Assembly: GCA_900315935.1 (NCBI GenBank)
Contig: ONBB01000001.1
Location: 124,001 to 188,000, forward strand
Reading direction: 5' to 3'
DNA: 64,000 bases
Source of the DNA: an uncultured Bacteroidales bacterium
GTDB taxonomy: Bacteria; Bacteroidota; Bacteroidia; Bacteroidales; P3
In this document: piece after piece, positions 1 through 64,000 of the stretch
How positions within the stretch are numbered: position 1 is the stretch's first letter
Layout: each line of letters starts with the position of its first letter
Position numbers and translations under genes: made by a program
Notes under the pieces: generated by a model
Told to the model about the DNA's origin: nothing
Seen by the model: the letters and a program-made list of their open reading frames with translations, nothing else
Database searches by the model: none

Positions 1-447
1 GAGGACGACACTGTCGGGCTCGCCGGCCAGGTGGACGGTGAGGAGGTAGTTGCCCGAGTGGGTGAATTCGCTGTAGGGCTCGGGCAGGGTGTGGCGGTAG
101 TGGATGTAGGGTCGTAGGGTGGTGAAGGAGAAGTCGTAGGCGGTGATGGCGGCGGTGGCGAAGCCGGCGATGAATTCGTAAGCCTCCAGGCTGTCGGGGC
201 GCCAGTGGGCGTCGCAGTGGCGGAGGGTGTACTCCAGCTCGAGCGGCTGGTCGAGCAGCAAGTCGAAGCTGAGCGCAAGGCGCCGACCCGATTCGAGGGC
301 GATGACCGGCGGTTCCAACTCGCTGCCGACGGGATGCAGCATGACCGTTTTCACCCAGGGGTGAAAGGCCGAGTCGGCAACCCGCTGGGCGGCAGTCATC
401 GTGTTGAACGCCAGTACGATGAGGAGTGGTATGAGTATACGTTTCAC
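1..447 (-). CDS. T9SS plug-domain (DUF5103) protein, 5' part only
   Basis: This is the first 149 codons of a minus-strand gene that runs off the left edge. It opens with a GTG codon followed by a signal peptide (KRILIPLLIVLAFNTMTAAQ). The following residues match what I know of the N-terminus of DUF5103 proteins: an acidic LEYTLRHCDAHW segment, then EAYEFIAGFATAAITAYDFSF and a Tyr-rich PYIHYRHTLPEPYSEF. DUF5103 proteins are called type IX secretion plug proteins because a homologue closes the SprA pore from the periplasmic side. Only the N-terminal domain can be seen. The GTG is chosen because no ATG precedes the signal peptide. A promoter -7 box lies only 5 bases upstream, so the transcript may be almost leaderless. 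The family call rests on recalled sequence pattern. Confidence 0.75.
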   Translation of the reverse strand, partial: MKRILIPLLIVLAFNTMTAAQRVADSAFHPWVKTVMLHPVGSELEPPVIALESGRRLALSFDLLLDQPLELEYTLRHCDAHWRPDSLEAYEFIAGFATAAITAYDFSFTTLRPYIHYRHTLPEPYSEFTHSGNYLLTVHLAGEPDSVVL

Positions 448-451
448 ACTG

Positions 452-482
452 CAAAGATACAACTATTTCCGAAACCTCCAAA
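452..482 (-). promoter_or_regulatory. Bacteroidota-type promoter for the plug-domain gene
   Basis: On the minus strand TTTG (482-479) is followed after 19 bases by TATCTTTG (459-452). This is the Bacteroidota -33/-7 arrangement. The expected start of transcription falls at or next to the GTG codon at 447. Confidence 0.6.
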
Positions 483-536
483 AAATGCTTATTCCCCCAT
501 TTTGCATTTTTTTCTTCATGGTTGAAAAAAAAGTCG

Positions 537-544
537 TAATTTTG
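537..544 (+). promoter_or_regulatory. Probable -7 box upstream of miaB
   Basis: TAATTTTG matches TAnnTTTG and lies 28 bases before the miaB ATG in an AT-rich gap. No good TTTG is seen 19-21 bases upstream, so this is weaker than the other promoters here. Confidence 0.4.
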
Positions 545-571
545 CATTTTATTTTATTTCCATAAATACGA

Positions 572-1900
572 ATGGAGAAAGTATACATAGAGACCTACGG
601 ATGCCAGATGAACTTCGCCGACAGCGAGGTGGTGGGCTCCATACTGACTGGCGCTGGCTATGGCCTTGCCGACGAAGTGGAGGGGGCTGACTTTGTGTTG
701 ATTAACACCTGTGCCATCCGCGACAACGCCGAGCAGCGCGTGCGCCACCGCGTGCGCGAGCTGCGTGCGCTGCAGAACCGCCGCCGCAACCTTCGCATCG
801 GCATACTGGGGTGCATGGCCGAGCGTCTGCAGAGCCGCCTGATGGAGGAGGAGGACAACCTCTCGTTCGTCTGCGGCCCCGATGCCTACCGCCGCCTGCC
901 CGAACTGCTGGCCCAGGTGCGTGGCGGACAGAAAGCCGCCGAGGTGGAGCTCAGCACCACCGAGACCTACGCCGACATCGAGCCCGTGCGCCTGGCCTCC
1001 AACGGCATCTCGGCCTATATCAGCATCATGCGCGGCTGCCAGAACTACTGTGCCTACTGCGTGGTGCCCTACACACGCGGCCGCGAGCGCAGCCGCGACC
1101 CGCAGACCATCGTCGACGAGGCGCGCAGCCTCTTCGGGCGCGGCTACCGCGAGGTAACGCTGCTGGGGCAGAATGTGAACAGTTACGGGTGGAACGCGGA
1201 GAGTGCCGGCAATAGGGTGGGTTTCCCCGAGTTGCTGGCGAGGGTGGCTGCCATCGACCCCGCGCTGCGGGTGCGCTTCGCCACATCGCACCCCAAGGAC
1301 CTCAGCGACAGCCTGCTGGAGGTGATGGCGCAGCATGCCAACATCTGCCGCTGCATTCACCTGCCCGTGCAGAGCGGAAGCAACCGTATGCTGAAACTGA
1401 TGAACCGCAAGTACACTGTCGAATGGTACCTCGACCGCGTCGACGCCATCCGCCGCTACCTGCCCGACTGCTCCATCACCACCGACGTGATAGCGGGCTT
1501 CAGCACCGAGACCGAGGAAGACCACCGGCAGACGCTCGACCTCTTCCGCCGTGTGCGCTACGACTACGCATACATGTTCAAGTACTCGCTGCGCGAGGGC
1601 ACCTACGCCGCCAGGCACCTGGCCGACGACATAGACGAGGCCGAGAAAACACGCCGTCTGAACGAAATCATAGCCCTGCAAGGCCAGATAGCGCTGGAAA
1701 ACAACCGCCGCGAGGTGGGACGCGAATACGAAGTGCTAATCGAAGGCGAGAGCCATCGCAGCAAGGAGCGCCTTTTCGGACGCAACAGCCAGAACAAGGT
1801 CATCGTGTTCGACCGCGCCGACGCCCAGCCCGGCACCTACCGCCGTGTGCGTGTCGACGACTGCACTGCCGCCACGCTGCTGGGAACATTGACAGATTGA
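572..1900 (+). CDS. miaB: tRNA-2-methylthio-N6-dimethylallyladenosine synthase MiaB
   Basis: This radical-SAM enzyme adds a methylthio group to N6-isopentenyl-adenosine 37 of tRNAs reading UNN codons. The 442 residues are the usual length. The N-terminal UPF0004 domain begins YIETYGCQMNFADSE, whose Cys with INTCAIRDNAEQ and GILGCMAE supplies ligands for the auxiliary [4Fe-4S] cluster. The radical-SAM motif is MRGCQNYCAYCVVP (CxxxCxxC) near residue 155. The LLGQNVNSYGW segment and a C-terminal TRAM region (residues about 378-440, ending TAATLLGTLTD) are also present. The start is the first ATG, directly before the conserved METYG-like N-terminus. It heads a same-strand run of genes with short gaps. 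Confidence 0.97.
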   Translation: MEKVYIETYGCQMNFADSEVVGSILTGAGYGLADEVEGADFVLINTCAIRDNAEQRVRHRVRELRALQNRRRNLRIGILGCMAERLQSRLMEEEDNLSFVCGPDAYRRLPELLAQVRGGQKAAEVELSTTETYADIEPVRLASNGISAYISIMRGCQNYCAYCVVPYTRGRERSRDPQTIVDEARSLFGRGYREVTLLGQNVNSYGWNAESAGNRVGFPELLARVAAIDPALRVRFATSHPKDLSDSLLEVMAQHANICRCIHLPVQSGSNRMLKLMNRKYTVEWYLDRVDAIRRYLPDCSITTDVIAGFSTETEEDHRQTLDLFRRVRYDYAYMFKYSLREGTYAARHLADDIDEAEKTRRLNEIIALQGQIALENNRREVGREYEVLIEGESHRSKERLFGRNSQNKVIVFDRADAQPGTYRRVRVDDCTAATLLGTLTD

Positions 1901-1920
1901 ACCTTTAAAATAACAAAGAT

Positions 1921-2358
1921 ATGAGTATCAGACAAAGCATATTCGCCCTGTTCGCCACCGCCCTGCTGGCGGCATCCTGCGCCACCGCCACTCCCCGCAG
2001 CTTTGAGCGGGTGGTGGACAAGGCTGAAACCGACGGCGCCTCCTACTCGGAGCAGGACTGGGCGGCTGCCGATGCGCAGTACGAGGAATTCATGGAGAAA
2101 TACAGCGACATGGAGACCCTTCGAAGCCTTACCCCGGAGAAGCGGAAGGAGGTGGGACGCCTGGCGGCGCGTTACCTCAAGGTGCGCACGCGGGTGCAGA
2201 TGCAGGACATGCAGGATGCGCTGGAGGTGGGCTCCGACCTCACCAAGGGCTTCCTGGATGAATTGGGTCTCACCAACATGGACTCCATTGAATCACAAAT
2301 GCACGGATTCGAGGCGTTGATGCAGGAGTTTGAAAGCCTCTTTGAGATAGACGAATAA
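1921..2358 (+). CDS. Small predicted lipoprotein, function unknown
   Basis: A 145-residue protein with a lipoprotein signal peptide ending LLAASC, so Cys20 should be lipidated and the protein anchored to a membrane facing the periplasm or cell surface. The mature part is almost entirely charged helix (WAAADAQYEEFMEKYSD, EKRKEVGRLAARYLKVRTR), suggesting a helical bundle or coiled coil. It resembles the small helical lipoproteins annotated with DUF6565-like domains in Bacteroidales, but I cannot confirm that family. It begins 20 bases after miaB and ends 14 bases before the PASTA gene, so it is probably co-transcribed with both. Confidence 0.8.
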   Translation: MSIRQSIFALFATALLAASCATATPRSFERVVDKAETDGASYSEQDWAAADAQYEEFMEKYSDMETLRSLTPEKRKEVGRLAARYLKVRTRVQMQDMQDALEVGSDLTKGFLDELGLTNMDSIESQMHGFEALMQEFESLFEIDE

Positions 2359-2372
2359 TCCCTTGTAATATT

Positions 2373-3272
2373 ATGGCAAAACAGAAAAAAGAAGGTTTCT
2401 TCAAACGTTACCCTTGGGTGATGCACCTGCTGGTGATGCTGGGCATTTCGGTGGTGATTGTGATGCTGGTGTTTGTATTCCTGCGCATCTATGCCCGTCA
2501 GGGGCACGAGTATGAACTGCCCGACGTGGTGGGGCAGAATATCAGCGATGTAATGCTTGCCGACCAGTTGGACCTCAACTACGTGATACAGGACTCCATC
2601 TACCGCCATGGTACCGAAGGCGGCCTCATCCTCACCCAGGACCCCAAGGGCGGTTCGCTCGTCAAGCGCGGCCGCAAGGTGTATGTGAGCATCACCGCCT
2701 ACAAGGCCGACGATGCCGTGTTGCCCGAGCTGGCGGGGCTCTCGGTGCGCCAGGCTGTGTCCGAGATCTACAGCGTGGGCCTCACCGTCGGACGCCTCAA
2801 GTTTGTGGAGGACCCCTACAAAAACAGCGTCATCGACCAGACCTGCCGCGGCAAGGCACTCTATGCGGGACAGCAGGTGGCCAGCGGCTCGGTGGTGGAC
2901 CTCACCGTGGGCCTCGGCGACGGCAGTGGCGCTAACGTGGTGCCCTTCGTCATCGGCAAGACCGCCGACAAGGCGCGCCGCGACATACTCTCCCTTTCGC
3001 TCAATGTGGGCAAGGAACACTTCAGCGGAGTGAAAGACAAGAGCAAAGCCGTCGTCTACCGACAGGAACCCGACTACACGGGTGTAACCAAGTACCCCTA
3101 CGGCACCGAGGTGAAACTGTGGTACACCGATGCCGACGAGCAGGAGGTGAACCGCATGGTGAGCGAGTTCAAGGTGGACTCGAGTAAGATTATCACCACC
3201 AACCTCAACGAGATAGACGACGGACGTCCCACACCGGAACAGATTGAGACACAAGACGATTGGACATGGTAA
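2373..3272 (+). CDS. Membrane-anchored PASTA-domain protein
   Basis: A 299-residue protein with a short Lys-rich cytoplasmic tail (MAKQKKEGFFKRY), one transmembrane helix (residues about 15-37) and an extracytoplasmic part made of three PASTA domains. Each starts with a recognisable VP-like motif: ELPDVVGQNISD near 49, LPELAGLSVRQAVSEI near 115 and VVPFVIGKTADKARRDI near 188. PASTA domains bind peptidoglycan or its precursors in kinases and penicillin-binding proteins. No kinase or transpeptidase domain is fused here, which is usual for this Bacteroidota family. The last 40 residues are acidic and probably unstructured. Its stop overlaps the next gene's start as ATGGTAA, so the two are translationally coupled. 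Confidence 0.9.
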   Translation: MAKQKKEGFFKRYPWVMHLLVMLGISVVIVMLVFVFLRIYARQGHEYELPDVVGQNISDVMLADQLDLNYVIQDSIYRHGTEGGLILTQDPKGGSLVKRGRKVYVSITAYKADDAVLPELAGLSVRQAVSEIYSVGLTVGRLKFVEDPYKNSVIDQTCRGKALYAGQQVASGSVVDLTVGLGDGSGANVVPFVIGKTADKARRDILSLSLNVGKEHFSGVKDKSKAVVYRQEPDYTGVTKYPYGTEVKLWYTDADEQEVNRMVSEFKVDSSKIITTNLNEIDDGRPTPEQIETQDDWTW

Positions 3273-5137
3273 GAAAAGCCATAGCATGGATGGCACTCTG
3301 GCTGCTGCCGGCGGCGTTGGCGGGGCAGGAAGTGCTGCTGCCGTTGCAGAGCGGCCCTGTCCAGCCGGCACGCAAGACCGAACCGGCGTCGGTGTCGCTG
3401 CCGTTCTTTGACGATTTCGCCAAGGGCGGAGGCGCGATGGATGCCGCCCTGTGGGCACCCTGCGGGGCCACGGCCGGCAACGGCGACCGCCTGCTGCCGC
3501 CCACCATCGGGGTGGCCACCCTCGATGCCATCGACGCCACAGGCAACCTCCATGCCCTGGCCAACACATCGCTCTTCCCGGCCGACACCCTGACATCGGC
3601 ACCCATACGCCTCGACGGGCGGCGCGCGGCCGACTCGCTGGTGCTCAGTTTCTATTACCTGCCGGGAGGCGGCGAAGGCAACCTGTGGGAGCGCACGGGC
3701 GAGGTGCCCGACCCGCAGGACAGCCTTATGCTGGAGTTCTACCGCCCGCAGGACAGCACGTGGGTCGCCGTATGGAGCACGGGCGGCGTGAGTGTGGACA
3801 CCCTGGTGGCACGCACCGGCCATCGGTGGCAGTATGTGGCTGTCGCCATCGACAACGCAGCCTATATGGACAGCGCATTCCGCTTCCGTTTCCGTAACTA
3901 TTGCAGTCTCGAGCCCACCACCAAGCCTGGCATCAGCGGCAACTGCGACATGTGGCATCTGGACTATATCTATCTTGATTATGGACGCACTTTGCGCGGT
4001 GAGCCGGAATTCCGCGACGTGGCCTTCGTGGCTCCGGCGGTGTCGCTGCTGAGGCACTACCGTGCCATGCCGGCGCGCCAGTACCGCCCGGGCGAGATGG
4101 CCACGGCGCTGCAGATGACCATCGGCAACCTCTACTCCTCGCCCCTGGCCACCCACTATGGCTATGCGGTGGTGGACGAGCAGGGCGACACGCTGTACCG
4201 CTACGACGGAGGCTACGAGAATGCGCCGCCTTTCTTGCCGGCGGAGACTTACCAGAGCGAGGCAGGCCATGCCACACCGGCACTCGCCTACGCCTTTCCC
4301 GCCATGCGCGAAGCCACGACCTATACCATCGTGCACACTGTGCGCGAGGGCAATGCCTCGGATGTGCATCCGCAGAACGACACGGTGCGCTACCGTCAGG
4401 TGTTTGCCGACCATTACGCCTACGACGACGGCACAGCCGAGAACGGCTACGGCCTCACCTCGACCGCCAGCCGTATCTATTTGGCCTACCGATTCGACCT
4501 CAATGAGGAGGACACGCTGACGGCTGTGGACCTGCACTTCAACCGCACCTATCGCGCAGAGAACGAGCAGGTGCCCTTCCGCCTGGCGGTGTGGCAGGCC
4601 GAGGGCGGTCGACCTGGTGCGCTGCTCTACCGCGACAGCGAGCGCCGCTATCCCGACACCGAAGGTCTCGACCGCTACCACCGCTACGTGCTCGAGGAGC
4701 CGCTGGTGGTAAACGACAGCATCTTCGTGGGATTCGAGCAGGAGAACAACTATTTCATCAACCTCGGATTCGACAGAAGCCTCAACACGGCGGACCGCAT
4801 CTGGTACCTCACCGGCACCGAGTGGCAGCAGAGCATTTTGAGCGGCTCGCTGATGCTGCGACCGGGTTTCGGAACGAGGGCTGCAGTGGGGGTGGATGAA
4901 GTAGTGGTGAACAGCCATCGGGTATACCCCAATCCCACGGCCGGCAGGCTGCACATCGACGGCCTCCAACCCGGAGCATTGATTGAACTCTACGACGTGC
5001 AGGGGCGCCGCTGCGCCAGCCTCATCGGACAATCCACCCTCGACCTTCGCACATTGCCCGACGGGCTTTACCTGCTGCGCATCGTGCCGCAGGGCGGGGG
5101 AGGGGCTTCGCTGCACAAAATCATCATCAGACACTAG
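3266..5137 (+). CDS. T9SS cargo protein with type A C-terminal sorting domain
   Basis: A 623-residue secreted protein. It has a signal peptide (MVRKAIAWMALWLLPAALAGQ), a large beta-rich body with no catalytic motif I recognise, and a C-terminal domain of about 75 residues containing HRVYPNPTAGRLHIDGL, IELYDVQGRRC and LPDGLYLLRI. Those are the hallmarks of the T9SS type A sorting signal, so the protein should be exported through SprA and attached to or released from the cell surface. The ATG at 3266 is chosen over an upstream TTG because it overlaps the PASTA stop. The gene ends 3 bases before the pseudouridine synthase. This is the only cargo with an intact sorting domain in the window. Confidence 0.9.
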   Translation: MVRKAIAWMALWLLPAALAGQEVLLPLQSGPVQPARKTEPASVSLPFFDDFAKGGGAMDAALWAPCGATAGNGDRLLPPTIGVATLDAIDATGNLHALANTSLFPADTLTSAPIRLDGRRAADSLVLSFYYLPGGGEGNLWERTGEVPDPQDSLMLEFYRPQDSTWVAVWSTGGVSVDTLVARTGHRWQYVAVAIDNAAYMDSAFRFRFRNYCSLEPTTKPGISGNCDMWHLDYIYLDYGRTLRGEPEFRDVAFVAPAVSLLRHYRAMPARQYRPGEMATALQMTIGNLYSSPLATHYGYAVVDEQGDTLYRYDGGYENAPPFLPAETYQSEAGHATPALAYAFPAMREATTYTIVHTVREGNASDVHPQNDTVRYRQVFADHYAYDDGTAENGYGLTSTASRIYLAYRFDLNEEDTLTAVDLHFNRTYRAENEQVPFRLAVWQAEGGRPGALLYRDSERRYPDTEGLDRYHRYVLEEPLVVNDSIFVGFEQENNYFINLGFDRSLNTADRIWYLTGTEWQQSILSGSLMLRPGFGTRAAVGVDEVVVNSHRVYPNPTAGRLHIDGLQPGALIELYDVQGRRCASLIGQSTLDLRTLPDGLYLLRIVPQGGGGASLHKIIIRH

Positions 5138-5140
5138 CCT

Positions 5141-6193
5141 ATGGCCGAAGAGACCGAAGAGATACAGGAACTGTACGAACACCACCGCATCGTGGTCGAC
5201 CGCGGACAGGAGATGCTGCGCATCGACAAATACCTGCAAATGCACCTCACCAATGTGTCGCGCAACAAGGTGCAGCTGGCGGCCAAGGCTGGCTGCATCC
5301 ACGTGAACGAGCAGCCGGTGAAGTCCAACTACCGCGTGAAGCCGCTGGACGTGATTACCGTCCTGCTGCCGGAGCCGCCCCACGAGTTCGAGCTGCTGCC
5401 GGAGAAGGTGGACTTCAAGGTGGTATATGAGGACGAGGATGTCATCGTGGTCGACAAGCAGCCGGGGCTGGTGGTCCACCCGGGCGTGGGCAACTACACG
5501 GGCACCCTGCTCAACGGATTGCTATACTACTGCCAGGACCGCACCACGCGTGGCGGCGCACAGGCCGTGCCCTACCTGGTGCACCGCATAGACAAGGACA
5601 CCTCGGGGCTGCTGTTGGTGGCCAAGAACGAGGAGGCGCAGGCCGTGCTGGCGCGCCAGTTCTTCTACCATACCATCGAGCGCAAATACAACGCCCTGGT
5701 GTGGGGCGACATGGAAGGCGACAGCGGCACCATCACGGGCAACCTGGGGCGCTCGCCGCAAGACCGCCGCATCATGTGCGTATACCCCCACGAAGAGGGC
5801 CTGCCCGAGGAGATGCAGCGCGGCAAGCACGCCGTAACCCACTGGCGCGTCATGGAGCGTTTCGGCTACGTTACGCTGGTGGAGTGCCAGCTGGAGACCG
5901 GCCGCACACACCAGATACGCGCCCACATGAAGCACATCGGGCATCCGCTGTTCAGCGATGCACCCTATGGCGGCGACACCATAGTGAAAGGCACCACCTT
6001 CTCGCGCTACCGCCAGTTTGTGGAGAACTGCTTCGCCGTGCTTCCGCGCCAGGCACTGCACGCCCGCATCCTGGGCTTCGAACACCCCGCCACGGGCAAC
6101 CACATGCACTTCGAGAGCCAACTTCCTGAAGATATGATAGCTTGTATCGAGCGCTGGCGCAACTACGCCAACCATCACGACACAACTGAATAG
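5141..6193 (+). CDS. RluA/RluD-family 23S rRNA pseudouridine synthase
   Basis: A 350-residue enzyme that isomerises specific uridines in rRNA. An N-terminal S4 RNA-binding domain (residues about 25-85, MLRIDKYLQMHLTNVSRNKVQ) is followed by the catalytic domain. VHRIDKDTSGLLL near residue 147 carries the catalytic Asp, and QLETGRTHQIRAHMKHIGHPL near 250 is the second family signature. Length and S4 domain point to RluD, which acts on helix 69, but RluC-like specificity cannot be excluded from sequence alone. It starts 3 bases after the preceding gene and is the last gene of the run that begins with miaB. Confidence 0.93.
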   Translation: MAEETEEIQELYEHHRIVVDRGQEMLRIDKYLQMHLTNVSRNKVQLAAKAGCIHVNEQPVKSNYRVKPLDVITVLLPEPPHEFELLPEKVDFKVVYEDEDVIVVDKQPGLVVHPGVGNYTGTLLNGLLYYCQDRTTRGGAQAVPYLVHRIDKDTSGLLLVAKNEEAQAVLARQFFYHTIERKYNALVWGDMEGDSGTITGNLGRSPQDRRIMCVYPHEEGLPEEMQRGKHAVTHWRVMERFGYVTLVECQLETGRTHQIRAHMKHIGHPLFSDAPYGGDTIVKGTTFSRYRQFVENCFAVLPRQALHARILGFEHPATGNHMHFESQLPEDMIACIERWRNYANHHDTTE

Positions 6194-6251
6194 CATTCTT
6201 TAAAATCACAAAAAGTATTGCCAGCTGGCGGAGACACTTTTTTCGGCCGGG

Positions 6252-6330
6252 TTCTCTAGGGGAGCGGTAGGGGAATACTAGGGGAATACTTCGGCTCTGG
6301 TAGCTGGTGGTAGCTTGTGGAACCCTACCC
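6252..6330. repeat. Dispersed intergenic element, copy A (diverged)
   Basis: This is the reverse-orientation form of the dispersed element with an 11-nt period. It opens with CTCTAGGGGAGCGGTAGGGG and continues with AATACTAGGGGAATAC; the distal half (GGTAGCTTGTGGAACCCTAC) is more diverged than in other copies. It lies between two convergent units, after the pseudouridine synthase. Confidence 0.75.
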
Positions 6331-6372
6331 TGCCAAAACCTTCCACATCCTACCAAACCAATACAAAAACAA

Positions 6373-6405
6373 GTTGTGGACCGCGGCAACGCCGCGGTCC
6401 ACAAC
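6373..6405. terminator. Perfect 15-bp GC-rich hairpin between convergent genes
   Basis: GTTGTGGACCGCGGC and its exact complement GCCGCGGTCCACAAC are separated by a 3-base loop (AAC). The plus-strand side continues into TTTCAATTTTCAATTTTC. It sits between the plus-strand pseudouridine synthase and the minus-strand gld operon, so a bidirectional terminator is the simplest reading. A REP-like mobile palindrome is an alternative. Confidence 0.55.
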
Positions 6406-6431
6406 CACTTTCAATTTTCAATTTTCAATTC

Positions 6432-6577
6432 TCATCTCATCACGACGATGCGCCGTGCCGAGCCGGTGCCTGCCCTCCGCGCTGGTAAATCTTGGCGCTC
6501 ACGCCATCCACGCCGTCGATGCCTTCGGTGGTGACGTAGATGGTGTCGTGGAGGTAGACGGTGTCGAAGATACTCAC
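6432..6577 (-). pseudogene. Remnant of a T9SS sorting-domain protein C-terminus
   Basis: Read on the minus strand just after the last gldN, this stretch encodes FDTVYLHDTIYVTTEGIDGV and then VSAKIYQRGG, which resembles the linker and first strand of Bacteroidota C-terminal sorting domains. The frame then stops at 6440. In the frame shifted by one base the same DNA ends GTGSARRIVVMR and stops at 6432, which is how such domains usually end. The middle of the domain is missing. I read it as a gene decayed by an internal deletion and frameshift. The only in-frame initiator is a GTG at 6577. Confidence 0.45.
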
Positions 6578-6595
6578 ATTAACAAATGGGGGAAA

Positions 6596-7462
6596 TTATT
6601 GTTCCCACATTCCGTTTTCAATTTCGAAAACTTGTTCCTCGATTATGGCGGCTTCGAGGAGGGCGTCGTCGCCGGTGAGGTAGGAGTCGATGGTGCGACC
6701 GAAGGGATTGGTCTCGCGCGAGGTGTAGGCGTGGTAGTATTGGTTGAGGAAAACCCAGTCCCAGGAGGGCTGGCGCACGACGTTGTTCTCGTCGATATAG
6801 GCCGTGTAGCGGGCCAGCAGGGTTCGGACGGCAGGATGCTGCATCGGGACCCAGAAAATGGGCAGGCACCCCAGATATATGTCCTCGATACCGGGCACCT
6901 CGCGGTAGGTCTCTTTCATCGGTGCCAGGGCTATGTTGCGGAAGTCTTGACGCGTATCCTGCTTGCCGATGAACCAAGTCATGCGCAAGTCATAGCGTTT
7001 GATGTCGGCACCGTCGAAGTTCTTGGGCACGATGACGGTTTCGTAGATTTCGGTGTCGGTTTCGTCGTCGTAGCCCAACTCAAGGAGGATGGTGTCGGGT
7101 TTGGTGTAGCGTCGGACGAAGGCTTCGTTGTCGAGCGGCACTTTGAGGTCATCGTCCTCGTAGATGGGTATTTCGCCGGCCTCCATGGCGTCCCAAAGGA
7201 TGTAGGCCAGGCTCTTCTTGCCGTAGGCGTGTTCGGGGTCGTCGGGGTAGTACATGAATTGGTTGAACCGCTCGGCGAGTTCAATGGTGCGCCAGTGGTC
7301 GGTGGTCCATACGATGTCCTCATAGCGAAGGAAGGGGAATGCGAGAGGACGCCGGTCGCCGACGGGTTGACCCGTGGTGAAATCGTCGGGTGTGCGCACC
7401 GTCTGGGCTGCGGCCGGGGCTGCAGCAAGACAGAGCAGGAGTATGAGCGGCAGGCGTTTCAT
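6596..7462 (-). CDS. gldN: GldN/PorN-family T9SS protein, second copy
   Basis: A 288-residue periplasmic protein with a signal peptide (MKRLPLILLLCLAAAPAAAQ). GldN binds GldK as part of the ring under the T9SS outer-membrane translocon. Family features visible are EDIVWTTDHWRTIELAERFNQFMYYP near the N-terminus, MTWFIGKQDTRQDFRNIAL mid-protein, and a C-terminal YLTGDDALLEAAIIEEQVFEIE. The same blocks recur in the neighbouring copy upstream (YLTGEDAILQSQIIEDKIFDIE), so the two are tandem paralogues, like gldN/gldO in Flavobacterium. A 66-base spacer holding an inverted heptamer array separates them. This copy is more diverged than the other and is last in the operon. Confidence 0.9.
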   Translation of the reverse strand: MKRLPLILLLCLAAAPAAAQTVRTPDDFTTGQPVGDRRPLAFPFLRYEDIVWTTDHWRTIELAERFNQFMYYPDDPEHAYGKKSLAYILWDAMEAGEIPIYEDDDLKVPLDNEAFVRRYTKPDTILLELGYDDETDTEIYETVIVPKNFDGADIKRYDLRMTWFIGKQDTRQDFRNIALAPMKETYREVPGIEDIYLGCLPIFWVPMQHPAVRTLLARYTAYIDENNVVRQPSWDWVFLNQYYHAYTSRETNPFGRTIDSYLTGDDALLEAAIIEEQVFEIENGMWEQ

Positions 7463-7471
7463 GACAAAAAA

Positions 7472-7526
7472 AGAGTTAAGAGCCGATGATACGAAACTCT
7501 TAACTCTTAACTCTTAACTCTTAACT
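7472..7526. repeat. Inverted heptamer array between the two gldN genes
   Basis: A left arm AAGAGTTAAGAG faces, after a short loop, about four tandem copies of CTCTTAA (7497-7526). The arms are complementary and would form an imperfect hairpin in the mRNA. It could attenuate transcription into the second gldN copy or be a slippage-generated array. Confidence 0.7.
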
Positions 7527-7528
7527 GA

Positions 7529-8425
7529 CTAATACTCCCACATATCGGACTCGATGTCGAAAATCTTGTCCTCGATAATTTGCGACTGGAGGATGGCGTC
7601 CTCGCCGGTGAGGTAGTCTTCTAGCTTTCGGTTCTGGGTGTTGGACTCGCGGACGATGTAGCTGTCGAAGTAGCGCTGGATGAAGATGTCGTCGTAGGAA
7701 CGGCCGCGGACATCGTTGTTCTCATCGTAGGCGTTGGCATTGACGAGCAGGTTGCGCACGCGCATGTCGTCCATGGGTATATAGAACGAGATGGCGGGAA
7801 CCTCTTCGTTGTTGACGTTCTCCTTGAGGTAGTCAAACGACAGGGCCAGGATACGAACCTTCTGGCGGGAGTCCTGCTTGTCTATGTACCATTTCTCCTT
7901 GATGTGCAGTTTCTTGGCACTTTCTTTCTTGAAGGAACGGGTGAATGTTTTGGTTACCATCAGTGCTTCACCAGTCTCATCGTCCCAAATTTGGTTGCCC
8001 TGTTCGTCGGTAGCTTCCACCTCTTTGGTGTAGGCTTCGCCAGCCAGCTGACGCATGGCCTCTGCGGGATCGAACTCCTTGACCATGTCATCGGTTTCGA
8101 AGGCGGGGATTTCACCGTTCTCCACGGCTTTGACCAGAAGGTTGACCAGATTGACTCGGCCTTGAGTATCCTTCTCATCATCGACGGGATAATAGAAGAA
8201 CTGGTTGAATTTCTCGTTCAGGTCAATGTCTCTCCACACCACCATTTCCCACACCACGTCGCTCTCGCGAACGGCAGGGTAGGGCATGGCCTTCTTACCA
8301 GTGGAGCTGACCTTCACGTAGAAGTCGTTAGGGTTGCGCTGGTCGTCGGCATCAATGATGCTTTGGGCGTTGGCAGCGGAGAAGCAGGCCATCGTCGCCA
8401 ACAGACTAATCAAAACCTTTTTCAT
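7529..8425 (-). CDS. gldN: Gliding motility / T9SS protein GldN (PorN)
   Basis: A 298-residue periplasmic protein with signal peptide MKKVLISLLATMACFSAANAQ. GldN associates with the lipoprotein GldK to form the periplasmic ring of T9SS. Conserved blocks are SDVVWEMVVWRDIDLNEKFNQ, KEKWYIDKQDSRQKVRILAL and EDYLTGEDAILQSQIIEDK. It follows gldM by 8 bases, the usual gldK-L-M-N order, and is probably the orthologous copy of the pair. An acidic insertion near residues 125-160 (KEVEATDEQGNQIWDDETGE) is absent from the second copy. Confidence 0.93.
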   Translation of the reverse strand: MKKVLISLLATMACFSAANAQSIIDADDQRNPNDFYVKVSSTGKKAMPYPAVRESDVVWEMVVWRDIDLNEKFNQFFYYPVDDEKDTQGRVNLVNLLVKAVENGEIPAFETDDMVKEFDPAEAMRQLAGEAYTKEVEATDEQGNQIWDDETGEALMVTKTFTRSFKKESAKKLHIKEKWYIDKQDSRQKVRILALSFDYLKENVNNEEVPAISFYIPMDDMRVRNLLVNANAYDENNDVRGRSYDDIFIQRYFDSYIVRESNTQNRKLEDYLTGEDAILQSQIIEDKIFDIESDMWEY

Positions 8426-8433
8426 ATCTCAAA

Positions 8434-10101
8434 TTATTTTAGTGTTGCAGTGTAAGTTACGGATTTGGTCTTGCCATCGGGCATCATCACGTCGGCCAGG
8501 ATGACAAGTTTGTCGCCTTTGTTACCTTTGCGAATCATGGAGACGGCAGCCTCCGACAGGCGTGCGCCCGTGCAGGTCTCTTCTTTCGCGCCGACTGAAG
8601 CAATCATCTTCACGATGCGGATCATGCGGTTGTCAATCTTGAGCAAGAAATTGGGATCCTTAGCCGGGATAACGGCAGTGCCGTCGGTAATGTCCTTCTT
8701 GGAGATCTTTCCACCAGACTCTACACCGTTGATTTTCAGGATGGGTGGCGGGATGTCCTTGACGATGACTTTCTGCGTTCCGACAGGGGTTATTTTTTTG
8801 TCAATATTGGCGTTCACTTTGATAGTGAGGGTTTTGGATCCGGGAGTGGGCTTGATGATGTAGCTTCCCTCACCTTCGCCACGGGTGACACTGGCACCGC
8901 CATCGACTTCAGCGGTGAGGTTGCGAGTGTCGATACCGGCAGCCGAGATGGTGATGGGGTTGTCCAGGCCGGCATAGACCACCTGGAGGCCATCGAGACG
9001 CACCACACCGGCAGGTTTGGCCACGTAGTAGACGTCATTGATGGGGTACTCCTTGGTGCCGCCATCGGGCGAGGTAACGTATGCCGTGCCGGTGACGCGT
9101 TGGGGACCGAGGTTCATACAGGTGGTACGGTAGACTACAGCGCCGCTGTCGCCGCTGGTCAGCTGCTGACCGTTGACAACGGCACGGAAGGTCTGGCGCG
9201 AGTCGTAGGCACCGACGTTGATCTTGGTCTCGTAGGTGCCGCCCTGCAGGATGTAGGTACCCTTGGTGGGGCGCGAAATCATGGCAATCTGGTCGAAAGA
9301 CATGTCGCCCTTGCTGACCTTCTTGTAGAGCATGTTGACGGCGTCGAACTCGGCATTCATGGTCTCGGCTTTGAGGCGGGTGAGGGTAACCAGTGCGGCA
9401 CCAGTGATGACCTCGTTGAAGTTGAGCACCTCCCAGGAAACGGGATTCCCTTCCTTGTTGTAGCCATCGTTGACGTTGAGAGCCATCTTGACGTGGGTGG
9501 AATCTTCACCGAGGGCCTCGTTGACCTTCTGCTTGAACTCTATGATTTTGTTCTTGATCTGGATGGCACCGAGGTTGGGGTCGGGGTTCTTCACGTCGCC
9601 GCCGATGAAGAACTGGGCGGGGGCGTGGTTGTCTTCGAGCTGTTTGTCGGTGAACCATGCATAGCCAGCACTGTCGAGCGCTGCCTTGACGTTCTCATTG
9701 ATAGAGTTGCCGTTCTCGTCGCGCAACATGAGTTCAAGGGTACGGTCGGTGCCAGGGAATTTGTACTTGACGTTGCTGGCCACTTTGGTACCGATGAAGG
9801 TGAACTGCATGCTGTCGATGAAGGCGGTAATTTCGCTGGAGAGTTTTTTTATCTCCTGCGCGCGGGTGTACATCTCGCGCACCTTGTCGGGACTGTTCTG
9901 CATGGCAGCGTCGAAGTTGCCGTAGGTGTCGTCGAGTTTAGCGGTGATATTCTTGTTGGATTCATGCATGGCAGAGGCAACGCTCTTGAAGCCTTGCACG
10001 ACTTCGGCCGAGACGTTGAGTGCCAGCATGGCGGTGTACACGAGGTACATCATGGTGATCATCTTTTGTCGCGGGGTTTCCGGACAGTTTGTTGCGCCCA
10101 T
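8434..10101 (-). CDS. gldM: Gliding motility / T9SS protein GldM (PorM)
   Basis: A 555-residue inner-membrane protein of the T9SS motor. With GldL it uses proton-motive force to drive secretion, and its long periplasmic part reaches the GldK/GldN ring. The N-terminus ETPRQKMITMMYLVYTAMLALNVS is the diagnostic single transmembrane helix of the family. The remainder, about 520 residues, should form the four stacked periplasmic domains. Length agrees with the family. The start is the ATG that places the usual short cytoplasmic segment before PRQKM. It sits between gldL (53-base gap) and gldN (8-base gap). Confidence 0.97.
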   Translation of the reverse strand: MGATNCPETPRQKMITMMYLVYTAMLALNVSAEVVQGFKSVASAMHESNKNITAKLDDTYGNFDAAMQNSPDKVREMYTRAQEIKKLSSEITAFIDSMQFTFIGTKVASNVKYKFPGTDRTLELMLRDENGNSINENVKAALDSAGYAWFTDKQLEDNHAPAQFFIGGDVKNPDPNLGAIQIKNKIIEFKQKVNEALGEDSTHVKMALNVNDGYNKEGNPVSWEVLNFNEVITGAALVTLTRLKAETMNAEFDAVNMLYKKVSKGDMSFDQIAMISRPTKGTYILQGGTYETKINVGAYDSRQTFRAVVNGQQLTSGDSGAVVYRTTCMNLGPQRVTGTAYVTSPDGGTKEYPINDVYYVAKPAGVVRLDGLQVVYAGLDNPITISAAGIDTRNLTAEVDGGASVTRGEGEGSYIIKPTPGSKTLTIKVNANIDKKITPVGTQKVIVKDIPPPILKINGVESGGKISKKDITDGTAVIPAKDPNFLLKIDNRMIRIVKMIASVGAKEETCTGARLSEAAVSMIRKGNKGDKLVILADVMMPDGKTKSVTYTATLK

Positions 10102-10154
10102 AGTCTAATGTGTTATTACGTGTTGATGCCCGTTTTAGTTTGTAAATCTGTGAT

Positions 10155-11030
10155 TTAGAGTCTGGTCTGCATGGCAGCGAGCATGTTGCCGTAGACGTTG
10201 TTGAGCTCGGAGACTTTGCGGGTAAGGGCGTCGACTTGCTCTTTGTATTTGGTGATACCTTCGGCGGAGTTGGCGAAGTTGGCCATCATGGTGCCCATCT
10301 TCTCCTCAAACTCCTTGTTGAGGTTCATCTGTGTGGAGGCATTGTTGATCTGCATCTCGTACATGGCGTTGATGCTGCTGAGGCTGGCGGACATCTTCTT
10401 CATCTCTTCGACGTAGGACACTTCGCCGTTCAGGGCCTGCGAGGTCTCCTGGTAGATGGTGGAGAGTGTCGAAACGGCCTCGGGGGCGCCCTGCATGCTC
10501 TCGAGCAGGCGGCCGGCCTGGCTGGCCACGCCGTCGAGGTTGGAGACAAACTTGTCGGTGGCAGCGGTAACGCTGGCCATGTTGTTCATGGCGTTGGCGC
10601 TGTCGGCGAGGTTCTGCATACCCTGACCCAGGCGGTCGATGAGTTCGGGTGTGATATTGGCATCCTCAAGCATTTTGTCAAGTTTGGCCGAGAGGGGGTC
10701 TTGGCTAACGGGCAGGTTGGCGGCTTTGGCAATGGGATTGCCGTTCTCGTCGTACTCAATGTCGCCTTCTAGGCCGCTCTCATCAATCATGCCGGCCAAT
10801 TCGGGGTATACAAGGCTCCAGTCCCACTCTTTGTGAGGCGGTTCGAATGCGGAGAGGAAGAAGATGACGCCTTCCACACCCATACCGGCAATCAGCATCA
10901 TGTTGGCACCGGGCCAGTGCATGATTTTGAACAGGGCACCGATAATAACGACGGCGGCACCCCAGCCATAGAGATATGCCATGAAGGTCTTGTAGCCTTT
11001 ACTGCGGACGAGATTGTTGATGAAGCTCAT
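10155..11030 (-). CDS. gldL: Gliding motility / T9SS protein GldL (PorL)
   Basis: A 291-residue inner-membrane partner of GldM. The N-terminal 70 residues carry two transmembrane helices with the family signature YGWGAAVVIIGALFKIMHWP and GANMMLIAGMGVEGVIFFLS. The acidic residue in the second helix, typical of GldL and implicated in proton use, is present as the Glu of GVEGVIFF. The rest is a long cytoplasmic helical region (residues about 95-290) rich in Asn, Ala and Ser, consistent with a coiled coil. It is co-directional with gldK upstream (70-base gap). Confidence 0.96.
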   Translation of the reverse strand: MSFINNLVRSKGYKTFMAYLYGWGAAVVIIGALFKIMHWPGANMMLIAGMGVEGVIFFLSAFEPPHKEWDWSLVYPELAGMIDESGLEGDIEYDENGNPIAKAANLPVSQDPLSAKLDKMLEDANITPELIDRLGQGMQNLADSANAMNNMASVTAATDKFVSNLDGVASQAGRLLESMQGAPEAVSTLSTIYQETSQALNGEVSYVEEMKKMSASLSSINAMYEMQINNASTQMNLNKEFEEKMGTMMANFANSAEGITKYKEQVDALTRKVSELNNVYGNMLAAMQTRL

Positions 11031-11099
11031 AATTCAATGTTTTTTTTGTGTTGCTTATTAATGTGATGTGTTATTCTTATATATTATAATAATGTGCTT

Positions 11100-12470
11100 T
11101 TAGCGAGCCACGTTGGAGGCGGTACGGAGGTTGTCTCCCTTGACACGGCCGAGGTAGGGCTGCACGCAGCGGAAGCCGATGTAGCACTTGGCGGTGTCCA
11201 TGAATTCGTAGTCGCGGGTCTGTACCTGGATGAAGTACTTCTGATCTTTCCAGCTGCCGCCGCGTATCACTTTCTTCTTCATGGACAGCGGGTCGTCGTC
11301 CTTGGCATCGTAGGTGTATACGGGAGTGATGGCGTTGGAGACGATGTAGGTGGATTCGTTGAAGGCATCGAGGCACCATTCGCTCACGTTGCCCGACATG
11401 TCGTAGAGACCGTAGTCGTTGGGAGCATAGTGGCCGACCATGAGCGTGCGCACGCCGCCGTCGTCGTCATAGGCACCCTTGAGGGGCTCGTAGTTGGCGA
11501 GGAAGCAACCATTGGGATTGCGCACATAGGGACCGCCCCAAGGATAGCTCTGGGCCTGGATGCCACCGCGGGCGGCAAACTCCCATTCGCTCTCGGTGGG
11601 CAGGCGGAAGTCGTTGAGGGTGGAGTAGTTGATGTCCTCGAGATACTGGTTGAGCATGTTGGAACGCCATACGCAGAAGGCACGGGCCTGGCGCCAGCTG
11701 ACACCGACAACGGGGTAGTTGTCGTAGGCAGGCGAGGAGAAGTAGCTGCGGGTGAAGTCCTCGTTCATGCTGTAGGCATAGTCGTGAACCCAGCAGAGGG
11801 TGTCGGGGTAGATGTTGACATATTCACGCTGAATCTGCGAGTTGCGGTTGTTGAGACCCTTGGGTCGCACGGCAAACGAGGTGCCGCGGTGCTCGCTCTT
11901 GGCCTGCACACCGTTTTCTTTTTCGGCAGCCTTCACGTAGTCAATGAAGTAGTATTCGTAGTTCATCTTCGACACATCGACCGAACGGCGGTGGTTGATG
12001 TCAACGATATAGAAGCCGCCGTCAATAAGGTACTGACGGATTTCCGGGTCGGAATAGTCAATTTTGGTCTTGTAGTTGAGGATGGGCGGGTCAAGCGGCT
12101 CACCATACTTGTCTTCTTCAATGAGGAAGCCTTCTGCTCCGGCCTCACCGAGGATGCGGCGGGCGATGGAGTCGCGCACAGCGTACACGAATTGGCGGTA
12201 TTCGTTGTTGGTAATCTCGGTCTCATCCATAAAGAATGAGCTAATCTGCATCTTGCGGGGCTGCGGAGGGGTGCCGTAGGTTAGATTCTGCACACCTGCG
12301 CCCATGGTGTAGTTGCCTTGGTTGATGAACACCATGCCTTTGAGATCGATGTCCTCGAAATAGGGACGGCTGGCAACGCCAGTTACTTCGCCCTGATTGG
12401 CTGACTTGCAGCTCCAAAGCAGGGCTGCCGATGCGGCGAGGATGAAAAACAACTTCTTCATATTGTTCAA
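11100..12470 (-). CDS. gldK: T9SS lipoprotein GldK (PorK), FGE-sulfatase fold
   Basis: A 456-residue lipoprotein that forms the periplasmic ring with GldN under the outer membrane. The signal peptide ends LLWSC, placing the lipidated Cys near residue 21. The body has the formylglycine-generating-enzyme (SUMF1) fold: FRLPTESEWEFAARGG near residue 295, YDMSGNVSEWCLDAF near 360, VIRGGSWKD and a C-terminal YIGFRCVQP. GldK keeps the fold without the enzyme's activity. An in-frame ATG three codons downstream (MKKLFF) may be the true start. It follows porP by 69 bases. Confidence 0.96.
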   Translation of the reverse strand: MNNMKKLFFILAASAALLWSCKSANQGEVTGVASRPYFEDIDLKGMVFINQGNYTMGAGVQNLTYGTPPQPRKMQISSFFMDETEITNNEYRQFVYAVRDSIARRILGEAGAEGFLIEEDKYGEPLDPPILNYKTKIDYSDPEIRQYLIDGGFYIVDINHRRSVDVSKMNYEYYFIDYVKAAEKENGVQAKSEHRGTSFAVRPKGLNNRNSQIQREYVNIYPDTLCWVHDYAYSMNEDFTRSYFSSPAYDNYPVVGVSWRQARAFCVWRSNMLNQYLEDINYSTLNDFRLPTESEWEFAARGGIQAQSYPWGGPYVRNPNGCFLANYEPLKGAYDDDGGVRTLMVGHYAPNDYGLYDMSGNVSEWCLDAFNESTYIVSNAITPVYTYDAKDDDPLSMKKKVIRGGSWKDQKYFIQVQTRDYEFMDTAKCYIGFRCVQPYLGRVKGDNLRTASNVAR

Positions 12471-12538
12471 TGTTTTATTGTATACTAAACGAATTTTTCA
12501 AGAAAAAGTTTCATTTATATATGTTATACTATAGTTAT

Positions 12539-13582
12539 TTATAATTGGAAGCGTGTGTTGCGCGACACTGTTGGTGTACGTTTTGAGGTACTTATGCGGA
12601 AGTTTCCGCTGACGAAGAGTTCCAGCGAGCCGAAGCTGCGACCCGTTTTGGCAAAGCCCAGTTTCGAGGTGGTGAGGTCGTAGGCGACGCCGACACGCAG
12701 CCACTTCCAGTTGACACCTGCCAGGAAGGAGAAGGCATCGTTGATTCGATAGCCCAAGCCGCCCCAGAATGCGTTCTCATAATCGAGCAACACGGCTGCC
12801 TCGGCTTGGTATATGGCGAAATCAGCTGCTTTGGCAAGGAACGACGGTTTGAGTTTGAACGAGGGATTGAACGGGAAGGTGTATTCGTAGCCACCCATGA
12901 GGTAGAGTGTGCGTGCGTTTTGGTATCCGAGGGCATCGCTGTGCGAACCGAGAAGGTTTTTCACCGAAAGGCTGGCGTACCACACACCGGGCACTTGATA
13001 GTACAATCCGGTGGAGACGTCAACCATGAATTCCGACACATCCTGTCCGCTTATGCTGGGGTCGCTGGTCGAGGAGCCAGGGTTGGTCGGGTCGCCGGTC
13101 AGGTCTCCTGCACCACGTAGGTTGGAGGTGTTGAATGCAAAGTTGTACAGGTTGGCCTCGACGGCAGCAGAAAGGTTGCCAGGTCCCCAATAGATGCGGA
13201 ATGCGTAGTCGATGTTGATGGTGGTGTTGTTGTGATAACCAATGGATTGCGAGTTGAAGACAGCGCCTATGCCACCATGGAGGAACGACACGGGCATGTC
13301 GAATGAGAAGAGGTAGTTGGTGGGGGTAGTGCCGGCCTCCAGACCTTGGACAGGGGCTTGGAGATCAAGACCCATCCACTGGTTGTTGTAGAGCAGGGTG
13401 AACGAAATGGCGCCCGAGCTGCCTGCATAGGCGGGGTTATAGCTCAAGCGATTGAACATAAAGTGGGTGTACTGACCCTCGTTTTGGGCAGTGACAATGG
13501 CGGAAAATAGCATTGTCATCACAAAAAATGATGCTATTTTGCGAGTCCAATATCCCGTCTTTAGTTTATTTAGTGATGCCAC
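12539..13582 (-). CDS. porP: T9SS outer-membrane protein PorP/SprF family
   Basis: A 347-residue outer-membrane protein, first gene of the T9SS operon. After a signal peptide it has the family hallmark LSYNPAYAGSSG (residues about 47-58) and a series of amphipathic strands expected of a 14-stranded barrel. In porPKLMN operons PorP connects the translocon to the PorE/peptidoglycan complex; SprF paralogues handle individual type B cargo. Position directly before gldK favours the PorP role. The signal peptide region (KIASFFVMTMLFSAIVTAQ) is preceded by about 15 hydrophilic residues, so a start a few codons downstream is possible. Confidence 0.9.
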   Translation of the reverse strand: MASLNKLKTGYWTRKIASFFVMTMLFSAIVTAQNEGQYTHFMFNRLSYNPAYAGSSGAISFTLLYNNQWMGLDLQAPVQGLEAGTTPTNYLFSFDMPVSFLHGGIGAVFNSQSIGYHNNTTINIDYAFRIYWGPGNLSAAVEANLYNFAFNTSNLRGAGDLTGDPTNPGSSTSDPSISGQDVSEFMVDVSTGLYYQVPGVWYASLSVKNLLGSHSDALGYQNARTLYLMGGYEYTFPFNPSFKLKPSFLAKAADFAIYQAEAAVLLDYENAFWGGLGYRINDAFSFLAGVNWKWLRVGVAYDLTTSKLGFAKTGRSFGSLELFVSGNFRISTSKRTPTVSRNTRFQL

Positions 13583-13659
13583 AGTGGCCTGATTTTTATC
13601 GTGTTACATGATGTTATATCCTATTCCGACGACCTCCTTGTCGTGTGAATTTGATTGTG

Positions 13660-13692
13660 CAAAGATAATAATAATAATTCAAATATGGCAAA
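13660..13692 (-). promoter_or_regulatory. Promoter of the porP-gldKLMN operon
   Basis: On the minus strand TTTG (13692-13689) is followed after 21 bases by TATCTTTG (13667-13660). It leaves a leader of roughly 70 bases before porP and is the only clear promoter ahead of the six-gene T9SS operon. Confidence 0.6.
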
Positions 13693-13716
13693 AAAAATTA
13701 ATTTTTTTAACATTTT

Positions 13717-14517
13717 TCACTCCGAGGGCACTGTTTTGCACTGCGGGAAGGTGGGTCTCAGTGCGCGGCTCAATTCGTTGGCGCTCTTCTGTGGAAGCCT
13801 GACATCCAGTATGATGCGTATGTGGGCATGGTCCGAGCTGTCGACGAGGATTTTTTCCTGGTAGTATCGGGGTAATTTTTGTATCGAGGCAAAGGCTTCG
13901 CTATGGTTCTCTACTGTGCAGAGCGACAGGTTGTAGCGTTGTACGGCATGCGAAGTGGATGCCTCGTTTTTGTGGATGGGCAAGTTGAGCGGCGCCGGCT
14001 CGCTTTGGGTGTCTGGTTTGGCTTTGGCGGTCTTTGCTTTTTTCCGCTCTTTCTTGGGTTTGGGTTCGGCTTTGGGACCGCCGAATTTGGAGTAGACCGA
14101 GTCGAACATGGAGTCCTGGGCCTTCCATCGCGCAATGTATTCTTCATTTGGCGGCAGAATCCGTACAGTAACTGGCTGGCACCCTTTGATTCCGATACTG
14201 TTGGCGGCGCGGTGGCTCATGTCGAATACCCCATGTTTAGGGCAACGGTCGTTGACGCGTACAATTACCTGCAGTCCAGTGTTTTGGTTGGTAACCATGA
14301 CGTAGGTGCCCAACGGGATTTTCCAGTGGGCCGCGGTGAAGAGGTTCTGGTCGAATATCTCCCCATTGGCAGTTTTGCGCCCCTCGAATTTGTTGTGGTA
14401 GTAGGTGCCTTTGTTGGGGTACTCGGTAACGGTGTCGTCTACCGAGTAGTTCTGCCCGCAAAGCGTTAGTGGTGAAAGCAGTAGGAGTATTTTCGCTATG
14501 TTCCGTAGTCCTACCAT
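13717..14517 (-). CDS. RlpA-like double-psi beta-barrel protein with SPOR-like C-terminus
   Basis: A 266-residue exported protein. A signal peptide (RNIAKILLLLSPLTLCGQ) precedes a double-psi beta-barrel of the RlpA type (GTYYHNKFEGRKTANGE near residue 37, then VMVTNQNTGLQVIVRVNDR and FDMSHRAANSIGI). RlpA homologues bind or cleave denuded glycan strands. A Lys/Pro/Ala-rich linker (residues about 150-185) leads to a C-terminal region that looks like a SPOR peptidoglycan-binding domain. The start at 14517 is chosen because it begins the signal peptide and overlaps the kdsC stop (ATGGTAG); the longer open frame upstream is out-of-frame readthrough of kdsC. Confidence 0.85.
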   Translation of the reverse strand: MVGLRNIAKILLLLSPLTLCGQNYSVDDTVTEYPNKGTYYHNKFEGRKTANGEIFDQNLFTAAHWKIPLGTYVMVTNQNTGLQVIVRVNDRCPKHGVFDMSHRAANSIGIKGCQPVTVRILPPNEEYIARWKAQDSMFDSVYSKFGGPKAEPKPKKERKKAKTAKAKPDTQSEPAPLNLPIHKNEASTSHAVQRYNLSLCTVENHSEAFASIQKLPRYYQEKILVDSSDHAHIRIILDVRLPQKSANELSRALRPTFPQCKTVPSE

Positions 14518-15032
14518 ATCACTGCGTCTTGGTGGAACCATTGTCCGTGCAGCCGCAGGACCTGCTCGATGACGTCGCGCACGCATCCGCGACCGCCTGG
14601 GTGGATGGAAATATAGTCGCACATCTCCCTGATTTCCACTGCTGCATCGGCAGGACAGGTGCTCACTCCGGCGCGCTTCAGAATGGGGTAGTCCGGCAGG
14701 TCGTCGCCCATACAGAGCACCTCCTCTTCGCGCAGACCGTTCTTTTGCAGGAAGTCGTTGAAGGTCTTTGTCTTGTCTCCGCATCCCGTGTAGCATTGCT
14801 CTACGCCGAGCGAGGCCATCCGGTTGTCGATGCTCTTGGAGGTGGCACCGGAAATGACGGCCACAATATATCCCTTCTTGACGGCATATTGTATCGCGTA
14901 GCCGTCCTTGATGTTGCCGCAGCGCACCGTCTCGCCGTCGCCGTAGGTCCATACGCTGCCATCGGTCATCACGCCGTCGAAGTCGAAGACGAAAGCGCGT
15001 ATTGCGCCCAGTTTTTCTTTGTAATTTATCAT
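14511..15032 (-). CDS. kdsC: KDO-8-phosphate phosphatase KdsC (HAD superfamily)
   Basis: A 173-residue HAD phosphatase that converts 3-deoxy-D-manno-octulosonate 8-phosphate to KDO for lipopolysaccharide. The nucleophile motif is FVFDFDGVMTDG, motif II is VAVISGATS, and the acidic motif III/IV is CMGDDLPDYPIL. Size and the lack of a cap domain fit the tetrameric KdsC group. I choose the ATG at 15032 (MINYKEKL), the usual N-terminus of Bacteroidales homologues; an ATG six codons upstream overlaps the preceding gene. It is the third gene of an envelope-related set. Confidence 0.92.
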   Translation of the reverse strand: MINYKEKLGAIRAFVFDFDGVMTDGSVWTYGDGETVRCGNIKDGYAIQYAVKKGYIVAVISGATSKSIDNRMASLGVEQCYTGCGDKTKTFNDFLQKNGLREEEVLCMGDDLPDYPILKRAGVSTCPADAAVEIREMCDYISIHPGGRGCVRDVIEQVLRLHGQWFHQDAVIW

Positions 15033-15036
15033 GTTG

Positions 15037-16353
15037 TCAGGGTTTTGCATATTCCAGCATCTCTTCGTACACCTCGCGCCAGCCTTGCCAGCCGTAGAGG
15101 TCGGTCAGGTTCTGGTTGTGGATGATGCAGCAGAAGGTGCCACCCACCTCTCGCACGCTGTCTATTAGTTCTTTGTATTTGTCCAACCCCTCTGCGGGCG
15201 TCAGCGCCATGTATTTCTGCAGCGTGGTGTCCATCACGCAGAAGGGGTGGATGAGCAGTTCGGTCTCGTGGTCGCGCTCCAGGTCGTAGAACGGGTACTG
15301 CACGCTGATGCCAGCGCGGAATCCCGCCTCGTCGGCGTAACCCATTGTGTAGTCGTGCTTTATGCCGGCATGCGCCAGTATGCGGTACGACCGCGGAAGC
15401 CTCAGCCTCAAAAAATGGTATCGTGCCCGCACGATGGTGCGGTGGATGATGGCTTCCATGCGCTTGATTTCGGTGTCGGCTCCCATCGGGTGTTCCAGCG
15501 AGTGGTAGCCTGGATGGATGCCCATCTTGGCGTAGTCGTCCAGGTGCTGCACCAGCTCCCGCATGTGGGGGTTGAGGTACGAGGCCGGCTTGTCGTATTC
15601 GTCGTAGTCGGCCAGCAGCACGAAAAACAGCAGGTGCGACCCTGGCGCGCGTTCCTGTTGGGTCGCAATGATGTAGTCGAAGGTGTCGTAAGGATCCTCC
15701 TCGCGGTGGAGCAGCACCCGGAAACGTCGCCGTACCTCCTCCCAGTCGCGCCGCGAGAATATGTCGCGCCCCAGCCCCATCAAGGTGCGGAAAGCGCCTT
15801 TGTGCAGGTAGCACCAGGCGGCATCGATGTCCACCGTCTGCACAAAGCGGTAGTTCTGGCTGGGTAGCGTTATGTCGGGATAACGTTCTGTCAGTTTGCG
15901 CTTTATGAGTTGCGCCCACTGGTCCACCACCGGCTGTTGCAGGAAGCCCTCGCGGTAGGCCAGGCTCTCCTCGGCGCCGAAGCGTCCGTGCTCGTCTTCG
16001 CGGTGTGGGAGGTACTCTTCGTATCTGGAAACCAGGTAGAACGTGGCCGCCAGCGGGTCGAAGTCAAAGTCCAGGTCGCGCCCGTATACAGGGAACATAA
16101 TCCACTGCCCCTCGCGGCATTCGGCGTGCGGCTCCTGCTCCTCGATCGAGGTCTCGAACAGCAGTCCCTGGCTTTTGATGAACAGGCTGTCGCCCAGACG
16201 TTTGTGGCCATAGCAGAGCTTGGCATCGCCGTGGTTGAGGAAGTATTCCTCGTCGGTGGTGATGCTGAAATCGGCGTGCAGCAGGTGTTGGAACACCACG
16301 TTGAGCGTATAGCCCAGCCGATTGGTCAGTTTTGGCACATGGATCAACAGCAT
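15037..16353 (-). CDS. Polysaccharide deacetylase-like protein
   Basis: A 438-residue protein. It starts LLIHVPKLTNRLGYTLNVVF, like a Bacteroidota family with an N-terminal DUF7033-type domain followed by a NodB/polysaccharide-deacetylase fold (residues about 190-430). FVQTVDIDAAW holds the acidic metal-site motif and HPGYHSLEH the His-x-x-x-His pair. The substrate is unknown; a cell-surface glycan is likely given kdsC and the peptidoglycan genes beside it. The start at 16353 is chosen over an upstream ATG because the extra 30 residues would overlap the LD-carboxypeptidase gene and look like noise. No signal peptide is seen, so it may act in the cytoplasm. Confidence 0.85.
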   Translation of the reverse strand: MLLIHVPKLTNRLGYTLNVVFQHLLHADFSITTDEEYFLNHGDAKLCYGHKRLGDSLFIKSQGLLFETSIEEQEPHAECREGQWIMFPVYGRDLDFDFDPLAATFYLVSRYEEYLPHREDEHGRFGAEESLAYREGFLQQPVVDQWAQLIKRKLTERYPDITLPSQNYRFVQTVDIDAAWCYLHKGAFRTLMGLGRDIFSRRDWEEVRRRFRVLLHREEDPYDTFDYIIATQQERAPGSHLLFFVLLADYDEYDKPASYLNPHMRELVQHLDDYAKMGIHPGYHSLEHPMGADTEIKRMEAIIHRTIVRARYHFLRLRLPRSYRILAHAGIKHDYTMGYADEAGFRAGISVQYPFYDLERDHETELLIHPFCVMDTTLQKYMALTPAEGLDKYKELIDSVREVGGTFCCIIHNQNLTDLYGWQGWREVYEEMLEYAKP

Positions 16354-16354
16354 T

Positions 16355-17266
16355 TCAAAGTGCAAAGATACGACTATTTTTTGAATTGGAACATTCGAGG
16401 CGGTATTTTTCTCCGAGGCGGATGGCGCAATTGGCTCCTGCACAGTGTCCTATGGGAGCACCGAAGGCTACGGGGAAATGGCAGTCCCGGATGGTGTCGA
16501 GGGCTATCTGCTCCGCTGTGCGGCCGAAGGGGATGGTGTTGTCGTGCATATCGCTCAAGCGGCCGACAATCAGTCCTTTGAGTCCTTCCAGCATGCCGGC
16601 CCGGCGCAGCGCCTGCATCATGCGGTCCACATGGTAGAGGTATTCGTCGAGGTCCTCGATGAGGAGTATTTTCTCGCGCGTATCTATTTGTGAGTGCGAC
16701 CCCAGCAGGCTGTAGAGGATGCTCAGGTTGCCTCCCACCACCGCGCCCTCCGCCGTGCCCTCGCGGTTCAGCGGGTGCGGCTCCCAGGCCAGCGGCGTCT
16801 CCTGCCCGAATAGCGCGGCTCGGAGTGTCTGCGTGTCTGCGTTGTCGCCTTTGGCGGGGAAATTGATGGGCATCGTGGCGTGCAGTGTCGGCACCCCCAG
16901 CATGGCGTGCACGTGACTGTGCAGCACCGTGGCGTCGCTGTAGCCCACAATCCATTTGGGGTGCTGTGCAAAGCGTGTGAAGTCCAGGCTGTCGATGATG
17001 CGCACCGTGCCGTATCCGCCGCGGCAGCAGAGGATGGCGCGCACCTCGGGGTCGTCCAGCTGAGCCTGCAGCAGGGCGGCGCGGTGCTTGTCGCTGCCAG
17101 CCAGTTGGCCTTCATCCGCGTAGAGCCCTTCGGGCACGCGCACCCGCAGCCCCCACGCCTCCAGCCGCGCCACCGCGGGCGCCATCTCCTCCGGGCTCAC
17201 CCGCCGCGCCGGTGCCGCCAGCGCCACCAGGTCGCCCGCCTTCAGCGGTGGAATTGTCGTTTTCAT
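16355..17266 (-). CDS. LD-carboxypeptidase (peptidase family S66)
   Basis: A 303-residue enzyme that removes the terminal D-alanine from muropeptide tetrapeptides during cell-wall recycling. S66 features are an ILCCRGGYGTVRIID loop, the nucleophile Ser in WIVGYSDATVLH (near residue 110), a catalytic Glu region in LLIEDLDEYLYHVDRMM, and the His of PIGHCAGANCAI near the C-terminus. No signal peptide, in keeping with a cytoplasmic recycling enzyme. The ATG at 17266 gives the usual N-terminus (PPLKAGDLVALAAPA). The last 10 residues lie over a promoter for the next gene. Confidence 0.93.
   Translation of the reverse strand: MKTTIPPLKAGDLVALAAPARRVSPEEMAPAVARLEAWGLRVRVPEGLYADEGQLAGSDKHRAALLQAQLDDPEVRAILCCRGGYGTVRIIDSLDFTRFAQHPKWIVGYSDATVLHSHVHAMLGVPTLHATMPINFPAKGDNADTQTLRAALFGQETPLAWEPHPLNREGTAEGAVVGGNLSILYSLLGSHSQIDTREKILLIEDLDEYLYHVDRMMQALRRAGMLEGLKGLIVGRLSDMHDNTIPFGRTAEQIALDTIRDCHFPVAFGAPIGHCAGANCAIRLGEKYRLECSNSKNSRIFAL
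16363..16370 (-). promoter_or_regulatory. -7 box just upstream of the deacetylase start
   Basis: TATCTTTG lies inside the 3' end of the LD-carboxypeptidase gene, 9 bases before the deacetylase ATG. The -33 region is weak (TGTTCC). If used, the transcript would start only a few bases before the ATG. Confidence 0.4.
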
Positions 17267-17669
17267 GCAGTCATAACGCCGCTGTGCGTATTTTATTGCC
17301 CGTCGCCAACTGCAGGAATTATAGCAGCAAGGCAATGTCCACTTCAGGTTCGCTCTCTCTACGTGTTTTATGTTTGTGATAAGTTTGATTGGCTTGCCCC
17401 GTGCTGTGTGTGGGTGCGGGATGGCAGGGATAAGTGTATTGGGTATTCGAAAATCAACGCACTTTCCCTGCTTCGGCACCTTCACGGTTTCCCGTCCCGC
17501 CAACGATGGTGCACCTATCGTGGCGTGACTTTTTATTTGTTTTCCATTCCTTAAACAATATATAATACGGCTTCGTTTGCTGGTTTTCCACCTCCGGCTG
17601 GCGGACGATGCCTGTTTCCACGCTGCCGGATGTTTGGTATCCTGCCCCTTATTCCATAAAGATCCCTAG

Positions 17670-17778
17670 GTAGGTAAGAAGAGGGTAAGAAGAGGAGAAA
17701 AAGGGGAGCGCTTTAGAATACTGATTATCAGGCAGGTAAAAATGGGCCATTTCGCCCCTTTTTTCGGCTTTTTTGCGA
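17670..17778 (-). repeat. Two-copy intergenic element, copy 1
   Basis: Read on the minus strand this begins GCAAAAAAGCCGAAAAAAGG and ends CTCCTCTTCTTACCCTCTTC. A close relative lies at 29921-30020 on the plus strand, alike along its whole length. Its translation in one frame (PFFSSSYPLLTYL preceded by KKAEKRGEMAHFYLPDN) is open here but interrupted by stops in the other copy. Confidence 0.7.
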
Positions 17779-17841
17779 GATGCTTGTTGTTTTTGTAACC
17801 TGTTGGTTCCTAGTGTGTTTTGTTGATTTTTGCAGAAAAGG

Positions 17842-17873
17842 TTTGGTGGATTGGAAAAAAGTGCGTATATTTG
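17842..17873 (+). promoter_or_regulatory. Promoter of the DRTGG / RsbW-like / hydrogenase-like operon
   Basis: TTTG (17842-17845), 20 bases, then TATATTTG (17866-17873). The expected transcription start leaves about 20 bases of leader before the ATG at 17903. Confidence 0.7.
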
Positions 17874-17902
17874 CACTTTCAAATCCTAACACAAACCCAT
17901 CT

Positions 17903-18244
17903 ATGACCCTCCAGAAAATAGTAGACACGCTGGGCGCCACCGTCGCCCTCGGGCAGGAGCGCCTCGACATGGAGGTGGAGCATGCCTTCGCCTCGGACCT
18001 GATGAGCGACGTGCTCACCCTCAAGGACACCCCCATCCTCGTTACCGGCCTGTGCAATGTGCAGACCATCCGCACCTGCGACATGGCCACCCTCGAGGTC
18101 ATTGTCTTTGTGCGTGGCAAGAAGCCCACCGAGGACATGATCGAGCTGGCCGAGGAAAACGACATGGTCCTCATCTGCTGCCCCTATTCGATGTTCAAAG
18201 CCTGCGGCCTGCTCTACCAGGCCGGCCTCAAACCCTTGTTCTAA
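17903..18244 (+). CDS. DRTGG-domain protein of the hydrogenase cluster
   Basis: A 113-residue cytoplasmic protein, essentially a single DRTGG-like domain (MTLQKIVDTLGATVALGQER through ICCPYSMFKACGLLYQAGL). The domain is named from a conserved motif in phosphotransacetylase and pyrophosphatase relatives and has no settled biochemical role; it often accompanies CBS domains in ligand sensing. Small stand-alone versions are found next to anti-sigma-like ATPases and [FeFe] hydrogenase-like proteins in anaerobes, and the same order is seen here. The start at 17903 is the first ATG after the promoter; the longer open frame extends back through non-coding DNA. Confidence 0.8.
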   Translation: MTLQKIVDTLGATVALGQERLDMEVEHAFASDLMSDVLTLKDTPILVTGLCNVQTIRTCDMATLEVIVFVRGKKPTEDMIELAEENDMVLICCPYSMFKACGLLYQAGLKPLF

Positions 18245-18332
18245 TGTTGAATTTCGAAAGTCGAATTCTGAATTCCGCCTGCCGTGGTTGTCAGGTTCAT
18301 AATTCAAAATTCATAATTCAAAATTGAAGAAA
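18245..18332. repeat. AT-rich inverted word array in the operon spacer
   Basis: The left part (TTGAATTTCGAAAGTCGAAT, TCTGAATTC) and the right part (ATAATTCAAAATTCATAATT, CAAAATTG) are made of related short words in opposite orientation, around a GC-rich centre. A foldback in the mRNA is possible. Confidence 0.55.
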
Positions 18333-18746
18333 ATGCACCAGGAATATACAGTAGTGGAGGGCGACTTTGTCAATGCCGGCAAAGCCTCCTCGTCGGTCAA
18401 GAAGACCCTCAAGCAGCTCAATGTCAACCCGCAGGTCATCAAGCGGGTGGTGGTGGCCCTGTACGAGGCCGAGGTGAACGCCATAGCCCATGCCTACGGC
18501 GGCACGGTGTCGGTCGACATCGACGCCGATAAGATACGCATGGTGGTGGCCGACAGCGGCCCCGGCATCCCCGACATCGCCCTCGCCATGCAGGAAGGCT
18601 ACTCCACGGCGCGCCCCGAGGTGCGCGACATGGGCTTCGGCGCCGGCATGGGTTTGCCCAATATGGAGAAGAATGTCGACAAACTCAACGTAACCTCCGA
18701 GGTCGGTGTCGGCACCACCGTCGAGATGGAAGTCAATTTCAGGTAA
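18333..18746 (+). CDS. RsbW-like anti-sigma-type histidine-kinase-fold ATPase
   Basis: A 137-residue GHKL ATPase domain without a sensor or dimerisation domain, as in RsbW and SpoIIAB serine kinases. The N-box is YEAEVNAIAHAYG, the G1 box is DSGPGIPD, and the lid/G2 region is GFGAGMGLPNM. Such proteins normally phosphorylate a STAS-domain antagonist or sequester a sigma factor. Neither is encoded nearby, so the partner is unknown. The convergent operon encodes a SpoIIE-type phosphatase that could oppose it. The ATG at 18333 is preferred; a TTG three codons earlier (giving MKKMHQ) is possible. Confidence 0.88.
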   Translation: MHQEYTVVEGDFVNAGKASSSVKKTLKQLNVNPQVIKRVVVALYEAEVNAIAHAYGGTVSVDIDADKIRMVVADSGPGIPDIALAMQEGYSTARPEVRDMGFGAGMGLPNMEKNVDKLNVTSEVGVGTTVEMEVNFR

Positions 18747-18752
18747 GAGTTA

Positions 18753-18842
18753 TGAGTTAAGAGTTATGAGTTGGCAGGCGCATTGTCCGACTCATAACTC
18801 TCAACCCATAACCCATAGCTCTTAATTCTTAACTCATAACTG
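18753..18842. repeat. Inverted array of TTATGAG / CTCATAA words
   Basis: The left arm (GAGTTATGAGTTAAGAGTTA) and right arm (CTCATAACTCTCAACCCATA, then CTTAACTCATAACTG) are complementary in sense and flank a GC-rich loop. It occupies nearly the whole spacer between the RsbW-like and hydrogenase-like genes. Confidence 0.7.
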
Positions 18843-18847
18843 AATTT

Positions 18848-20209
18848 ATGTTTTACCACGCCCTACAGATAGACGACCCGCGCTGCATCGGATGCTCCCG
18901 TTGCATGAAGGTCTGCCCCACCGAGGCCATCCGCATCCATGGCGGCAAAGCCTCCATCCAGGAGCACCGCTGCATCGACTGCGGCAAGTGTTACGAGGTC
19001 TGTCCCGCCCAGGCTATCGCCATCAAGGACGACGACTTCGAGGCTTTCCGCCAGTACCCCCACTCGGTGGCGCTCCTGCCGGCCGTCTTCATGGGGCAGT
19101 TCCCCGACGACATCAGCGTCTCGCGCGTCTATGCCACCCTCCAGGAACTGGGCTTTGCCCACGTCATGGAGGTGGAGAGCGCTGCCATGATCTACAAGGA
19201 TGCCAAGGAGCGCTACGCCCGCGAGAACGCGGACAAGATGCCGTTCATCTCTTCATTCTGCCCCGCCATCGTGCGCCTGATCCAGATCAAGTACCCCTCG
19301 CTGGCCGAGAATGTGATGCCCGTCAAGGTGCCGCTCGACCTCAGCGCCATGTACGCCATCGCGGAGCTCACCTCCCGCGGCATACCGCGTGAGGAGATAG
19401 GTCTCTTCTACATCACCCCCTGCGCCGCCAAGATCGCCGCCGTCAAGGCACCCGTCGGCGAGGAGAAGAGCCTCATCGACGGCGTGATAAACATGAACCT
19501 GCTGTACAACAGGGTATACAAAAAGATAAAGGAACTGGGCAAGAACCACCAGTACAAGCCCCAGAACCGCCAGCGCCTCTCGGCCGATGCCATCCTCTCC
19601 ACCCTCACCAACGGCGAACGGCGCATCTGCACCGCCAAGCGCTCCTACGCCATCGACGGCATCGAAAATGTGATGGACTTCCTCGACAAGCTGGAGAACG
19701 ACGAGGTGGAGGGCGTGGAGTTCCTCGAACTGCGTGCCTGCGACCAGTCGTGCGCCGGCGCACTGCTCTCGTGCGACAACCGCTTCCTCTGCGGCGAGCG
19801 CATGTACACCCGTGCCCGCAAGGCCGCCGAGCGCGAGCGCAACGGAGAGATGCCGCGCGACCGCGAGATGGACAAGTACAAGGACTACCTCATCGACCAT
19901 GCCGTGCTCGACGAGGTGCAGCCCCGCTCCATGATGGTGCTCGACCCCGACATATCGAAGGCCCTCGAGAAGATGGAGCGCATCGAGCGCATGAAGGAGC
20001 ACCTGCCGCAGATAGACTGTGGCGTGTGCGGCGCACCCACCTGCGAGGCTTTCGCCACCGATGTGGTCTGCGGCCAGGCCGACCTGCACCGCTGTGTCTT
20101 CTACCGCCTCCACCTTGAGCAGGCCGGCAAGATGACCCTCTCCGAGGGCCGCTCCAATATGTATGCCGTATGGGGCGACGACCGCATCAGCGGCGAGATA
20201 GAGGTGTAG
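18848..20209 (+). CDS. Divergent [FeFe] hydrogenase-like Fe-S protein (group D-like)
   Basis: A 453-residue protein. Two [4Fe-4S] ferredoxin motifs lie at the N-terminus (CIGCSRCMKVCP, CIDCGKCYEVCP). A hydrogenase large-subunit-like domain (residues about 70-310) follows, then a C-terminal four-Cys motif (CGVCGAPTCEAFATDVVC). The three H-cluster loops are altered. L1 is ISSFCPAIV, with Phe at the proton-transfer Cys of catalytic enzymes. L2 is ITPCAAKIAAVK. L3 is RACDQSCAGALLSC, in place of ACxGGCxxGG. This matches my recollection of group D. Whether it binds an H-cluster is unclear; an Fe-S regulatory or electron-transfer role is as likely. It is the last gene of the plus-strand operon. Confidence 0.82.
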   Translation: MFYHALQIDDPRCIGCSRCMKVCPTEAIRIHGGKASIQEHRCIDCGKCYEVCPAQAIAIKDDDFEAFRQYPHSVALLPAVFMGQFPDDISVSRVYATLQELGFAHVMEVESAAMIYKDAKERYARENADKMPFISSFCPAIVRLIQIKYPSLAENVMPVKVPLDLSAMYAIAELTSRGIPREEIGLFYITPCAAKIAAVKAPVGEEKSLIDGVINMNLLYNRVYKKIKELGKNHQYKPQNRQRLSADAILSTLTNGERRICTAKRSYAIDGIENVMDFLDKLENDEVEGVEFLELRACDQSCAGALLSCDNRFLCGERMYTRARKAAERERNGEMPRDREMDKYKDYLIDHAVLDEVQPRSMMVLDPDISKALEKMERIERMKEHLPQIDCGVCGAPTCEAFATDVVCGQADLHRCVFYRLHLEQAGKMTLSEGRSNMYAVWGDDRISGEIEV

Positions 20210-20217
20210 AAAACAAA

Positions 20218-20241
20218 GCGGGCTGCCAATCGGCAGCCCGC
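20218..20241. terminator. Bidirectional hairpin between the convergent hydrogenase operons
   Basis: GCGGGCTGCC and GGCAGCCCGC pair perfectly around AATC. On the minus strand it is followed by TTTGTTTTCT, on the plus strand by TTGCGATT. It lies 8 bases after one stop codon and 8 bases from the other. Confidence 0.85.
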
Positions 20242-20248
20242 TTGCGAT

Positions 20249-21697
20249 TCATTCGGTCATTGTCATTTGGTAGAGCCGGACGGAGCCGTCGATGGTCTTC
20301 TCCTTGGCTTCGTTGCCGTATTTGTCGACGTCGACGACGTTGCGCGGCGAGTGGGTGATGCAGAGGGGGCCGTTGAGGCAGCCGCCCTCGCACGCCATCC
20401 CCTCGAAGAAGTTCTCCTGGGCTTTGCCCAGCTTCAGGAGGGTCATCTTGGCGCGGCACTCGTCGAGGCCGTTCATGGCACAGGGCTTGATGCCTTCGAT
20501 TCCCAGCTGCTTCGCCACCTCGGCCACGCCTTGCGCCACACCGCCGCTCTTGGCGAAGATGCGGCCGTAGAAGGATGCGTTGTCGAGCTGTGTGTCTTCG
20601 CACTGGGTGGTGTCGATGCCGCGGGCGTCGACAAAGGCTTGCAGCTCCTCGAAGGACATGACGGAGTCGATGGCGCCGCCGGTCTTCTCGAGGGTGTACT
20701 CCATCTTCTTGGAGGCGCAGGGGCCGATGAAAACAACCTTGGCGGTGGGGTCGGAGTGCTTGATGAGGCGTGCGGTGGTAATCATAGGCGAGGGCGAGTG
20801 GGAGATGAGTCCGGCGACCTCGGGGAAGTTTTTCTCCACATAGGCGACGAAGGAGGGGCAGCATGAGGTGGTCATGACGCCTTTCTCCTGCCACTCGTGG
20901 GCCTCCTTCCAGAGGGTGATGTCGGCTCCGAGGGCGGCCTCGACCACTTGGTGGAAGCCGAGCCGGCGGATGGCGGTTACCACTTGCTCGATGCGTCCGA
21001 AGCGGCACTGGCTGACGATGGCCGGGGCGATGACGGCATAGACGCGGTAGCGCGTGTTGTTCTCCGACTCCTGCAGCATGCGTATGATGTCGAGCACGAG
21101 GCTTTTGTCGCTGATGGCTCCGAAGGGGCAGCGCAGTATGCAGGCGCCGCACTGGATGCATTTCTGGTTGTCGATGACGGCTTTGTCCTCATCGTTGATG
21201 GTGATGGCTTTGACCTTGCACGAGACGATGCAGGGGCGGTGCTGTGCGATGATGGCTCCGTAGGGGCATGCCTTGGTGCACTTGCCGCACTCTATGCACT
21301 TCTGCTTGTCGATCACAGCGTGGTGGCTCTCGATGGTGATGGCGTCCTTGGGGCAGACATCCTTGCAGGCATGCATGAGGCATCCGCGGCAGGCAGGGGT
21401 TACCATCATGCCGCTGGCGGGACATTCGTCGCATGCCTCGTAGAGCACCTCCACCACGTTGGGGTTCTCCTTGTTGCCACCCATGGCCAGGTGCACACGC
21501 TCCATGAGTACGGCGCGCTCCTTGTGCACGCAGCAGCGCATGTCGGGTTTGGGACCGGGGGCGATGGTGCGGGGGATGGTGTAGGCGTTGTCCAGTCCGC
21601 CCTCGTAGGCGCGACGGATGACCTCGCGCAGGACTTTGTATTTGATTAGTTGGACGTTGGAGTCGAAAAGATGTTTTGTTTCCATAATTTCAGTCAT
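20249..21697 (-). CDS. [FeFe] hydrogenase, group B-type, with ferredoxin domains
   Basis: A 482-residue protein. The N-terminal 90 residues include a Cys-rich segment (ACDECPASGMMVTPACRGC). Several ferredoxin motifs follow (CIECGKCTKACP, CIQCGACILRCP, CPKDAI), then the H-domain. All H-cluster cysteines are kept: L1 TTSCCPSFV, L2 FIGPCASKKMEY, L3 EGMACEGGCLNGP. The L3 ending GP rather than GGGQP is the group B pattern. It should be able to catalyse H2 turnover once matured, but no hydE, hydF or hydG lies in this window. The ATG at 21697 overlaps the phosphatase stop (ATGACTGA), so it is translationally coupled as the last gene of the minus-strand operon. Confidence 0.9.
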   Translation of the reverse strand: MTEIMETKHLFDSNVQLIKYKVLREVIRRAYEGGLDNAYTIPRTIAPGPKPDMRCCVHKERAVLMERVHLAMGGNKENPNVVEVLYEACDECPASGMMVTPACRGCLMHACKDVCPKDAITIESHHAVIDKQKCIECGKCTKACPYGAIIAQHRPCIVSCKVKAITINDEDKAVIDNQKCIQCGACILRCPFGAISDKSLVLDIIRMLQESENNTRYRVYAVIAPAIVSQCRFGRIEQVVTAIRRLGFHQVVEAALGADITLWKEAHEWQEKGVMTTSCCPSFVAYVEKNFPEVAGLISHSPSPMITTARLIKHSDPTAKVVFIGPCASKKMEYTLEKTGGAIDSVMSFEELQAFVDARGIDTTQCEDTQLDNASFYGRIFAKSGGVAQGVAEVAKQLGIEGIKPCAMNGLDECRAKMTLLKLGKAQENFFEGMACEGGCLNGPLCITHSPRNVVDVDKYGNEAKEKTIDGSVRLYQMTMTE

Positions 21698-22853
21698 AAT
21701 TAACGGTTACGGATTTGCCCATTCGGCGCAGGTTCTCGGCCAGGTGCTCGACGAGCTTGAGCTTCATGGTGATGTCTATTTCCAGTCCGGCATGGGCGGC
21801 GTTGACGTTCTGTCCGACGAAGAACACGACGTGTGTGGCTTCCTCGAAGATGATGTTGGCCAACAGCGACCCGCCGTCCTTTTTGACGTAGGTCTTGGGT
21901 GTGAGGTCTTTGACCGATACATACTTCTCCGACAGGGCCAGCAGGCGACGCATGGTGATGACCCCTTCGGTGGTGAGGTCGATGCCGTCGATGAAGCCGA
22001 TAGGCGGCACCTCCTTGTCGGGGAAGTCGAAGCTGGTCTTGAGCTGGCGGCCGAGGCAACGCGCCACCACCTGCGACGTGGTGCCGCCGCAGACGATGCG
22101 TTTGTCGGCACCCGTCATGAACTGCTGCACGTAGTGCTCGTCCTTATCCTTGTCGACTGGCGGGCCGACCATGATGTGCACCTCGCAGCGAGGGCGGATG
22201 CGTATGGCGGCCACGGTGGTGTCGTCGCCCGGCCGGTCGAGGTACAGGTCGTTGCAGGCCGAGGCCAGCAGACATGCGGCGGCGCGGGCCGACATGTGGG
22301 CGTCGATGTTCTGCTCGAGGTGTTCCATGATTTCCTTGCGCTGCCATCCGAAGTTGAGCATCTGTCCGATGCCGGCGTGGATGGTGCCGTCGCTCATGAC
22401 GAAGACCATGTCGCCAGCCTCGAGCTGCAGCTCGGTGTGGAAGACGCGCTTGCCACAGATTTCCATGGCGGTGCGGGGGAAATCCTGGGTGTGTCCGCGG
22501 TGGTACCAGATGGCCTCGGGGTTGTCGAACTCGAAGAGGTGCCCGTGGCCGAGGTTGTCCACATGGATGACCGAGAAGGTGGAATAGGCCACCTGGCGCT
22601 CGTGGCAGACGGGCAGGGTGGAGATGATGGTGCTGATGCACTCCTCCATGTCGGCGCCGCCGGAGACCATGGTGCAGAGGATCTTGGAGGTGAGGGTGGA
22701 GAGGATGTTGGCTTTGACACCGCTGCCCAGGCCGTCGGCCAGCACCACGGTGGTCCAGTCGCCCCGGACACTCATTTCGACGTTGTCGCCACAGAGTTCC
22801 TCGCCAAAGTGGTTGAGCGAGGTGTATCCGTATTCAACACAGAGTTCTTTCAT
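21690..22853 (-). CDS. SpoIIE-type PP2C serine phosphatase with extra C-terminal domain
   Basis: A 387-residue protein. The N-terminal half (residues about 15-220) is a SpoIIE/PPM phosphatase with metal-binding acidic motifs VVLADGLGSGVKA, VFVMSDGTIHAG and RPGDDTTVAAI. These enzymes remove phosphate from serine on STAS-type antagonists, opposing RsbW-like kinases such as the one encoded at 18333. The remaining 165 residues (from MVGPPVDKDKDE, including VCGGTTSQVVARCLG and IGFIDGIDLTTEGV) form a second domain I recognise only as a regular companion of hydrogenase-linked phosphatases. It follows the sensory hydrogenase by 10 bases. Confidence 0.88.
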   Translation of the reverse strand: MKELCVEYGYTSLNHFGEELCGDNVEMSVRGDWTTVVLADGLGSGVKANILSTLTSKILCTMVSGGADMEECISTIISTLPVCHERQVAYSTFSVIHVDNLGHGHLFEFDNPEAIWYHRGHTQDFPRTAMEICGKRVFHTELQLEAGDMVFVMSDGTIHAGIGQMLNFGWQRKEIMEHLEQNIDAHMSARAAACLLASACNDLYLDRPGDDTTVAAIRIRPRCEVHIMVGPPVDKDKDEHYVQQFMTGADKRIVCGGTTSQVVARCLGRQLKTSFDFPDKEVPPIGFIDGIDLTTEGVITMRRLLALSEKYVSVKDLTPKTYVKKDGGSLLANIIFEEATHVVFFVGQNVNAAHAGLEIDITMKLKLVEHLAENLRRMGKSVTVNYD

Positions 22854-22863
22854 GTCAGGTTCC

Positions 22864-24618
22864 TCATACTTTAGCGGTTTTCCAGTCGGAGGGGCGGCCG
22901 TCGTCGGTGAACTCCGACTGGCCGTCGGCCAGCATCTTCTTCAGGTTGAGCAGGGCTACTTTCGTTTCGGCGGTGGTCTCGCCAAGCAGCGAGGCTATCT
23001 CCTGCGCCACGCGCATCTGTTTCATGATGACCTGGTCGGTGGTGGCGATGGTCTCGAGTTTTACCTTCTTGAGTTTGGTGTCGTAGTTGACCTCGGCCGT
23101 GATGTCCTTCATCAGGCCGAAGAGGAGGTTCTGCTCTTCGAGGTAGTTGACGGTCAGCTCGATATAGTTGCCGGTGGTCTGTAGGCGCAGGCGTGGGTTG
23201 GAGGTGTTGCGGTGCTGGCTGTAGGCGTTGTAGAACTCGATGGGAGGGAAGAAGTCGCCGAGCGGACGCTTCTGGAAGTTGTCGGGCGAGCCGCCCATGC
23301 CGAGCATCTTCATGGCGGTGGCGTTGAGGTCGACGATGTTCATGTCGCCGTCGACCAGCAGCACGCCGTGCGGCGAGTTGCGTACAATCTCCACGGCCAG
23401 GCTCTCGGCGCGCTTGCGCATGTAGGGGAGGCACATCTCGATGTCGGCATAGCCGTTCACCACGGCCCATGCTTTCTCGCGGCAGGAAGAGTAGCCGCAG
23501 GAGCCGCAGTTGAGTTCGTCTTCGGGGCGGAACTTGCCGGTGCGGTGCAGGATGTCCTCGATTTCCTTCTCGGTGGCGGGACGGCTGTGGTTGCGCAGGC
23601 GGGGGTGCATGTATGAGAAGTCGACTTCCGGCGGCGTCGGCGGGGTGTGTGGCCGGGTGGCCAGCTCGCGCTCCACGTAGGCCAGCACGTCGCCCTCGGC
23701 CTTCAGCATGCCGCCGTTGTTGCCGATGCTGCAGGGGCCGTTGATGCACCCGTCGGGGCAGATGTTGATTTCGAGGAACACGTGGTCTAGATCTTCGATT
23801 TTTTCCAGGGCCTGCATGCAGCGGTCGATGCCGTCGATGGCCAGGTAGGTATACCCTTCGGGCAGGGCGTCGAACGAGCGTATGATGCCGCGCGTAACGG
23901 GGAATGCCTTGGCACGGTTGGCGGGCTGGGGCTTCTCCGTAACGGTGAGGTTGGATATGTTGGAGAGGTCTATCTCCTTCTCGGCCAGCAGTGTGCGTAG
24001 TTCCTCGAAGGTGAGCACGGCGTCGATGAGGTGGCTCTCGGCGCCTTCGCGTTTCTTGGCGATGCAGGGGCCGATGAAGACCACCTTGGCGTCGGGATGC
24101 TCGTGCCGTATCATCTTGGCATGGGCCACCATGGGCGAATCGACCGGGGCCAGGTAGGGCAGGGCTTTGGGGAAGTATTTCTGTATCAGGTTGCAGGCTG
24201 CCGGGCAGGCCGAGGTGATGAAGTTGCGCATCTCGCCCTTGGCGAGCACCGCTTTGTAGGCTTCTACCACCGCCTGGGCTCCCACGGCCGTCTCCTCGGC
24301 ATCGGCGAATCCCAGCTTGGCCAGCGCGATGCGCAGGGCGCCGAAGTCTTTTTGCCCGAGGCTCGAAATGAAGGCCGGTGCCACGGTGGCGAAGATTTTC
24401 TGCCCGCTGGCCAGCAGGTCGCGCACCACGGGCACCTCGCTGTGCACTATTTTGGCCTCCTGCGGGCATACATGGGTGCAGTGGCCGCAGAGGATGCAGC
24501 GTTCTTCTATGATTTTGGCCTGGTGCTCTTTGACATCGATGGCCTTGACGGGGCATTCGCGAAGGCAGCGGTAGCAGTCCTTGCACTGCACTTTCTTGAA
24601 TTCTAGGAAGTCGGACAT
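22864..24618 (-). CDS. Sensory [FeFe] hydrogenase, group C (HydS-like), with PAS domain
   Basis: A 584-residue protein. Order of domains: two [4Fe-4S] ferredoxin motifs (CKDCYRCLRECP, CILCGHCTHVCP), an H-cluster domain (about 70-330), a four-Cys motif (CGSCGYSSC) and a PAS domain (about 405-510, NSPHGVLLVDGDMNIVDLNA). L1 is ITSACPAAC, with Ala at the proton-transfer Cys. L2 is FIGPCIAKKREG and L3 is NICPDGCINGPC. The Cys-to-Ala change and the PAS domain are features of group C, proposed H2 or redox sensors with very low activity. About 75 helical residues follow the PAS domain. The neighbouring phosphatase gene is the obvious output candidate. Confidence 0.9.
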   Translation of the reverse strand: MSDFLEFKKVQCKDCYRCLRECPVKAIDVKEHQAKIIEERCILCGHCTHVCPQEAKIVHSEVPVVRDLLASGQKIFATVAPAFISSLGQKDFGALRIALAKLGFADAEETAVGAQAVVEAYKAVLAKGEMRNFITSACPAACNLIQKYFPKALPYLAPVDSPMVAHAKMIRHEHPDAKVVFIGPCIAKKREGAESHLIDAVLTFEELRTLLAEKEIDLSNISNLTVTEKPQPANRAKAFPVTRGIIRSFDALPEGYTYLAIDGIDRCMQALEKIEDLDHVFLEINICPDGCINGPCSIGNNGGMLKAEGDVLAYVERELATRPHTPPTPPEVDFSYMHPRLRNHSRPATEKEIEDILHRTGKFRPEDELNCGSCGYSSCREKAWAVVNGYADIEMCLPYMRKRAESLAVEIVRNSPHGVLLVDGDMNIVDLNATAMKMLGMGGSPDNFQKRPLGDFFPPIEFYNAYSQHRNTSNPRLRLQTTGNYIELTVNYLEEQNLLFGLMKDITAEVNYDTKLKKVKLETIATTDQVIMKQMRVAQEIASLLGETTAETKVALLNLKKMLADGQSEFTDDGRPSDWKTAKV

Positions 24619-24620
24619 GG

Positions 24621-24878
24621 CTATTTATCAATTAATGGATACACTTGCGAGGCGAAGATTTCCTCGGCGTTGTCGGCGTTGACGTTGTGGAGCATGAGGG
24701 TGTCGGGATTCTCGCATACCACCGTTACCCCCTGGGCGCAGTGCCCGAGGCAGAAGCTGGCCTGGAGGTCGACCAAATCCTCCACATCATATTTTTTCAG
24801 TATCTCTTTGAAGGCTTCTATCACGTTGTACGAGCCTTTCAAGTGGCACGAACTGCCAACACAAACTTTGATTGTCAT
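24621..24878 (-). CDS. Small thioredoxin-like [2Fe-2S] ferredoxin
   Basis: An 85-residue protein with the thioredoxin-like [2Fe-2S] fold found in NuoE and in the N-terminal part of HndC. The ligands are the Cys pair in VCVGSSCHLKGS and the pair in SFCLGHCAQGV. It probably carries electrons between the hydrogenase modules of this operon. It is the first gene, ends 2 bases before the sensory hydrogenase and has its own promoter. Confidence 0.88.
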   Translation of the reverse strand: MTIKVCVGSSCHLKGSYNVIEAFKEILKKYDVEDLVDLQASFCLGHCAQGVTVVCENPDTLMLHNVNADNAEEIFASQVYPLIDK

Positions 24879-24968
24879 CTTTTCTGTATTTTTTGGATTA
24901 ATTTATATTCGCTTTAAGGTATTGTCTTTCTATTGATTATCGAGATAGGCAATACGTTTTTATCGATG

Positions 24969-25000
24969 CAAATATACATGTATTTTGCATACTGACCAAA
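24969..25000 (-). promoter_or_regulatory. Promoter of the minus-strand hydrogenase operon
   Basis: On the minus strand TTTG (25000-24997), 20 bases, TATATTTG (24976-24969). The leader to the ATG at 24878 is about 85 bases and AT-rich. The two convergent hydrogenase operons therefore both carry close-to-consensus promoters. Confidence 0.7.
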
Positions 25001-25073
25001 TTTTTTTTACTATTTTTTTTGAGGATATTTCTTTTGGGAAATGGGTGATTTCACACCCTCGCAGAAGTTAATG

Positions 25074-25143
25074 TACCATAAGCTTCCATATCCTTCCAGT
25101 GCCTTTGTATTCCCCTACCGTTCCCCTACCATTCCCCTAGAGG
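25074..25143. repeat. Dispersed 11-nt-period element, copy B
   Basis: Reads TACCATAAGCTTCCATATCC, then TTCCAGTGCCTTTGTA, then three 11-base cells of the type TTCCCCTACCN ending CTAGAG. Read on the minus strand, its CTAG supplies the TAG stop of the helicase gene. Confidence 0.9.
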
Positions 25144-27032
25144 GTCTGGATGAACTCGCCGTGGTGGCGGATGTGCTCCTGCAGCTCGCGGTAGAAGCGG
25201 TGGTGGCTCAGTGTCTGGGCGTTGCCTACTATAATAAGTTTCATGCGCGCACGAGTCATGGCGACGTTCATGCGGCGCAGGTCGCGCAGGAAGCCGATGT
25301 GCCCTTCGGCGTTGTCGCGCACCAGCGAGATGACAATCACGTCGCGCTCCTGCCCCTGGAAGCCGTCGACGGTGCCGACGGTGATGTGGCGGCGCAGCTT
25401 GCGGAAGTAGTGCTGCATCTTGAGCAGGCGGCGGATGAGGCGTGCCTGGCTGCGGTAGGGGGTGATGATGCCGAAGTCGATGCGCTCGGACTCGATCTTC
25501 TGTGGCGACAGCATGTCGATGTAGTCGCGCAGGGCGTGGATGACCAGCCGCGCCTCTTGGGCGTTGGTGAGGGAGCCGGTGTGGGTTCTCTTTTCTGGAT
25601 ATTCGGAGGATTCGGAATGTTCGGAGTTTTCGGAATGTTCTGATGTGTCGAGCCAGGTAAGCGGTGTGTCCAGGGGCGACACCATCCGTTGGGCGGCTTC
25701 GGGCGCGGCCTGCAGCTGGCCGTGGTAGAACCAGCGCGAGGGGAAGGCCATGATGTCCTCGTTCATGCGGTACTGTGTGGTCAGCAGGCTTACGCAGCGT
25801 GGATGTTGCGCCACCACCTTCTCCATCAGTGTCTTGGAGAGCCCTCCCTTGGCGGCGCCGAGGCTCTTCACGGTGGGTGGCAGCTGCTGGTGGTCGCCCC
25901 CCATCACCACGCGGTCGGCCCGCAGTATGGCGGCCCAGCAGGCGGGCTCCAGCGCCTGGGCGGCCTCGTCGATGAAGAGGGTGCTGAAGCGGCGACGCTC
26001 CATGAGGCGGTAGGCGCTGCCGATGAGGGTGCAGCTGACCACCCGTGCCTCCTCGAAGAGGTCGGCGTTGATTTTGATTTCCAGCTCGGTCTGCCGGTTG
26101 CGCAGGCGCTGGGCGCGTTCGCCACCGGCTCCTTCGCGCAGGGCCTTGCGGATGTTCCACAGCTCGTGGTAGTCGGGATGGGCCGAGTAGCGGCGCTCGT
26201 AGCTGCAGTCCAGCATCTCGTCGCTCATCCTCAACGGGTTGCCCACGCGCAGCACGTGCACCGAGCGGCGCATCAGCTGCTCGCTAATCCAGTCGACGGC
26301 GGCGTTGCTCGGCGCGCAGACCAGCACCTGTGCCTCGCGTTGCAGGGTCTCGATTATCGCCTCGACCAGGGTGGTGGTCTTGCCGGTGCCGGGCGGGCCG
26401 TGGATGATGCTCACCTCCTGGCACTCCACCACCTTCTGTATGGCGTCCTGCTGGCTGCGGTTGAGCCAGGGGAAGGAGAGGGCGGGCAGCTGGCGGAAGC
26501 CTGGCTGCGCCCGTCCCAGCAGCACGTCGCGCAGGCGCACGAACCGCTCGTCCTCGCGCCGTTCGGCGGCGGTGAGGGATTCAGTCATCACGCGGAACGA
26601 GGTGTTGTCCACCCCCAGCTGCACCCCCAGCAGGTGGCGGTCGGCCAGGGTGCGCAGGCTCTGCATGGCGGCCTGCGAGGGCACCGACAGGGTCATCCAG
26701 CCGTCGCCCACGCGTTCCACGTAGCACTGGTGCGGCACTTCGCGCGCACCGCTGTCTGTAAGGTAGAAGAGCGTTGTGGGGTGGCCGGGCTCGAAGTCCA
26801 GTTCGACCTCATCCTCGCTCACCTCGAAGCGCAGGTCTATTGTCAGTTGGTTCAGTGCGTTGCGGCCGCTGTTGCCTAGGGTGACAGGGTAGCGGCATGA
26901 GGGTTCGTGGATGGTGTTGCCGAAGGTGCCCATCCGACGCTCGAGGCTCCGCTGGTACGCCTGGCGCTCCTCCTCGAGCTCCATCGCCACCAGTTCCCGC
27001 AGACGGCTGAAGTATGTGCCGGTGTTTTCCAC
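25137..27032 (-). CDS. Superfamily 1B helicase, IGHMBP2/UPF1-like
   Basis: A 631-residue ATP-dependent nucleic-acid helicase. Motifs in order: Walker A GPPGTGKTTTLVE (residue about 211), TLFIDEAAQALEP (II), GDHQQLPPTV (III), QYRMNEDIMAFPS (IV), ITPYRSQARL, TVDGFQGQERDVIVIS (V) and RRMNVAMTRARMKLIIVG (VI). Bacteroidota carry one such protein of uncertain role in DNA or RNA metabolism. The start is a GTG, because the conserved N-terminus (YFSRLRELVAMELEEE) begins there, 5 bases after the HMA gene stop. An 18-residue Ser/Glu/His repeat (residues about 463-480, SEHSENSEHSESSEYPEK) interrupts the second RecA domain. The stop codon lies in the dispersed element. Confidence 0.9.
   Translation of the reverse strand: MENTGTYFSRLRELVAMELEEERQAYQRSLERRMGTFGNTIHEPSCRYPVTLGNSGRNALNQLTIDLRFEVSEDEVELDFEPGHPTTLFYLTDSGAREVPHQCYVERVGDGWMTLSVPSQAAMQSLRTLADRHLLGVQLGVDNTSFRVMTESLTAAERREDERFVRLRDVLLGRAQPGFRQLPALSFPWLNRSQQDAIQKVVECQEVSIIHGPPGTGKTTTLVEAIIETLQREAQVLVCAPSNAAVDWISEQLMRRSVHVLRVGNPLRMSDEMLDCSYERRYSAHPDYHELWNIRKALREGAGGERAQRLRNRQTELEIKINADLFEEARVVSCTLIGSAYRLMERRRFSTLFIDEAAQALEPACWAAILRADRVVMGGDHQQLPPTVKSLGAAKGGLSKTLMEKVVAQHPRCVSLLTTQYRMNEDIMAFPSRWFYHGQLQAAPEAAQRMVSPLDTPLTWLDTSEHSENSEHSESSEYPEKRTHTGSLTNAQEARLVIHALRDYIDMLSPQKIESERIDFGIITPYRSQARLIRRLLKMQHYFRKLRRHITVGTVDGFQGQERDVIVISLVRDNAEGHIGFLRDLRRMNVAMTRARMKLIIVGNAQTLSHHRFYRELQEHIRHHGEFIQTL
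25590..25646. repeat. In-frame short-word repeat inside the helicase gene
   Basis: Words of the type TTCGGAATG / TTCGGAGTT recur four to five times and encode the Ser/Glu/His insert of the helicase. The unit is close to 9 bases, so copy-number change would keep the frame. Confidence 0.65.
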
Positions 27033-27037
27033 GCGCG

Positions 27038-27349
27038 CTACCGTTTCTTTTTGCCCTCTTGCTGCGGTTGGTCGGAGACCAGCTTGGTGTCGTAGCCTAT
27101 CTTCTTCATGCCCTCCTGGAGGGTCTTGACGCTGGCCTTGCGGGAGTCGTAGGTGATGGTAACGTGCTGGGTCTCGAGGTCGGTCTCTACCTTGCGGACG
27201 CCTTTTTCGAAGCGCATGTTGCCCTTGATTTTGTTCTCGCACTTTTGGCAGTGCATCTGCGGGGTGGGTATGAGGACGGCGACGCGTATGTTGGCGGCGC
27301 CGAGGCCCAGCAGGAGGGCCATGAGGGTGATAAGGATGCTGTTTTTCAT
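27038..27349 (-). CDS. Exported heavy-metal-associated (HMA) domain protein
   Basis: A 103-residue protein with a hydrophobic signal or anchor segment (SILITLMALLLGLGAANI) and an HMA fold (residues about 23-90). The metal motif is MHCQKCENKI (CxxC), followed by GVRKVETDLETQHVTITYD, typical of copper-chaperone-like domains. The C-terminus is basic (QQEGKKKR). It lies 13 bases after the TonB receptor in a minus-strand metal cassette. It may deliver or sequester a soft metal in the periplasm. Confidence 0.87.
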   Translation of the reverse strand: MKNSILITLMALLLGLGAANIRVAVLIPTPQMHCQKCENKIKGNMRFEKGVRKVETDLETQHVTITYDSRKASVKTLQEGMKKIGYDTKLVSDQPQQEGKKKR

Positions 27350-27362
27350 GAGGATTTATTGT

Positions 27363-29387
27363 TTAGAATGTGGTACGTATTCCGGCGTAGGCCATGATGC
27401 CGTGGACAGGTCCCCATACGAGGGTGGGCTCGAAGGCGGGGCCGTAGGGGTCGGCGGCGTTGATGACGGGGTGCGGCTGGCGGTAGTTGGTCAGGTTCTC
27501 GCCGCCAATATATAATGAGAAGTGGCGGAACTCGCGGGTAACCTGCAGGTTGATCTGCGGGTAGGCGGGGAACTCGTCGTCCCACGAGGCGGTGCCGTCG
27601 GCCAGGGTGTAGGCTTTAGGCATGCGGCCGCCGCCGTTGAGTGCCAGGGTGAGGTCCACCTGCCAGATGCCCATCAGCGGCTTCCAGCCGATGGTAACGA
27701 GACCCTTGTAGCGGCTTTGGAGGGGTTTCTCCAGCAGTTGGCCGCCGTAGGTGCACATCACGTGGTTGTAGCGGAAGGCGGCCAGGAGGCTCCATTCGTC
27801 GCTGGGGTCATAGGTGGCGTCGACCTGTGCCGTGTGCGAGTAGGACTTGCCGTGCAGGTGGTCGAGGCGGATGGCCGTGGGGTCGCTGTCGTAGTCGACG
27901 ATAAGCTGGTCGGTGAAGTCGGTGTAGTAGTACTCGGCGTTAAGGGTCAGGGTGCGGTCGCCCACGGGGATGTAGAAGGCTGCGCTGATGCCCGTGTTGA
28001 GGGCGCTCTCCAATGTGGGCTGGAACAGCATCTGCTCGGCGAGGGTCATCGGCTGCACCGACACCACGCCGTGAGCCATGTCGAGGGTGCGACCCGAGGC
28101 GAGGACGTAGTGGTACTCGGCCAACGGGTGCACACTGCGGTGCCCGAGGCCGGCCGAGGCGCGGAGGGTGATGTGGTCGCTGGCCATCCATTTGAGGTGC
28201 ATCCTAGGCGTCAGGTAGAAGCCGTTGAGGTTGATGTGGTCGGCACGCAGGCCGGCCATGGCGGTGAACTTGTAGGAGGGCTTGTAGGTGTACTGCACGT
28301 ATGCGCCGGGGGTGGTCTCGCGCCAGGCCATGTCGCCCTGCCCGGCCGCCAGCAGCAGGCGCTCGTCGGCATGCTCCATGTTGAGGCTCAGGCCGGTGGA
28401 GAGCGAGTGGTCGTGGTTGAAGTCGTGCTCCAACACCAGCTGGCTGCTGAAGTTCACCTGGTCGTTGCCGTACCCTTTGGGACCGAAGGTGCCGTCAAGG
28501 TTGTAGAGGCTACCGTTGGCCAGTAGGGCGATGTTGGTGTTGTGCTCTTGCTCGAGGAGGTAGGCGTGCTTCATATAAGCCTCCATGCGGCGGGCGTCGA
28601 GCTGTATGCGGAAGGGGTTCTCCACATGGTGCACCTGTCCGCCCTCGCGGCGCTCCTGCAGGAAGCCGAGGCCGGCGTGCATGATGTAGCGCCCTTTGGC
28701 GTAGTACCAGCGGTTCATCAGGTGCAGCTGGCGCAGGGCGGGGGAGTCGAGCCAGTGGTCGCCGTTGTCGTCGTGGTGGCCGAAGTCCTCCTCGTAGTGC
28801 GCCAGAAGGATGGTGCTCAGGTGGTGGTTCAGGTGCCGGTTGACAGCGGCGTTGAACTCGCCTTTGAGGCGGCTGTCGCCGTAGAGGTTGAGGCTGACGG
28901 CGGGGTCGTCCTCGGGCTTGAGGTATTCGACGTTGATTTGGCCGGTGATGCTCTGGGGGCCGTTCTTGACGCTGGAGGCACCCTTGCTGACCGAGATGGA
29001 CTTCATCCAGGCCCCCGGCACGTAGCCGAGCGAGTAGGGGAGGCTGGCGCCGGTGGAGGCGGGCTGCCCTTCGGTGAGCATCTGCACGTATTGTCCGCTG
29101 AGGCCCAGCAGCTTGATCTGACGGGCACCGACGGCGGCATCGTTGTAATTGACGTCGACCGAGGGGTTGGTGATGAAACTTTCGCCGAGGTTGCAGCAGG
29201 CGGCGCGGAAGAGCTCGCCCTGCCCTATCTGGTGCCCGTTCTCGGCGCTGCCGAGGCGGCTCATGCCTTCGGCGCGGGCTTGGATGGAGACCTCGCCCAG
29301 GGTGGCGGTCTTCACCGTGTCGGTTTGCTGTGCCGCCAGCCCAAAGCACAGGGACAGGCATGCGCACAGCATGAATGTTTTTTGCAT
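27363..29387 (-). CDS. TonB-dependent outer-membrane receptor, probably for a metal
   Basis: A 674-residue receptor. After a signal peptide (KTFMLCACLSLCFGLAAQ) the plug domain starts near EVSIQARAEGMSRLG and includes VSKGASSVKNGPQSITGQINVEY. The barrel fills the rest and ends with an aromatic residue (YAGIRTTF). A short His/Asp-rich loop (DFGHHDDNGDHW) could bind metal. The neighbouring HMA protein and Cys-rich protein support copper or a similar metal rather than a siderophore or glycan. No SusD partner or carboxypeptidase-like N-terminal domain is present. The ATG at 29387 begins the signal peptide. Confidence 0.9.
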   Translation of the reverse strand: MQKTFMLCACLSLCFGLAAQQTDTVKTATLGEVSIQARAEGMSRLGSAENGHQIGQGELFRAACCNLGESFITNPSVDVNYNDAAVGARQIKLLGLSGQYVQMLTEGQPASTGASLPYSLGYVPGAWMKSISVSKGASSVKNGPQSITGQINVEYLKPEDDPAVSLNLYGDSRLKGEFNAAVNRHLNHHLSTILLAHYEEDFGHHDDNGDHWLDSPALRQLHLMNRWYYAKGRYIMHAGLGFLQERREGGQVHHVENPFRIQLDARRMEAYMKHAYLLEQEHNTNIALLANGSLYNLDGTFGPKGYGNDQVNFSSQLVLEHDFNHDHSLSTGLSLNMEHADERLLLAAGQGDMAWRETTPGAYVQYTYKPSYKFTAMAGLRADHINLNGFYLTPRMHLKWMASDHITLRASAGLGHRSVHPLAEYHYVLASGRTLDMAHGVVSVQPMTLAEQMLFQPTLESALNTGISAAFYIPVGDRTLTLNAEYYYTDFTDQLIVDYDSDPTAIRLDHLHGKSYSHTAQVDATYDPSDEWSLLAAFRYNHVMCTYGGQLLEKPLQSRYKGLVTIGWKPLMGIWQVDLTLALNGGGRMPKAYTLADGTASWDDEFPAYPQINLQVTREFRHFSLYIGGENLTNYRQPHPVINAADPYGPAFEPTLVWGPVHGIMAYAGIRTTF

Positions 29388-29448
29388 AAATGATTGATGA
29401 TTAATGCGTTTGACAAAAGGTTGGTGCCGTAAAGAACAGGGCACCATG

Positions 29449-29808
29449 TCAAACACGCATCACCATGGAAAGCCGCCCGGGGGGCGGAGAGGTTGGGGAC
29501 TGGAGCGAGGAGTGGGGGGGGAGGAATGAGGAGTGAGGAATGAGGAGTGGGGAGTGAGGAGTGGGGAGCAGAAAGGCTTGCGTAAGTTCCACCGGCACCT
29601 TGAGGGTGGCAACCACTTCGCTGTCAGACATCTGCAGCACTTCGACGGTCATACAGCTGCGGTCCGAACCGCAGCAGCCCTCGTCGAGGGGCAGCACCAA
29701 GGTGGTCTCGCCGGAGCATGCGCAGGTCATCAATCCCACTCCAGACGAGCTGAAGAGGATGATAATCAGCGTAGTGATGGCGATTGCGGTATGTGCAAGG
29801 TGCCTCAT
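29449..29808 (-). CDS. Small exported Cys-rich protein (HYC_CC_PP-like)
   Basis: A 119-residue protein with a hydrophobic N-terminal segment (TAIAITTLIIILFSSSGVGL), then TCACSGE and GCCGSDRSC. It resembles the Bacteroidota HYC_CC_PP family, which I recall occurring upstream of TonB receptors. The His of the first motif is absent, so the assignment is tentative. The last 40 residues are low-complexity Pro/Ser/His (LLPTPHSPLLIPHSSFL), encoded by a simple repeat array, so the ancestral C-terminus has been replaced or extended. The ATG at 29808 starts the hydrophobic segment. It is first in the metal cassette, 61 bases before the receptor. Confidence 0.65.
   Translation of the reverse strand: MRHLAHTAIAITTLIIILFSSSGVGLMTCACSGETTLVLPLDEGCCGSDRSCMTVEVLQMSDSEVVATLKVPVELTQAFLLPTPHSPLLIPHSSFLPPHSSLQSPTSPPPGRLSMVMRV
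29511..29578. repeat. GAGGAATGAGGAGTG word array within a coding 3' end
   Basis: Words GGAATGAGGAGTGA and GGGGAGTGAGGAGT are repeated directly. On the minus strand they are translated as the Pro/Ser/His tail of the Cys-rich protein. The same words in the other orientation (CTCATTCCTCATC) occur inside the kinase gene at 37682. Confidence 0.7.
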
Positions 29809-29920
29809 TTCGAGTGCAAAAGTACGAATTAATTCCCATTCGACCAAATTTTTCTTTCAACACACTGGGTATCAGTGAGGTGTGATTTATCAGAATGCTG
29901 CGGCAAAAACTGCGAAAAAA

Positions 29921-30020
29921 GCCGAAAAAAGGCTCAAAATGGCTCAATTTTAACTGGCTGATAATTAGGACATAAAAGGCTTCCCCTTTTTCTCCTCTTC
30001 TTACCCTCTTCTTCCTCTCT
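29921..30020 (+). repeat. Two-copy intergenic element, copy 2
   Basis: Begins GCGAAAAAAGCCGAAAAAAG and ends CTCCTCTTCTTACCCTCTTC. It matches the minus strand of 17670-17778 along its full length. In the frame that is open in copy 1 this copy has two stop codons. Confidence 0.7.
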
Positions 30021-30064
30021 TGCGGAACGGAGGGGGTGGGCGGAGGGGATGGTTGGAAAATTGG

Positions 30065-30096
30065 TTTGCGTGTTTGACAAAAAAGTTGTATCTTTG
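30065..30096 (+). promoter_or_regulatory. Promoter of the large surface-protein gene
   Basis: TTTG (30065-30068), 20 bases, TATCTTTG (30089-30096). The leader to the ATG is about 40 bases. Confidence 0.65.
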
Positions 30097-30144
30097 CATT
30101 CAAGATGACAATTGTGTTTTAACGACAAATTACAGTAAATTAAG

Positions 30145-33100
30145 ATGATACGACTATTGCATAGAATCGTTTGGGGGATATTTTTTCTGTTTTTGACCCT
30201 TACGGCCCTGTCGCAGGGTGCAGCCAACGCGGTTTACCTCGACGACCGCGAGAACCACAGCTGGAGCTACTACAGCGACCCCGCCAACCCCGTGCGTAGC
30301 CTGAACCCGGCCGATGTAAAAATCACTTACTACGGCTACGGCACCAACACGATGTACAGCAGCAACGCGGCCACGCCTTCGGGCAATCCCGACGTGAACG
30401 TGGCGGCCTCGCAGGTGGGTATCGGCATCGACGCTCCCGGCAAGAACACCTATGTCTACCTCAAGACCCTGGAGCGCCGCGGAGGCACGACGGCGACGAG
30501 CAAGGCCGCCGCGACGGGTCCCTGCAAGTACCGCGTTATCCCCAACCCGTTCAGCATCCGCCCCACCCACGGCAGCGGCGACACGCGCTGGCGCGGCTTC
30601 TACCGCTGGAGGGTGAAACGCCTGGTGGGCGGCGCCATCTACACCGACATGGCCAAGACGCAGAGCGTGGCGGTGGGCGGCTATGTCGACCCCGAGCAGC
30701 TGCTGTGGCTCGCCCCGGCGGCGGAGTACGGCATGGAGATTGACCTAGAGGCCATCTGGGCGCGCGCCTTCGTGTTCACCGCCACCGAGGCGGCCACGGG
30801 CATCAATGCCATCGGCCTCACGACGGCGCAGTACGCCACCGGCCCCAACGCCCACGAGCGCAACTTCGTGGTCATCACGCCCTCGAACATCGGCACCATC
30901 ACCAGCGGCAGCGAGACCGTGCTGGCCTACAGCATGCACCCCTCGACCATCATGGGCGTGTATCCCGACGGCACCGACGGCAGCAACAGCACCCGCCTCA
31001 CCGCCGTGCCGAGCAGCGTGTTCCTCAACCAGCACTATTTCTGCATGGCCGACACCAAGTTCGAGTACATCTGGATCAACGGTCCGACCAAGACCTTCGC
31101 CGGCAACGACTTCAACATGACCATCGGCCGCCGCTGCGTGAACCTGAACGGAGGCCAGAGCCTGCGCCGCGTCGTGGGCATGAGTCTCGCTATCCCTTAT
31201 CGCACGAGCCGCATCGTCTACACCATCGACACCAACTATGTCGAGACCACCGACACCACATGGAACGAAGACCATACGTCCTACACCATCGCCATGAAGG
31301 CCGTCTACGACACCACCGACATCCAGACGGTCTACAGCATGGCCTTGAAGGATGCATACGATGAATACGACTTCGAGTCGGCTTTCTTCACCCGTATAGA
31401 GAGCGGCCAGTACAAGGACGTGCTGCCCCACTGGTGCGGCATCGACCCCTCGGGCCTCAACAGCGACTGGTACTGGACCCCCGGCGTTGTTGGAGAATCG
31501 AACCAGCCAGGCATCTACTACGGCTCGTGGAACTGCCCCTTCATCAAAATCTCTCATACCACCTTCGGCAGCGACTACGACCGCAGCATCAACCAGCACA
31601 ACCAACTGAAAATCACTAACTATATCTTTGGTTCTTACTCCCACTGGTTCAACGAGTTGCCTGCCACCACCGGTGTGGACCAATACAACTGGTACGTCAA
31701 GAGCGGCGACTTCCTGCCCGGGCGCTTCGACTATGGGCAGGGCGGTGCCACCGCATTCTACCTAGGCGGAGTCGGCTACGATACAGGCTACATGGGGCAC
31801 CGCTGCATCTACGTCGAGGGCGGCCTGCTGCAGGGCATCGCCGGTGGCATGGACGAGTCGTACGATGTCAATGGCAACTATCAGTACGCGTGGGATTTCG
31901 TGGATCTGACCGACACCAATATATGGATACGCGTCTACGGCGGCCACCTGCGGGGACATATCTACGGCGGCGGCGAGTACGTGGAGTCCGGCGGCAAGAA
32001 GCGCATCGTCGTAACCGGCGGCATCGTCAACGGCTGGATAGCCGGCGGCGCCAACGGCACCAACACCACGGCCGGCGAAGTGAACGGTGACACTTACGTG
32101 TATGTAGGCGGTCGCGCCCGCGTAGAGCATTCGGCCGCCGACCCCAAGATCGGCGCCGCGTATGGCGGCAATGTCTTCGGTGCCGGCTGCGGCCACCCCG
32201 ATGCCACCAGCACCACCGCCACCACGGGCAAGGTGAAGAACTCCACTGTGGTCATCGCCGACAGTTGCTACATCTCGCGCAACGTCTACGGCGGCGGCCA
32301 CTTCGGCGGCGTGGTCGGCACCGGCGCCCGGATCTACATCCTGGGTGGCACCGTGGAGGGCAAGGTCTTCGGCGGCGCCAACCAGCAGATGGGCAAGCAG
32401 GTGGACATCGTGATGCGCGGCGGCCAGGTGAAAGGCGGCGTCTACGGCGGCTCCAACATCAGCGGCGCCATCCAGGGGCCGGTCAACGTGAACATCCAGG
32501 GCGGCACCGTGGGCTATCCCGACTGCGCCGACACGCTGGGCTGCGTCTTCGGCTGCGGCTATGGCGAGAACACCTCGGTGGTGGGCAGCGTCTCCGTCGC
32601 CATCGGCAGCGCGTTGTCCAAGCGGCCCCACGTGAACGACCCCGTCATCCACAGCAACGTCTACGGCGGCGGCTTCAAAGCCCCCTACAATTCCGAAGGC
32701 AAGACCTTCCGCGTAACCACTTGGAACGGTGAAATCAAAGGCTCCGTCTACGGCGGCGGCCTCGGCACCACGGCCGTCATCAACGGCAACACCAACGTCA
32801 ACATCTTCGGCACCACCACCGTCCGCGAAAACATCTACGGCGGCGGCAACATGGGCAAGGTGTCGGGCAACACCCAGGTGATTATCGGCGAAGACAACAA
32901 CACCTACACCATCACCGCCGTGCCCAACAATGCCGCGATGGGCAGCGTGTCGGGCGGCGGCACCTACCCGGCCAACACGGACATCCTGCTCCGCGCCACC
33001 CCCGCCGGCGGGCACTGGTTCAAGCAGTGGTCCGACGGCAACACCAGCAACCCCCGCAACGTAACGGTGAGCCGCAACGCCACCTTTACCGCCGAGTTCG

Positions 33101-33894
33101 AAGTTACCCCCACCTTCACCATCACCGTAACGTCCGCCGACCCCACGATGGGTACCGTGGAGGGTGGCGGCACCTACCTGGCGGAGAGCGTAATCAGCAT
33201 CCGCGCCACCGCCAGCAATGGGCACCGCTTCACCCGCTGGAGCGACGGCAACACCAGCAACCCCCGCTCCGTCACCGTGCGCGGCGATGTTACCTACACG
33301 GCCGAGTTCGAGGAGAGCGTAATCGGATGGGTCGACCTGGGACTGCCCAGCGGCCTGCTGTGGACTGAGGTCAACCTGGGTGCCGAACAGCCCTCGGACT
33401 ACGGCGACTACTACGCCTGGGCCGACATCACCCCCAACAAGGCCAACTACTCCAACGCCACCACCGCCTACTACAGCGGCTCGGCCTACACCAAGTACAA
33501 CAGCACCGACGGCCTGACTACCCTGCAGCCCGAGGACGATATCGCCACCATCACCCTCGGCGGCGACGCACACATACCGACCATGGCCGAATGGCAGGAA
33601 CTGCTCAGCAACACCACCGTTGCCAACGAGACCCTGAACGGCGTTGCCGGGCGCAGGTTCACCAGCAAAATCAACGGCAACTCCTTCTTTGTGCCCTTCA
33701 CTGGCTACAAGAGCAGTACCTCCACCTACGGAGCCGGCAGCAACACCTACTTCTGGTCCTCGACCCTCAGTTCGAGCACCAACAACAACGCCGTCGACGT
33801 CTACATCACGACCTCCTCGGCCAACTTCTACAGCGGCAGCAGCGGCGAGAGCCGCCACTACGGCTTCCCCATCCGCGCGGTGCGCAGCAGGTAA
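30145..33894 (+). CDS. Large secreted repeat protein with InlB-type repeats and FISUMP domain
   Basis: A 1249-residue protein with a signal peptide (HRIVWGIFFLFLTLTALSQ). The middle (residues about 540-920) has about ten repeats built around YGG or FGG (VYGGGHFGG, VFGGAN, SVYGGGLGT, NIYGGGNMG), each followed by a Val/Ile-rich strand, as in a beta-solenoid. Two InlB B-like repeats follow (about 920-1060), each with GGGTY and RW/QWSDGNTSNPR. The C-terminus (from WVDLGLPSGLLWTEVNLGA) is a FISUMP domain. No T9SS sorting domain is recognisable, so export to the surface is unexplained. I infer an adhesin or matrix role from architecture only. Codon use is strongly C-ending, as in the hydrogenase genes. 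Confidence 0.85.
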   Translation: MIRLLHRIVWGIFFLFLTLTALSQGAANAVYLDDRENHSWSYYSDPANPVRSLNPADVKITYYGYGTNTMYSSNAATPSGNPDVNVAASQVGIGIDAPGKNTYVYLKTLERRGGTTATSKAAATGPCKYRVIPNPFSIRPTHGSGDTRWRGFYRWRVKRLVGGAIYTDMAKTQSVAVGGYVDPEQLLWLAPAAEYGMEIDLEAIWARAFVFTATEAATGINAIGLTTAQYATGPNAHERNFVVITPSNIGTITSGSETVLAYSMHPSTIMGVYPDGTDGSNSTRLTAVPSSVFLNQHYFCMADTKFEYIWINGPTKTFAGNDFNMTIGRRCVNLNGGQSLRRVVGMSLAIPYRTSRIVYTIDTNYVETTDTTWNEDHTSYTIAMKAVYDTTDIQTVYSMALKDAYDEYDFESAFFTRIESGQYKDVLPHWCGIDPSGLNSDWYWTPGVVGESNQPGIYYGSWNCPFIKISHTTFGSDYDRSINQHNQLKITNYIFGSYSHWFNELPATTGVDQYNWYVKSGDFLPGRFDYGQGGATAFYLGGVGYDTGYMGHRCIYVEGGLLQGIAGGMDESYDVNGNYQYAWDFVDLTDTNIWIRVYGGHLRGHIYGGGEYVESGGKKRIVVTGGIVNGWIAGGANGTNTTAGEVNGDTYVYVGGRARVEHSAADPKIGAAYGGNVFGAGCGHPDATSTTATTGKVKNSTVVIADSCYISRNVYGGGHFGGVVGTGARIYILGGTVEGKVFGGANQQMGKQVDIVMRGGQVKGGVYGGSNISGAIQGPVNVNIQGGTVGYPDCADTLGCVFGCGYGENTSVVGSVSVAIGSALSKRPHVNDPVIHSNVYGGGFKAPYNSEGKTFRVTTWNGEIKGSVYGGGLGTTAVINGNTNVNIFGTTTVRENIYGGGNMGKVSGNTQVIIGEDNNTYTITAVPNNAAMGSVSGGGTYPANTDILLRATPAGGHWFKQWSDGNTSNPRNVTVSRNATFTAEFEVTPTFTITVTSADPTMGTVEGGGTYLAESVISIRATASNGHRFTRWSDGNTSNPRSVTVRGDVTYTAEFEESVIGWVDLGLPSGLLWTEVNLGAEQPSDYGDYYAWADITPNKANYSNATTAYYSGSAYTKYNSTDGLTTLQPEDDIATITLGGDAHIPTMAEWQELLSNTTVANETLNGVAGRRFTSKINGNSFFVPFTGYKSSTSTYGAGSNTYFWSSTLSSSTNNNAVDVYITTSSANFYSGSSGESRHYGFPIRAVRSR

Positions 33895-33915
33895 ACCCTC
33901 CTCAACAGAAAGAAC

Positions 33916-35268
33916 ATGGCAGACAAGAAACGCGAAACCTTCGGCTCCAAGCTGGGCCTCATCATGGCCACGGCGGGCTCGGCCCTTGGCCTGGGCAACA
34001 TCTACCGCTTCCCCTGCGAGGCCGGCGCCAACGGCGGCGCCGCCTTCCTCATCGTCTACCTCGCCATCGCGCTCCTCATCGGCACGCCGCTGATGGTGGC
34101 GGAGTTCATCATCGGCCGCCGCTCCAAGTCCAATGCCGTGGGTGCCTTCAAGGTGCTCTCCGGCACCGGCAGTGCCTGGCCGCTACTGGGCTACCTCGGC
34201 GTGCTCTGCGCCTTCCTCATCCTGGCCTTCTACACCACCGTGGCGGGCTGGACCCTGGGCTACCTCGGCAAAGCCGCGGCCGGCCACTTCAGCGGGCAGG
34301 ACCTGGCCTCCATCCAGCAGCAGTTCTCCAGCTTCACCAACCACCCCTGGCTGCCCATCGTATGCCAGCTGGCCTTCCTCGCGCTGACCGCCGTGGTGGT
34401 GATGCGCGGCGTGAAGGACGGCATCGAGCGCTGGAGCAAGATACTCATGCCTATGCTCTTGGTCATCATGGTGGTGCTGTGCGTCAAGTCGCTGACCCTG
34501 AGCGGCGCCGCCGAGGGACTGGCCTTCTTCTTCAAGCCCGACTTCTCCAAGATTACCGGCCGTGTGCTCATCTCCGCCCTCGGGCAGAGCTTCTTCTCGC
34601 TCTCCATCGGCATGGGGGCGTTGATTACCTACGGCTCCTACATCAGCCGCAAGGACAACATGGTCTCCAGCGCCGTGGGCGTTACGCTGGCCGACACCCT
34701 GGTGGCCGTCCTGGCGGGCGTCATCATCTTCCCCGCCGCCTTCAGCTTCGGCATCCAGCCCGAGGCCGGCGCCTCGCTGGCCTTCACCACCCTGCCTATG
34801 GTCTTCCAGCAGATGACCGGTGGCTACTTCTTCTGCCTTATGTTCTTCCTGCTGTTGGTGATTGCCACCCTGACCAGCACCATCTCGCTGCTCGAGGTCA
34901 TCGTGGCCACGCTGACCGAGGAGCTGCACCTCTCGCGCACCAAGGCCGCCCTGGTGGGCGCCGCCGGCACAGCCGTCATCGGCGTGCTGGCCACCCTGAG
35001 CTTCCGCGCCGGCAGCCCGCTCCACATAGGCTCCAGCACCGTGTTCGACCTGCTCGACCACGCCACCGCCCTCTATTTGATGCCCATCGGCGGCCTGCTC
35101 ATCGTGCTCTTCCTCGGCTGGAAGATGAAACGCGCCGACGTGATGGACGAGCTGACCAACGGCGGCACCCTCCGCACCGGCATCCGCAAGGCCATCTACC
35201 TGATTATCCGCTACCTCGCCCCCGTGGCCATCGCCGTCATCTTCGTCAGCCAGCTGGTGATGCGGTGA
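33916..35268 (+). CDS. Sodium-dependent amino-acid/neurotransmitter-type symporter (NSS family)
   Basis: A 450-residue inner-membrane transporter with about 11 transmembrane helices. TM1 has the family signature GSALGLGNIYRFPCEAGANGG, whose unwound centre forms the Na+ and substrate site; GTPLMVAEF follows in TM2. Members import amino acids with Na+. The substrate cannot be read from sequence. It starts 22 bases after the surface-protein gene with no promoter seen between, so it may be transcribed with it. Confidence 0.92.
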   Translation: MADKKRETFGSKLGLIMATAGSALGLGNIYRFPCEAGANGGAAFLIVYLAIALLIGTPLMVAEFIIGRRSKSNAVGAFKVLSGTGSAWPLLGYLGVLCAFLILAFYTTVAGWTLGYLGKAAAGHFSGQDLASIQQQFSSFTNHPWLPIVCQLAFLALTAVVVMRGVKDGIERWSKILMPMLLVIMVVLCVKSLTLSGAAEGLAFFFKPDFSKITGRVLISALGQSFFSLSIGMGALITYGSYISRKDNMVSSAVGVTLADTLVAVLAGVIIFPAAFSFGIQPEAGASLAFTTLPMVFQQMTGGYFFCLMFFLLLVIATLTSTISLLEVIVATLTEELHLSRTKAALVGAAGTAVIGVLATLSFRAGSPLHIGSSTVFDLLDHATALYLMPIGGLLIVLFLGWKMKRADVMDELTNGGTLRTGIRKAIYLIIRYLAPVAIAVIFVSQLVMR

Positions 35269-35318
35269 TTTTTTGTGTTAAATTTTCATCTGCCTCCCTG
35301 CAATATGGAAATTTTGTG

Positions 35319-35326
35319 TACCTTTG
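35319..35326 (+). promoter_or_regulatory. -7 box ahead of the cobalamin riboswitch
   Basis: TACCTTTG fits TAnnTTTG; the -33 region is poor. It would give a leader of roughly 390 bases carrying the riboswitch. Confidence 0.5.
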
Positions 35327-35384
35327 CACCGCAATGGCTGCGAGTGTAGAGATGTGCAAGTGCCTTTGCAACAGTGCTTTGAAT

Positions 35385-35565
35385 GGAATATGCCGTCGAG
35401 GTTCCGCCCTGTAATCGGGTGGACGAAGAGGGAATCGCGTGCAAATCGCGAGCTGTCGCGCAACTGTAAATCACCAGCGTTCCGGCAGGCAACCGTGCCA
35501 TTGGACCCCGCAGCGGGTTTGAGAAGGCGCTGTGCCGGGGGTGAAAGCCAGGAGACCTGCCCCGA
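35385..35565 (+). ncRNA. Cobalamin (B12) riboswitch
   Basis: Core elements of the adenosylcobalamin aptamer appear in order: GAGGGAATC, a GTGCAAATCGCG segment, AGCTGTCGCGCAACTGTAA, a GCCATTGG segment, then GGTGAAAGCCAGGAGACCTG followed by CC. The last string is the B12-box. It is the only regulatory RNA seen. The expression platform is unclear: a GC-rich foldback near 35613-35636 followed by a T-rich stretch might be a terminator. The first downstream gene is a CoA-transferase rather than a B12 transporter or synthesis gene. Confidence 0.92.
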
Positions 35566-35722
35566 TGGGTTCTTATGTGGCAATGCTTTCGCGTCAAAGG
35601 CTTCCCACGGCAGCGGTCCCGTCGGCCGCCTGTTTCTGTGTCCTTTTCCTTTTGTTGTGCATCGCATTGCCCACGGGCAGTGTGGATTGTGAATCATTGA
35701 TACAAAATATAACAACAAAAAT

Positions 35723-37027
35723 ATGAACTGGAAACAACAATACAAGCGAAAGGTCTCGAAACCCGCCGAGGCCATCAAGTCTATCCGCGACGGGCAGTGT
35801 GTGGTGATGGGCCATGCCGCCGCCGCGCCGCGCCTCATCCAGCAGGCGCTGGCCGACCACTGCGAGGACTACAACGATGTGCTCATCTACCACATGACCA
35901 CCCTGGGCGACAACCCCTGCTACAAGCCCCACTGCTTCGGCCACTTCCGCCATGTGAGCAACTTCCTGGCCGCCAACTCGCGCGAGGTGATCGAGCGCCG
36001 CGAGGGTGATTTCTTCCCCGCCTACTTCAAGGATGTGCCCTCGATGATCGGCAGCGACATACCGTGCGACGTGGCCGTCTTCCAGACCACGCCCCCCAAC
36101 GCCGAGGGCTATTGCTCGCTCGGCGTCAGCTGCGACTACGCCAAGGCCGCCATCCGCGCCGCCAAGACCGTCATCATAGAGACCAACGAGATGATGCCCT
36201 TCACCTATGGCGACACCCTCGTCCACGTCTCGCAAATCGACCACATCATCCCCTGCGCCTACCGCCTGCAGGAGCTGCAGCTGCCCGCCCCCGGCGAGGT
36301 GGAGCTGGCCATCGGGCGCCACTGTGCCTCGCTCGTGGCCGACGGCGCCACCCTCCAGCTCGGCATCGGCGCCATCCCCGACGCCGTGCTGCGCTCGCTC
36401 GCCGACAAGAACGACCTCGGCATCCACAGCGAGATGTTCTCCGGCGGCGTGATGGACCTCATGCGCAGCGGCGTCGTCAACGGCAGCCGCAAGACCCTCC
36501 ACCGCGGCAAGGCCGTGGTCACCTTCATCATGGGCACACGCGAGCTCTATGACTTCGTCGACGAGAACCCCGACGTGGAGTTCCACCCGGTCGACTATGT
36601 CAACAACCCCCTCGTCATCGCGCAGAACGACCGCATGGTCTCCATCAACTCGTGCCTCGAGGTGGACCTCCAGGGGCAGGTGGCCAGCGAGACCATCGGC
36701 ATACGCCAGTACAGCGGCATCGGCGGCCAGGTGGACTTCATCCGCGGCGCCTCGCTCGCCCGCGAGGGCAAGGCCGTCATCGCCATGCCCAGCACCGCCG
36801 CCGGCGGCAAAATCTCGCGCATCAAGCCCTTCCTCACCGAGGGCGCCGCCGTCAGCACCTCGCGCAACGACGTCGATTACATCTGCACCGAGTACGGCAT
36901 CGCACGCCTCAAAGGACGCACCCTCCAGCACCGCGCCGAGGACCTCATCCGCATCGCCCATCCCGACTTCCGCCCCCAGCTGGCCGAGGAGTACGAGCGC
37001 CGCTTCCACACCCGCTACCAGGGGTAG
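35723..37027 (+). CDS. Acetyl-CoA hydrolase / 4-hydroxybutyrate-type CoA-transferase
   Basis: A 434-residue family I CoA-transferase. Features: an N-terminal SIRDGQCVVMGHAAAAPR segment, LGIGAIPDAVL, the HSEMFSGGVMDL segment that in this family holds the glutamate forming the acyl-CoA thioester, and a C-terminal acetyl-CoA-hydrolase domain (IGIRQYSGIGGQVDFIRGA, TEYGIARLKG). Possible reactions are transfer between acetyl-CoA and succinate, propionate, butyrate or 4-hydroxybutyrate; sequence does not decide. It is preceded by the cobalamin riboswitch with a 157-base gap. The promoter of the next gene shows that it probably ends its own unit. Confidence 0.9.
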   Translation: MNWKQQYKRKVSKPAEAIKSIRDGQCVVMGHAAAAPRLIQQALADHCEDYNDVLIYHMTTLGDNPCYKPHCFGHFRHVSNFLAANSREVIERREGDFFPAYFKDVPSMIGSDIPCDVAVFQTTPPNAEGYCSLGVSCDYAKAAIRAAKTVIIETNEMMPFTYGDTLVHVSQIDHIIPCAYRLQELQLPAPGEVELAIGRHCASLVADGATLQLGIGAIPDAVLRSLADKNDLGIHSEMFSGGVMDLMRSGVVNGSRKTLHRGKAVVTFIMGTRELYDFVDENPDVEFHPVDYVNNPLVIAQNDRMVSINSCLEVDLQGQVASETIGIRQYSGIGGQVDFIRGASLAREGKAVIAMPSTAAGGKISRIKPFLTEGAAVSTSRNDVDYICTEYGIARLKGRTLQHRAEDLIRIAHPDFRPQLAEEYERRFHTRYQG

Positions 37028-37040
37028 GCGGAAACATAAA

Positions 37041-37072
37041 TTTGGCCATGTCGCGGAATAGTCGTAATTTTG
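37041..37072 (+). promoter_or_regulatory. Promoter of the pyridoxamine-kinase-like gene
   Basis: TTTG (37041-37044), 20 bases, TAATTTTG (37065-37072). It ends 16 bases before the ATG, so the leader is only about 10 bases. Confidence 0.65.
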
Positions 37073-37088
37073 CCGCCGATTTTCGGTT

Positions 37089-37925
37089 ATGAAACAGATA
37101 CTGCTTATCAACGACGTTGTCGGCTGCAGCCATGTGGGCATGGTGGCCATGCTGCCCATCCTGACCCATCAGGGGCATGCCGTCTACAACCTGCCCACCG
37201 CGTTGGTGTCCAACACGCTGGACTACGGCCACTTCAATATCCTCGACACCACCGGCTACATGCGCGGCACGCTGCCCGTGTGGCGCCAACTGGGCTTCCG
37301 CTTCGACGCCGTATGCACCGGCCTGATGTTCAGCGAGGAGCAGGCGCGGCTGGTCGGGGACTTCTGCCGCCAGGCGCGCGCCGACGGCACCGCCATATAC
37401 GTCGACCCCATCATGGGCGACGGCGGCCGCCTCTACAACGGCATCTCGCAGCGCCAGGTCGAGCTCATGCGACAGATGGTGGCCGAGGCCGACCTCACCT
37501 TCCCCAACCTCACCGAAGCCTGCCTCCTCACCGACACCCCCTACCGCGAGGAGGGCATGTCGTGGGACGAGGCGCGTCGCATGCTCGATGCCCTCGCCGC
37601 ACTGGGTGCTCGCGACGTCTTGATTACCAGCGCCCGCGTCGACGGCCGTACCTGCGTCGTCGGCCGCTGTGCCGCCGCCGCCCCTCATTCCTCATCCCTC
37701 ATTCCTCATTATTTCTGCCTTCCCTACACTGAAATCCCCGCCGCCTTCCACGGCACGGGCGACGTCTTCAGCGCCCTCCTCATCGGGCACCTCCAAAACG
37801 GCCTGTCCCTCGAGGATGCCACCGCGCGCGCCATGCAGGTAGTCAGCCGCCTGATAGACCGCAACCGCCACCTGTCCGACCCCTGCCGCGGCATCCCCAT
37901 CGAGCAGTGCCTCGACCTGCTTTGA
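37089..37925 (+). CDS. Pyridoxamine/pyridoxal kinase-like protein (ribokinase family)
   Basis: A 278-residue kinase of the PdxK/ThiD group. LINDVVGCSHVGMVAMLPIL, FDAVCTGLM and YVDPIMGDGGRLYNG match pyridoxal-kinase-type enzymes, and FHGTGDVFSALLIGHL near residue 216 carries the catalytic Asp and anion hole. It probably phosphorylates a B6 vitamer to supply pyridoxal phosphate. Residues about 198-209 (PHSSSLIPHYF) are an insertion encoded by a CTCATTCCTCATC repeat just before the catalytic motif; activity may survive, because this loop is on the surface in relatives. Confidence 0.87.
   Translation: MKQILLINDVVGCSHVGMVAMLPILTHQGHAVYNLPTALVSNTLDYGHFNILDTTGYMRGTLPVWRQLGFRFDAVCTGLMFSEEQARLVGDFCRQARADGTAIYVDPIMGDGGRLYNGISQRQVELMRQMVAEADLTFPNLTEACLLTDTPYREEGMSWDEARRMLDALAALGARDVLITSARVDGRTCVVGRCAAAAPHSSSLIPHYFCLPYTEIPAAFHGTGDVFSALLIGHLQNGLSLEDATARAMQVVSRLIDRNRHLSDPCRGIPIEQCLDLL
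37679..37713. repeat. CTCATTCCTCATC word array inside the kinase gene
   Basis: CCCCTCATTCCTCATCCCTC then ATTCCTCATT. It is in frame and encodes PHSSSLIPH. Sequence and translation match the array in the Cys-rich protein gene at 29511-29578 (PHSPLLIPHSS). Confidence 0.75.
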
Positions 37926-37942
37926 GCCCTTTTTTTGGCCGA

Positions 37943-38026
37943 CCCTACCATAAGCTTCCATATCGTTCCAGTGCCTTTGTATTCCCCTACCGTTCCCCTA
38001 CCATTCCCCTACCGCTCCCCTAGAGG
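37943..38026. repeat. Dispersed 11-nt-period element, copy C
   Basis: CCATAAGCTTCCATATCGTT, CCAGTGCCTTTGTA, then four 11-base cells ending CTAGAG, one cell more than most copies. It occupies the first third of the 353-base gap before hndB. Confidence 0.9.
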
Positions 38027-38278
38027 GTGCCTGCGGAATGTTTTTCTCGATTTGAAAAATATTTTGTGTGTAAATTGCATATATACAAGTATTTGTGTTT
38101 GTCTTCGCCAGAAATGAGGAGGGGGTCACCAAAAATGGTGAGAAAATTTTTCAAAAAGTGCCTGCAGATTGTTTTTATTTTGTATATTTGCAGCATCCGA
38201 CGGTATCGGCTATGGTGTCGTAGGTTATTGTAAATCAATTAAATAAATATAATATTAATCCTAAACAAAAAGGACTTT
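38027..38278 (+). promoter_or_regulatory. Leader region of the hnd operon with a -7 box
   Basis: TATATTTG (38183-38190) fits the -7 consensus about 90 bases before hndB; the -33 is weak. A segment GTGCCTGCnGAnTGTTTTT occurs twice (38028-38046 and 38159-38177), and a small foldback TCACC-AAAAAT-GGTGA lies between. The duplication includes part of the promoter region. Confidence 0.45.
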
Positions 38279-38674
38279 ATGACAAAAGTTAAATCTTTGG
38301 CTGACCTGAAAGCCATGCGCGAGAAGCTCCAGTCGAACCTCGACGTCCGCGAGAAAGCGGAGAACCCCGAGGCCCTGGTGCAGGTCAAGGTAGCTATGGC
38401 CACCTGCGGCATCGCCGCCGGCGCCAAGCAGGTAATGGAACACATGATGCAGAAAGCCGACGAGCTGGGCATCGCCGCCGTCTTCACCCAGACGGGTTGC
38501 ATGGGCTACTGCCACGCCGAGCCCACCCTCGAGGTGCGCGTCCCCGGCAAGGACCCCATCGTCTTCGGCCACGTCGACAACAACCGCGCCGACGAAATCC
38601 TCACCAAGTACGTCAAGAACGGCGAACTCGTCGAGGGTATCATCCCCGTCAACTACGAAACGATTGACAAGTAA
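38279..38674 (+). CDS. hndB: NAD(P)-linked hydrogenase subunit HndB ([2Fe-2S])
   Basis: A 131-residue thioredoxin-like [2Fe-2S] protein, first of the hnd operon. A helical N-terminal segment (SLADLKAMREKLQSNLDVRE) is followed by VKVAMATCGIAAGA and the second Cys pair in TQTGCMGYCHAEPT. HndB is an electron-transfer subunit in the NADP-reducing or bifurcating hydrogenase of Solidesulfovibrio and Clostridia. Codons are strongly biased to C-ending forms, as in the other three subunits. Confidence 0.92.
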   Translation: MTKVKSLADLKAMREKLQSNLDVREKAENPEALVQVKVAMATCGIAAGAKQVMEHMMQKADELGIAAVFTQTGCMGYCHAEPTLEVRVPGKDPIVFGHVDNNRADEILTKYVKNGELVEGIIPVNYETIDK

Positions 38675-38678
38675 AATG

Positions 38679-38785
38679 GTTGATACGTTGATGGGTTTAT
38701 AGGTTGATACGTTCTTGCAACGTTCCGAGGGTTTCCCCCGACAACTTATCAACATGTCAACATATCAACATATCAACAGAAAGAA
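38679..38785. repeat. Inverted word array between hndB and hndC
   Basis: The left arm repeats GTTGATACGTTG / GTTGATACG, the right arm ATCAACATGTCAAC / ATATCAACATATCAAC. The arms are complementary around a central CCGAGGGTTTCCCCCG, and would form a long AU-rich stem in the operon mRNA. Confidence 0.7.
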
Positions 38786-38788
38786 ATT

Positions 38789-40603
38789 ATGGCTAAATAC
38801 AAAATGCATATTCTGATCTGCGGCGGCACGGGATGCAAGTCCTCCAACAGCCTCCAGATCATCGACAATTTCCACAAGATTCTCGCCGAGAAGGGTCTGG
38901 CCGAGGAGGTGCAGGTCATCAAGACCGGTTGCTTCGGCTTCTGCGAGAAGGGCCCCATCGTCAAGATCATGCCCGACAACACCTTCTACACCAACGTTAC
39001 CCCCGAGGATACCCTCCGCATTGTCGAGGAGCACATCATCAAGGGTCGCAAGGTGCCCGAGCTGCTCTACACCAACCCCGAGAACAAGGAGCACGTCTCC
39101 GACTCGCGCCACATGGACTTCTACAAGAAGCAGATCCGCATCGCCCTGCGCAACTGCGGTTTCGTGGATCCCGAGAACATCGAGGAGAGCATCTCCCGCG
39201 GCGGCTACGAGGGTCTCGCCAAGTGCCTCACCGAGATGACCCCCCAGCAGGTCATCGACGTCATGAAAGCCTCCGGCCTCCGCGGCCGTGGCGGCGCCGG
39301 CTTCCCCACCGGCCTGAAGTGGGAACTCTGCGCCAAGAACAGCGCTGACCAGAAGTACGTCATCTGCAATGCCGACGAGGGCGACCCCGGTGCCTTCATG
39401 GACCGTTCCATCCTCGAGGGCGACCCCAACAGCATCGTCGAGGCCATGGCCATCTGCGGCTACGCCATCGGTGCCACCAAGGGTCTGGTCTACATCCGTG
39501 CCGAGTACCCCCTCGCCATCGACCGCCTGAAGATTGCCATCGACCAGGCTCGCGAGTACGGCCTCCTCGGCAAGGACATCCTCGGCAGCGGCTTTGACTT
39601 CGACATCGAGCTCCGCTACGGTGCCGGCGCCTTCGTCTGCGGCGAGGAAACCGCCCTCATCCACTCCATGGAAGGCCAGCGCGGCGAGCCCACGCTGAAG
39701 CCCCCGTTCCCCGCTGTCAGCGGCTACATGGGCAAGCCCTCCAACGTCAACAACGTCGAGACCTTCGCCAACGTGCCCGTCATCATCACCAAGGGCGCCG
39801 AGTGGTTCGCCAGCATCGGCACCGAGAAGTCGAAGGGCACCAAGGTGTTCGCCCTGGCCGGCCAGATCAACAACGTGGGTCTGATTGAGGTCCCGATGGG
39901 CATCACCCTGCGTGAGATTATCTACGAAATCGGCGGCGGCATCAAGGACGGCCGCGAGTTCAAGGCCGTGCAGACCGGTGGCCCCTCCGGCGGCTGCCTC
40001 ACTGCCAAGCACCTCGACACCCCCATCGATTACGAGAGCCTCATGGCTGCCGGCTCGATGATGGGTTCCGGCGGTATGGTCGTCATGGACGAGACCAGCT
40101 GTATGCCCGCCATCGCCAAGTTCTACCTCGAGTTCACCTGCGAGGAGAGCTGCGGCAAGTGCACCCCCTGCCGTGTCGGCAACAAGCGCCTCTGCGAGCT
40201 GCTTGAGAAGATTACCAACGGCACCGGTACCATGGACGACCTCAACGCCCTGCGCAACCTGGCCGCCGTCATCAAGGACAGCGCCCTCTGCGGCCTCGGC
40301 CAGACCTCGCCCAACCCCGTCCTCTCCACCCTCGACAACTTCTGGGACGAGTACGTGGAGCACGTGGTCGACAAGAAGTGCCGCGCCGGCGTCTGCAAGA
40401 AGCTGATGAGCTACGTCATCGACGCCGAGAAGTGCATCGGCTGCGGCAAGTGCGCCAAGGGCTGCCCCGTCGACGCCATCTTCCGCACCGACTACATCGC
40501 CCCCGGCCACAAGCTCGCCTCCATGGTCATCGACACCACCAAGTGCATCAAGTGCGGCGCCTGTATCGGCAACTGCAAGTTCGGCGCTATTTCCATTAAG
40601 TAA
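38789..40603 (+). CDS. hndC: Hydrogenase NAD(P)H/FMN subunit HndC (NuoF-like)
   Basis: A 604-residue subunit. An N-terminal thioredoxin-like [2Fe-2S] domain (ILICGGTGCKSSN, KTGCFGFCEKGP) is followed by the NuoF core with the FMN/NADH site (GLRGRGGAGFPTGLKW, CNADEGDPGAFMDR), an SLBB domain, the [4Fe-4S] motif ESCGKCTPCR, and two C-terminal ferredoxin clusters (CIGCGKCAKGCP, CIKCGACIGNC). It oxidises NAD(P)H, or reduces NAD(P)+, and passes electrons to HndD. The last two clusters would allow ferredoxin exchange, as in electron-bifurcating complexes. Confidence 0.95.
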   Translation: MAKYKMHILICGGTGCKSSNSLQIIDNFHKILAEKGLAEEVQVIKTGCFGFCEKGPIVKIMPDNTFYTNVTPEDTLRIVEEHIIKGRKVPELLYTNPENKEHVSDSRHMDFYKKQIRIALRNCGFVDPENIEESISRGGYEGLAKCLTEMTPQQVIDVMKASGLRGRGGAGFPTGLKWELCAKNSADQKYVICNADEGDPGAFMDRSILEGDPNSIVEAMAICGYAIGATKGLVYIRAEYPLAIDRLKIAIDQAREYGLLGKDILGSGFDFDIELRYGAGAFVCGEETALIHSMEGQRGEPTLKPPFPAVSGYMGKPSNVNNVETFANVPVIITKGAEWFASIGTEKSKGTKVFALAGQINNVGLIEVPMGITLREIIYEIGGGIKDGREFKAVQTGGPSGGCLTAKHLDTPIDYESLMAAGSMMGSGGMVVMDETSCMPAIAKFYLEFTCEESCGKCTPCRVGNKRLCELLEKITNGTGTMDDLNALRNLAAVIKDSALCGLGQTSPNPVLSTLDNFWDEYVEHVVDKKCRAGVCKKLMSYVIDAEKCIGCGKCAKGCPVDAIFRTDYIAPGHKLASMVIDTTKCIKCGACIGNCKFGAISIK

Positions 40604-40626
40604 CATTTAATTAAGGATACATTAAT

Positions 40627-42393
40627 ATGATTAATCTCACCATAGATAACAAGCCGGTACAAGTCCCCGAAGGCACCACCATCCTCAAGGCTGCCCGCAT
40701 GGCCGGCATCGACATCCCGACGCTCTGCTATTTCGAGCTCGACGGAATGAAATTCGAAAACAAACCCGGTGGCTGCCGCGTCTGCATGGTCGAAGTGAAG
40801 GGTCGCCGCAACCTGGCCCCTGCCTGCGCCACCGACGTGATGGAAGGCATGGAGGTGCTCACCGCCTCCCCTCGCGCCCTCAACGCCCGCAAGACGGTCC
40901 TCGAGCTCATCCTCAGCGACCACCCCAACGACTGCCTCCAGTGCGAGAAGAGCGGCGACTGCGAGCTGCAGAACCTCGCCGCCCGCATGGGTATCCGCAA
41001 AATCCCCTTCACCGGCGAACAGACCACCTACGCCAAGGATAGCACCCTCAGCGTCTACCGCGACATGGACAAGTGCGTCTACTGCCGCCGCTGCGAGACC
41101 ATGTGCAACAAGTTCCAGACCGCCGGCGCCCTGAGCGGTGTCAACCGCGGCTTCCCCTCGGTCGTGGCTCCCGCCTTCGAGCAGGCCCTCGGCGACAGCA
41201 GCTGTATCAACTGCGGCCAGTGCGTCCAGGTCTGCCCCGTCGGCGCCCTCACCCTCGTCGACAATATCCAGAACGTCCTCGACGCCATCGCCGACCCCAC
41301 CAAGACCGTCGTCGTCCAGACCGCTCCCGCCGTCCGCGTCGCCCTCGGCGAAGAGTTCGGCATGGAGCCTGGCGAGATTGTTACCGGCAAGATGGCCGCC
41401 GGCCTCCGCCGCCTCGGCTTCGACCGCGTCTTCGACACCGACTGGAGCGCCGACCTCACCATCATGGAGGAAGGCACCGAGCTCCTCGGCCGCCTCAAGA
41501 AAGCCCTCGCCGGCGAAGAGGTCAAACTGCCCATGTTCACCTCCTGCTGCCCCGCCTGGGTCGCCTTCTACGAGAAGAACTTCCCCGACCTGCTCGAGTA
41601 CCCCTCGACCGCCAAGTCGCCCCAGGGTATGTTCGGCGCCGTCGCCAAGAACTTCCTGGCTCCCAAGATGGGTGTCAAGCGCGAGGATATGGTCGTCGTC
41701 TCCATCATGCCCTGCCTCGCCAAGAAGAGCGAGCTGGCACGCGAGGAGCTCAGCGTGAACGGCAACCGCGACGTTGACTTCAGCCTCACCACCCGCGAGC
41801 TGGCCCACATGCTCAAGCAGTGCAACATCGACCTCAACCAGCTGCCCGAAGAGGACTTCGACAACCCCCTCGGCCAGTCCACTGGTGCCGCTGTCATCTT
41901 CGGCGCCACTGGCGGCGTCATGGAGGCTGCCCTCCGCACCGCCTACGAGGTCCACACCGGCAAGACCCTCCCCCGCGTCGACTTCGAGGAGACCCGCGGC
42001 TTCCAGGGTATCAAAGAGGCCACCATCGACTTCGACGGCTTCCCCCTCAAGATTGCTGTGGCCTACAGCCTTGGCAACGCTCGCAAGCTGATGAACGAGG
42101 TGCGCGAAGGCAACCCCAACGGCTACCACTTCATCGAGGTCATGGCCTGCCCCGGCGGCTGCATCGGCGGCGCCGGCCAGCCCTACCACCACGGCAAGAG
42201 CGACATCGTGCGCCGTCGTATGGAAGCCATCTACCGCGAGGACGCTGGCAAGCCCATCCGCAAGAGCCACGAGAACCCCGACATTGTCGCTATCTACAAG
42301 GAGTACTACGGTGAACCCTGCGGCCACCTCAGCCACGAGCAGCTGCACACCCACTACTTCGACCGTAGCGACAAAATCGAGGCAACGAAATAA
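40627..42393 (+). CDS. hndD: [FeFe] hydrogenase catalytic subunit HndD (group A)
   Basis: A 588-residue catalytic subunit. The N-terminus has a plant-type [2Fe-2S] domain (GGCRVCMVEV with upstream LCYF) and the His/Cys cluster motif HPNDCLQCEKSGDCELQ. Two ferredoxin clusters follow (CVYCRRCETMC, CINCGQCVQVCP), then a complete H-cluster domain: L1 FTSCCPAWV, L2 IMPCLAKKSE, L3 EVMACPGGCIGGAGQP. A C-terminal small-subunit segment (YKEYYGEPCGHLSHEQLHTHY) completes it. All proton-transfer and ligand residues are intact, so this is the main H2-evolving or -consuming enzyme here. The gap to hndC is 23 bases. Confidence 0.97.
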   Translation: MINLTIDNKPVQVPEGTTILKAARMAGIDIPTLCYFELDGMKFENKPGGCRVCMVEVKGRRNLAPACATDVMEGMEVLTASPRALNARKTVLELILSDHPNDCLQCEKSGDCELQNLAARMGIRKIPFTGEQTTYAKDSTLSVYRDMDKCVYCRRCETMCNKFQTAGALSGVNRGFPSVVAPAFEQALGDSSCINCGQCVQVCPVGALTLVDNIQNVLDAIADPTKTVVVQTAPAVRVALGEEFGMEPGEIVTGKMAAGLRRLGFDRVFDTDWSADLTIMEEGTELLGRLKKALAGEEVKLPMFTSCCPAWVAFYEKNFPDLLEYPSTAKSPQGMFGAVAKNFLAPKMGVKREDMVVVSIMPCLAKKSELAREELSVNGNRDVDFSLTTRELAHMLKQCNIDLNQLPEEDFDNPLGQSTGAAVIFGATGGVMEAALRTAYEVHTGKTLPRVDFEETRGFQGIKEATIDFDGFPLKIAVAYSLGNARKLMNEVREGNPNGYHFIEVMACPGGCIGGAGQPYHHGKSDIVRRRMEAIYREDAGKPIRKSHENPDIVAIYKEYYGEPCGHLSHEQLHTHYFDRSDKIEATK

Positions 42394-42404
42394 ATTAATC
42401 CGTT

Positions 42405-42498
42405 TATGGTTTACGGTTTAAGGTTTAAGGGAGCTGGCGCGACCGAAAACCGAAGCCCCTTAAACTTTAAACCTTAAACCTTAAACCTTAAACAAAAA
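42405..42498. repeat. Inverted heptamer array between hndD and hndA
   Basis: The left arm is GGTTTACGGTTTAAGGTTTA, the right arm CTTAAACTTTAAACCTTAAA with further ACCTTAAACC units. A GC-rich loop (GGAGCTGGCGCGACCG) lies between. Complementarity is long enough for a stable stem ahead of hndA. Confidence 0.75.
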
Positions 42499-42503
42499 GA
42501 AAA

Positions 42504-42980
42504 ATGGCAAACATCAAGTTATCCGAAGATAAAATCAACGTCATCAAAGAGATTGCGAAGTCCTTTGGTAACAACAGCGGCGAGGTCATCAATGTGCTGC
42601 ACCAGGTGCAGGGCAAGTTCGGCTATCTGCCCGCCGAAGTCCAGGAGGTCATTGCCCACGAGCTGAACATGCCCGTGGCCAAGGTCTATGGCATCGTTTC
42701 GTTCTACAGCTTCTTCACCATGGAGCCCAAGGGCGAGCACCCCATCGACATCTGCCTCGGCACCGCCTGCTACGTGCGTGGCGCCGAGAAGGTGCTCGAC
42801 GCCTTCGCCCGAGCCCTCAATGTCGAGGTTGGCAAGTGCACCGCCGACGGCAAGTTCTCGCTGAACACGCTGCGCTGCGTGGGTGCCTGCGGTCTGGCCC
42901 CCGTGGCCATGATTGGCGAGAAGGTCTACGGCCGCCTCACCCCCGACATGGTTCCCGGCATCATTGCCGAGTACAAATAA
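42504..42980 (+). CDS. hndA: Hydrogenase subunit HndA (NuoE-like [2Fe-2S])
   Basis: A 158-residue NuoE-type subunit. A helical N-terminal half (VLHQVQGKFGYLPAEVQEVI) precedes the thioredoxin-like [2Fe-2S] domain with ligands in CLGTACYVRGA and CVGACGLAPV. It relays electrons between the NAD(P)H site on HndC and the rest of the complex. In the first described operon the order is hndA-B-C-D; here hndA is last and separated from hndD by a 110-base spacer with a foldback. A strong terminator follows. Confidence 0.95.
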   Translation: MANIKLSEDKINVIKEIAKSFGNNSGEVINVLHQVQGKFGYLPAEVQEVIAHELNMPVAKVYGIVSFYSFFTMEPKGEHPIDICLGTACYVRGAEKVLDAFARALNVEVGKCTADGKFSLNTLRCVGACGLAPVAMIGEKVYGRLTPDMVPGIIAEYK

Positions 42981-43003
42981 GCCAACAGGTGAGAACCAGC
43001 AGA

Positions 43004-43027
43004 GAGGGCACCCGCAAGGGTGCCCTC
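43004..43027 (+). terminator. Intrinsic terminator of the hnd operon
   Basis: GAGGGCACCC, GCAA loop, GGGTGCCCTC, followed by CCTATTTTGTATTTT. Perfect 10-bp stem 23 bases after the hndA stop. Confidence 0.88.
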
Positions 43028-43084
43028 CCTATTTTGTATTTTGCTGATTGTTAGTGTTGTATGTGGAGTATGGAAAGTATAGGG

Positions 43085-43153
43085 TACCATAAGCTTCCAT
43101 ATCCTTCCAGTGCCTTTGTATTCCCCTAGAGATCCCCTACCGTTCCCCTAGAA
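43085..43153. repeat. Dispersed 11-nt-period element, copy D
   Basis: TACCATAAGCTTCCATATCC, TTCCAGTGCCTTTGTA and three 11-base cells; the first two carry CTAGA and GAT variants. It sits between the hnd terminator and the 3' end of a minus-strand gene. Confidence 0.88.
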
Positions 43154-43254
43154 GGTGCTCTTTGCTGTCCTGCGAAAAATATCACAACCGCTAATTATAA
43201 AATATCTGAACTTGAATGCGGTATGTGGTGATGTAGGTGAGTGGGGGGGCGTAA

Positions 43255-44061
43255 CTATTTCAGCATCCAACTGATGCCGGCGAGGGCGTGGATTTCGTCG
43301 GTGGCGTCGAGTCCGTAGTCGGAAGCGCCGGCTTGGACCGAAGCCGAGAGCGAGAGTTGGAGGCTGGGGGAGGCTTGGTAGTGCAGTTCCATGTCGGCGG
43401 CTGTCTCATGGAAGATGTTGCGGTTGCTGATGCCGAGGCCAAGCATGAGGCAGTCGGTGGCTAGCCAGCGGCCGGCAAGCGAGTACTGCAGCTGGTTGAC
43501 GGGGTCGATGCTGTTGCTGGAGGAGTAGAGGTTCCACATGTAGCCCAACGAGTAGTCAATCAGGAACCTGCCGCCCACGCGGTTGCGGAACTGGAGGCCA
43601 ATCTCGGGTTGTACATAGGACGGCCTCCATTCCCGGCTGTATGCGTCTTGCGAGGAGGGCGCGGAGATGTGGGTGAAGAAGGCCGTCTGTGGCAGCCATC
43701 CACGCCCGTCGAAGAGCTGTAGTTTGGCTCCGACAGCGGGGGTGAGGCCGAAGAGGTCGTTGGTGGTGCTGTAGCTGCCTGCGAGGTCAAGGGTCAGCTC
43801 GGCGCGGTTGCCGATGCCGAAGCGCAGGCCGGTGGCGGTGCCTAGATTATGGCCGCTTTTGCTACCGAGCATGCCCTTCCATGCCCAGTGCATGTATTCA
43901 AACTGGCTGTTCCACTGTATTCGGCCTTGACCCAGCACGTTGGGGCCGGTGGTGGCGACAAGGGGGGTGGTGTCCTGCGCACGGCCGGTGGCAGCGCCGA
44001 GGAGGGCGAAGGCGCCCATCAGCAGGGCGGCAAAGAGCATTGGGTGGTTGGATTTTTTCAT
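43255..44061 (-). CDS. Predicted outer-membrane beta-barrel protein, transporter-like
   Basis: A 268-residue protein with a signal peptide (LMGAFALLGAATGRAQ). The mature start TTGPNVLGQGRIQWNSQFEY resembles the Bacteroidota family annotated as transporter (phenol-degradation MetA-like barrels). Alternating hydrophobic strands run to the end (LAGISWMLK). Substrate unknown. It is the last gene of a sigma/anti-sigma operon, 35 bases after another predicted barrel. Confidence 0.8.
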   Translation of the reverse strand: MKKSNHPMLFAALLMGAFALLGAATGRAQDTTPLVATTGPNVLGQGRIQWNSQFEYMHWAWKGMLGSKSGHNLGTATGLRFGIGNRAELTLDLAGSYSTTNDLFGLTPAVGAKLQLFDGRGWLPQTAFFTHISAPSSQDAYSREWRPSYVQPEIGLQFRNRVGGRFLIDYSLGYMWNLYSSSNSIDPVNQLQYSLAGRWLATDCLMLGLGISNRNIFHETAADMELHYQASPSLQLSLSASVQAGASDYGLDATDEIHALAGISWMLK

Positions 44062-44096
44062 TGTATTATGAATTTTGATTTGTGAGTGGTGTCGGG

Positions 44097-44813
44097 CTAG
44101 AGGAAGAATTGGAGACCGGCGGTGTAGATGTTCTCACCAGTAACGACGTCTTTGTAAGTGGGAAGAAGATTGACAAAGAGGCGTACGCCGTGCAGCAGAC
44201 CCAGTTGGGAAGTAGCGGCAGAGAAGCCCACTTCGAGTTTCCAGGGATAGAGGCTTCTGCCGATGAATGTATCCTCCGTGCCGATGGCTTCTGTTGTGTT
44301 GGGGCCGGTGCGGGAGATGACCATGTCGGAGAGGACAAAATGTCGGGTAACGGCATAGGCCGGGTGCACGTCGAGGCAGAGGCGCAGCCATTTGCGATGC
44401 TTGGGGATGGGGAACCAGCTGACCATTACGGGGATGCCGAGGTAGCCGTGGAAGGCGTGGGCGTGCTGGGAACCCTGCACGGGGCCGGAGGGAAAGTCGA
44501 TGCCCTCCATGTCGGCGGTGGTTTCGACGCGGTGGTAGAGTGGCTTCCAATCGAAGTCGTACTGCAGCCCCGCCTGGAGGTGCCATCTGGGAGAGAGTTC
44601 ATAGGTGTAGCACAGAGAGAGGTGCAGCGCGAAGCCGTACTTGGAATAGTAGGGAGACATGTCGTTGCCGTCGGCAAAGAAAGTGGTGCTGGCACCGATG
44701 CCGAGTGTCAGCTTTGATTGGCCTGTGCTGTCGCAGGTGGCTGTACTGTCGGCCTGGGCGCGGCTGCCGAGGGCAAGGCCAAGGGCGGCGATGATGAGGA
44801 TGGTGCGTTTCAT
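44097..44813 (-). CDS. Predicted outer-membrane beta-barrel protein
   Basis: A 238-residue protein with a signal peptide (MKRTILIIAALGLALGSRAQ) and an outer-membrane-barrel pattern (LTLGIGASTTFFADG, RWHLQAGLQYDFDW) ending in Phe-Leu (AGLQFFL). It resembles the porin-like OMP family fold of Bacteroidota, with no closer identity. The ATG at 44813 is chosen because the signal peptide starts there; the longer open frame upstream covers the anti-sigma gene in another frame. Confidence 0.8.
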   Translation of the reverse strand: MKRTILIIAALGLALGSRAQADSTATCDSTGQSKLTLGIGASTTFFADGNDMSPYYSKYGFALHLSLCYTYELSPRWHLQAGLQYDFDWKPLYHRVETTADMEGIDFPSGPVQGSQHAHAFHGYLGIPVMVSWFPIPKHRKWLRLCLDVHPAYAVTRHFVLSDMVISRTGPNTTEAIGTEDTFIGRSLYPWKLEVGFSAATSQLGLLHGVRLFVNLLPTYKDVVTGENIYTAGLQFFL

Positions 44814-44845
44814 AATATTATATGTATGTTTGTGGTTTGGTTGGA

Positions 44846-45517
44846 CTAAAAGATGCTGAAGGCCAGGGTCGTGCCGTCCATAAGGTCGGGCTCGGCTGGG
44901 CGGAAGAGGCATTTCCAGATACTTTGGTTGCGAGGCTGCTCGTTCGATGACGGTTGTTGCAGGGTTTGCGGAGCTGGTGTGGGTTCGGAATCGGCCAGTG
45001 GTGCCGGCTCGGGCAGGGGAGTGGCCAGGGTGTCGGGCTCCTCCTGGACCTGTGGTGCCGGGTATGTGGGGAGCAGGGTGTCGGGGGCGGCTTCTTTGGA
45101 GACAAAGACCTCGGTGGCCGCGGGCTGTGGTGGCGGGGCGGCAGGCTGCGATTTGCGGATGGGCCTGATTCTGGGGGCGGCATACTGTGGCGCTGTGGGT
45201 AGCAGGGTTTGGGACTCGACGGGTTGGATGCTGTCCGATGCCTGTAGAGCGCCCTCTGCTATCAGCGGCCCCTCGGTTGTGCCGTGGGTGGTGATGTACC
45301 AGATGCGCACCGCAGTGAGGATGAAGAAGATGAGGCATGCCACAGCAGCCACTCGCGGCAACCACAGGCGCCATGCCGGACGCTTGGAGAGCGCCTCTCC
45401 GGCCATCTGGTCGATCATACCGGCCAGGGCATCCTGTCGGCGCTGGTTGCGGCCGGCGTGCTCGAGGCTGGCGAGCAGTTGCTCGAGTTCCAGGGGGGTG
45501 TTATCTTTGTTGTTCAT
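44846..45517 (-). CDS. Probable anti-sigma factor, single-pass membrane protein
   Basis: A 223-residue protein. A helical cytoplasmic N-terminus (residues 1-47, LELEQLLASLEHAGRNQRRQ) leads to one transmembrane helix (about 48-70, LPRVAAVACLIFFILTAVRI) and a long Pro/Ala/Glu-rich periplasmic tail. The start overlaps the end of the sigma gene by 17 bases, the usual sign of a sigma/anti-sigma pair. No zinc-binding His-x3-Cys-x2-Cys motif is present, so the family is unassigned. The tail ends LAFSIF. Confidence 0.75.
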   Translation of the reverse strand: MNNKDNTPLELEQLLASLEHAGRNQRRQDALAGMIDQMAGEALSKRPAWRLWLPRVAAVACLIFFILTAVRIWYITTHGTTEGPLIAEGALQASDSIQPVESQTLLPTAPQYAAPRIRPIRKSQPAAPPPQPAATEVFVSKEAAPDTLLPTYPAPQVQEEPDTLATPLPEPAPLADSEPTPAPQTLQQPSSNEQPRNQSIWKCLFRPAEPDLMDGTTLAFSIF

Positions 45518-45995
45518 ATTCGGTAATCATTTGTTTGAGTGAGGCGTAGGCTCGCGAAAGGAGGGTGTAGACATTGCTGGTGCTGATGTGGAGTTGGGTG
45601 GCAATGGCGGCGGTGTCCTGGTCGTCGAAGTGTTTGAGGCGTACCGCCAGGGCCTGCCGCTCGGGGAGGCGTTCAATCAGATGCAGGGCCAGTTCTAGGC
45701 GTGGGTCTTCCGAGGGGGCTTCCTCCTGCAGGACCATGCGGTCATCGATTTCCACTGTGGGGCGGCGCTTGCGCAGCAGGTCGATGCAGCGGCGTTTGAC
45801 CAGGGTGATGCACCACGCTTCGCGATTGACCACGCGGCGGAGTTTGTCCCTTTCGTTCCAAAGGGTTACGAAGCAGTCCTGCACCACGTCGGCGGCATCG
45901 TCCTCGTTGCCCAGCAGGTGCTCGGCCATGCGTTGCATGACGGGCTGCAGGGGCAGGTAGTCGAGTTTGAACTGGTTTGTTTCGTCGCGTTTCAT
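45501..45995 (-). CDS. ECF-type RNA polymerase sigma factor
   Basis: A 164-residue extracytoplasmic-function sigma factor. Region 2 holds AEHLLGNEDDAADVVQDCFVTLW and EAWCITLVKRRCIDLLRKRR; region 4 holds ERLPERQALAVRLKHFDDQD and a helix-turn-helix (AAIATQLHISTSNVYTLLSRAYA). It should direct transcription of a small regulon, probably including its own operon with the anti-sigma and two outer-membrane proteins. The ATG at 45995 is preferred over one seven codons upstream. Confidence 0.93.
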   Translation of the reverse strand: MKRDETNQFKLDYLPLQPVMQRMAEHLLGNEDDAADVVQDCFVTLWNERDKLRRVVNREAWCITLVKRRCIDLLRKRRPTVEIDDRMVLQEEAPSEDPRLELALHLIERLPERQALAVRLKHFDDQDTAAIATQLHISTSNVYTLLSRAYASLKQMITEYEQQR

Positions 45996-46087
45996 ACCTT
46001 GTAGTCGGGCGGGCAACGAAAATCTTACAAAGAAGATGTATTTTTTCTAGAATTTACTAGAATAGCTGGAAAAACTAGAATATTTGG

Positions 46088-46507
46088 TTACCCCAGAAAG
46101 CTTTGCAGTGCCAGCTCGTAGCCTTGGAGGCCGAGGCCGCAGATGAGGCCGCGGCAGGCGGAGGTGATGTAGGAGTGGTGTCGGTAGTCCTCGCGTGCGA
46201 AGATGTTGGAGAGGTGGACTTCGATTTTGGGAGTTGGTACGGCGAGGAGTGCGTCGCGCAGTGCGACGGAGGTGTGGCTGTAGCCGCCGAGGTTGACTAT
46301 GAGGCCGTCGGCCTCGAAGCCGAGGTGCTGGATGAGGTCGATGAGTTGGCCTTCCACATTGCTCTGGTGGTAGGTGATTTGCACGTCTGGGTGTGCGTTG
46401 CGCAGCTGGTCGAGGTATTGCTCGAAGGTGATGGCGCCGTAGACCTCGGGCTCGCGTCGGCCGGTGAGGTTGAGGTTGGGTCCGTTGATGATGGCTATTT
46501 TTTTCAT
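46088..46507 (-). CDS. aroQ: Type II 3-dehydroquinate dehydratase
   Basis: A 139-residue enzyme dehydrating 3-dehydroquinate to 3-dehydroshikimate in aromatic amino-acid synthesis. IINGPNLNLTGRREPEVYG carries the catalytic Arg and Tyr loop; HQSNVEGQLIDLIQ and the C-terminal HHSYITSACRGLICGLGLQGY are standard. The usual NPGAYTHTS motif reads NLGGYSHTS, keeping the Asn and His but losing the Pro. Shikimate kinase lies elsewhere in the window (63313). Confidence 0.94.
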   Translation of the reverse strand: MKKIAIINGPNLNLTGRREPEVYGAITFEQYLDQLRNAHPDVQITYHQSNVEGQLIDLIQHLGFEADGLIVNLGGYSHTSVALRDALLAVPTPKIEVHLSNIFAREDYRHHSYITSACRGLICGLGLQGYELALQSFLG

Positions 46508-46653
46508 TGCGTTAGTGCGTTAATGCGTTATTTTCAAGGGTAAACTGGTAAATGGTAAAACGTGGGTTGGGTGGGATTATTGTGTGTATTTTTTTGCTGC
46601 TGTGCAATAAAGCGTTACTGAGTGCGTTAATGCGTTAGTGCGTTAATGCGTTA
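46508..46653. repeat. Spacer with GCGTTAATG word arrays
   Basis: Nine-base words GCGTTAATG / GCGTTAGTG recur directly next to aroQ (46508-46532) and again just before the M64 peptidase (46622-46650). Between them lie about 90 bases with nothing recognised. Confidence 0.7.
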
Positions 46654-47913
46654 ATGTTTATGAAAATGTTTAAGGTTATAGGTTATAGTTTAAAGATTAT
46701 AGGCTGCGCTTTGGTTTTCTGCCTGCCGATGGAGGCAGGGGCGCAGAAGGTGAAGTTCTCGAAGTACTTTACCGGCGGCACTTTGCGAATCGACTGTTCG
46801 CGAGAGGGCGATGCGCGGGGCGACACGGTGTGGGTGAGCCGGTGGCTGGACCGGTCGGCGGAGTGGCACGGGAGCCGGACGCAGCTGATTGACCCGTTCG
46901 ACAACGGGGACTACCGTGTGGAGATGCGGGATGCGAAGAGCGGTCAGGTGATTTACAGCCGCGGTTACAGCAACCTGTTCCGAGAGTACAGGGAGACGCC
47001 GAAGGGTCGCAAGGAGAAGGCGCGTTTCGAGGAGACGCTGCTGCTGCCGATGCCGAGGAGGGCGGTGAAGATTGCCCTTCAGCGGCGCGACAAGGATATG
47101 CGGCTGGTGGACGGTACGGTGGTGGACTTCAATCCCGCCAAGGATACGCTCTATTTCAACTACCATATCGGCGAGCGCACTGACCTGGAGCTGAACGGGG
47201 ACCCGAAGGAGAAGGTGGACGTGGTGATTGTGGCGCAGGGTTACGAGCCAGAGGATCCGCAGCTGCGCATCGACTATTACCGCATGAAGGAGATTCTCTT
47301 CGGCCAGGAGCCTTTTTTGTCGCACCGCAAGGATTTCAACGTCTACGGTGTGTGTGCGGATGTGGAGGCGGGGTTCGGCACTTTCGGCATCGACCGCTAC
47401 CTGATGACGTTCAGTGTGTGGAAGTTGCACGATGCGCTGGGCACCACGCCGGCGGACCATATCATTATCATGGTGAACAGCGACACATACGGTGGCGGTG
47501 CGATTTATAACTTCTACGCTGTGAGTTCGATGCACCGTTTGGCGGAGTATGTGCTGCCGCATGAGTTGGGGCATTCGATAGGTGGGCTGGCCGACGAGTA
47601 TGTCGACGAGGACCTCTCCTACGGCGACCTGCACCGCACGGCCTACGAGCCGCTGGAGCCGAATATCACGAATCTGAAGGATTTCGGCTCGAAGTGGCAG
47701 TCGATGCTGCCGGCCGGCACGCCTGTGCCGACGCCGGAGGATGCGGGAGCGCCGAAGTCCGAGTGCGGCCCGCTGGGGGTGTACGAGGGTGCGGGATACG
47801 CCTCGAAGGGGGTCTACCGCCCTGTGATGCACTGCATGATGCGCGATTATGCGCCATTCTGCCCGGTGTGCAGGAAGCGCATGGAGGAGGTGTTTAAGCT
47901 GTATACCAGATGA
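46654..47913 (+). CDS. Secreted M64-family (IgA-protease-type) metallopeptidase
   Basis: A 419-residue protein. After a signal peptide, an N-terminal M64 domain (residues about 30-160, TLRIDCSREGDARGDTVWVS) precedes the peptidase domain, with the zinc site HELGHSIGGLADEY near residue 303 (HExxH plus downstream Asp/Glu). The C-terminus has two Cys pairs (MHCMMRD, FCPVCRKRM). Homologues in Bacteroides cleave host proteins, including IgA. The first 20 codons resemble those of the following lipoprotein gene at DNA level. Export is probably by Sec to the periplasm or surface; no sorting domain is present. Confidence 0.9.
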   Translation: MFMKMFKVIGYSLKIIGCALVFCLPMEAGAQKVKFSKYFTGGTLRIDCSREGDARGDTVWVSRWLDRSAEWHGSRTQLIDPFDNGDYRVEMRDAKSGQVIYSRGYSNLFREYRETPKGRKEKARFEETLLLPMPRRAVKIALQRRDKDMRLVDGTVVDFNPAKDTLYFNYHIGERTDLELNGDPKEKVDVVIVAQGYEPEDPQLRIDYYRMKEILFGQEPFLSHRKDFNVYGVCADVEAGFGTFGIDRYLMTFSVWKLHDALGTTPADHIIIMVNSDTYGGGAIYNFYAVSSMHRLAEYVLPHELGHSIGGLADEYVDEDLSYGDLHRTAYEPLEPNITNLKDFGSKWQSMLPAGTPVPTPEDAGAPKSECGPLGVYEGAGYASKGVYRPVMHCMMRDYAPFCPVCRKRMEEVFKLYTR

Positions 47914-47985
47914 TTAAGGTTTAAGGTTTAGGGTTTAGGGTTTAATGTTTAAGTTTAAAGTTTAAGGTTTAATGTTTAATGTTTA
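47914..47985. repeat. Direct array of TTTAAGG / TTTAATG words
   Basis: GGTTTAAGG, GGTTTAGGG and GTTTAATG words repeat directly up to the start codon of the next gene, whose ATGTTTAAGG is itself one more unit. Confidence 0.75.
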
Positions 47986-49269
47986 ATGTTTAAGGTTGTA
48001 GGTTGCGCGTTGCTTTTTGCCGGCTTGCTTTTGGCGGCGGGCTGCAGGGAGGAGGGTTTTGTGGTGGATGACGGGAGGGTGGAGCTTTCCTTTTCGTCTG
48101 ACACGCTGACTTTTGACACCGTATTTGCCACCGTCGGCACGGCGACGCGCCGCGTTACGGTTTACAACCGCACGCCCGACCACCTGCGCCTCTCCTCGGT
48201 TACGCTTGAGGGGGGGCGCGCGAGCCGTTTCCGCCTGAATGTGGACGGCGATACGTCGCTGGTGGCGAGGGATATAGAAATTGAGTCGGGCGATAGTGTC
48301 TTCATCTTTGTCCAAGCTCATATCAACCCCAACGACGCGCGGGAGCCTTTCCTGGTGGAGGATGCGATTGTGTTCAGCAACGGGCAGCGGCTGCCGCTGA
48401 CGGCGTGGGGGCGCAATGCGGTGTATCATAGGCTGTTGCCTACGGACAGCACCTGGTTCACGGCTATCGACTGCGAGGGGTGGGACCACACGCTGCCGCA
48501 TGTCTTTGTCGATCCCGCGGCGGTGCTGGAGGGCAACACGTTGACGCTGACGGCGGGCGACGAGCTCTACTTCGCCGACGGTGCGCTGCTGGTGGTCGAC
48601 TCCGCCGCGCGCCTCATCGCACAGGGGACGGCGGAGCGGCCGGTGCTCTTCACGTCGCTGCGCCAGGACGGCTGGTACCGTTTCCTCCCTGGCCAGTGGC
48701 AGACGGTGTGGTTCTACAACCACAGCGTGGGCAACGTGATCGACCACGCCGTGGTGGAGAACGCGGTCGGCGGCCTGCGCGGCTATCCGGGCTCGGAGGT
48801 GCGGGTTACGAACACGGTGGTGCGCAATATGTCGGACTGCGGCATCATCGGCCAGGGTGCGACTATCAGCGGTCGCAACTTGCTGGTCTACGACTGCTAC
48901 GCCTCGCTGACGGTGCTCACGGGCGGCAGCTACGACTTCGCGCAGTGCACCTTTGCCAACTATTGGACTTACAATGTACGCAAGATTGAGACGGTGGTGC
49001 TTTCCAACTGCATGACGACGCAGGGTGGCGTGGTGGGCGGCCACCTGCAGCGTGCCAACTTCGAGGACTGCATTGTCTGGGGCAGCTACCACGGCGGCGA
49101 GCTGCTGCTGAACGCGATTCCGGGCTACGAGATGAACTACAGTTTCCGCAACTGCATCGTGCGCGGCGGCGACCGCGACGAGGACCCCCTGTTCACGGAC
49201 CCGAAGGAAGACGACTACACGCTGCAAGAGGGGAGCCCGGCGGCGGGCATCGGATATTCATTCTATTAA
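47986..49269 (+). CDS. Lipoprotein with right-handed beta-helix fold
   Basis: A 427-residue predicted lipoprotein; the signal peptide ends LLLAAGC. Residues about 30-130 resemble an immunoglobulin-like domain (LTFDTVFATVGTATRRVTVYN). The rest contains parallel beta-helix rungs (VIDHAVVENAVGGLRGY, VTNTVVRNMSDCGIIGQ, FEDCIVWGSYHG) ending with a DPLFTDPKEDDYTLQEGSPA motif common in such families. It may bind a surface glycan. Its start codon and first codons derive from the repeat array just before it. Confidence 0.85.
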   Translation: MFKVVGCALLFAGLLLAAGCREEGFVVDDGRVELSFSSDTLTFDTVFATVGTATRRVTVYNRTPDHLRLSSVTLEGGRASRFRLNVDGDTSLVARDIEIESGDSVFIFVQAHINPNDAREPFLVEDAIVFSNGQRLPLTAWGRNAVYHRLLPTDSTWFTAIDCEGWDHTLPHVFVDPAAVLEGNTLTLTAGDELYFADGALLVVDSAARLIAQGTAERPVLFTSLRQDGWYRFLPGQWQTVWFYNHSVGNVIDHAVVENAVGGLRGYPGSEVRVTNTVVRNMSDCGIIGQGATISGRNLLVYDCYASLTVLTGGSYDFAQCTFANYWTYNVRKIETVVLSNCMTTQGGVVGGHLQRANFEDCIVWGSYHGGELLLNAIPGYEMNYSFRNCIVRGGDRDEDPLFTDPKEDDYTLQEGSPAAGIGYSFY

Positions 49270-49436
49270 AGTTTTTTGGTCGGCCTTCGGCCTCAAAATT
49301 AAAAGAAAATTTATTCAGAAAATATTAAAGTTTTGTGGTCGGCCTTCGGCCTCAAAATTATAAAAAAATTCATTCAGAAAAAAGTTTTGTGGTCGGCCTT
49401 CGGCCTCAAAATTATAAGAAAATTATTGAAAATTGT
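49270..49436 (+). repeat. Three tandem copies of a ~56-base unit before ruvA
   Basis: Units start at about 49270, 49328 and 49382, each AAAGTTTTGTGGTCGGCCTT, CGGCCTCAAAATTA, then an A/T-rich tail ending near ATTCAGAAA. The GGCCTTCGGCC core can form a tiny hairpin. The array fills the entire gap between the lipoprotein gene and ruvA. A frame open through it into ruvA is considered accidental. Confidence 0.85.
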
Positions 49437-49443
49437 TAGAGCA

Positions 49444-50040
49444 ATGTACGAATATTTTGAAGGAAAACTGGCATCGCTGGAGCCCACGCAGGCAGTGGTA
49501 GACTGCGGCGGGGTGGGCTACCTGCTGGAGATCACGTTGAACACCTACGAGTCGCTCCGCAAGGCCGCGGGCGAGGGCGTAAAGCTTTACGCCCACCATG
49601 TGGTGCGTGAGGACGCGCACCAACTCTTCGGCTTCCACGACCTGGCGGAGCGCGAGATGTTCCGCCTCCTGGTGGGGGTGAACGGTGTGGGGAACCAGAC
49701 GGCGCGGGTGATGCTGTCGTCGCTGACGGTGGACCAGCTGCGCAATGCGATCGCTACGCAGGATGTGAAGCTGGTGCAGCGCGTCAAGGGCATCGGTGCG
49801 AAGACGGCGCAGCGCATCGTGCTGGAGCTGGCCGACAAGGTTGGCGGTGTGGGAGTGGGTGCGCAGGTGTCGGGTGCGCAGGTGTCGCCTGCGCGCGACG
49901 AGGCTCTCACGGCGCTCACCATGCTCGGATTCGCAAAGCCTGCGGTGGAGAAACTGCTGCTCGGCACCGAGTGGGTGCATTCCGACGGCTCGGCGATGAC
50001 GGTCGAGGATATCATCAAGGAGGGTCTGCGGAGGCTCTGA
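49444..50040 (+). CDS. ruvA: Holliday junction branch-migration protein RuvA
   Basis: A 198-residue protein that binds four-way DNA junctions and loads RuvB. The N-terminal OB fold starts MYEYFEGKLASLEPTQAVVDCGGVGY; the tandem helix-hairpin-helix motifs are in MFRLLVGVNGVGNQTARVML and LVQRVKGIGAKTAQRIVLEL. The C-terminal domain (DEALTALTMLGFAKPAVEKL) contacts RuvB. The ATG at 49444 is the family start. RuvA directly before sprA is an arrangement I recall from other Bacteroidota. Confidence 0.95.
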   Translation: MYEYFEGKLASLEPTQAVVDCGGVGYLLEITLNTYESLRKAAGEGVKLYAHHVVREDAHQLFGFHDLAEREMFRLLVGVNGVGNQTARVMLSSLTVDQLRNAIATQDVKLVQRVKGIGAKTAQRIVLELADKVGGVGVGAQVSGAQVSPARDEALTALTMLGFAKPAVEKLLLGTEWVHSDGSAMTVEDIIKEGLRRL

Positions 50041-50151
50041 TGCCCCGCCTCCATCTGGCAGCGTTTCCTTCGGCGGATAGTGATTATGTGTTGTAATTCA
50101 CTGAAGTTGAGAAGGATGTGTTTCTGTTGTTTTTTTTCTCTAGCCATTACT

Positions 50152-50222
50152 GTACCATAAGCTACCATATCCTTCCAGTGCCTTTGTATTCCCCTACCGT
50201 TCCCCTACCATTCCCCTAGGGA
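50152..50222. repeat. Dispersed 11-nt-period element, copy E
   Basis: TACCATAAGCTACCATATCC, TTCCAGTGCCTTTGTA, then three TTCCCCTACCN-type cells ending CCCTAG. It lies between ruvA and sprA, 97 bases before the proposed sprA start. Confidence 0.9.
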
Positions 50223-50318
50223 ACCCGGGTGGATGGGGTGGAAAAAATGTGTCATTTTTATATTCGCGTACAATATAAGGGGCGAGGTTGCGTTTATGGT
50301 GGGTTAAAACAGTCTGAA

Positions 50319-53300
50319 TTGAAGGTCCGCCATATACTGACAGTGCTGCTGATGCTGCTGTTGCCCACGCTGGTGTGTGGGCAGGCGGACTCGGTGGATT
50401 ATAGGCCGATGGGTTCGGGTTATGAGCCGTCGTCGATTACGACGGTGGTGGAGTATGATGTGGAGTCGCGGTCGTATGTGCGAGTGCGGAAGCTGGGGGA
50501 TATGGTATTGAGCCGGGAGTGGATGACGATGCAGGAGTATCAGGACTGGCAGATGGAGGAGCTGATGCGGCAGTACTGGACGGAAAAGGTGAGCGGCACG
50601 CCGCTGGACGCGCCGGACGAGGGTCTGCTGAGCAAGATACCGGGTTTCGCGCAGATTACGCAGAAGCTGGGTATGCTGGACGACAAGCCGCTGATTTCGG
50701 TGGATCCGTCGGGGACGGTGGAGCTGACGTTCCAGCTGGTAAACAATTACCGGAACGATCCGCAGCGCGATGCGTCGGAGCGTTCGGTTACGACGTTTGA
50801 TTTCGACGAGAATATCCAAGTGAACCTGAATGCGAAGATTGGGGACATACTGGATTTTTCAATCAATCAGAATACGAAAGCGACGTTCGATTTCGAGAAT
50901 CAAAAGAAGCTGAAGTACGAGGGTAAGGAGGATGATATACTGCAGTTGTTGGAGGCGGGTGATGTGTCGTTTCCGCTGGGTACGACGTTGATCAGGGGGA
51001 GCCAGCAGCTGTTCGGTTTCCATACGAAGATGAAGTTCGGGAAGCTGAGCATCGACGCTGTGGTGAGCCAGAAGGAGACGTCGACGGAGAATATGCGTGT
51101 GCAGGGAGGTGCGAGCAGCCACGAGTTCGAGATCAGGGCTGACGAGTACGAGGAGAACCGGCATTATTTCATCGGGCAGTATTTCTATGAGAACTATAAC
51201 GGTGCGATGAGCACGCTGCCGGTGGTGAACAGCAATGTGCGTATTTTGAGGATGGAGGTGTGGCGGACGAATGTGGGTGCAGCGGTTACGCAGAACCGGA
51301 ACCTGGTGGCGCTGACGGATTTGGGGGAGAGTGCGCCGTCGAATCCGCGAGTGACGGGTTACGGCAACCGTTATCCGTCGAACAGTGCGAACAACCTGTT
51401 GCAGGTTGTGGATCCCCGGGCGGTGCGGAGCGTGAATTCGGTTACGTCGCACATGCAGGGGCTGGGAATGGTGGCCGGTGCGGACTATGAGAAGGTGGAG
51501 AGTGCGCGGTTGCTGAATGCGAATGAGTATACGTTCAACCGCCAGTTGGGATTCATCACGCTGAACCAGCCGCTGGCGAATGACCAGGTGTTGGCGGTGG
51601 CGTATCAGTACCAGGTGGTGGGTGATACGAATGTGTATCAGGTGGGAGAGTTGACGACTGACGGTGTGAATGACCCGAACACGCTGGTGGTGAAGTTGCT
51701 GAAGGGTACGGCAGTGGATACGCGGAGTCCGTTGTGGCGGTTGATGATGAAGAATGTGTATTTCCTGAAGAGCAGCCAGTTGAGCCGTGAGGGTTTCCGG
51801 CTGAATGTGTTGTACGAGGGTGGGGAAGGCGGCGTCGGAGTTGGCTTTTTCACGGAGGGTCCGAAGGAGGGCGTGCCGCTGATAGAGGTGTTCGGGTTGG
51901 ACCGTATGGACGGGAGCCAGAGTTATTATTATGCGGACGGAGTGTTCGACTGGTTTGATTCGGCGGCGTTCAAGGGAGGTATAATCCAGGCTTCGACGGG
52001 TAGGGTGTTTTTCCCGTATGTGGAGCCGTTCGGAAGGGATTTGCGCGAGATGCTGGGAGGTGGTGAGTTTGCGGAGCGGGTGTGTTTCGATTCGCTGTAC
52101 ACGATGACGCAGGCGCTGGCGCGCCAGTATGCGGAGAGGAACAGGTTTTATCTGGAGGGGTATTATACGTCGAGTGTGAGCGGCGAGATTTCGCTGGGGT
52201 ACAGTGTTGCGCAGGGGAGTGTGAGGGTTACGGCCGGGGGTATGCCGCTGGTGGAGAATGTAGACTATACGGTGGATTATACGATGGGTACGGTGCGGAT
52301 TATCAACGAAAGTATTTTGTCGTCGAATACGCCGATCAGTGTGAGTTCGGAGAATAATTCGTTCAGTATGACGACGAAGCGTATGCTGGGTCTGCATCTG
52401 GACTATGAGGTGGAGCGTGATTTCCGGGTGGGGGCGACGTGGATGAACCTGCATGAGCGGCCGATGATGCTGAAGAACAGTTTCGGGGAGGAGCCGACGT
52501 CGAATATGATATGGGGTCTGGATGTGGAGTACAGTCATGAGGTGCCGTGGGTTACGAAGATGATGGATATGCTGCCTGGGATTTCGACGAAGGCTGAGTC
52601 GAGGCTGACGCTGCAGGCGGAGTTTGCGCATTTTGTACCCGGTATGTCGCGGACGGGTGCGAGCGAGAGCGGGGTGTCGTATGTGGATGATTTCGAGGGA
52701 GCGGAGAGCAGTATCAGCCTGACGGCGGTGAATTCGTGGTTTCTGGCGAGCACGCCGCAGGACTGGCGTGAGCCGATGGGGCTGTTCCCAGAGACGGCGC
52801 CGGGGAGCGGGCTGGCGTATGGTTTCAACAGGGCGAAGCTGGCGTGGTACCGGATCAGCAATGATTTCTATTATGGTTCGAACCGTCCGGGGAATATTAC
52901 GGACGATGATTTGTCGCAGCCGTATGCGAGGCGTATCTATGAGCAGGAGGTGTTTCCGAACAAGGACCGTGTGGCTGGCCAGCCGACGTATGTGTATGAG
53001 TTGAATCTGGCGTATTATCCTGAGGAGAGGGGTCCGTACAATTATGATGTGGGTCCGACGGGTTACAGTGCGGGTGTGGCTGAGGATGGCCGGTTGCTGG
53101 ATGCGGGGAGCCGCTGGGGCGGTATTATGCGCAAGTTGGACTATACGGATTTCGAGACGCAGAATGTGGAGACGATTGAGTTCTGGCTGATGGATCCGTT
53201 CATTGAGAATCCGGAGCACAGGGGTGGCAAGTTGTATATCAACCTTGGGGATGTGAGTGAGGATATATTGCGCGACGGTAGGAAAGGTTTTGAGAACGGT

Positions 53301-56300
53301 TTGCCGACGGGGCCGGAGGTGGAAGGTGTGGACACGACGATATGGGGCCGAGTGCCGAACACGCAGCCGATAGTGAATGCGTTCGACAATGACGCGGGAG
53401 CGCGTATGTACCAGGATGTGGGATACGACGGGCTTGGGTCGACGAACGGGTTGGAGGACGAGCAGAGTTTCTTTGGGTGGTACCTGGAGGCGATAGCGCA
53501 GCGGCACGGTGTGGGGAGCGAGGCGTACCAGCGTGCGCTGGCGGATCCGTCGAGTGATGATTTCCGTTATTTCCGTTCGTCGTATTATGACGAGAGGGAT
53601 GTGAAGATTACGGACCGATACAAGCTGTATAACAATCCGGAGGGCAATTCGCCGGTGGAGGAGAACAGCGAGGAGGATTATATGACGTCGGCGTCGGCGT
53701 ATCCGAATGTGGAGGATATCAACAGGGACAATACGCTGAGCGAGGCAGAGAATTATTATCAGTATGTGGTGGACCTTGAGCCGGGCCGTATGGTGGTTGG
53801 GGAGAATTATATTGTGGATATACAGGAGGCGCGGGATGTGCAGCTGGCGAATGGTGAGTATACGAGTTGCAAGTGGTACCAGTTCAGGATACCGATAAGA
53901 GAGCCTGACAGCAAGGTGGGTAATATCAACGGGTTCCAGTCAATCAGGTTTATGCGTATGTTCCTGAGGCAGTTTGAGGAGCCTGTGATATTGCGTTTTG
54001 CGACGCTGGATTTGGTGTATTCGACGTGGCGGAAATATACGGAGGATTTGTTGCAGCCGGGTGATTATGCGACGGGGGCGGAGGGGAGCACGTTGTTCAA
54101 TATATCGACGGTGAACATCGAGGAGAACGGGAGCCGGCAGCCTGTGCCGTATGTGTTGCCGCCGGGGATAGAGCGTGAGGAGTGGTATTCGTCGGGTAAC
54201 AGTTCGATGCGGCTGAACGAGCAGTCGATAGCGCTGGATGTGGACGGTCTGGGGAGCGGTGATGCGCGTGCGATATACCGTTCGACGAGTTATGATTTGC
54301 GGCAGTACGGGCATATGAAGATGTTTGTGCACGCGGAGCAGAAGTATGCGGAGGAGGGTCTTGAGGATGACGACATGGTGCTGTTTGTGCGCCTGGGTAG
54401 CGACTATACGAGTAATTACTATGAGTATGAGATGCCGCTGAAGCTGACGCCGTGGTATACGCCGGCGGACGATGCGTATGCGATATGGCCGCGGGAGAAT
54501 GATGTGGACATTGACTTGCAGCGGATGGTGCAGTTGAAGACGAACCGCAATAGCCGCATCCGAGCGGGCGAGGGCGGTTATTCGCCGTCGCTACTGTATT
54601 CGGAGGTGGTAGGCGGGAGGAAGTATACGGTGCTGGGAACTCCGAATCTGGGCAAGGTGAAGGTGATAATGATAGGTGTGCGGAATCCGAAGAAAGAGAG
54701 TCTGACGGACGGGAACAATATGCTGCCGAAGTCGGCGGTGGTGTGGGTCAATGAGTTGCGTTTGAGCGACTACAGGAACAAGGGAGGCTGGGCTGCGATG
54801 GCGCTGGCGCGGACGAATTTGGCGGATGTAGGCAACCTGCAGCTCTATGGGTCGTACACGACGGCGAATTTCGGCAACTTGGAGGATCCGCTGATAAAGG
54901 AGGAGTTGGTGAATACGTTCACGTTCCAGAGCACACTTGATTTGGAGTTGGGCAAATTCCTGCCGGAGGATTGGGGGGTGCGTATTCCGTTCTATCTTGA
55001 CTATAACCGCGAGATAGGGAGCCCGGAGTATAATCCGTACAATCCCGATGTGCTGTTGAGCGACGACCTGGCGACGTATGGGACGGAGGCGGAACGCGAC
55101 AGTGTGCGCCAGATGACGCAGCGGAGGCGTTCGACGACGAACCTGACGCTGGCGAATGTGAAGAAGGAGCGGACGGGTAAGGGTGCGCTGAAGCCGCATT
55201 TCTATGATATTGAGAATTTCTCGTTTTCATACGCGTACAGCCGTGAGCGTTCGAGCGACGACGAGGTGGAGAGTTTCAGCAAGGATCAGCACCGTGGAGG
55301 CTTCTCCTACAGCTATGCTCCGAAGGCGGAGCCAGTGAAGCCGTTCGACAAGGTGAAGTTGTTCAAGGGTAAGAACTGGCGCATATTGAAGGAGTTCAAT
55401 TTCTATTATATGCCGAAGAGCGTCAACTTCAGCACTGAGGTGTATCGCGACTTTGAGGAGACACTGCTACGGAACAAGAGTGCGGCGCTGATTATTATCA
55501 AGCCGACGTATTTCAAGCAGTTCTCGTGGCAGCGAAGCTATGGGTTGAACTATGACTTGATGCGCACGTTCAGGATACAGTACTCGGCCAATGCGGATGC
55601 GCGCATCGACGAGCCGATAGGGCGTATAGAGACGTCGTCGGCGAGCGATTCGATATGGCGTTCGATAGCCCGAGGGGGTACGATGCAGAATTTCCAGCAG
55701 TCGATAACGGCCAGCTACGAGTTGCCAGTCAACAAGTTGCCGTATATGGACTTTTTGCGTGCACCGCTGAGCTACCGCACGAACTATACCTACCAGGGCA
55801 CGACGCCGGCTTTGCAGTCGATGGGCGGAGTGCTGCAGTCGTCGAATACGTTCCAGGCGTCGGCGACGGCGGATTTCAAAATGCTGTACAACAAGTCGAA
55901 GCTGCTGAAGGAGGTGTGGTCGACCAATCCACCGCGGAAGCCAGCGAAGCCTGCGCCCAAGGCACAGGCGGGCAATATGAGCAAGAAGGACTCCATAGCT
56001 ATGGCTGACAGCCTGCGGCATGAGCGGCTTATGGAGGTGCTCAAGAGTGTGCGCAATGCGGCGCTGCGCATCGTTACCAGTGTGCGCGACATCAGCCTGC
56101 AGTACAACCATACCACAGGGAGCCGCCTGCCGGGCTATATGGGCGAGCCGATGTTTGTGGGGCTGGACAGCCGCAACCGCTGGACCCCAGGGTTGGGCTA
56201 TATCCTCGGATACGATATCGATGTGGTGGAGGATCTGCGCGCCTACGACCTGCTCTCGCGCGACACCCTCTTCAACGCGCCCCACGAGATGAGCGGCGTC

Positions 56301-57431
56301 AACACCCTCTCGCTGCAGGCCAACGTCGAGCCCTTGCGCGACTTCAAGATTGTGGTCAATGCCACACGCAACTATACCACACGGGACGAGTATTTCTACA
56401 AATACATGTCGGACTACGACGAGGTGTACGGCCCGATTTCGCGCACCATGACGGGTAACTTCACCACCACCACGTGGAGTTTCGCCACCGCCTTCACCGA
56501 TGCCGACGAGCTGTTTGCCCGCTTCCTGGACAACCGCATGGTGGTGGCCCAGCGGCTGGCGTCAGCCAATCCCGACCCGTACAGCGACCAGCTGGTGCTG
56601 GACACGATGAACGGGCAGTACTATCCCGCCGGCTACAGCGCCAACTCGCAGACGGTGCTGCTGACCTCCTTCCTCGCCACCTACCTGGGCAAGGACCCCG
56701 GCAGCCACAGTTTCTCGCCGTTCACGGGCTTCCCGCTGCCCAACTGGAATGTGAACTACAACGGACTCAACAAGGTGCAGCTGCTCAAGAAGTGGTTCAC
56801 CAACATCACCCTCTCGCACCGTTACTCCTCCACCTACACCATCGGCAACTTCTATACCGACGCGGCCATAGGGGCAGCGGACGGGTATGACTACGGTGTC
56901 GAGACGGTGCTCAACAATGTGGGCGACTACATTCCGCCGGTCAGCATGGAGGGGGTGCAGATATCGGAGCAGTTCAATCCGCTGATACGGGTGTCGGTCA
57001 ATATGGTCAACAGCTTCCAGTTCAACCTCTCCATCCAGAAGAACCGCACGCTGCAGCTCTCCTTCGCCAACAACCAGCTGACCGAGACCACCCGCGACGG
57101 CATCACCTTCGGTGCCGGCTACCGCATCAAGAATGTCGAGTTCGACGTGCACTTCGCCGACCGCACCCACCACCTCAAGAGCGACATCGTGCTGCAGCTC
57201 AACCTGACCTACAACGACAACATGACCACCATCCGCAAAATCAACCAGAACCTCTCGCAGGTGTCGTCGGGAGCCTCGGTGTGGATGGCTGAGCTCAGCG
57301 GCGAGTACGCCCTCACACAGAGCCTCACCCTCAAGGCGTTCTTCCAGACCAATATCAACACCCCCTATATTTCCAATGCCTATCCCAACTCGACTACCAA
57401 GGGTGGCTTCACCGTCCGTTTCTCATTCTAG
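50319..57431 (+). CDS. sprA: T9SS outer-membrane translocon SprA (Sov)
   Basis: A protein of about 2370 residues, the giant single-chain barrel through which T9SS cargo crosses the outer membrane. Length and repeated barrel-strand patterns fit SprA. Recognisable segments include GTVELTFQLVNNYRNDP near the N-terminus, FVPGMSRTGASESGVSYVDDFEGAESS in the middle, and the C-terminal TTKGGFTVRFSF. The frame is open from an ATG at 50229, but the signal peptide (KVRHILTVLLMLLLPTLVCGQ) begins at a TTG at 50319, which I take as the start. A weak -7-like box (TATATTCG, 50259-50266) lies between the two. Codon use shifts from G/T-ending in the 5' two-thirds to C-ending near the 3' end. Confidence 0.93.
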   Translation: MKVRHILTVLLMLLLPTLVCGQADSVDYRPMGSGYEPSSITTVVEYDVESRSYVRVRKLGDMVLSREWMTMQEYQDWQMEELMRQYWTEKVSGTPLDAPDEGLLSKIPGFAQITQKLGMLDDKPLISVDPSGTVELTFQLVNNYRNDPQRDASERSVTTFDFDENIQVNLNAKIGDILDFSINQNTKATFDFENQKKLKYEGKEDDILQLLEAGDVSFPLGTTLIRGSQQLFGFHTKMKFGKLSIDAVVSQKETSTENMRVQGGASSHEFEIRADEYEENRHYFIGQYFYENYNGAMSTLPVVNSNVRILRMEVWRTNVGAAVTQNRNLVALTDLGESAPSNPRVTGYGNRYPSNSANNLLQVVDPRAVRSVNSVTSHMQGLGMVAGADYEKVESARLLNANEYTFNRQLGFITLNQPLANDQVLAVAYQYQVVGDTNVYQVGELTTDGVNDPNTLVVKLLKGTAVDTRSPLWRLMMKNVYFLKSSQLSREGFRLNVLYEGGEGGVGVGFFTEGPKEGVPLIEVFGLDRMDGSQSYYYADGVFDWFDSAAFKGGIIQASTGRVFFPYVEPFGRDLREMLGGGEFAERVCFDSLYTMTQALARQYAERNRFYLEGYYTSSVSGEISLGYSVAQGSVRVTAGGMPLVENVDYTVDYTMGTVRIINESILSSNTPISVSSENNSFSMTTKRMLGLHLDYEVERDFRVGATWMNLHERPMMLKNSFGEEPTSNMIWGLDVEYSHEVPWVTKMMDMLPGISTKAESRLTLQAEFAHFVPGMSRTGASESGVSYVDDFEGAESSISLTAVNSWFLASTPQDWREPMGLFPETAPGSGLAYGFNRAKLAWYRISNDFYYGSNRPGNITDDDLSQPYARRIYEQEVFPNKDRVAGQPTYVYELNLAYYPEERGPYNYDVGPTGYSAGVAEDGRLLDAGSRWGGIMRKLDYTDFETQNVETIEFWLMDPFIENPEHRGGKLYINLGDVSEDILRDGRKGFENGLPTGPEVEGVDTTIWGRVPNTQPIVNAFDNDAGARMYQDVGYDGLGSTNGLEDEQSFFGWYLEAIAQRHGVGSEAYQRALADPSSDDFRYFRSSYYDERDVKITDRYKLYNNPEGNSPVEENSEEDYMTSASAYPNVEDINRDNTLSEAENYYQYVVDLEPGRMVVGENYIVDIQEARDVQLANGEYTSCKWYQFRIPIREPDSKVGNINGFQSIRFMRMFLRQFEEPVILRFATLDLVYSTWRKYTEDLLQPGDYATGAEGSTLFNISTVNIEENGSRQPVPYVLPPGIEREEWYSSGNSSMRLNEQSIALDVDGLGSGDARAIYRSTSYDLRQYGHMKMFVHAEQKYAEEGLEDDDMVLFVRLGSDYTSNYYEYEMPLKLTPWYTPADDAYAIWPRENDVDIDLQRMVQLKTNRNSRIRAGEGGYSPSLLYSEVVGGRKYTVLGTPNLGKVKVIMIGVRNPKKESLTDGNNMLPKSAVVWVNELRLSDYRNKGGWAAMALARTNLADVGNLQLYGSYTTANFGNLEDPLIKEELVNTFTFQSTLDLELGKFLPEDWGVRIPFYLDYNREIGSPEYNPYNPDVLLSDDLATYGTEAERDSVRQMTQRRRSTTNLTLANVKKERTGKGALKPHFYDIENFSFSYAYSRERSSDDEVESFSKDQHRGGFSYSYAPKAEPVKPFDKVKLFKGKNWRILKEFNFYYMPKSVNFSTEVYRDFEETLLRNKSAALIIIKPTYFKQFSWQRSYGLNYDLMRTFRIQYSANADARIDEPIGRIETSSASDSIWRSIARGGTMQNFQQSITASYELPVNKLPYMDFLRAPLSYRTNYTYQGTTPALQSMGGVLQSSNTFQASATADFKMLYNKSKLLKEVWSTNPPRKPAKPAPKAQAGNMSKKDSIAMADSLRHERLMEVLKSVRNAALRIVTSVRDISLQYNHTTGSRLPGYMGEPMFVGLDSRNRWTPGLGYILGYDIDVVEDLRAYDLLSRDTLFNAPHEMSGVNTLSLQANVEPLRDFKIVVNATRNYTTRDEYFYKYMSDYDEVYGPISRTMTGNFTTTTWSFATAFTDADELFARFLDNRMVVAQRLASANPDPYSDQLVLDTMNGQYYPAGYSANSQTVLLTSFLATYLGKDPGSHSFSPFTGFPLPNWNVNYNGLNKVQLLKKWFTNITLSHRYSSTYTIGNFYTDAAIGAADGYDYGVETVLNNVGDYIPPVSMEGVQISEQFNPLIRVSVNMVNSFQFNLSIQKNRTLQLSFANNQLTETTRDGITFGAGYRIKNVEFDVHFADRTHHLKSDIVLQLNLTYNDNMTTIRKINQNLSQVSSGASVWMAELSGEYALTQSLTLKAFFQTNINTPYISNAYPNSTTKGGFTVRFSF

Positions 57432-57437
57432 ACCACA

Positions 57438-58874
57438 ATGAAAAAAGATAGATTCAATGACTTCGACAAAGAGGTGCGCGACCTGGTGCTGGACTTCGAG
57501 CGCACTGTGCTCAAAGGCGAGCGCCAGTTCTACGACATCGACGAGCTGGAGGTAATCATCGACTACTACCTCGAGGTCAACGACCAGGAACCCCTCGAGC
57601 AGGCCATCCGCTATGCCGAATACCTATACCCCGACAGCACCGAGGTGCGCATCCGCCGCGCCCACCAGCTTATCTCGCAGCAGTTTGTGGAAATGGCGAT
57701 AGACCTCCTGCAGGAGCTGCGCGAGCGCGAGCCCGACAATACGGACATCGCCTACTCCCTCGGCGTGGCATACGGCGCCAAGGACGAGCCCGAGAAGGCC
57801 ATCTCGCTCTACGAGGAGGCCCTCGCCGACGGATGGATGCCCGGCCGCGTATACTCCAACATCGCGGAGGAGTACTACAAACTGGCCGACTACCCCCAGG
57901 CCATCGCCTACTACGAGATGGCGCTCCACTACGACCCGGGCGACGAGGTGTCGATCTACAACTATTACGATACCTGCCTCATCGCCCGCCGTCTGGAGCA
58001 GGCCGTTACCACCCTGACCGACCTCACCAAGAAGGATCCCTACAACCGGCATGCCTGGTACGTACTGGGTATGGCCCAGCGCGAGCTCGGCCTTTACGAC
58101 CGTGCGGCCGACGCGCTGCAGTTCGCCATTGCCATCGACAAGTCGTTCGTCGATGCCTACGTGGCCCTCTCGCAGGTGCAGGACCTCGCCGGCGACACGC
58201 CGCAGGCCGTTACCACCATGCTCCGCCTGCTGGACCATACCGACATGCACGACCGCGTCTACCGCACGGTGGGCAACCTCTACGCCCGCGACGGCAACTT
58301 CGACACCGCCATGCTCTACTACCGCAAGGCCATCGACCACAACCCCGCCGATGCCGAAGCCTTTGCCGCCAGCGGCATGTGCTACCTGCACCTGGGCGAC
58401 CTCCCGTCGGCGCTGGCCTCGGTGCGCAAGGCGCTCAACCTGGAGGACGCACTCGTCGAGCAGCGGGGCGACGGAGGCGATGCCGAGGTGTTCTTCGCTG
58501 CCGCCCTCGTGCACGATGCCGCCGGGCATTTCGACATGGCATCCGAATGCTACGAGCGCATGATTCTCGCCCAGAACTGCAACGAAGCGCAGTGCCAGGC
58601 GTATACCCAGTTCCTCTTCGACCACCAGGTATACGATATCCTCATCGAGTTCGGCGAGGAGTCGCTCGCCCTCTACCCGCGCGACACCTTCTACAGCACC
58701 TACCTCGCCGCCGCCTACTTCTACACCAACCGCTACAACAAGGCACGCAAGATGCTGCCCGATGTCGACCCGCAACTTCTGTCCGAACTCTGTCCCGGCA
58801 TTATAGCCCACCCCCTCCTCGGCCCCCTCGTTCCACCACCCGCCGACCCGAAGGACCCTCTAGGGGAATGGTAG
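57438..58874 (+). CDS. Tetratricopeptide-repeat protein
   Basis: A 478-residue cytoplasmic protein without a signal peptide, made almost entirely of TPR helices (ALADGWMPGRVYSNIAEEYYKL, AWYVLGMAQRELGLYDRAAD, AEAFAASGMCYLHLGDLPSA). TPRs mediate protein-protein contacts; the partner is unknown. It starts 6 bases after sprA, and this association suggests a link with secretion or envelope assembly, by inference only. The last four residues (LGEW) and the TAG stop are read from the dispersed element, so the ancestral end has been overwritten. Confidence 0.87.
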   Translation: MKKDRFNDFDKEVRDLVLDFERTVLKGERQFYDIDELEVIIDYYLEVNDQEPLEQAIRYAEYLYPDSTEVRIRRAHQLISQQFVEMAIDLLQELREREPDNTDIAYSLGVAYGAKDEPEKAISLYEEALADGWMPGRVYSNIAEEYYKLADYPQAIAYYEMALHYDPGDEVSIYNYYDTCLIARRLEQAVTTLTDLTKKDPYNRHAWYVLGMAQRELGLYDRAADALQFAIAIDKSFVDAYVALSQVQDLAGDTPQAVTTMLRLLDHTDMHDRVYRTVGNLYARDGNFDTAMLYYRKAIDHNPADAEAFAASGMCYLHLGDLPSALASVRKALNLEDALVEQRGDGGDAEVFFAAALVHDAAGHFDMASECYERMILAQNCNEAQCQAYTQFLFDHQVYDILIEFGEESLALYPRDTFYSTYLAAAYFYTNRYNKARKMLPDVDPQLLSELCPGIIAHPLLGPLVPPPADPKDPLGEW

Positions 58875-58932
58875 GGGAACGGTAGGGGAATACAAAGGCA
58901 TTGGAAGCTTATGGAAGCTTATGGAACCCTAG
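58855..58932. repeat. Dispersed 11-nt-period element, copy F (reverse orientation)
   Basis: CCTCTAGGGGAATGGTAGGG begins the element, which then runs through TACAAAGGCATTGG to a doubled GGAAGCTTAT and ends AACCCTAG. It provides the stop codon of the TPR gene (TAG at 58872-58874). Confidence 0.92.
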
Positions 58933-58956
58933 AATGGAAATGAATATTGTAAATAT

Positions 58957-59715
58957 ATGAAACTGAAGAAACTAGTGCTTTTTATGCTGCTTCTGGCAGC
59001 AAGTGTGGCGCCCCAGCGTGTGGCGGCGCAGCAATCCGTCAATGTGGCCGAGGCCGTCCGAGGCGATTCGGCCGGCGGCGGCTTCGTAGCCGACATCCTC
59101 CACTGGTACGACGCCCACATGAACTACTGGGCCGTGGCTGGCCTGATGACCGTCGAGAGCTCCTTCATTCCCTTCCCCTCCGAGGTGGTCATCCCGCCGG
59201 CGGTCTACGTGGCCTGCAACCCCGAGAGCAAGGGCGGCATGCAGGTGTGGCTGGTGGTGCTGTTCGGCACCGTGGGCGCACTGCTGGGCGCACTGATCAA
59301 CTACTTCCTCTCCCTCTGGCTCGGACGCCCCATCATCTACGCCTTCGCGCGCTCCAAGGTGGGTCGCATGCTGCAGCTCTCCGAGGAGAAAGTGCAGCGC
59401 GCCGAGGAGTACTTCAACGACCACGGCAACGTCTCCACGCTGGTGGGGCGCTTCATCCCCGTCATCCGGCAGCTCATCTCCATCCCGGCCGGCCTCTCGC
59501 GCATGAACCTCGGCGCCTTCTGCTTCTTCACCACGTTGGGAGCCCTGGCGTGGAACATCATCCTGGCCCTCTTCGGCTGGCTGGCCTACAAGGCCGCCGA
59601 CCCGACGGTGATTGAGAAATACAGCAAGCAGCTGAGCGTCATCATCATCGCCCTCTTCGCCGCCGCCGTGGCCTTCCTGGCGGTGCGCTACTTCATCAAA
59701 AAACGCAAACAATAA
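58957..59715 (+). CDS. DedA-family membrane protein
   Basis: A 252-residue inner-membrane protein. An N-terminal signal-like helix is followed by a DedA/SNARE-associated domain: ESSFIPFPSEVVIPPA (reentrant loop), GALINYFLSLWLGRP, and the C-terminal-half motif STLVGRFIPVIRQLISIPAG. DedA proteins act as lipid flippases or scramblases, needed for undecaprenyl-phosphate recycling and membrane homeostasis. Its stop shares a base with the sufS start (TAATGG), so the two are translationally coupled. Confidence 0.92.
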   Translation: MKLKKLVLFMLLLAASVAPQRVAAQQSVNVAEAVRGDSAGGGFVADILHWYDAHMNYWAVAGLMTVESSFIPFPSEVVIPPAVYVACNPESKGGMQVWLVVLFGTVGALLGALINYFLSLWLGRPIIYAFARSKVGRMLQLSEEKVQRAEEYFNDHGNVSTLVGRFIPVIRQLISIPAGLSRMNLGAFCFFTTLGALAWNIILALFGWLAYKAADPTVIEKYSKQLSVIIIALFAAAVAFLAVRYFIKKRKQ

Positions 59716-60920
59716 TGGATATCAACCATATACGCACCCAATTCCCCATCCTCGGCGAGCAGGTGCACGGGCGGCCGCTGGTCTACCTCGACAATGCGGC
59801 CACCACGCAGAAGCCCCTGCGCGTCATCGAGGCCATGGACATCTACTACCGCACCCTCAACGCCAACATACACCGCGGCGCGCACCACCTGGCCGCCGCC
59901 GCCACCGAGCGCTACGAGGCCGTCCGCCGGCAGGTGCAGTCCCTCATCAACGCCCGCCACAGCCACGAAATCGTCTTCACCCGCGGCACCACCGAGAGCA
60001 TCAACCTGGTGGCCAGCTCGTTCGCCAAACTGCGTTTCACGGGTGATGGAGACGAGGTCATCGTAGGCGGCATGGAGCACCACTCCAACATCGTCCCCTG
60101 GCAGCTCGCCGGCGCGCGCCTGCGCCCCATACCCTTCAGCGACGAGGGTGTGCTGGACATCAAGGCATACCGCCAGCTCTTCTCCGGGCATACCCGCATC
60201 GTGGCCGTCAACCACGTCTCCAACACCCTCGGCACCGTCAACCCTGTCAGGGAAATCATCGACATCGCTCACGAACATGGCGTGCCCGTCCTCATCGACG
60301 GCGCGCAGGCCATCTCGCACCTCCCGGTCGACGTGCAGGCGCTGGGGTGCGACTTCTACTGCTTCTCCGGCCACAAGATGTACGGCCCCATGGGTGTCGG
60401 CGTGATGTACGGACGCGAGGAACTGCTCGACGCCATGCCGCCCTACCAGGGTGGGGGAGAGATGATTAGCGAGGTGAGCTTCGAGCGCACCACCTACAAC
60501 CAGCTGCCCTTCAAATTTGAGGCCGGCACCCCCTCGGTGGGCGACGTCATCGGCCTCGGCGAGGCCATCGCCTTCATGCAGGAGGTGGGCATCGGCACCC
60601 TCGCCGCCCACGAGGACGACCTGCTGCGGTACGCCAGCGAAAGGCTGCGAGAGCTGCCAGGCGTCAGAATCTACGGCACGGCGCCGGAGAAGACCTCCGT
60701 CCTCTCGTTCCTCGTCGGCGAAGCGCACCCCTACGACGTAGGCACCCTCCTCGACCAGCTCGGCGTCGCCGTCCGCACCGGCCACCACTGCACCCAGCCC
60801 ATCATGGACCGCTACGGCATCCCTGGCACCGTCCGCGCCTCCTTCGCCGTCTACAATACTCGCGAGGAGGTGGACGCTTTCGTGGCTGCGCTGGAGAGGG
60901 TGATGCCACTTCTTGGGTGA
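59715..60920 (+). CDS. sufS: Cysteine desulfurase SufS
   Basis: A 401-residue PLP enzyme that mobilises sulfur from cysteine for Fe-S cluster assembly. Features: VYLDNAATTQKP near the N-terminus, NIHRGAHHLAAAAT, the PLP Lys in FSGHKMYGPMGVGVMYG, and the active-site Cys in VRTGHHCTQPIMDRYG, whose spacing is that of group II (SufS/CsdA) enzymes. Other suf genes are not adjacent. Demand for Fe-S clusters is high here because the hydrogenases of this window carry many. Confidence 0.95.
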   Translation: MDINHIRTQFPILGEQVHGRPLVYLDNAATTQKPLRVIEAMDIYYRTLNANIHRGAHHLAAAATERYEAVRRQVQSLINARHSHEIVFTRGTTESINLVASSFAKLRFTGDGDEVIVGGMEHHSNIVPWQLAGARLRPIPFSDEGVLDIKAYRQLFSGHTRIVAVNHVSNTLGTVNPVREIIDIAHEHGVPVLIDGAQAISHLPVDVQALGCDFYCFSGHKMYGPMGVGVMYGREELLDAMPPYQGGGEMISEVSFERTTYNQLPFKFEAGTPSVGDVIGLGEAIAFMQEVGIGTLAAHEDDLLRYASERLRELPGVRIYGTAPEKTSVLSFLVGEAHPYDVGTLLDQLGVAVRTGHHCTQPIMDRYGIPGTVRASFAVYNTREEVDAFVAALERVMPLLG

Positions 60921-60953
60921 ATGATATGTTGTAGTTAAGGAAGAATCAGACAA

Positions 60954-61038
60954 GCCCCGTCAGGGGCATAGGAATACAGGCAGGGAATTTATTCCCTGTA
61001 AATGAAAACGGAAAAACAAACGAAAGCCCCGTAGGGGC
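60954..61038 (+). repeat. Left REP-like flank of the transposon
   Basis: Three palindromes: GCCCCGTCAGGGGC (60954-60967), CAGGGAAT-TT-ATTCCCTG (60981-60998) and GCCCCGTAGGGGC (61026-61038). The whole flank is repeated in inverted order at 61512-61593. Confidence 0.85.
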
Positions 61039-61046
61039 GTAGGACT

Positions 61047-61502
61047 ATGGCCACTGCACTCGTCAAAATTGATGTACATTTGGTTTTCCATGTGAAATCA
61101 ACATTGAAGACCATAAGAAAAGAAGATAAAACCCGTCTTTATGAATATATAGGCGGCATCATTAAGTCCATGGGTGGCATCCCGATGGGGATTGGTGGTA
61201 CGGAAGACCATGTTCACATATTGTTTTCCCTCCCCAAGTCGTCATCAATCGCCGAATGTGCCAAGGTAATCAAATCCAAATCCAGTTTGTGGATAAAGAC
61301 GATAGATACCTACTACTCAATGTTTTCGTGGCAGGAAGGATATGGGGCATTCTCTGTGAGTCCCACGTTGTTGGATAAAACAAGAGCCTATATACAGAAT
61401 CAAGAATCTCACCACATAAAGAGGACGTTCCGGGAGGAATGTATGATGTTTGCGAAGGCTTATAATGTTGAGTTTGATGAAAAGTACATGTTTGTTGAAT
61501 AG
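61047..61502 (+). CDS. tnpA: IS200-like Y1 transposase (REP-associated type)
   Basis: A 151-residue HUH-family single-strand transposase. The metal motif HVH is in GGTEDHVHILFSLP (near residue 54), and the catalytic Tyr is probably in KTRAYIQNQESHH (near residue 115). The C-terminus ECMMFAKAYNVEFDEKYMF is typical of the Bacteroidota group. It is intact. Codons are A/T-rich, unlike recN and sufS on either side, indicating recent arrival. The start overlaps the inner edge of the left flank. Confidence 0.92.
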   Translation: MATALVKIDVHLVFHVKSTLKTIRKEDKTRLYEYIGGIIKSMGGIPMGIGGTEDHVHILFSLPKSSSIAECAKVIKSKSSLWIKTIDTYYSMFSWQEGYGAFSVSPTLLDKTRAYIQNQESHHIKRTFREECMMFAKAYNVEFDEKYMFVE

Positions 61503-61511
61503 ATGTCCTGC

Positions 61512-61593
61512 GCCCCTCCGGGGCTTGGGCGCTTGTGGCATTGTTTGTGCAGGGAATGAATTCCCTGCCTGTACTCCTGCGCCCCTCCGGGGC
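61512..61593 (-). repeat. Right REP-like flank of the transposon
   Basis: GCCCCTCCGGGGC (61512-61524), GCAGGGAAT-GA-ATTCCCTGC (61549-61568) and GCCCCTCCGGGGC (61581-61593). The reverse complement of the outer 45 bases aligns with 60954-60998, including the linker GGAnTACAGGCAGGGAAT. Confidence 0.85.
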
Positions 61594-61621
61594 GAAATCC
61601 CACCGATAAAACCATTTGTGC

Positions 61622-63277
61622 ATGCTGACTAATTTACACATAGAGAACTATGCCCTTATCCGCGAGAGCGATATCCAGTTTGGCCAAGGCTTCGTGGCCA
61701 TCACCGGTGAGACCGGCGCGGGTAAGAGCATCCTGCTGGGTGCCCTTGGACTGTTGCTCGGCCAGCGGGCTGATGCGGCAGTGCTGGCCGACAAGGGGAA
61801 GAAGTGCGTGGTAGAGGCCCGTTTCGACATCGAAGGGCTCGGCCTGCAACCCCTCTTCGACGAGGCCGACGTGGACTACGACGACACCCTCATCCTCCGC
61901 CGCGAGATACTCCCTTCGGCCAAGAGCCGCGCCTTCGCCAACGACACACCCGTCCAGCTGCCCTTCCTCAAGCAGCTGGGTGCCAGGTTGATTGACATCC
62001 ACTCGCAGCACCAGACCCTCACCCTGGGCGACAGCGCGTTCCGCCTGAACCTGCTCGACACACTCTCGGGCGGCACCGAGCGCCAGCGCTACGAGGATGC
62101 CTACCGCACCTACTCGCACCTCAAGCGCGACCTGGAGGAGCTGACCGCCGCCGAGGCTCAGAACCGCAAAGAGCAGGATTACCTGCAGTTCCAGTTCGAC
62201 GAACTCAACGAGGCGCGGCTGCAGCCCGACGAGCAGGCATCGCTGGAGCAGGAGTCGCAGCTGTTGGCCCATGCCGAGGCCGTGCGCGAGGGCATAGCCA
62301 CTGCCGCCGCTGCGGTGGACGACGAGACGGAGCAGTCCGTCCTTGCCCGCCTGCGACAGGCCAAGTCGGCGCTGGGTCATGTGGCACAGTACCATCCCCA
62401 GGCCGACGAACTGCTGAAACGGCTGGAATCGAGCCTGATAGAGCTTGACGACATCAACTCCGAACTGCAGTCGGCCGCCGCCGGCATCACCTACAGCCCC
62501 GAACGCCAGCAGGAGGTCGACGACCGCCTGGCGCTGCTCTACCGCCTGCAAAAGAAGCATGGTGTGGACTCCGTGGCAGCACTCATCCAGTTGCGCGACG
62601 AGCTGGACCAACGCCTGCAGGGCATCTCCACCCTAGACGAGCGCATACAGACCCTCATGGAGGAGGTTGACAAGGCATTTGCACAGGTTCAGCAAACGGC
62701 CGACCGCCTCACCGCCAGCCGCACCAAGGCGGGCCGCCTGCTGGAGAAAAACATACTGCCCACCCTGCATGAGCTGGGCATGCCCGAGGCGCGCTTCGAA
62801 GTGGAAATCAGGACGATGGCCACCTACGGCGCCACGGGACACGACACGGTTGCCTTCCTCTTCAACGCCAACCGGGGCGGCGAGCTGCGCGACGTGGCCA
62901 AAGTGGCCAGCGGCGGCGAGTTGTCGCGGCTGATGCTGGCGGTCAAGAGCATGCTCACCAGCCACTCGCTGCTGCCCACCGTCATCTTCGACGAGATAGA
63001 CACCGGCGTCAGTGGCGACATCTCCGTGGCCGTCGGCACCATCATGCAGCGCATGGCCCAGCGGATGCAGGTCGTTGCCATCACCCACCTGCCACAGATT
63101 GCCGCACGGGCCTCGCAGCACCTCAAGGTATACAAGCAGACGACTGACGACCGCACCGTGTCGCGCATCCGCGAACTTGAGCCCCTGGAACGTGTTACCG
63201 AGGTCGCCACCATGCTCTCCTCTGACCCACCCACCAAGGCCGCACTCCAGACCGCCAAGGAGCTTATGTCGTTATAA
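61622..63277 (+). CDS. recN: DNA repair protein RecN
   Basis: A 551-residue SMC-like ATPase acting at double-strand breaks. Walker A is GETGAGKSILLGALGLLLG (near residue 30). A central coiled coil (residues about 150-370) precedes the ABC signature KVASGGELSRLMLAVKSM and Walker B TVIFDEIDTGVSG, then VVAITHLPQIAARA. Length is standard. The ATG at 61622 gives the usual N-terminus (LTNLHIENYALI); the frame extends two codons upstream to a TTG. Confidence 0.96.
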   Translation: MLTNLHIENYALIRESDIQFGQGFVAITGETGAGKSILLGALGLLLGQRADAAVLADKGKKCVVEARFDIEGLGLQPLFDEADVDYDDTLILRREILPSAKSRAFANDTPVQLPFLKQLGARLIDIHSQHQTLTLGDSAFRLNLLDTLSGGTERQRYEDAYRTYSHLKRDLEELTAAEAQNRKEQDYLQFQFDELNEARLQPDEQASLEQESQLLAHAEAVREGIATAAAAVDDETEQSVLARLRQAKSALGHVAQYHPQADELLKRLESSLIELDDINSELQSAAAGITYSPERQQEVDDRLALLYRLQKKHGVDSVAALIQLRDELDQRLQGISTLDERIQTLMEEVDKAFAQVQQTADRLTASRTKAGRLLEKNILPTLHELGMPEARFEVEIRTMATYGATGHDTVAFLFNANRGGELRDVAKVASGGELSRLMLAVKSMLTSHSLLPTVIFDEIDTGVSGDISVAVGTIMQRMAQRMQVVAITHLPQIAARASQHLKVYKQTTDDRTVSRIRELEPLERVTEVATMLSSDPPTKAALQTAKELMSL

Positions 63278-63312
63278 CTACTTGACTACTGACTGCTTAA
63301 CTACTGGAAAAG

Positions 63313-63798
63313 ATGAAATACTACCTCGTCGGATACATGTACAGCGGCAAGAGCACCTTCGGCCCCTGCCTGGCGGCGGCCAAGGGGTTGGCCTTTGTGG
63401 ATCTGGACAAAGCCTTCGAGGCCAAGTACCACTACGAGGTGGCGCGCTTCTTCGAGGTCTTCGGCGAGGATGCCTTCCGCAAGCTGGAGACCCAGATGCT
63501 GCATGCCACGGCCGACCTCGACAACATCGTCATCTCCACCGGCGGCGGCACCCCCTGCTACGGCGACAACATGGATTTCATACTCGAGCACGGCACCGCC
63601 ATCTACCTCCAGATGAGCGTCGACGCCTTGGTCGAGCGCGCCCTGCGCAGCCGCCACGTGCGCCCCAAGCTCCACGGCCTGCCCGAACCCGAGATGCGCG
63701 CCGCCATCGGCACACAGCTCGCACAACGCGCCCCTATCTACCTCCGCGCCCCCATCGTCCTGGACGGCACCGCCCCCAGCGTGGAGGCCATCCCCTAG
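63313..63798 (+). CDS. aroK: Shikimate kinase
   Basis: A 161-residue P-loop kinase. Walker A is GYMYSGKSTFG. The DLD of FVDLDKAFE and GGG of ISTGGGTPC are shikimate-binding signatures, and the Arg of RALRSRHVRP lies in the lid. It phosphorylates shikimate in aromatic amino-acid synthesis. The protein is slightly shorter than usual at the C-terminus; its final stop (CCCTAG) is read from a fragment of the dispersed 11-nt element, so some terminal residues may have been lost. Confidence 0.88.
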   Translation: MKYYLVGYMYSGKSTFGPCLAAAKGLAFVDLDKAFEAKYHYEVARFFEVFGEDAFRKLETQMLHATADLDNIVISTGGGTPCYGDNMDFILEHGTAIYLQMSVDALVERALRSRHVRPKLHGLPEPEMRAAIGTQLAQRAPIYLRAPIVLDGTAPSVEAIP

Positions 63799-63815
63799 GA
63801 ACCGCTAGGGGAATA
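63790..63815. repeat. Fragment of the dispersed 11-nt-period element (copy G)
   Basis: ATCCCCTAGGAACCGCTAGG then GGAATA. The cells are degenerate and the distal half is absent. It supplies the TAG of the shikimate kinase gene. Confidence 0.5.
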
Positions 63816-63883
63816 ATAGGAAGAGCCATGCCAGTGGTATGGCGGGCAGAGGATGCGCGAGGCTACATAGGCCGTTTCCCATT

Positions 63884-63903
63884 ATTTCCCATCGATGGGA
63901 AAT
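63884..63903. terminator. 20-base perfect palindrome, possible terminator
   Basis: ATTTCCCATCGATGGGAAAT is identical to its own reverse complement and is followed on the plus strand by a run of six T after 10 bases. It lies between convergent genes. Without a loop its strength as a terminator is uncertain. Confidence 0.4.
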
Positions 63904-63921
63904 ACTGGATACTTTTTTCCT

Positions 63922-64000
63922 TTAGTACTCGAAGGCGCTGCCGCCGAGGAACTCGCGCATGATGGAGTTGTGGGGGATGAAGGTGGCGTCGATGGGGGTG
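63922..64000 (-). CDS. 3' end of an unidentified minus-strand gene
   Basis: Only the last 25 codons and the stop are in the window (TPIDATFIPHNSIMREFLGG then SAFEY). The strong C-ending codon use and clean stop support a real gene entering from the right edge. I do not recognise the family. Confidence 0.6.
   Translation of the reverse strand, partial: TPIDATFIPHNSIMREFLGGSAFEY

What the first reader, a model, noticed from the sequence alone, without database searches (positions are those of the whole stretch)
6252..63815. Dispersed intergenic element built on an 11-nt period
Six copies and one fragment (6252, 25074, 37943, 43085, 50152, 58855, 63790) share the order CCATAAGCTTC / CATATCCTTCC / AGTGCCTTTGT followed by three or four cells of the form TTCCCCTACCN. 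The whole element, not only the obvious tandem part, reads in 11-base cells, close to one helical turn. Cell number varies between copies (copy C has four). Both orientations occur, and all copies lie in spacers. No encoded protein or REP-type palindrome explains it. It may be a phased protein-binding site, a terminator or a non-autonomous repeat.
Basis: seen in the sequence. Interest (0 to 1): 0.82.

Follow-up and report, generated by a model that had tools for sequence, protein, structure and literature searches.

The report
Species-specific 11-base intergenic repeat elements
About a hundred gaps between genes in this bacterium carry the same built-up DNA repeat with an 11-base beat, and related species often carry a repeat of similar design but different sequence in the same gaps, which hints that the spacing may matter more than the letters.

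Summary
The element is modular: a head (10+10+13/14 nt) plus, mostly, three or four 11-nt cells. No clear terminal inverted repeat and no fixed target duplication were found. Relatives are more telling than the window. Of 24 elements taken from sister species G083, at least 12 share a spacer with a G000 element: 5 with the same head, each beside a stretch of 98-100% identity, and 7 with a different head on a similar tail. Head stocks differ by species. Spacers from G000 and 50 congeners carry tandem arrays of period 7, 8, 9 and 11. Period 11 was found in 41 spacers, none a short intra-operon one, and the unit mostly differs between species. I read it as a BOX/BIME-like interspersed mosaic repeat under concerted evolution, which keeps its place at operon boundaries and its one-helical-turn period rather than its sequence. 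A DNA-level architectural role is favoured but unproven; a tolerated selfish repeat is nearly as likely. Terminator, MITE, RAYT and quadruplex readings fit worse.

The parts
6250..6327 (-). element copy, diverged type A head, 3 tail cells
   Evidence: TTCCCCTA cells at 6257-6286
25070..25146 (+). element copy, canonical type A head, 3 tail cells; by the gene calls its CCCCTAG supplies the TAG stop of the minus-strand gene on its right
37942..38028 (+). element copy, type A head, 4 tail cells; orthologous spacer compared in other genomes
43081..43157 (+). element copy, type A head, AGAGA variant between cells; no element seen by eye in the orthologous spacer of G083 and G094
50149..50225 (+). 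element copy, type A head; G083 has a type B element in the same spacer
58855..58931 (-). element copy, type A head with two CCATAAGCTT cells; overlaps the 3' end of the gene before it
63790..63900 (-). interrupted element: palindromic type B head (63870-63899) and degenerate tail cells (about 63790-63821)

Best explanation
SHOWN: an interspersed mosaic repeat. A head module (type A: two 10-nt cells; types B and C: palindromes) joins through a 13/14-nt junction to 11-nt tail cells (mostly three or four), at about 100 sites in G000, between genes or at gene ends. In a sister species elements of the same plan share at least 12 of the spacers, often with another head. INFERRED: copies are homogenised within a genome by copying modules from one copy onto another (gene-conversion-like concerted evolution) and reach other species by ordinary recombination of flanking DNA. 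INFERRED function: the tail works at the DNA level, as a stretch repeated once per helical turn at the edge of a transcription unit. Any 11-nt unit repeated in phase adds its bends, or presents one face to a nucleoid protein, so the letters may drift while the period stays.
For: 100 merged places, 52 with both a head and a tail hit. 85 of 100 rows lie within 10 differences of the 65-nt consensus; 182 of 231 variable site pairs show all four combinations, as mosaics would. Orientation: 54 of 65 co-directional copies are sense (p 6e-8); in divergent spacers the sense gene is nearer in 15 of 19; a TAnnTTTG box lies within 150 nt downstream in sense in 41 of 100, against 6, 7 and 12 in the three control positions. 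Head exchange at shared sites: 12 aligned G000/G083 pairs, 5 same head and 7 different. Adjoining 200-nt windows (upstream/downstream) of the same-head pairs: 100/80, 99/100, 98/98, 94/98, 78/98% identity; of the different-head pairs 68-91%. Type B head hits: G000 10, G083 78, G094 74, G051 0. Period 11 peaks in spacers (46 arrays; 0 in coding sequence, 0 in shuffles), with 8 at period 10 and 1 at 12. Period 11 is found in 41 spacers, none a short intra-operon one. At one orthologous boundary spacer 13 of 50 genomes have 11 as best period, and none of 118 intra-operon spacers has. A bend model with recalled parameters gives mean z +1.0 for 41 11-nt arrays and -0.25 to -0.58 for 7/8/9.
Against: No helical phase coherence between element and -7 box (approximate Rayleigh p 0.2 to 0.5, n 41). 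In G083 the promoter asymmetry is weak: 9 downstream-sense against 7 upstream-antisense of 24. In other species 14 of 39 arrays have an outward -7 box within 150 nt against 29% at random positions of the same spacers. The bend result follows partly from the period itself. Indels are not clearly rarer than in flanking spacers (14:468, or 13:83 distinct, against 33:354). 26 of 100 copies have an antisense gene on their 3' side. At spacer A 33 of 50 genomes have no array at the threshold used and 4 have another period. Conversion itself was not observed.
Confidence: 0.4

Rival explanations
1. Tolerated selfish repeat: the element spreads by an unknown duplicative route and survives only in the free gap between one unit's 3' end and the next promoter. 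The 11-nt unit reflects how tandem copies arise, not a function.
For: Median distance 56 nt to the upstream stop and 127.5 nt to the downstream start in 54 co-directional sense cases. Some copies supply a neighbour's stop codon. Nine downstream proteins are of unrelated kinds (picked by eye). Spacers of the genus are full of other tandem arrays.
Against: The orientation bias (54 of 65) and the split of period by spacer class need a cause. Sites are shared while heads differ.
Confidence: 0.36
2. Sequence-specific platform for a fast-evolving multi-domain DNA-binding protein that contacts one helical turn per cell; protein and sites co-evolve in each species.
For: The 10-10-13-11-11-11 plan is seen in G000, G051 and G094 with different letters. 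Species-specific homogenised sequence.
Against: No candidate protein was sought or found; nine downstream proteins show no common theme. At the same spacer an operator-like palindrome TCACCAAAAATGGTGA is kept, exactly or with small changes, in 8 of 11 printed genomes while the arrays are not.
Confidence: 0.1
3. Rho utilisation site or other transcription terminator for the upstream gene.
For: Sense strand 40.7% C and 11.6% G, weakly structured; 69 of 99 copies are sense to the upstream gene.
Against: 30 copies are antisense to the upstream gene; C>G in only 14 of 25 arrays of other species; runs of six T are equally common within 100 nt up- and downstream, 22 and 22 of 100.
Confidence: 0.06
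4. Mobile element moved in trans by a transposase (MITE) or by a RAYT such as the Y1_Tnp gene in this window.
For: Y1_Tnp in 11 of 15 genomes of the genus searched, one at window 61047-61502. Types B and C heads are palindromes. The tail's GTAGGGG recalls REP GTAG heads: a lead only.
Against: Inverted termini barely above shuffles (mean best 6.1 of 12 against 5.4) and no target duplication at a fixed boundary (top offsets cover 4 to 18 of 95). The window RAYT is flanked by its own palindromes, GCCCCNNNGGGGCGNAGGA, not by the element. Three CCTACC-rich genomes (G009, G036, G085) gave no Y1_Tnp hit (G036 is 78% complete).
Confidence: 0.05
5. G-quadruplex element on the purine strand.
For: A fold with quadruplexes allowed gains about 11 kcal/mol on the antisense strand of a typed four-cell consensus (-23.4 against -12.4).
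Against: Many 11-nt units of other species lack runs of three or more G or C.
Confidence: 0.03

Closest known systems
BOX elements (boxA-boxBn-boxC) of streptococci (PMC3049150, passages read)
   Same: Modular intergenic repeat in tens of copies, variable number of a middle module; in S. suis the same boxB is found between different end modules, like the head exchange here.
   Different: BOX is predicted to fold into a stem-loop; type A here is weakly structured. BOX modules are longer than 11 nt (recalled for boxB). Species-wide exchange of heads at shared sites and an 11-nt period were not in the passages I read.
BrickBuilt minisatellite-bearing MITE of Porphyromonas gingivalis (PMC4596501, abstract and passages read)
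   Same: Leader + tandem array + tail, always intergenic; a Bacteroidales species (recalled).
   Different: 23-nt unit, 19 copies, IS-like terminal inverted repeats; none clear here.
REP/BIME with RAYT (PMC2817692, abstract and passages read)
   Same: Dispersed, often mosaic intergenic units in high copy number, with different REPs in different species.
   Different: Type A is not a palindrome; the RAYT of this window carries other palindromes at its flanks.
Heptamer arrays: TAACTGA repeats (PMC4679880) and GGGAATC / GGGGA(T/C)T repeats (PMC4692102), passages read
   Same: Many short intergenic tandem arrays; in Xanthomonas mostly between the same genes in two related organisms, with length and sequence variation.
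   Different: Unit 7, one sequence family per genome in what I read, no head module. The 7/8/9-nt arrays of this genus resemble these more than the 11-nt element does.
About 11-bp dinucleotide periodicity of E. coli intergenic DNA (PMC516772, abstract read)
   Same: Period near one helical turn, stronger between genes.
   Different: A statistical dinucleotide signal, not a discrete repeated unit.

Membership tests
MITE | terminal inverted repeats | tested here: not met
   mean best 6.1 of 12 against 5.4 in one shuffle per copy, 95 copies; slightly above chance, far from a perfect arm
MITE | target site duplication at a fixed boundary | tested here: not met
   the top rows of 2448 offset/length combinations cover 3 to 18 of 95 copies, with no consistent boundary
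REP/BIME mobilised by RAYT | palindromic unit | tested here: inconclusive
   type A none seen, types B and C yes
REP/BIME mobilised by RAYT | same repeat flanks a RAYT gene in the genome | tested here: inconclusive
   not met at the window Y1_Tnp gene (both flanks seen). Of G000's 4 Y1_Tnp matches 2 were fetched, and of the second only one flank was printed; in several other minus-strand loci the ORF shown is not the transposase frame
BOX-like interspersed mosaic repeat | dispersed intergenic copies with variable number of internal modules | tested here: met
   (three cells in 51, four in 45, other numbers in 4 of 100 by the script)
BOX-like interspersed mosaic repeat | stable RNA stem-loop | tested here: not met
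   typed sense consensus, -5.0 kcal/mol
BOX (streptococcal family proper) | homology to boxA/boxC | not tested
   no sequence comparison made
Rho utilisation site | C-rich, G-poor sense RNA downstream of a gene | tested here: inconclusive
   composition met in G000, not genus-wide
Known RNA family | Rfam model match at gathering threshold | tested here: not met
   only a cobalamin riboswitch in the window

The most novel reading that the evidence does not exclude
A sequence-free physical punctuation of the chromosome: in this genus operon boundaries are marked by DNA repeated once per helical turn (11 bp) and intra-operon junctions by 7-, 8- or 9-nt arrays. Each species keeps the period and the place while rewriting the letters at a hundred sites in concert.
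Probability: 0.2. Interest if true: 0.9.

Novelty: new variant of a known kind. Interest (0 to 1): 0.7.

Why it matters
Bacterial spacers are usually read as promoters, operators and terminators with fixed letters. Here species of one genus seem to keep a repeat period and a position while exchanging the sequence, with different periods inside and between operons. That makes two questions testable by comparison and by simple reporters: whether the period of spacer DNA is itself under selection, and how about a hundred dispersed 80-bp elements are kept alike in one bacterial genome.

Tried and rejected
Rejected or unsupported. Classical MITE: no clear inverted termini or fixed duplication. RAYT mobilisation: the window Y1_Tnp gene is flanked by its own palindromes. 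Rho/terminator: not genus-wide. Regulon: nine downstream proteins are of unrelated kinds, one of them DUF3127; but I picked them by eye from 24 printed of 33 that qualified, because most looked recognisable, so this is a weak test. Quadruplex: a feature of G-rich units. Fixed phase to the -7 box: none. Indel test for spacing constraint: inconclusive. A first promoter count on G083 used a too narrow pattern (6 of 24 elements) and was redone. Viral contigs: no exact match to the two-cell tail. Genome contigs: three, of which two, from other phyla or families, were not followed up. Paper searches for this or a similar repeat listed no description of this element; most subscription papers are not held.

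Limits. Genes were called with a home-made codon model trained on the window. The 130-nt cut between intra-operon and other spacers was chosen after seeing the list. Orthologous spacers of related species are not independent. One of the 100 rows (L054) was mis-anchored and was left in the counts (if sampled). One search used 95 rows (L041, L048, L053, L054, L064 dropped); one search used 97 (L048, L053, L054 dropped). One search used 50 of 100 copies. Several listings were cut by the tool, so 100 copies is a lower bound. One search scores only the best period of each spacer, and its 'spacer A' is up to 400 nt before the gene, which may include coding sequence. The 24 G083 elements were chosen by the TTCCCCTACC tail and are a part of what G083 has (78 type B head hits). 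G094 and G051 elements were seen only in part.
Full report
CHECK. The seven window copies are real and non-random. The head pattern has 5 window matches and the tail pattern 12; 100 dinucleotide-preserving shuffles gave 0 for each (sequences). In the whole genome (G000, 2.29 Mb, 31 contigs) the tail pattern with one mismatch has 197 matches and the head pattern with three mismatches 76; reversed-pattern controls gave 0. Merging the listed hits gives 100 places (52 head and tail, 24 tail only, 24 head only). I fetched all 100 with flanks.

ANATOMY. The aligned copies show a 5' edge (TA..GTA), cells CCATAAGCTT and CCATATCCTT, the junction CCAGTGCCTTTGTA, then 11-nt cells TTCCCCTACCN, and a looser 3' end, either TAGAGAACCC/TAGAGGGT or ACCG... 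So 10+10+13/14 then n x 11, not 11 throughout. By the script 51 copies have three cells, 45 have four and 4 have another number. Tail ending and context are linked: ACC-type endings have a -7 box downstream in 23 of 37, AG-type in 12 of 50 (Fisher p 4e-4; 13 other endings left out). Variable sites are shuffled between copies: four combinations in 182 of 231 site pairs. No clear inverted termini and no fixed target duplication were found (95 copies).

CONTEXT. Of 100 copies, 54 lie between two sense genes, 19 between divergent genes, 15 between convergent genes, 11 between two antisense genes, and 1 has no gene called on the left. Among co-directional spacers 54 of 65 are sense (p 6e-8). A TAnnTTTG box (the Bacteroidetes -7 motif, recalled) lies within 150 nt downstream in sense in 41 of 100; downstream antisense 6, upstream sense 7, upstream antisense 12. 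31 of the 41 distances are 32-72 nt, with no helical phase. When the right-hand gene is antisense, the tail often abuts its stop codon, and some copies supply a neighbour's TAA or TAG. 17 of 100 overlap a predicted gene. Nine downstream proteins, picked by eye, are of unrelated kinds: enolase, class II tRNA synthetase, EF-Tu-like GTPase, MutS, SHMT, a Glu/Leu/Phe/Val dehydrogenase, a class-V aminotransferase, NadA, DUF3127.

RELATIVES. The two-cell tail (up to one mismatch) is in 5 of 120 genomes of the genus, but only G000 (197 hits) and G083 (33) have more than one. G083 elements come with three heads: type A as in G000, a palindromic type B and a palindromic type C. I examined 24 of them. 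Twelve were aligned with a G000 element in the same spacer: five pairs share the head, seven have different heads on a similar tail (a thirteenth, L040/L147, was seen but not aligned). For the other twelve I did not have the G000 counterpart. The 200-nt windows just before and after the anchor have 100/80, 99/100, 98/98, 94/98 and 78/98% identity in the same-head pairs and 68-91% in the different-head pairs, in part because the heads themselves differ. Farther out some different-head pairs also reach 94-99% (L069/L148), so the tracts are patchy. I infer that type A copies in G083 are mostly recent imports by recombination. Type B head hits: G000 10, G083 78, G094 74, G051 0 (a few are both strands of one palindrome). 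In that listing the G094 heads run into GAGTC in 61 of the 62 rows shown (of 74), the G083 ones mostly into GCC or ACC, with 3 of 78 in GTC. Copies within a species are thus more alike than copies between species, the mark of concerted evolution. Not every site is kept: in spacer B (43085) I saw no element in G083 or G094.

GENUS-WIDE PATTERN. The looser pattern CCTACCN5CCTACC is in 58 of 120 genomes, with 69 to 227 hits in seven congeners (G009, G036, G070, G079, G083, G085, G094) against reversed-control counts of 0 to 10; in G014 and G108 the control exceeds the pattern (100 against 13, 17 against 1), so they have another motif. Outside the genus 70 genomes of 11 genera gave at most 2 hits each. 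In several species the 11-nt arms form long palindromes instead of head+tail. I then took one orthologous region from 50 congeners. In 465 spacers (170 kb, window included) tandem arrays have period 7 (65), 8 (24), 9 (26), 10 (8), 11 (46), 12 (1); scaled coding sequence gave at most 2.7 per period and none at 11, shuffles none. Period goes with spacer class. Short co-directional spacers (<130 nt, n 182) hold 69 spacer-period counts of 7/8/9 and none of 11; the other 283 spacers hold 29 and 41 (Fisher p 2e-16; cut chosen, spacers not independent). At spacer A, 13 of 50 genomes have 11 as best period, 4 another, 33 none at the threshold; the units mostly differ, though G086 and G100 share one and G000, G094 and G036 share a CCTACC core. 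In the three intra-operon spacers none of 36, 42 and 40 has period 11 as best. At the same spacer A the palindrome TCACCAAAAATGGTGA is kept, exactly or with small changes, in 8 of 11 printed genomes (cut off in G083, not seen in G102 and G103), so the arrays turn over where an operator-like site does not.

MECHANISM. I favour a DNA-level role for the 11-nt period at transcription-unit boundaries, with the letters free to drift and module copying keeping the set alike. A simple bend model with recalled parameters makes 11-nt arrays more bent than shuffles (mean z 1.0, 41 arrays) and 7/8/9 arrays less bent; this follows partly from the period. Against it: no phase to the -7 box and weak promoter asymmetry in G083 (9 against 7 of 24), no clear promoter enrichment in other species (14 of 39 against 29% at random), and an inconclusive indel test. 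The neutral selfish reading is nearly as good. Terminator, MITE, RAYT and quadruplex readings fit worse.

KNOWN KINDS. BOX elements are the best structural parallel (PMC3049150, passages read). BrickBuilt of Porphyromonas is the nearest in taxonomy (PMC4596501, abstract and passages). REP/BIME-RAYT (PMC2817692) and heptamer arrays (PMC4679880, PMC4692102) were read in passages, and E. coli intergenic 11-bp periodicity (PMC516772) in abstract. None of what I read describes shared sites and a shared period with species-exchanged sequence. The paper searches made are listed under Tried and rejected.

Noticed in passing
window 61047-61502: Y1_Tnp (RAYT-like) transposase gene of 151 aa flanked by its own palindromes (GCCCCNNNGGGGCGNAGGA at 61026, 61506, 61575) and by CAGGGAAT..ATTCCCTG palindromes in inverted array (I18).
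   Followed up: partly
window 38674-38789 and 42393-42504; L170:10759-10860, L210:8892-9000: Short intra-operon spacers across the genus often carry species-specific 7-, 8- or 9-nt tandem arrays, in some cases as an inverted pair that could fold into an RNA hairpin.
   Followed up: partly
window 46500-46660 and 47908-48009: Longer spacers of this window also hold 8-nt (TGCGTTAA) and 7-nt (GTTTAAG) arrays, so the 7/8/9 class is not confined to short spacers.
   Followed up: no
window about 38126-38141: Palindrome TCACCAAAAATGGTGA upstream of the operon at 38315-42980, kept in 8 of 11 genomes printed; looks like a true operator.
   Followed up: no
window 49264-49435: Three tandem copies of a 59-nt unit with GGTCGGCCTTCGGCC before a gene.
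   Followed up: no
L133/L145 (G000/G083): A 98-100% identity tract of about 1.2 kb between two species ends at the element and drops to 80% and then 65% beyond it.
   Followed up: partly
L242, L244, L249, L256, L268 (G070, G085, G079): CCTACC 11-mers arranged as long palindromes around CATGG/GTGG/GCGG centres, a different architecture of the same motif.
   Followed up: no
G014 and G108: The reversed control pattern (CCATCC at 11-nt spacing) outnumbers the CCTACC pattern, 100 to 13 and 17 to 1, suggesting another 11-nt motif in these species.
   Followed up: no
window 35382-35578: Cobalamin riboswitch (Rfam RF00174, 96.6 bits).
   Followed up: no
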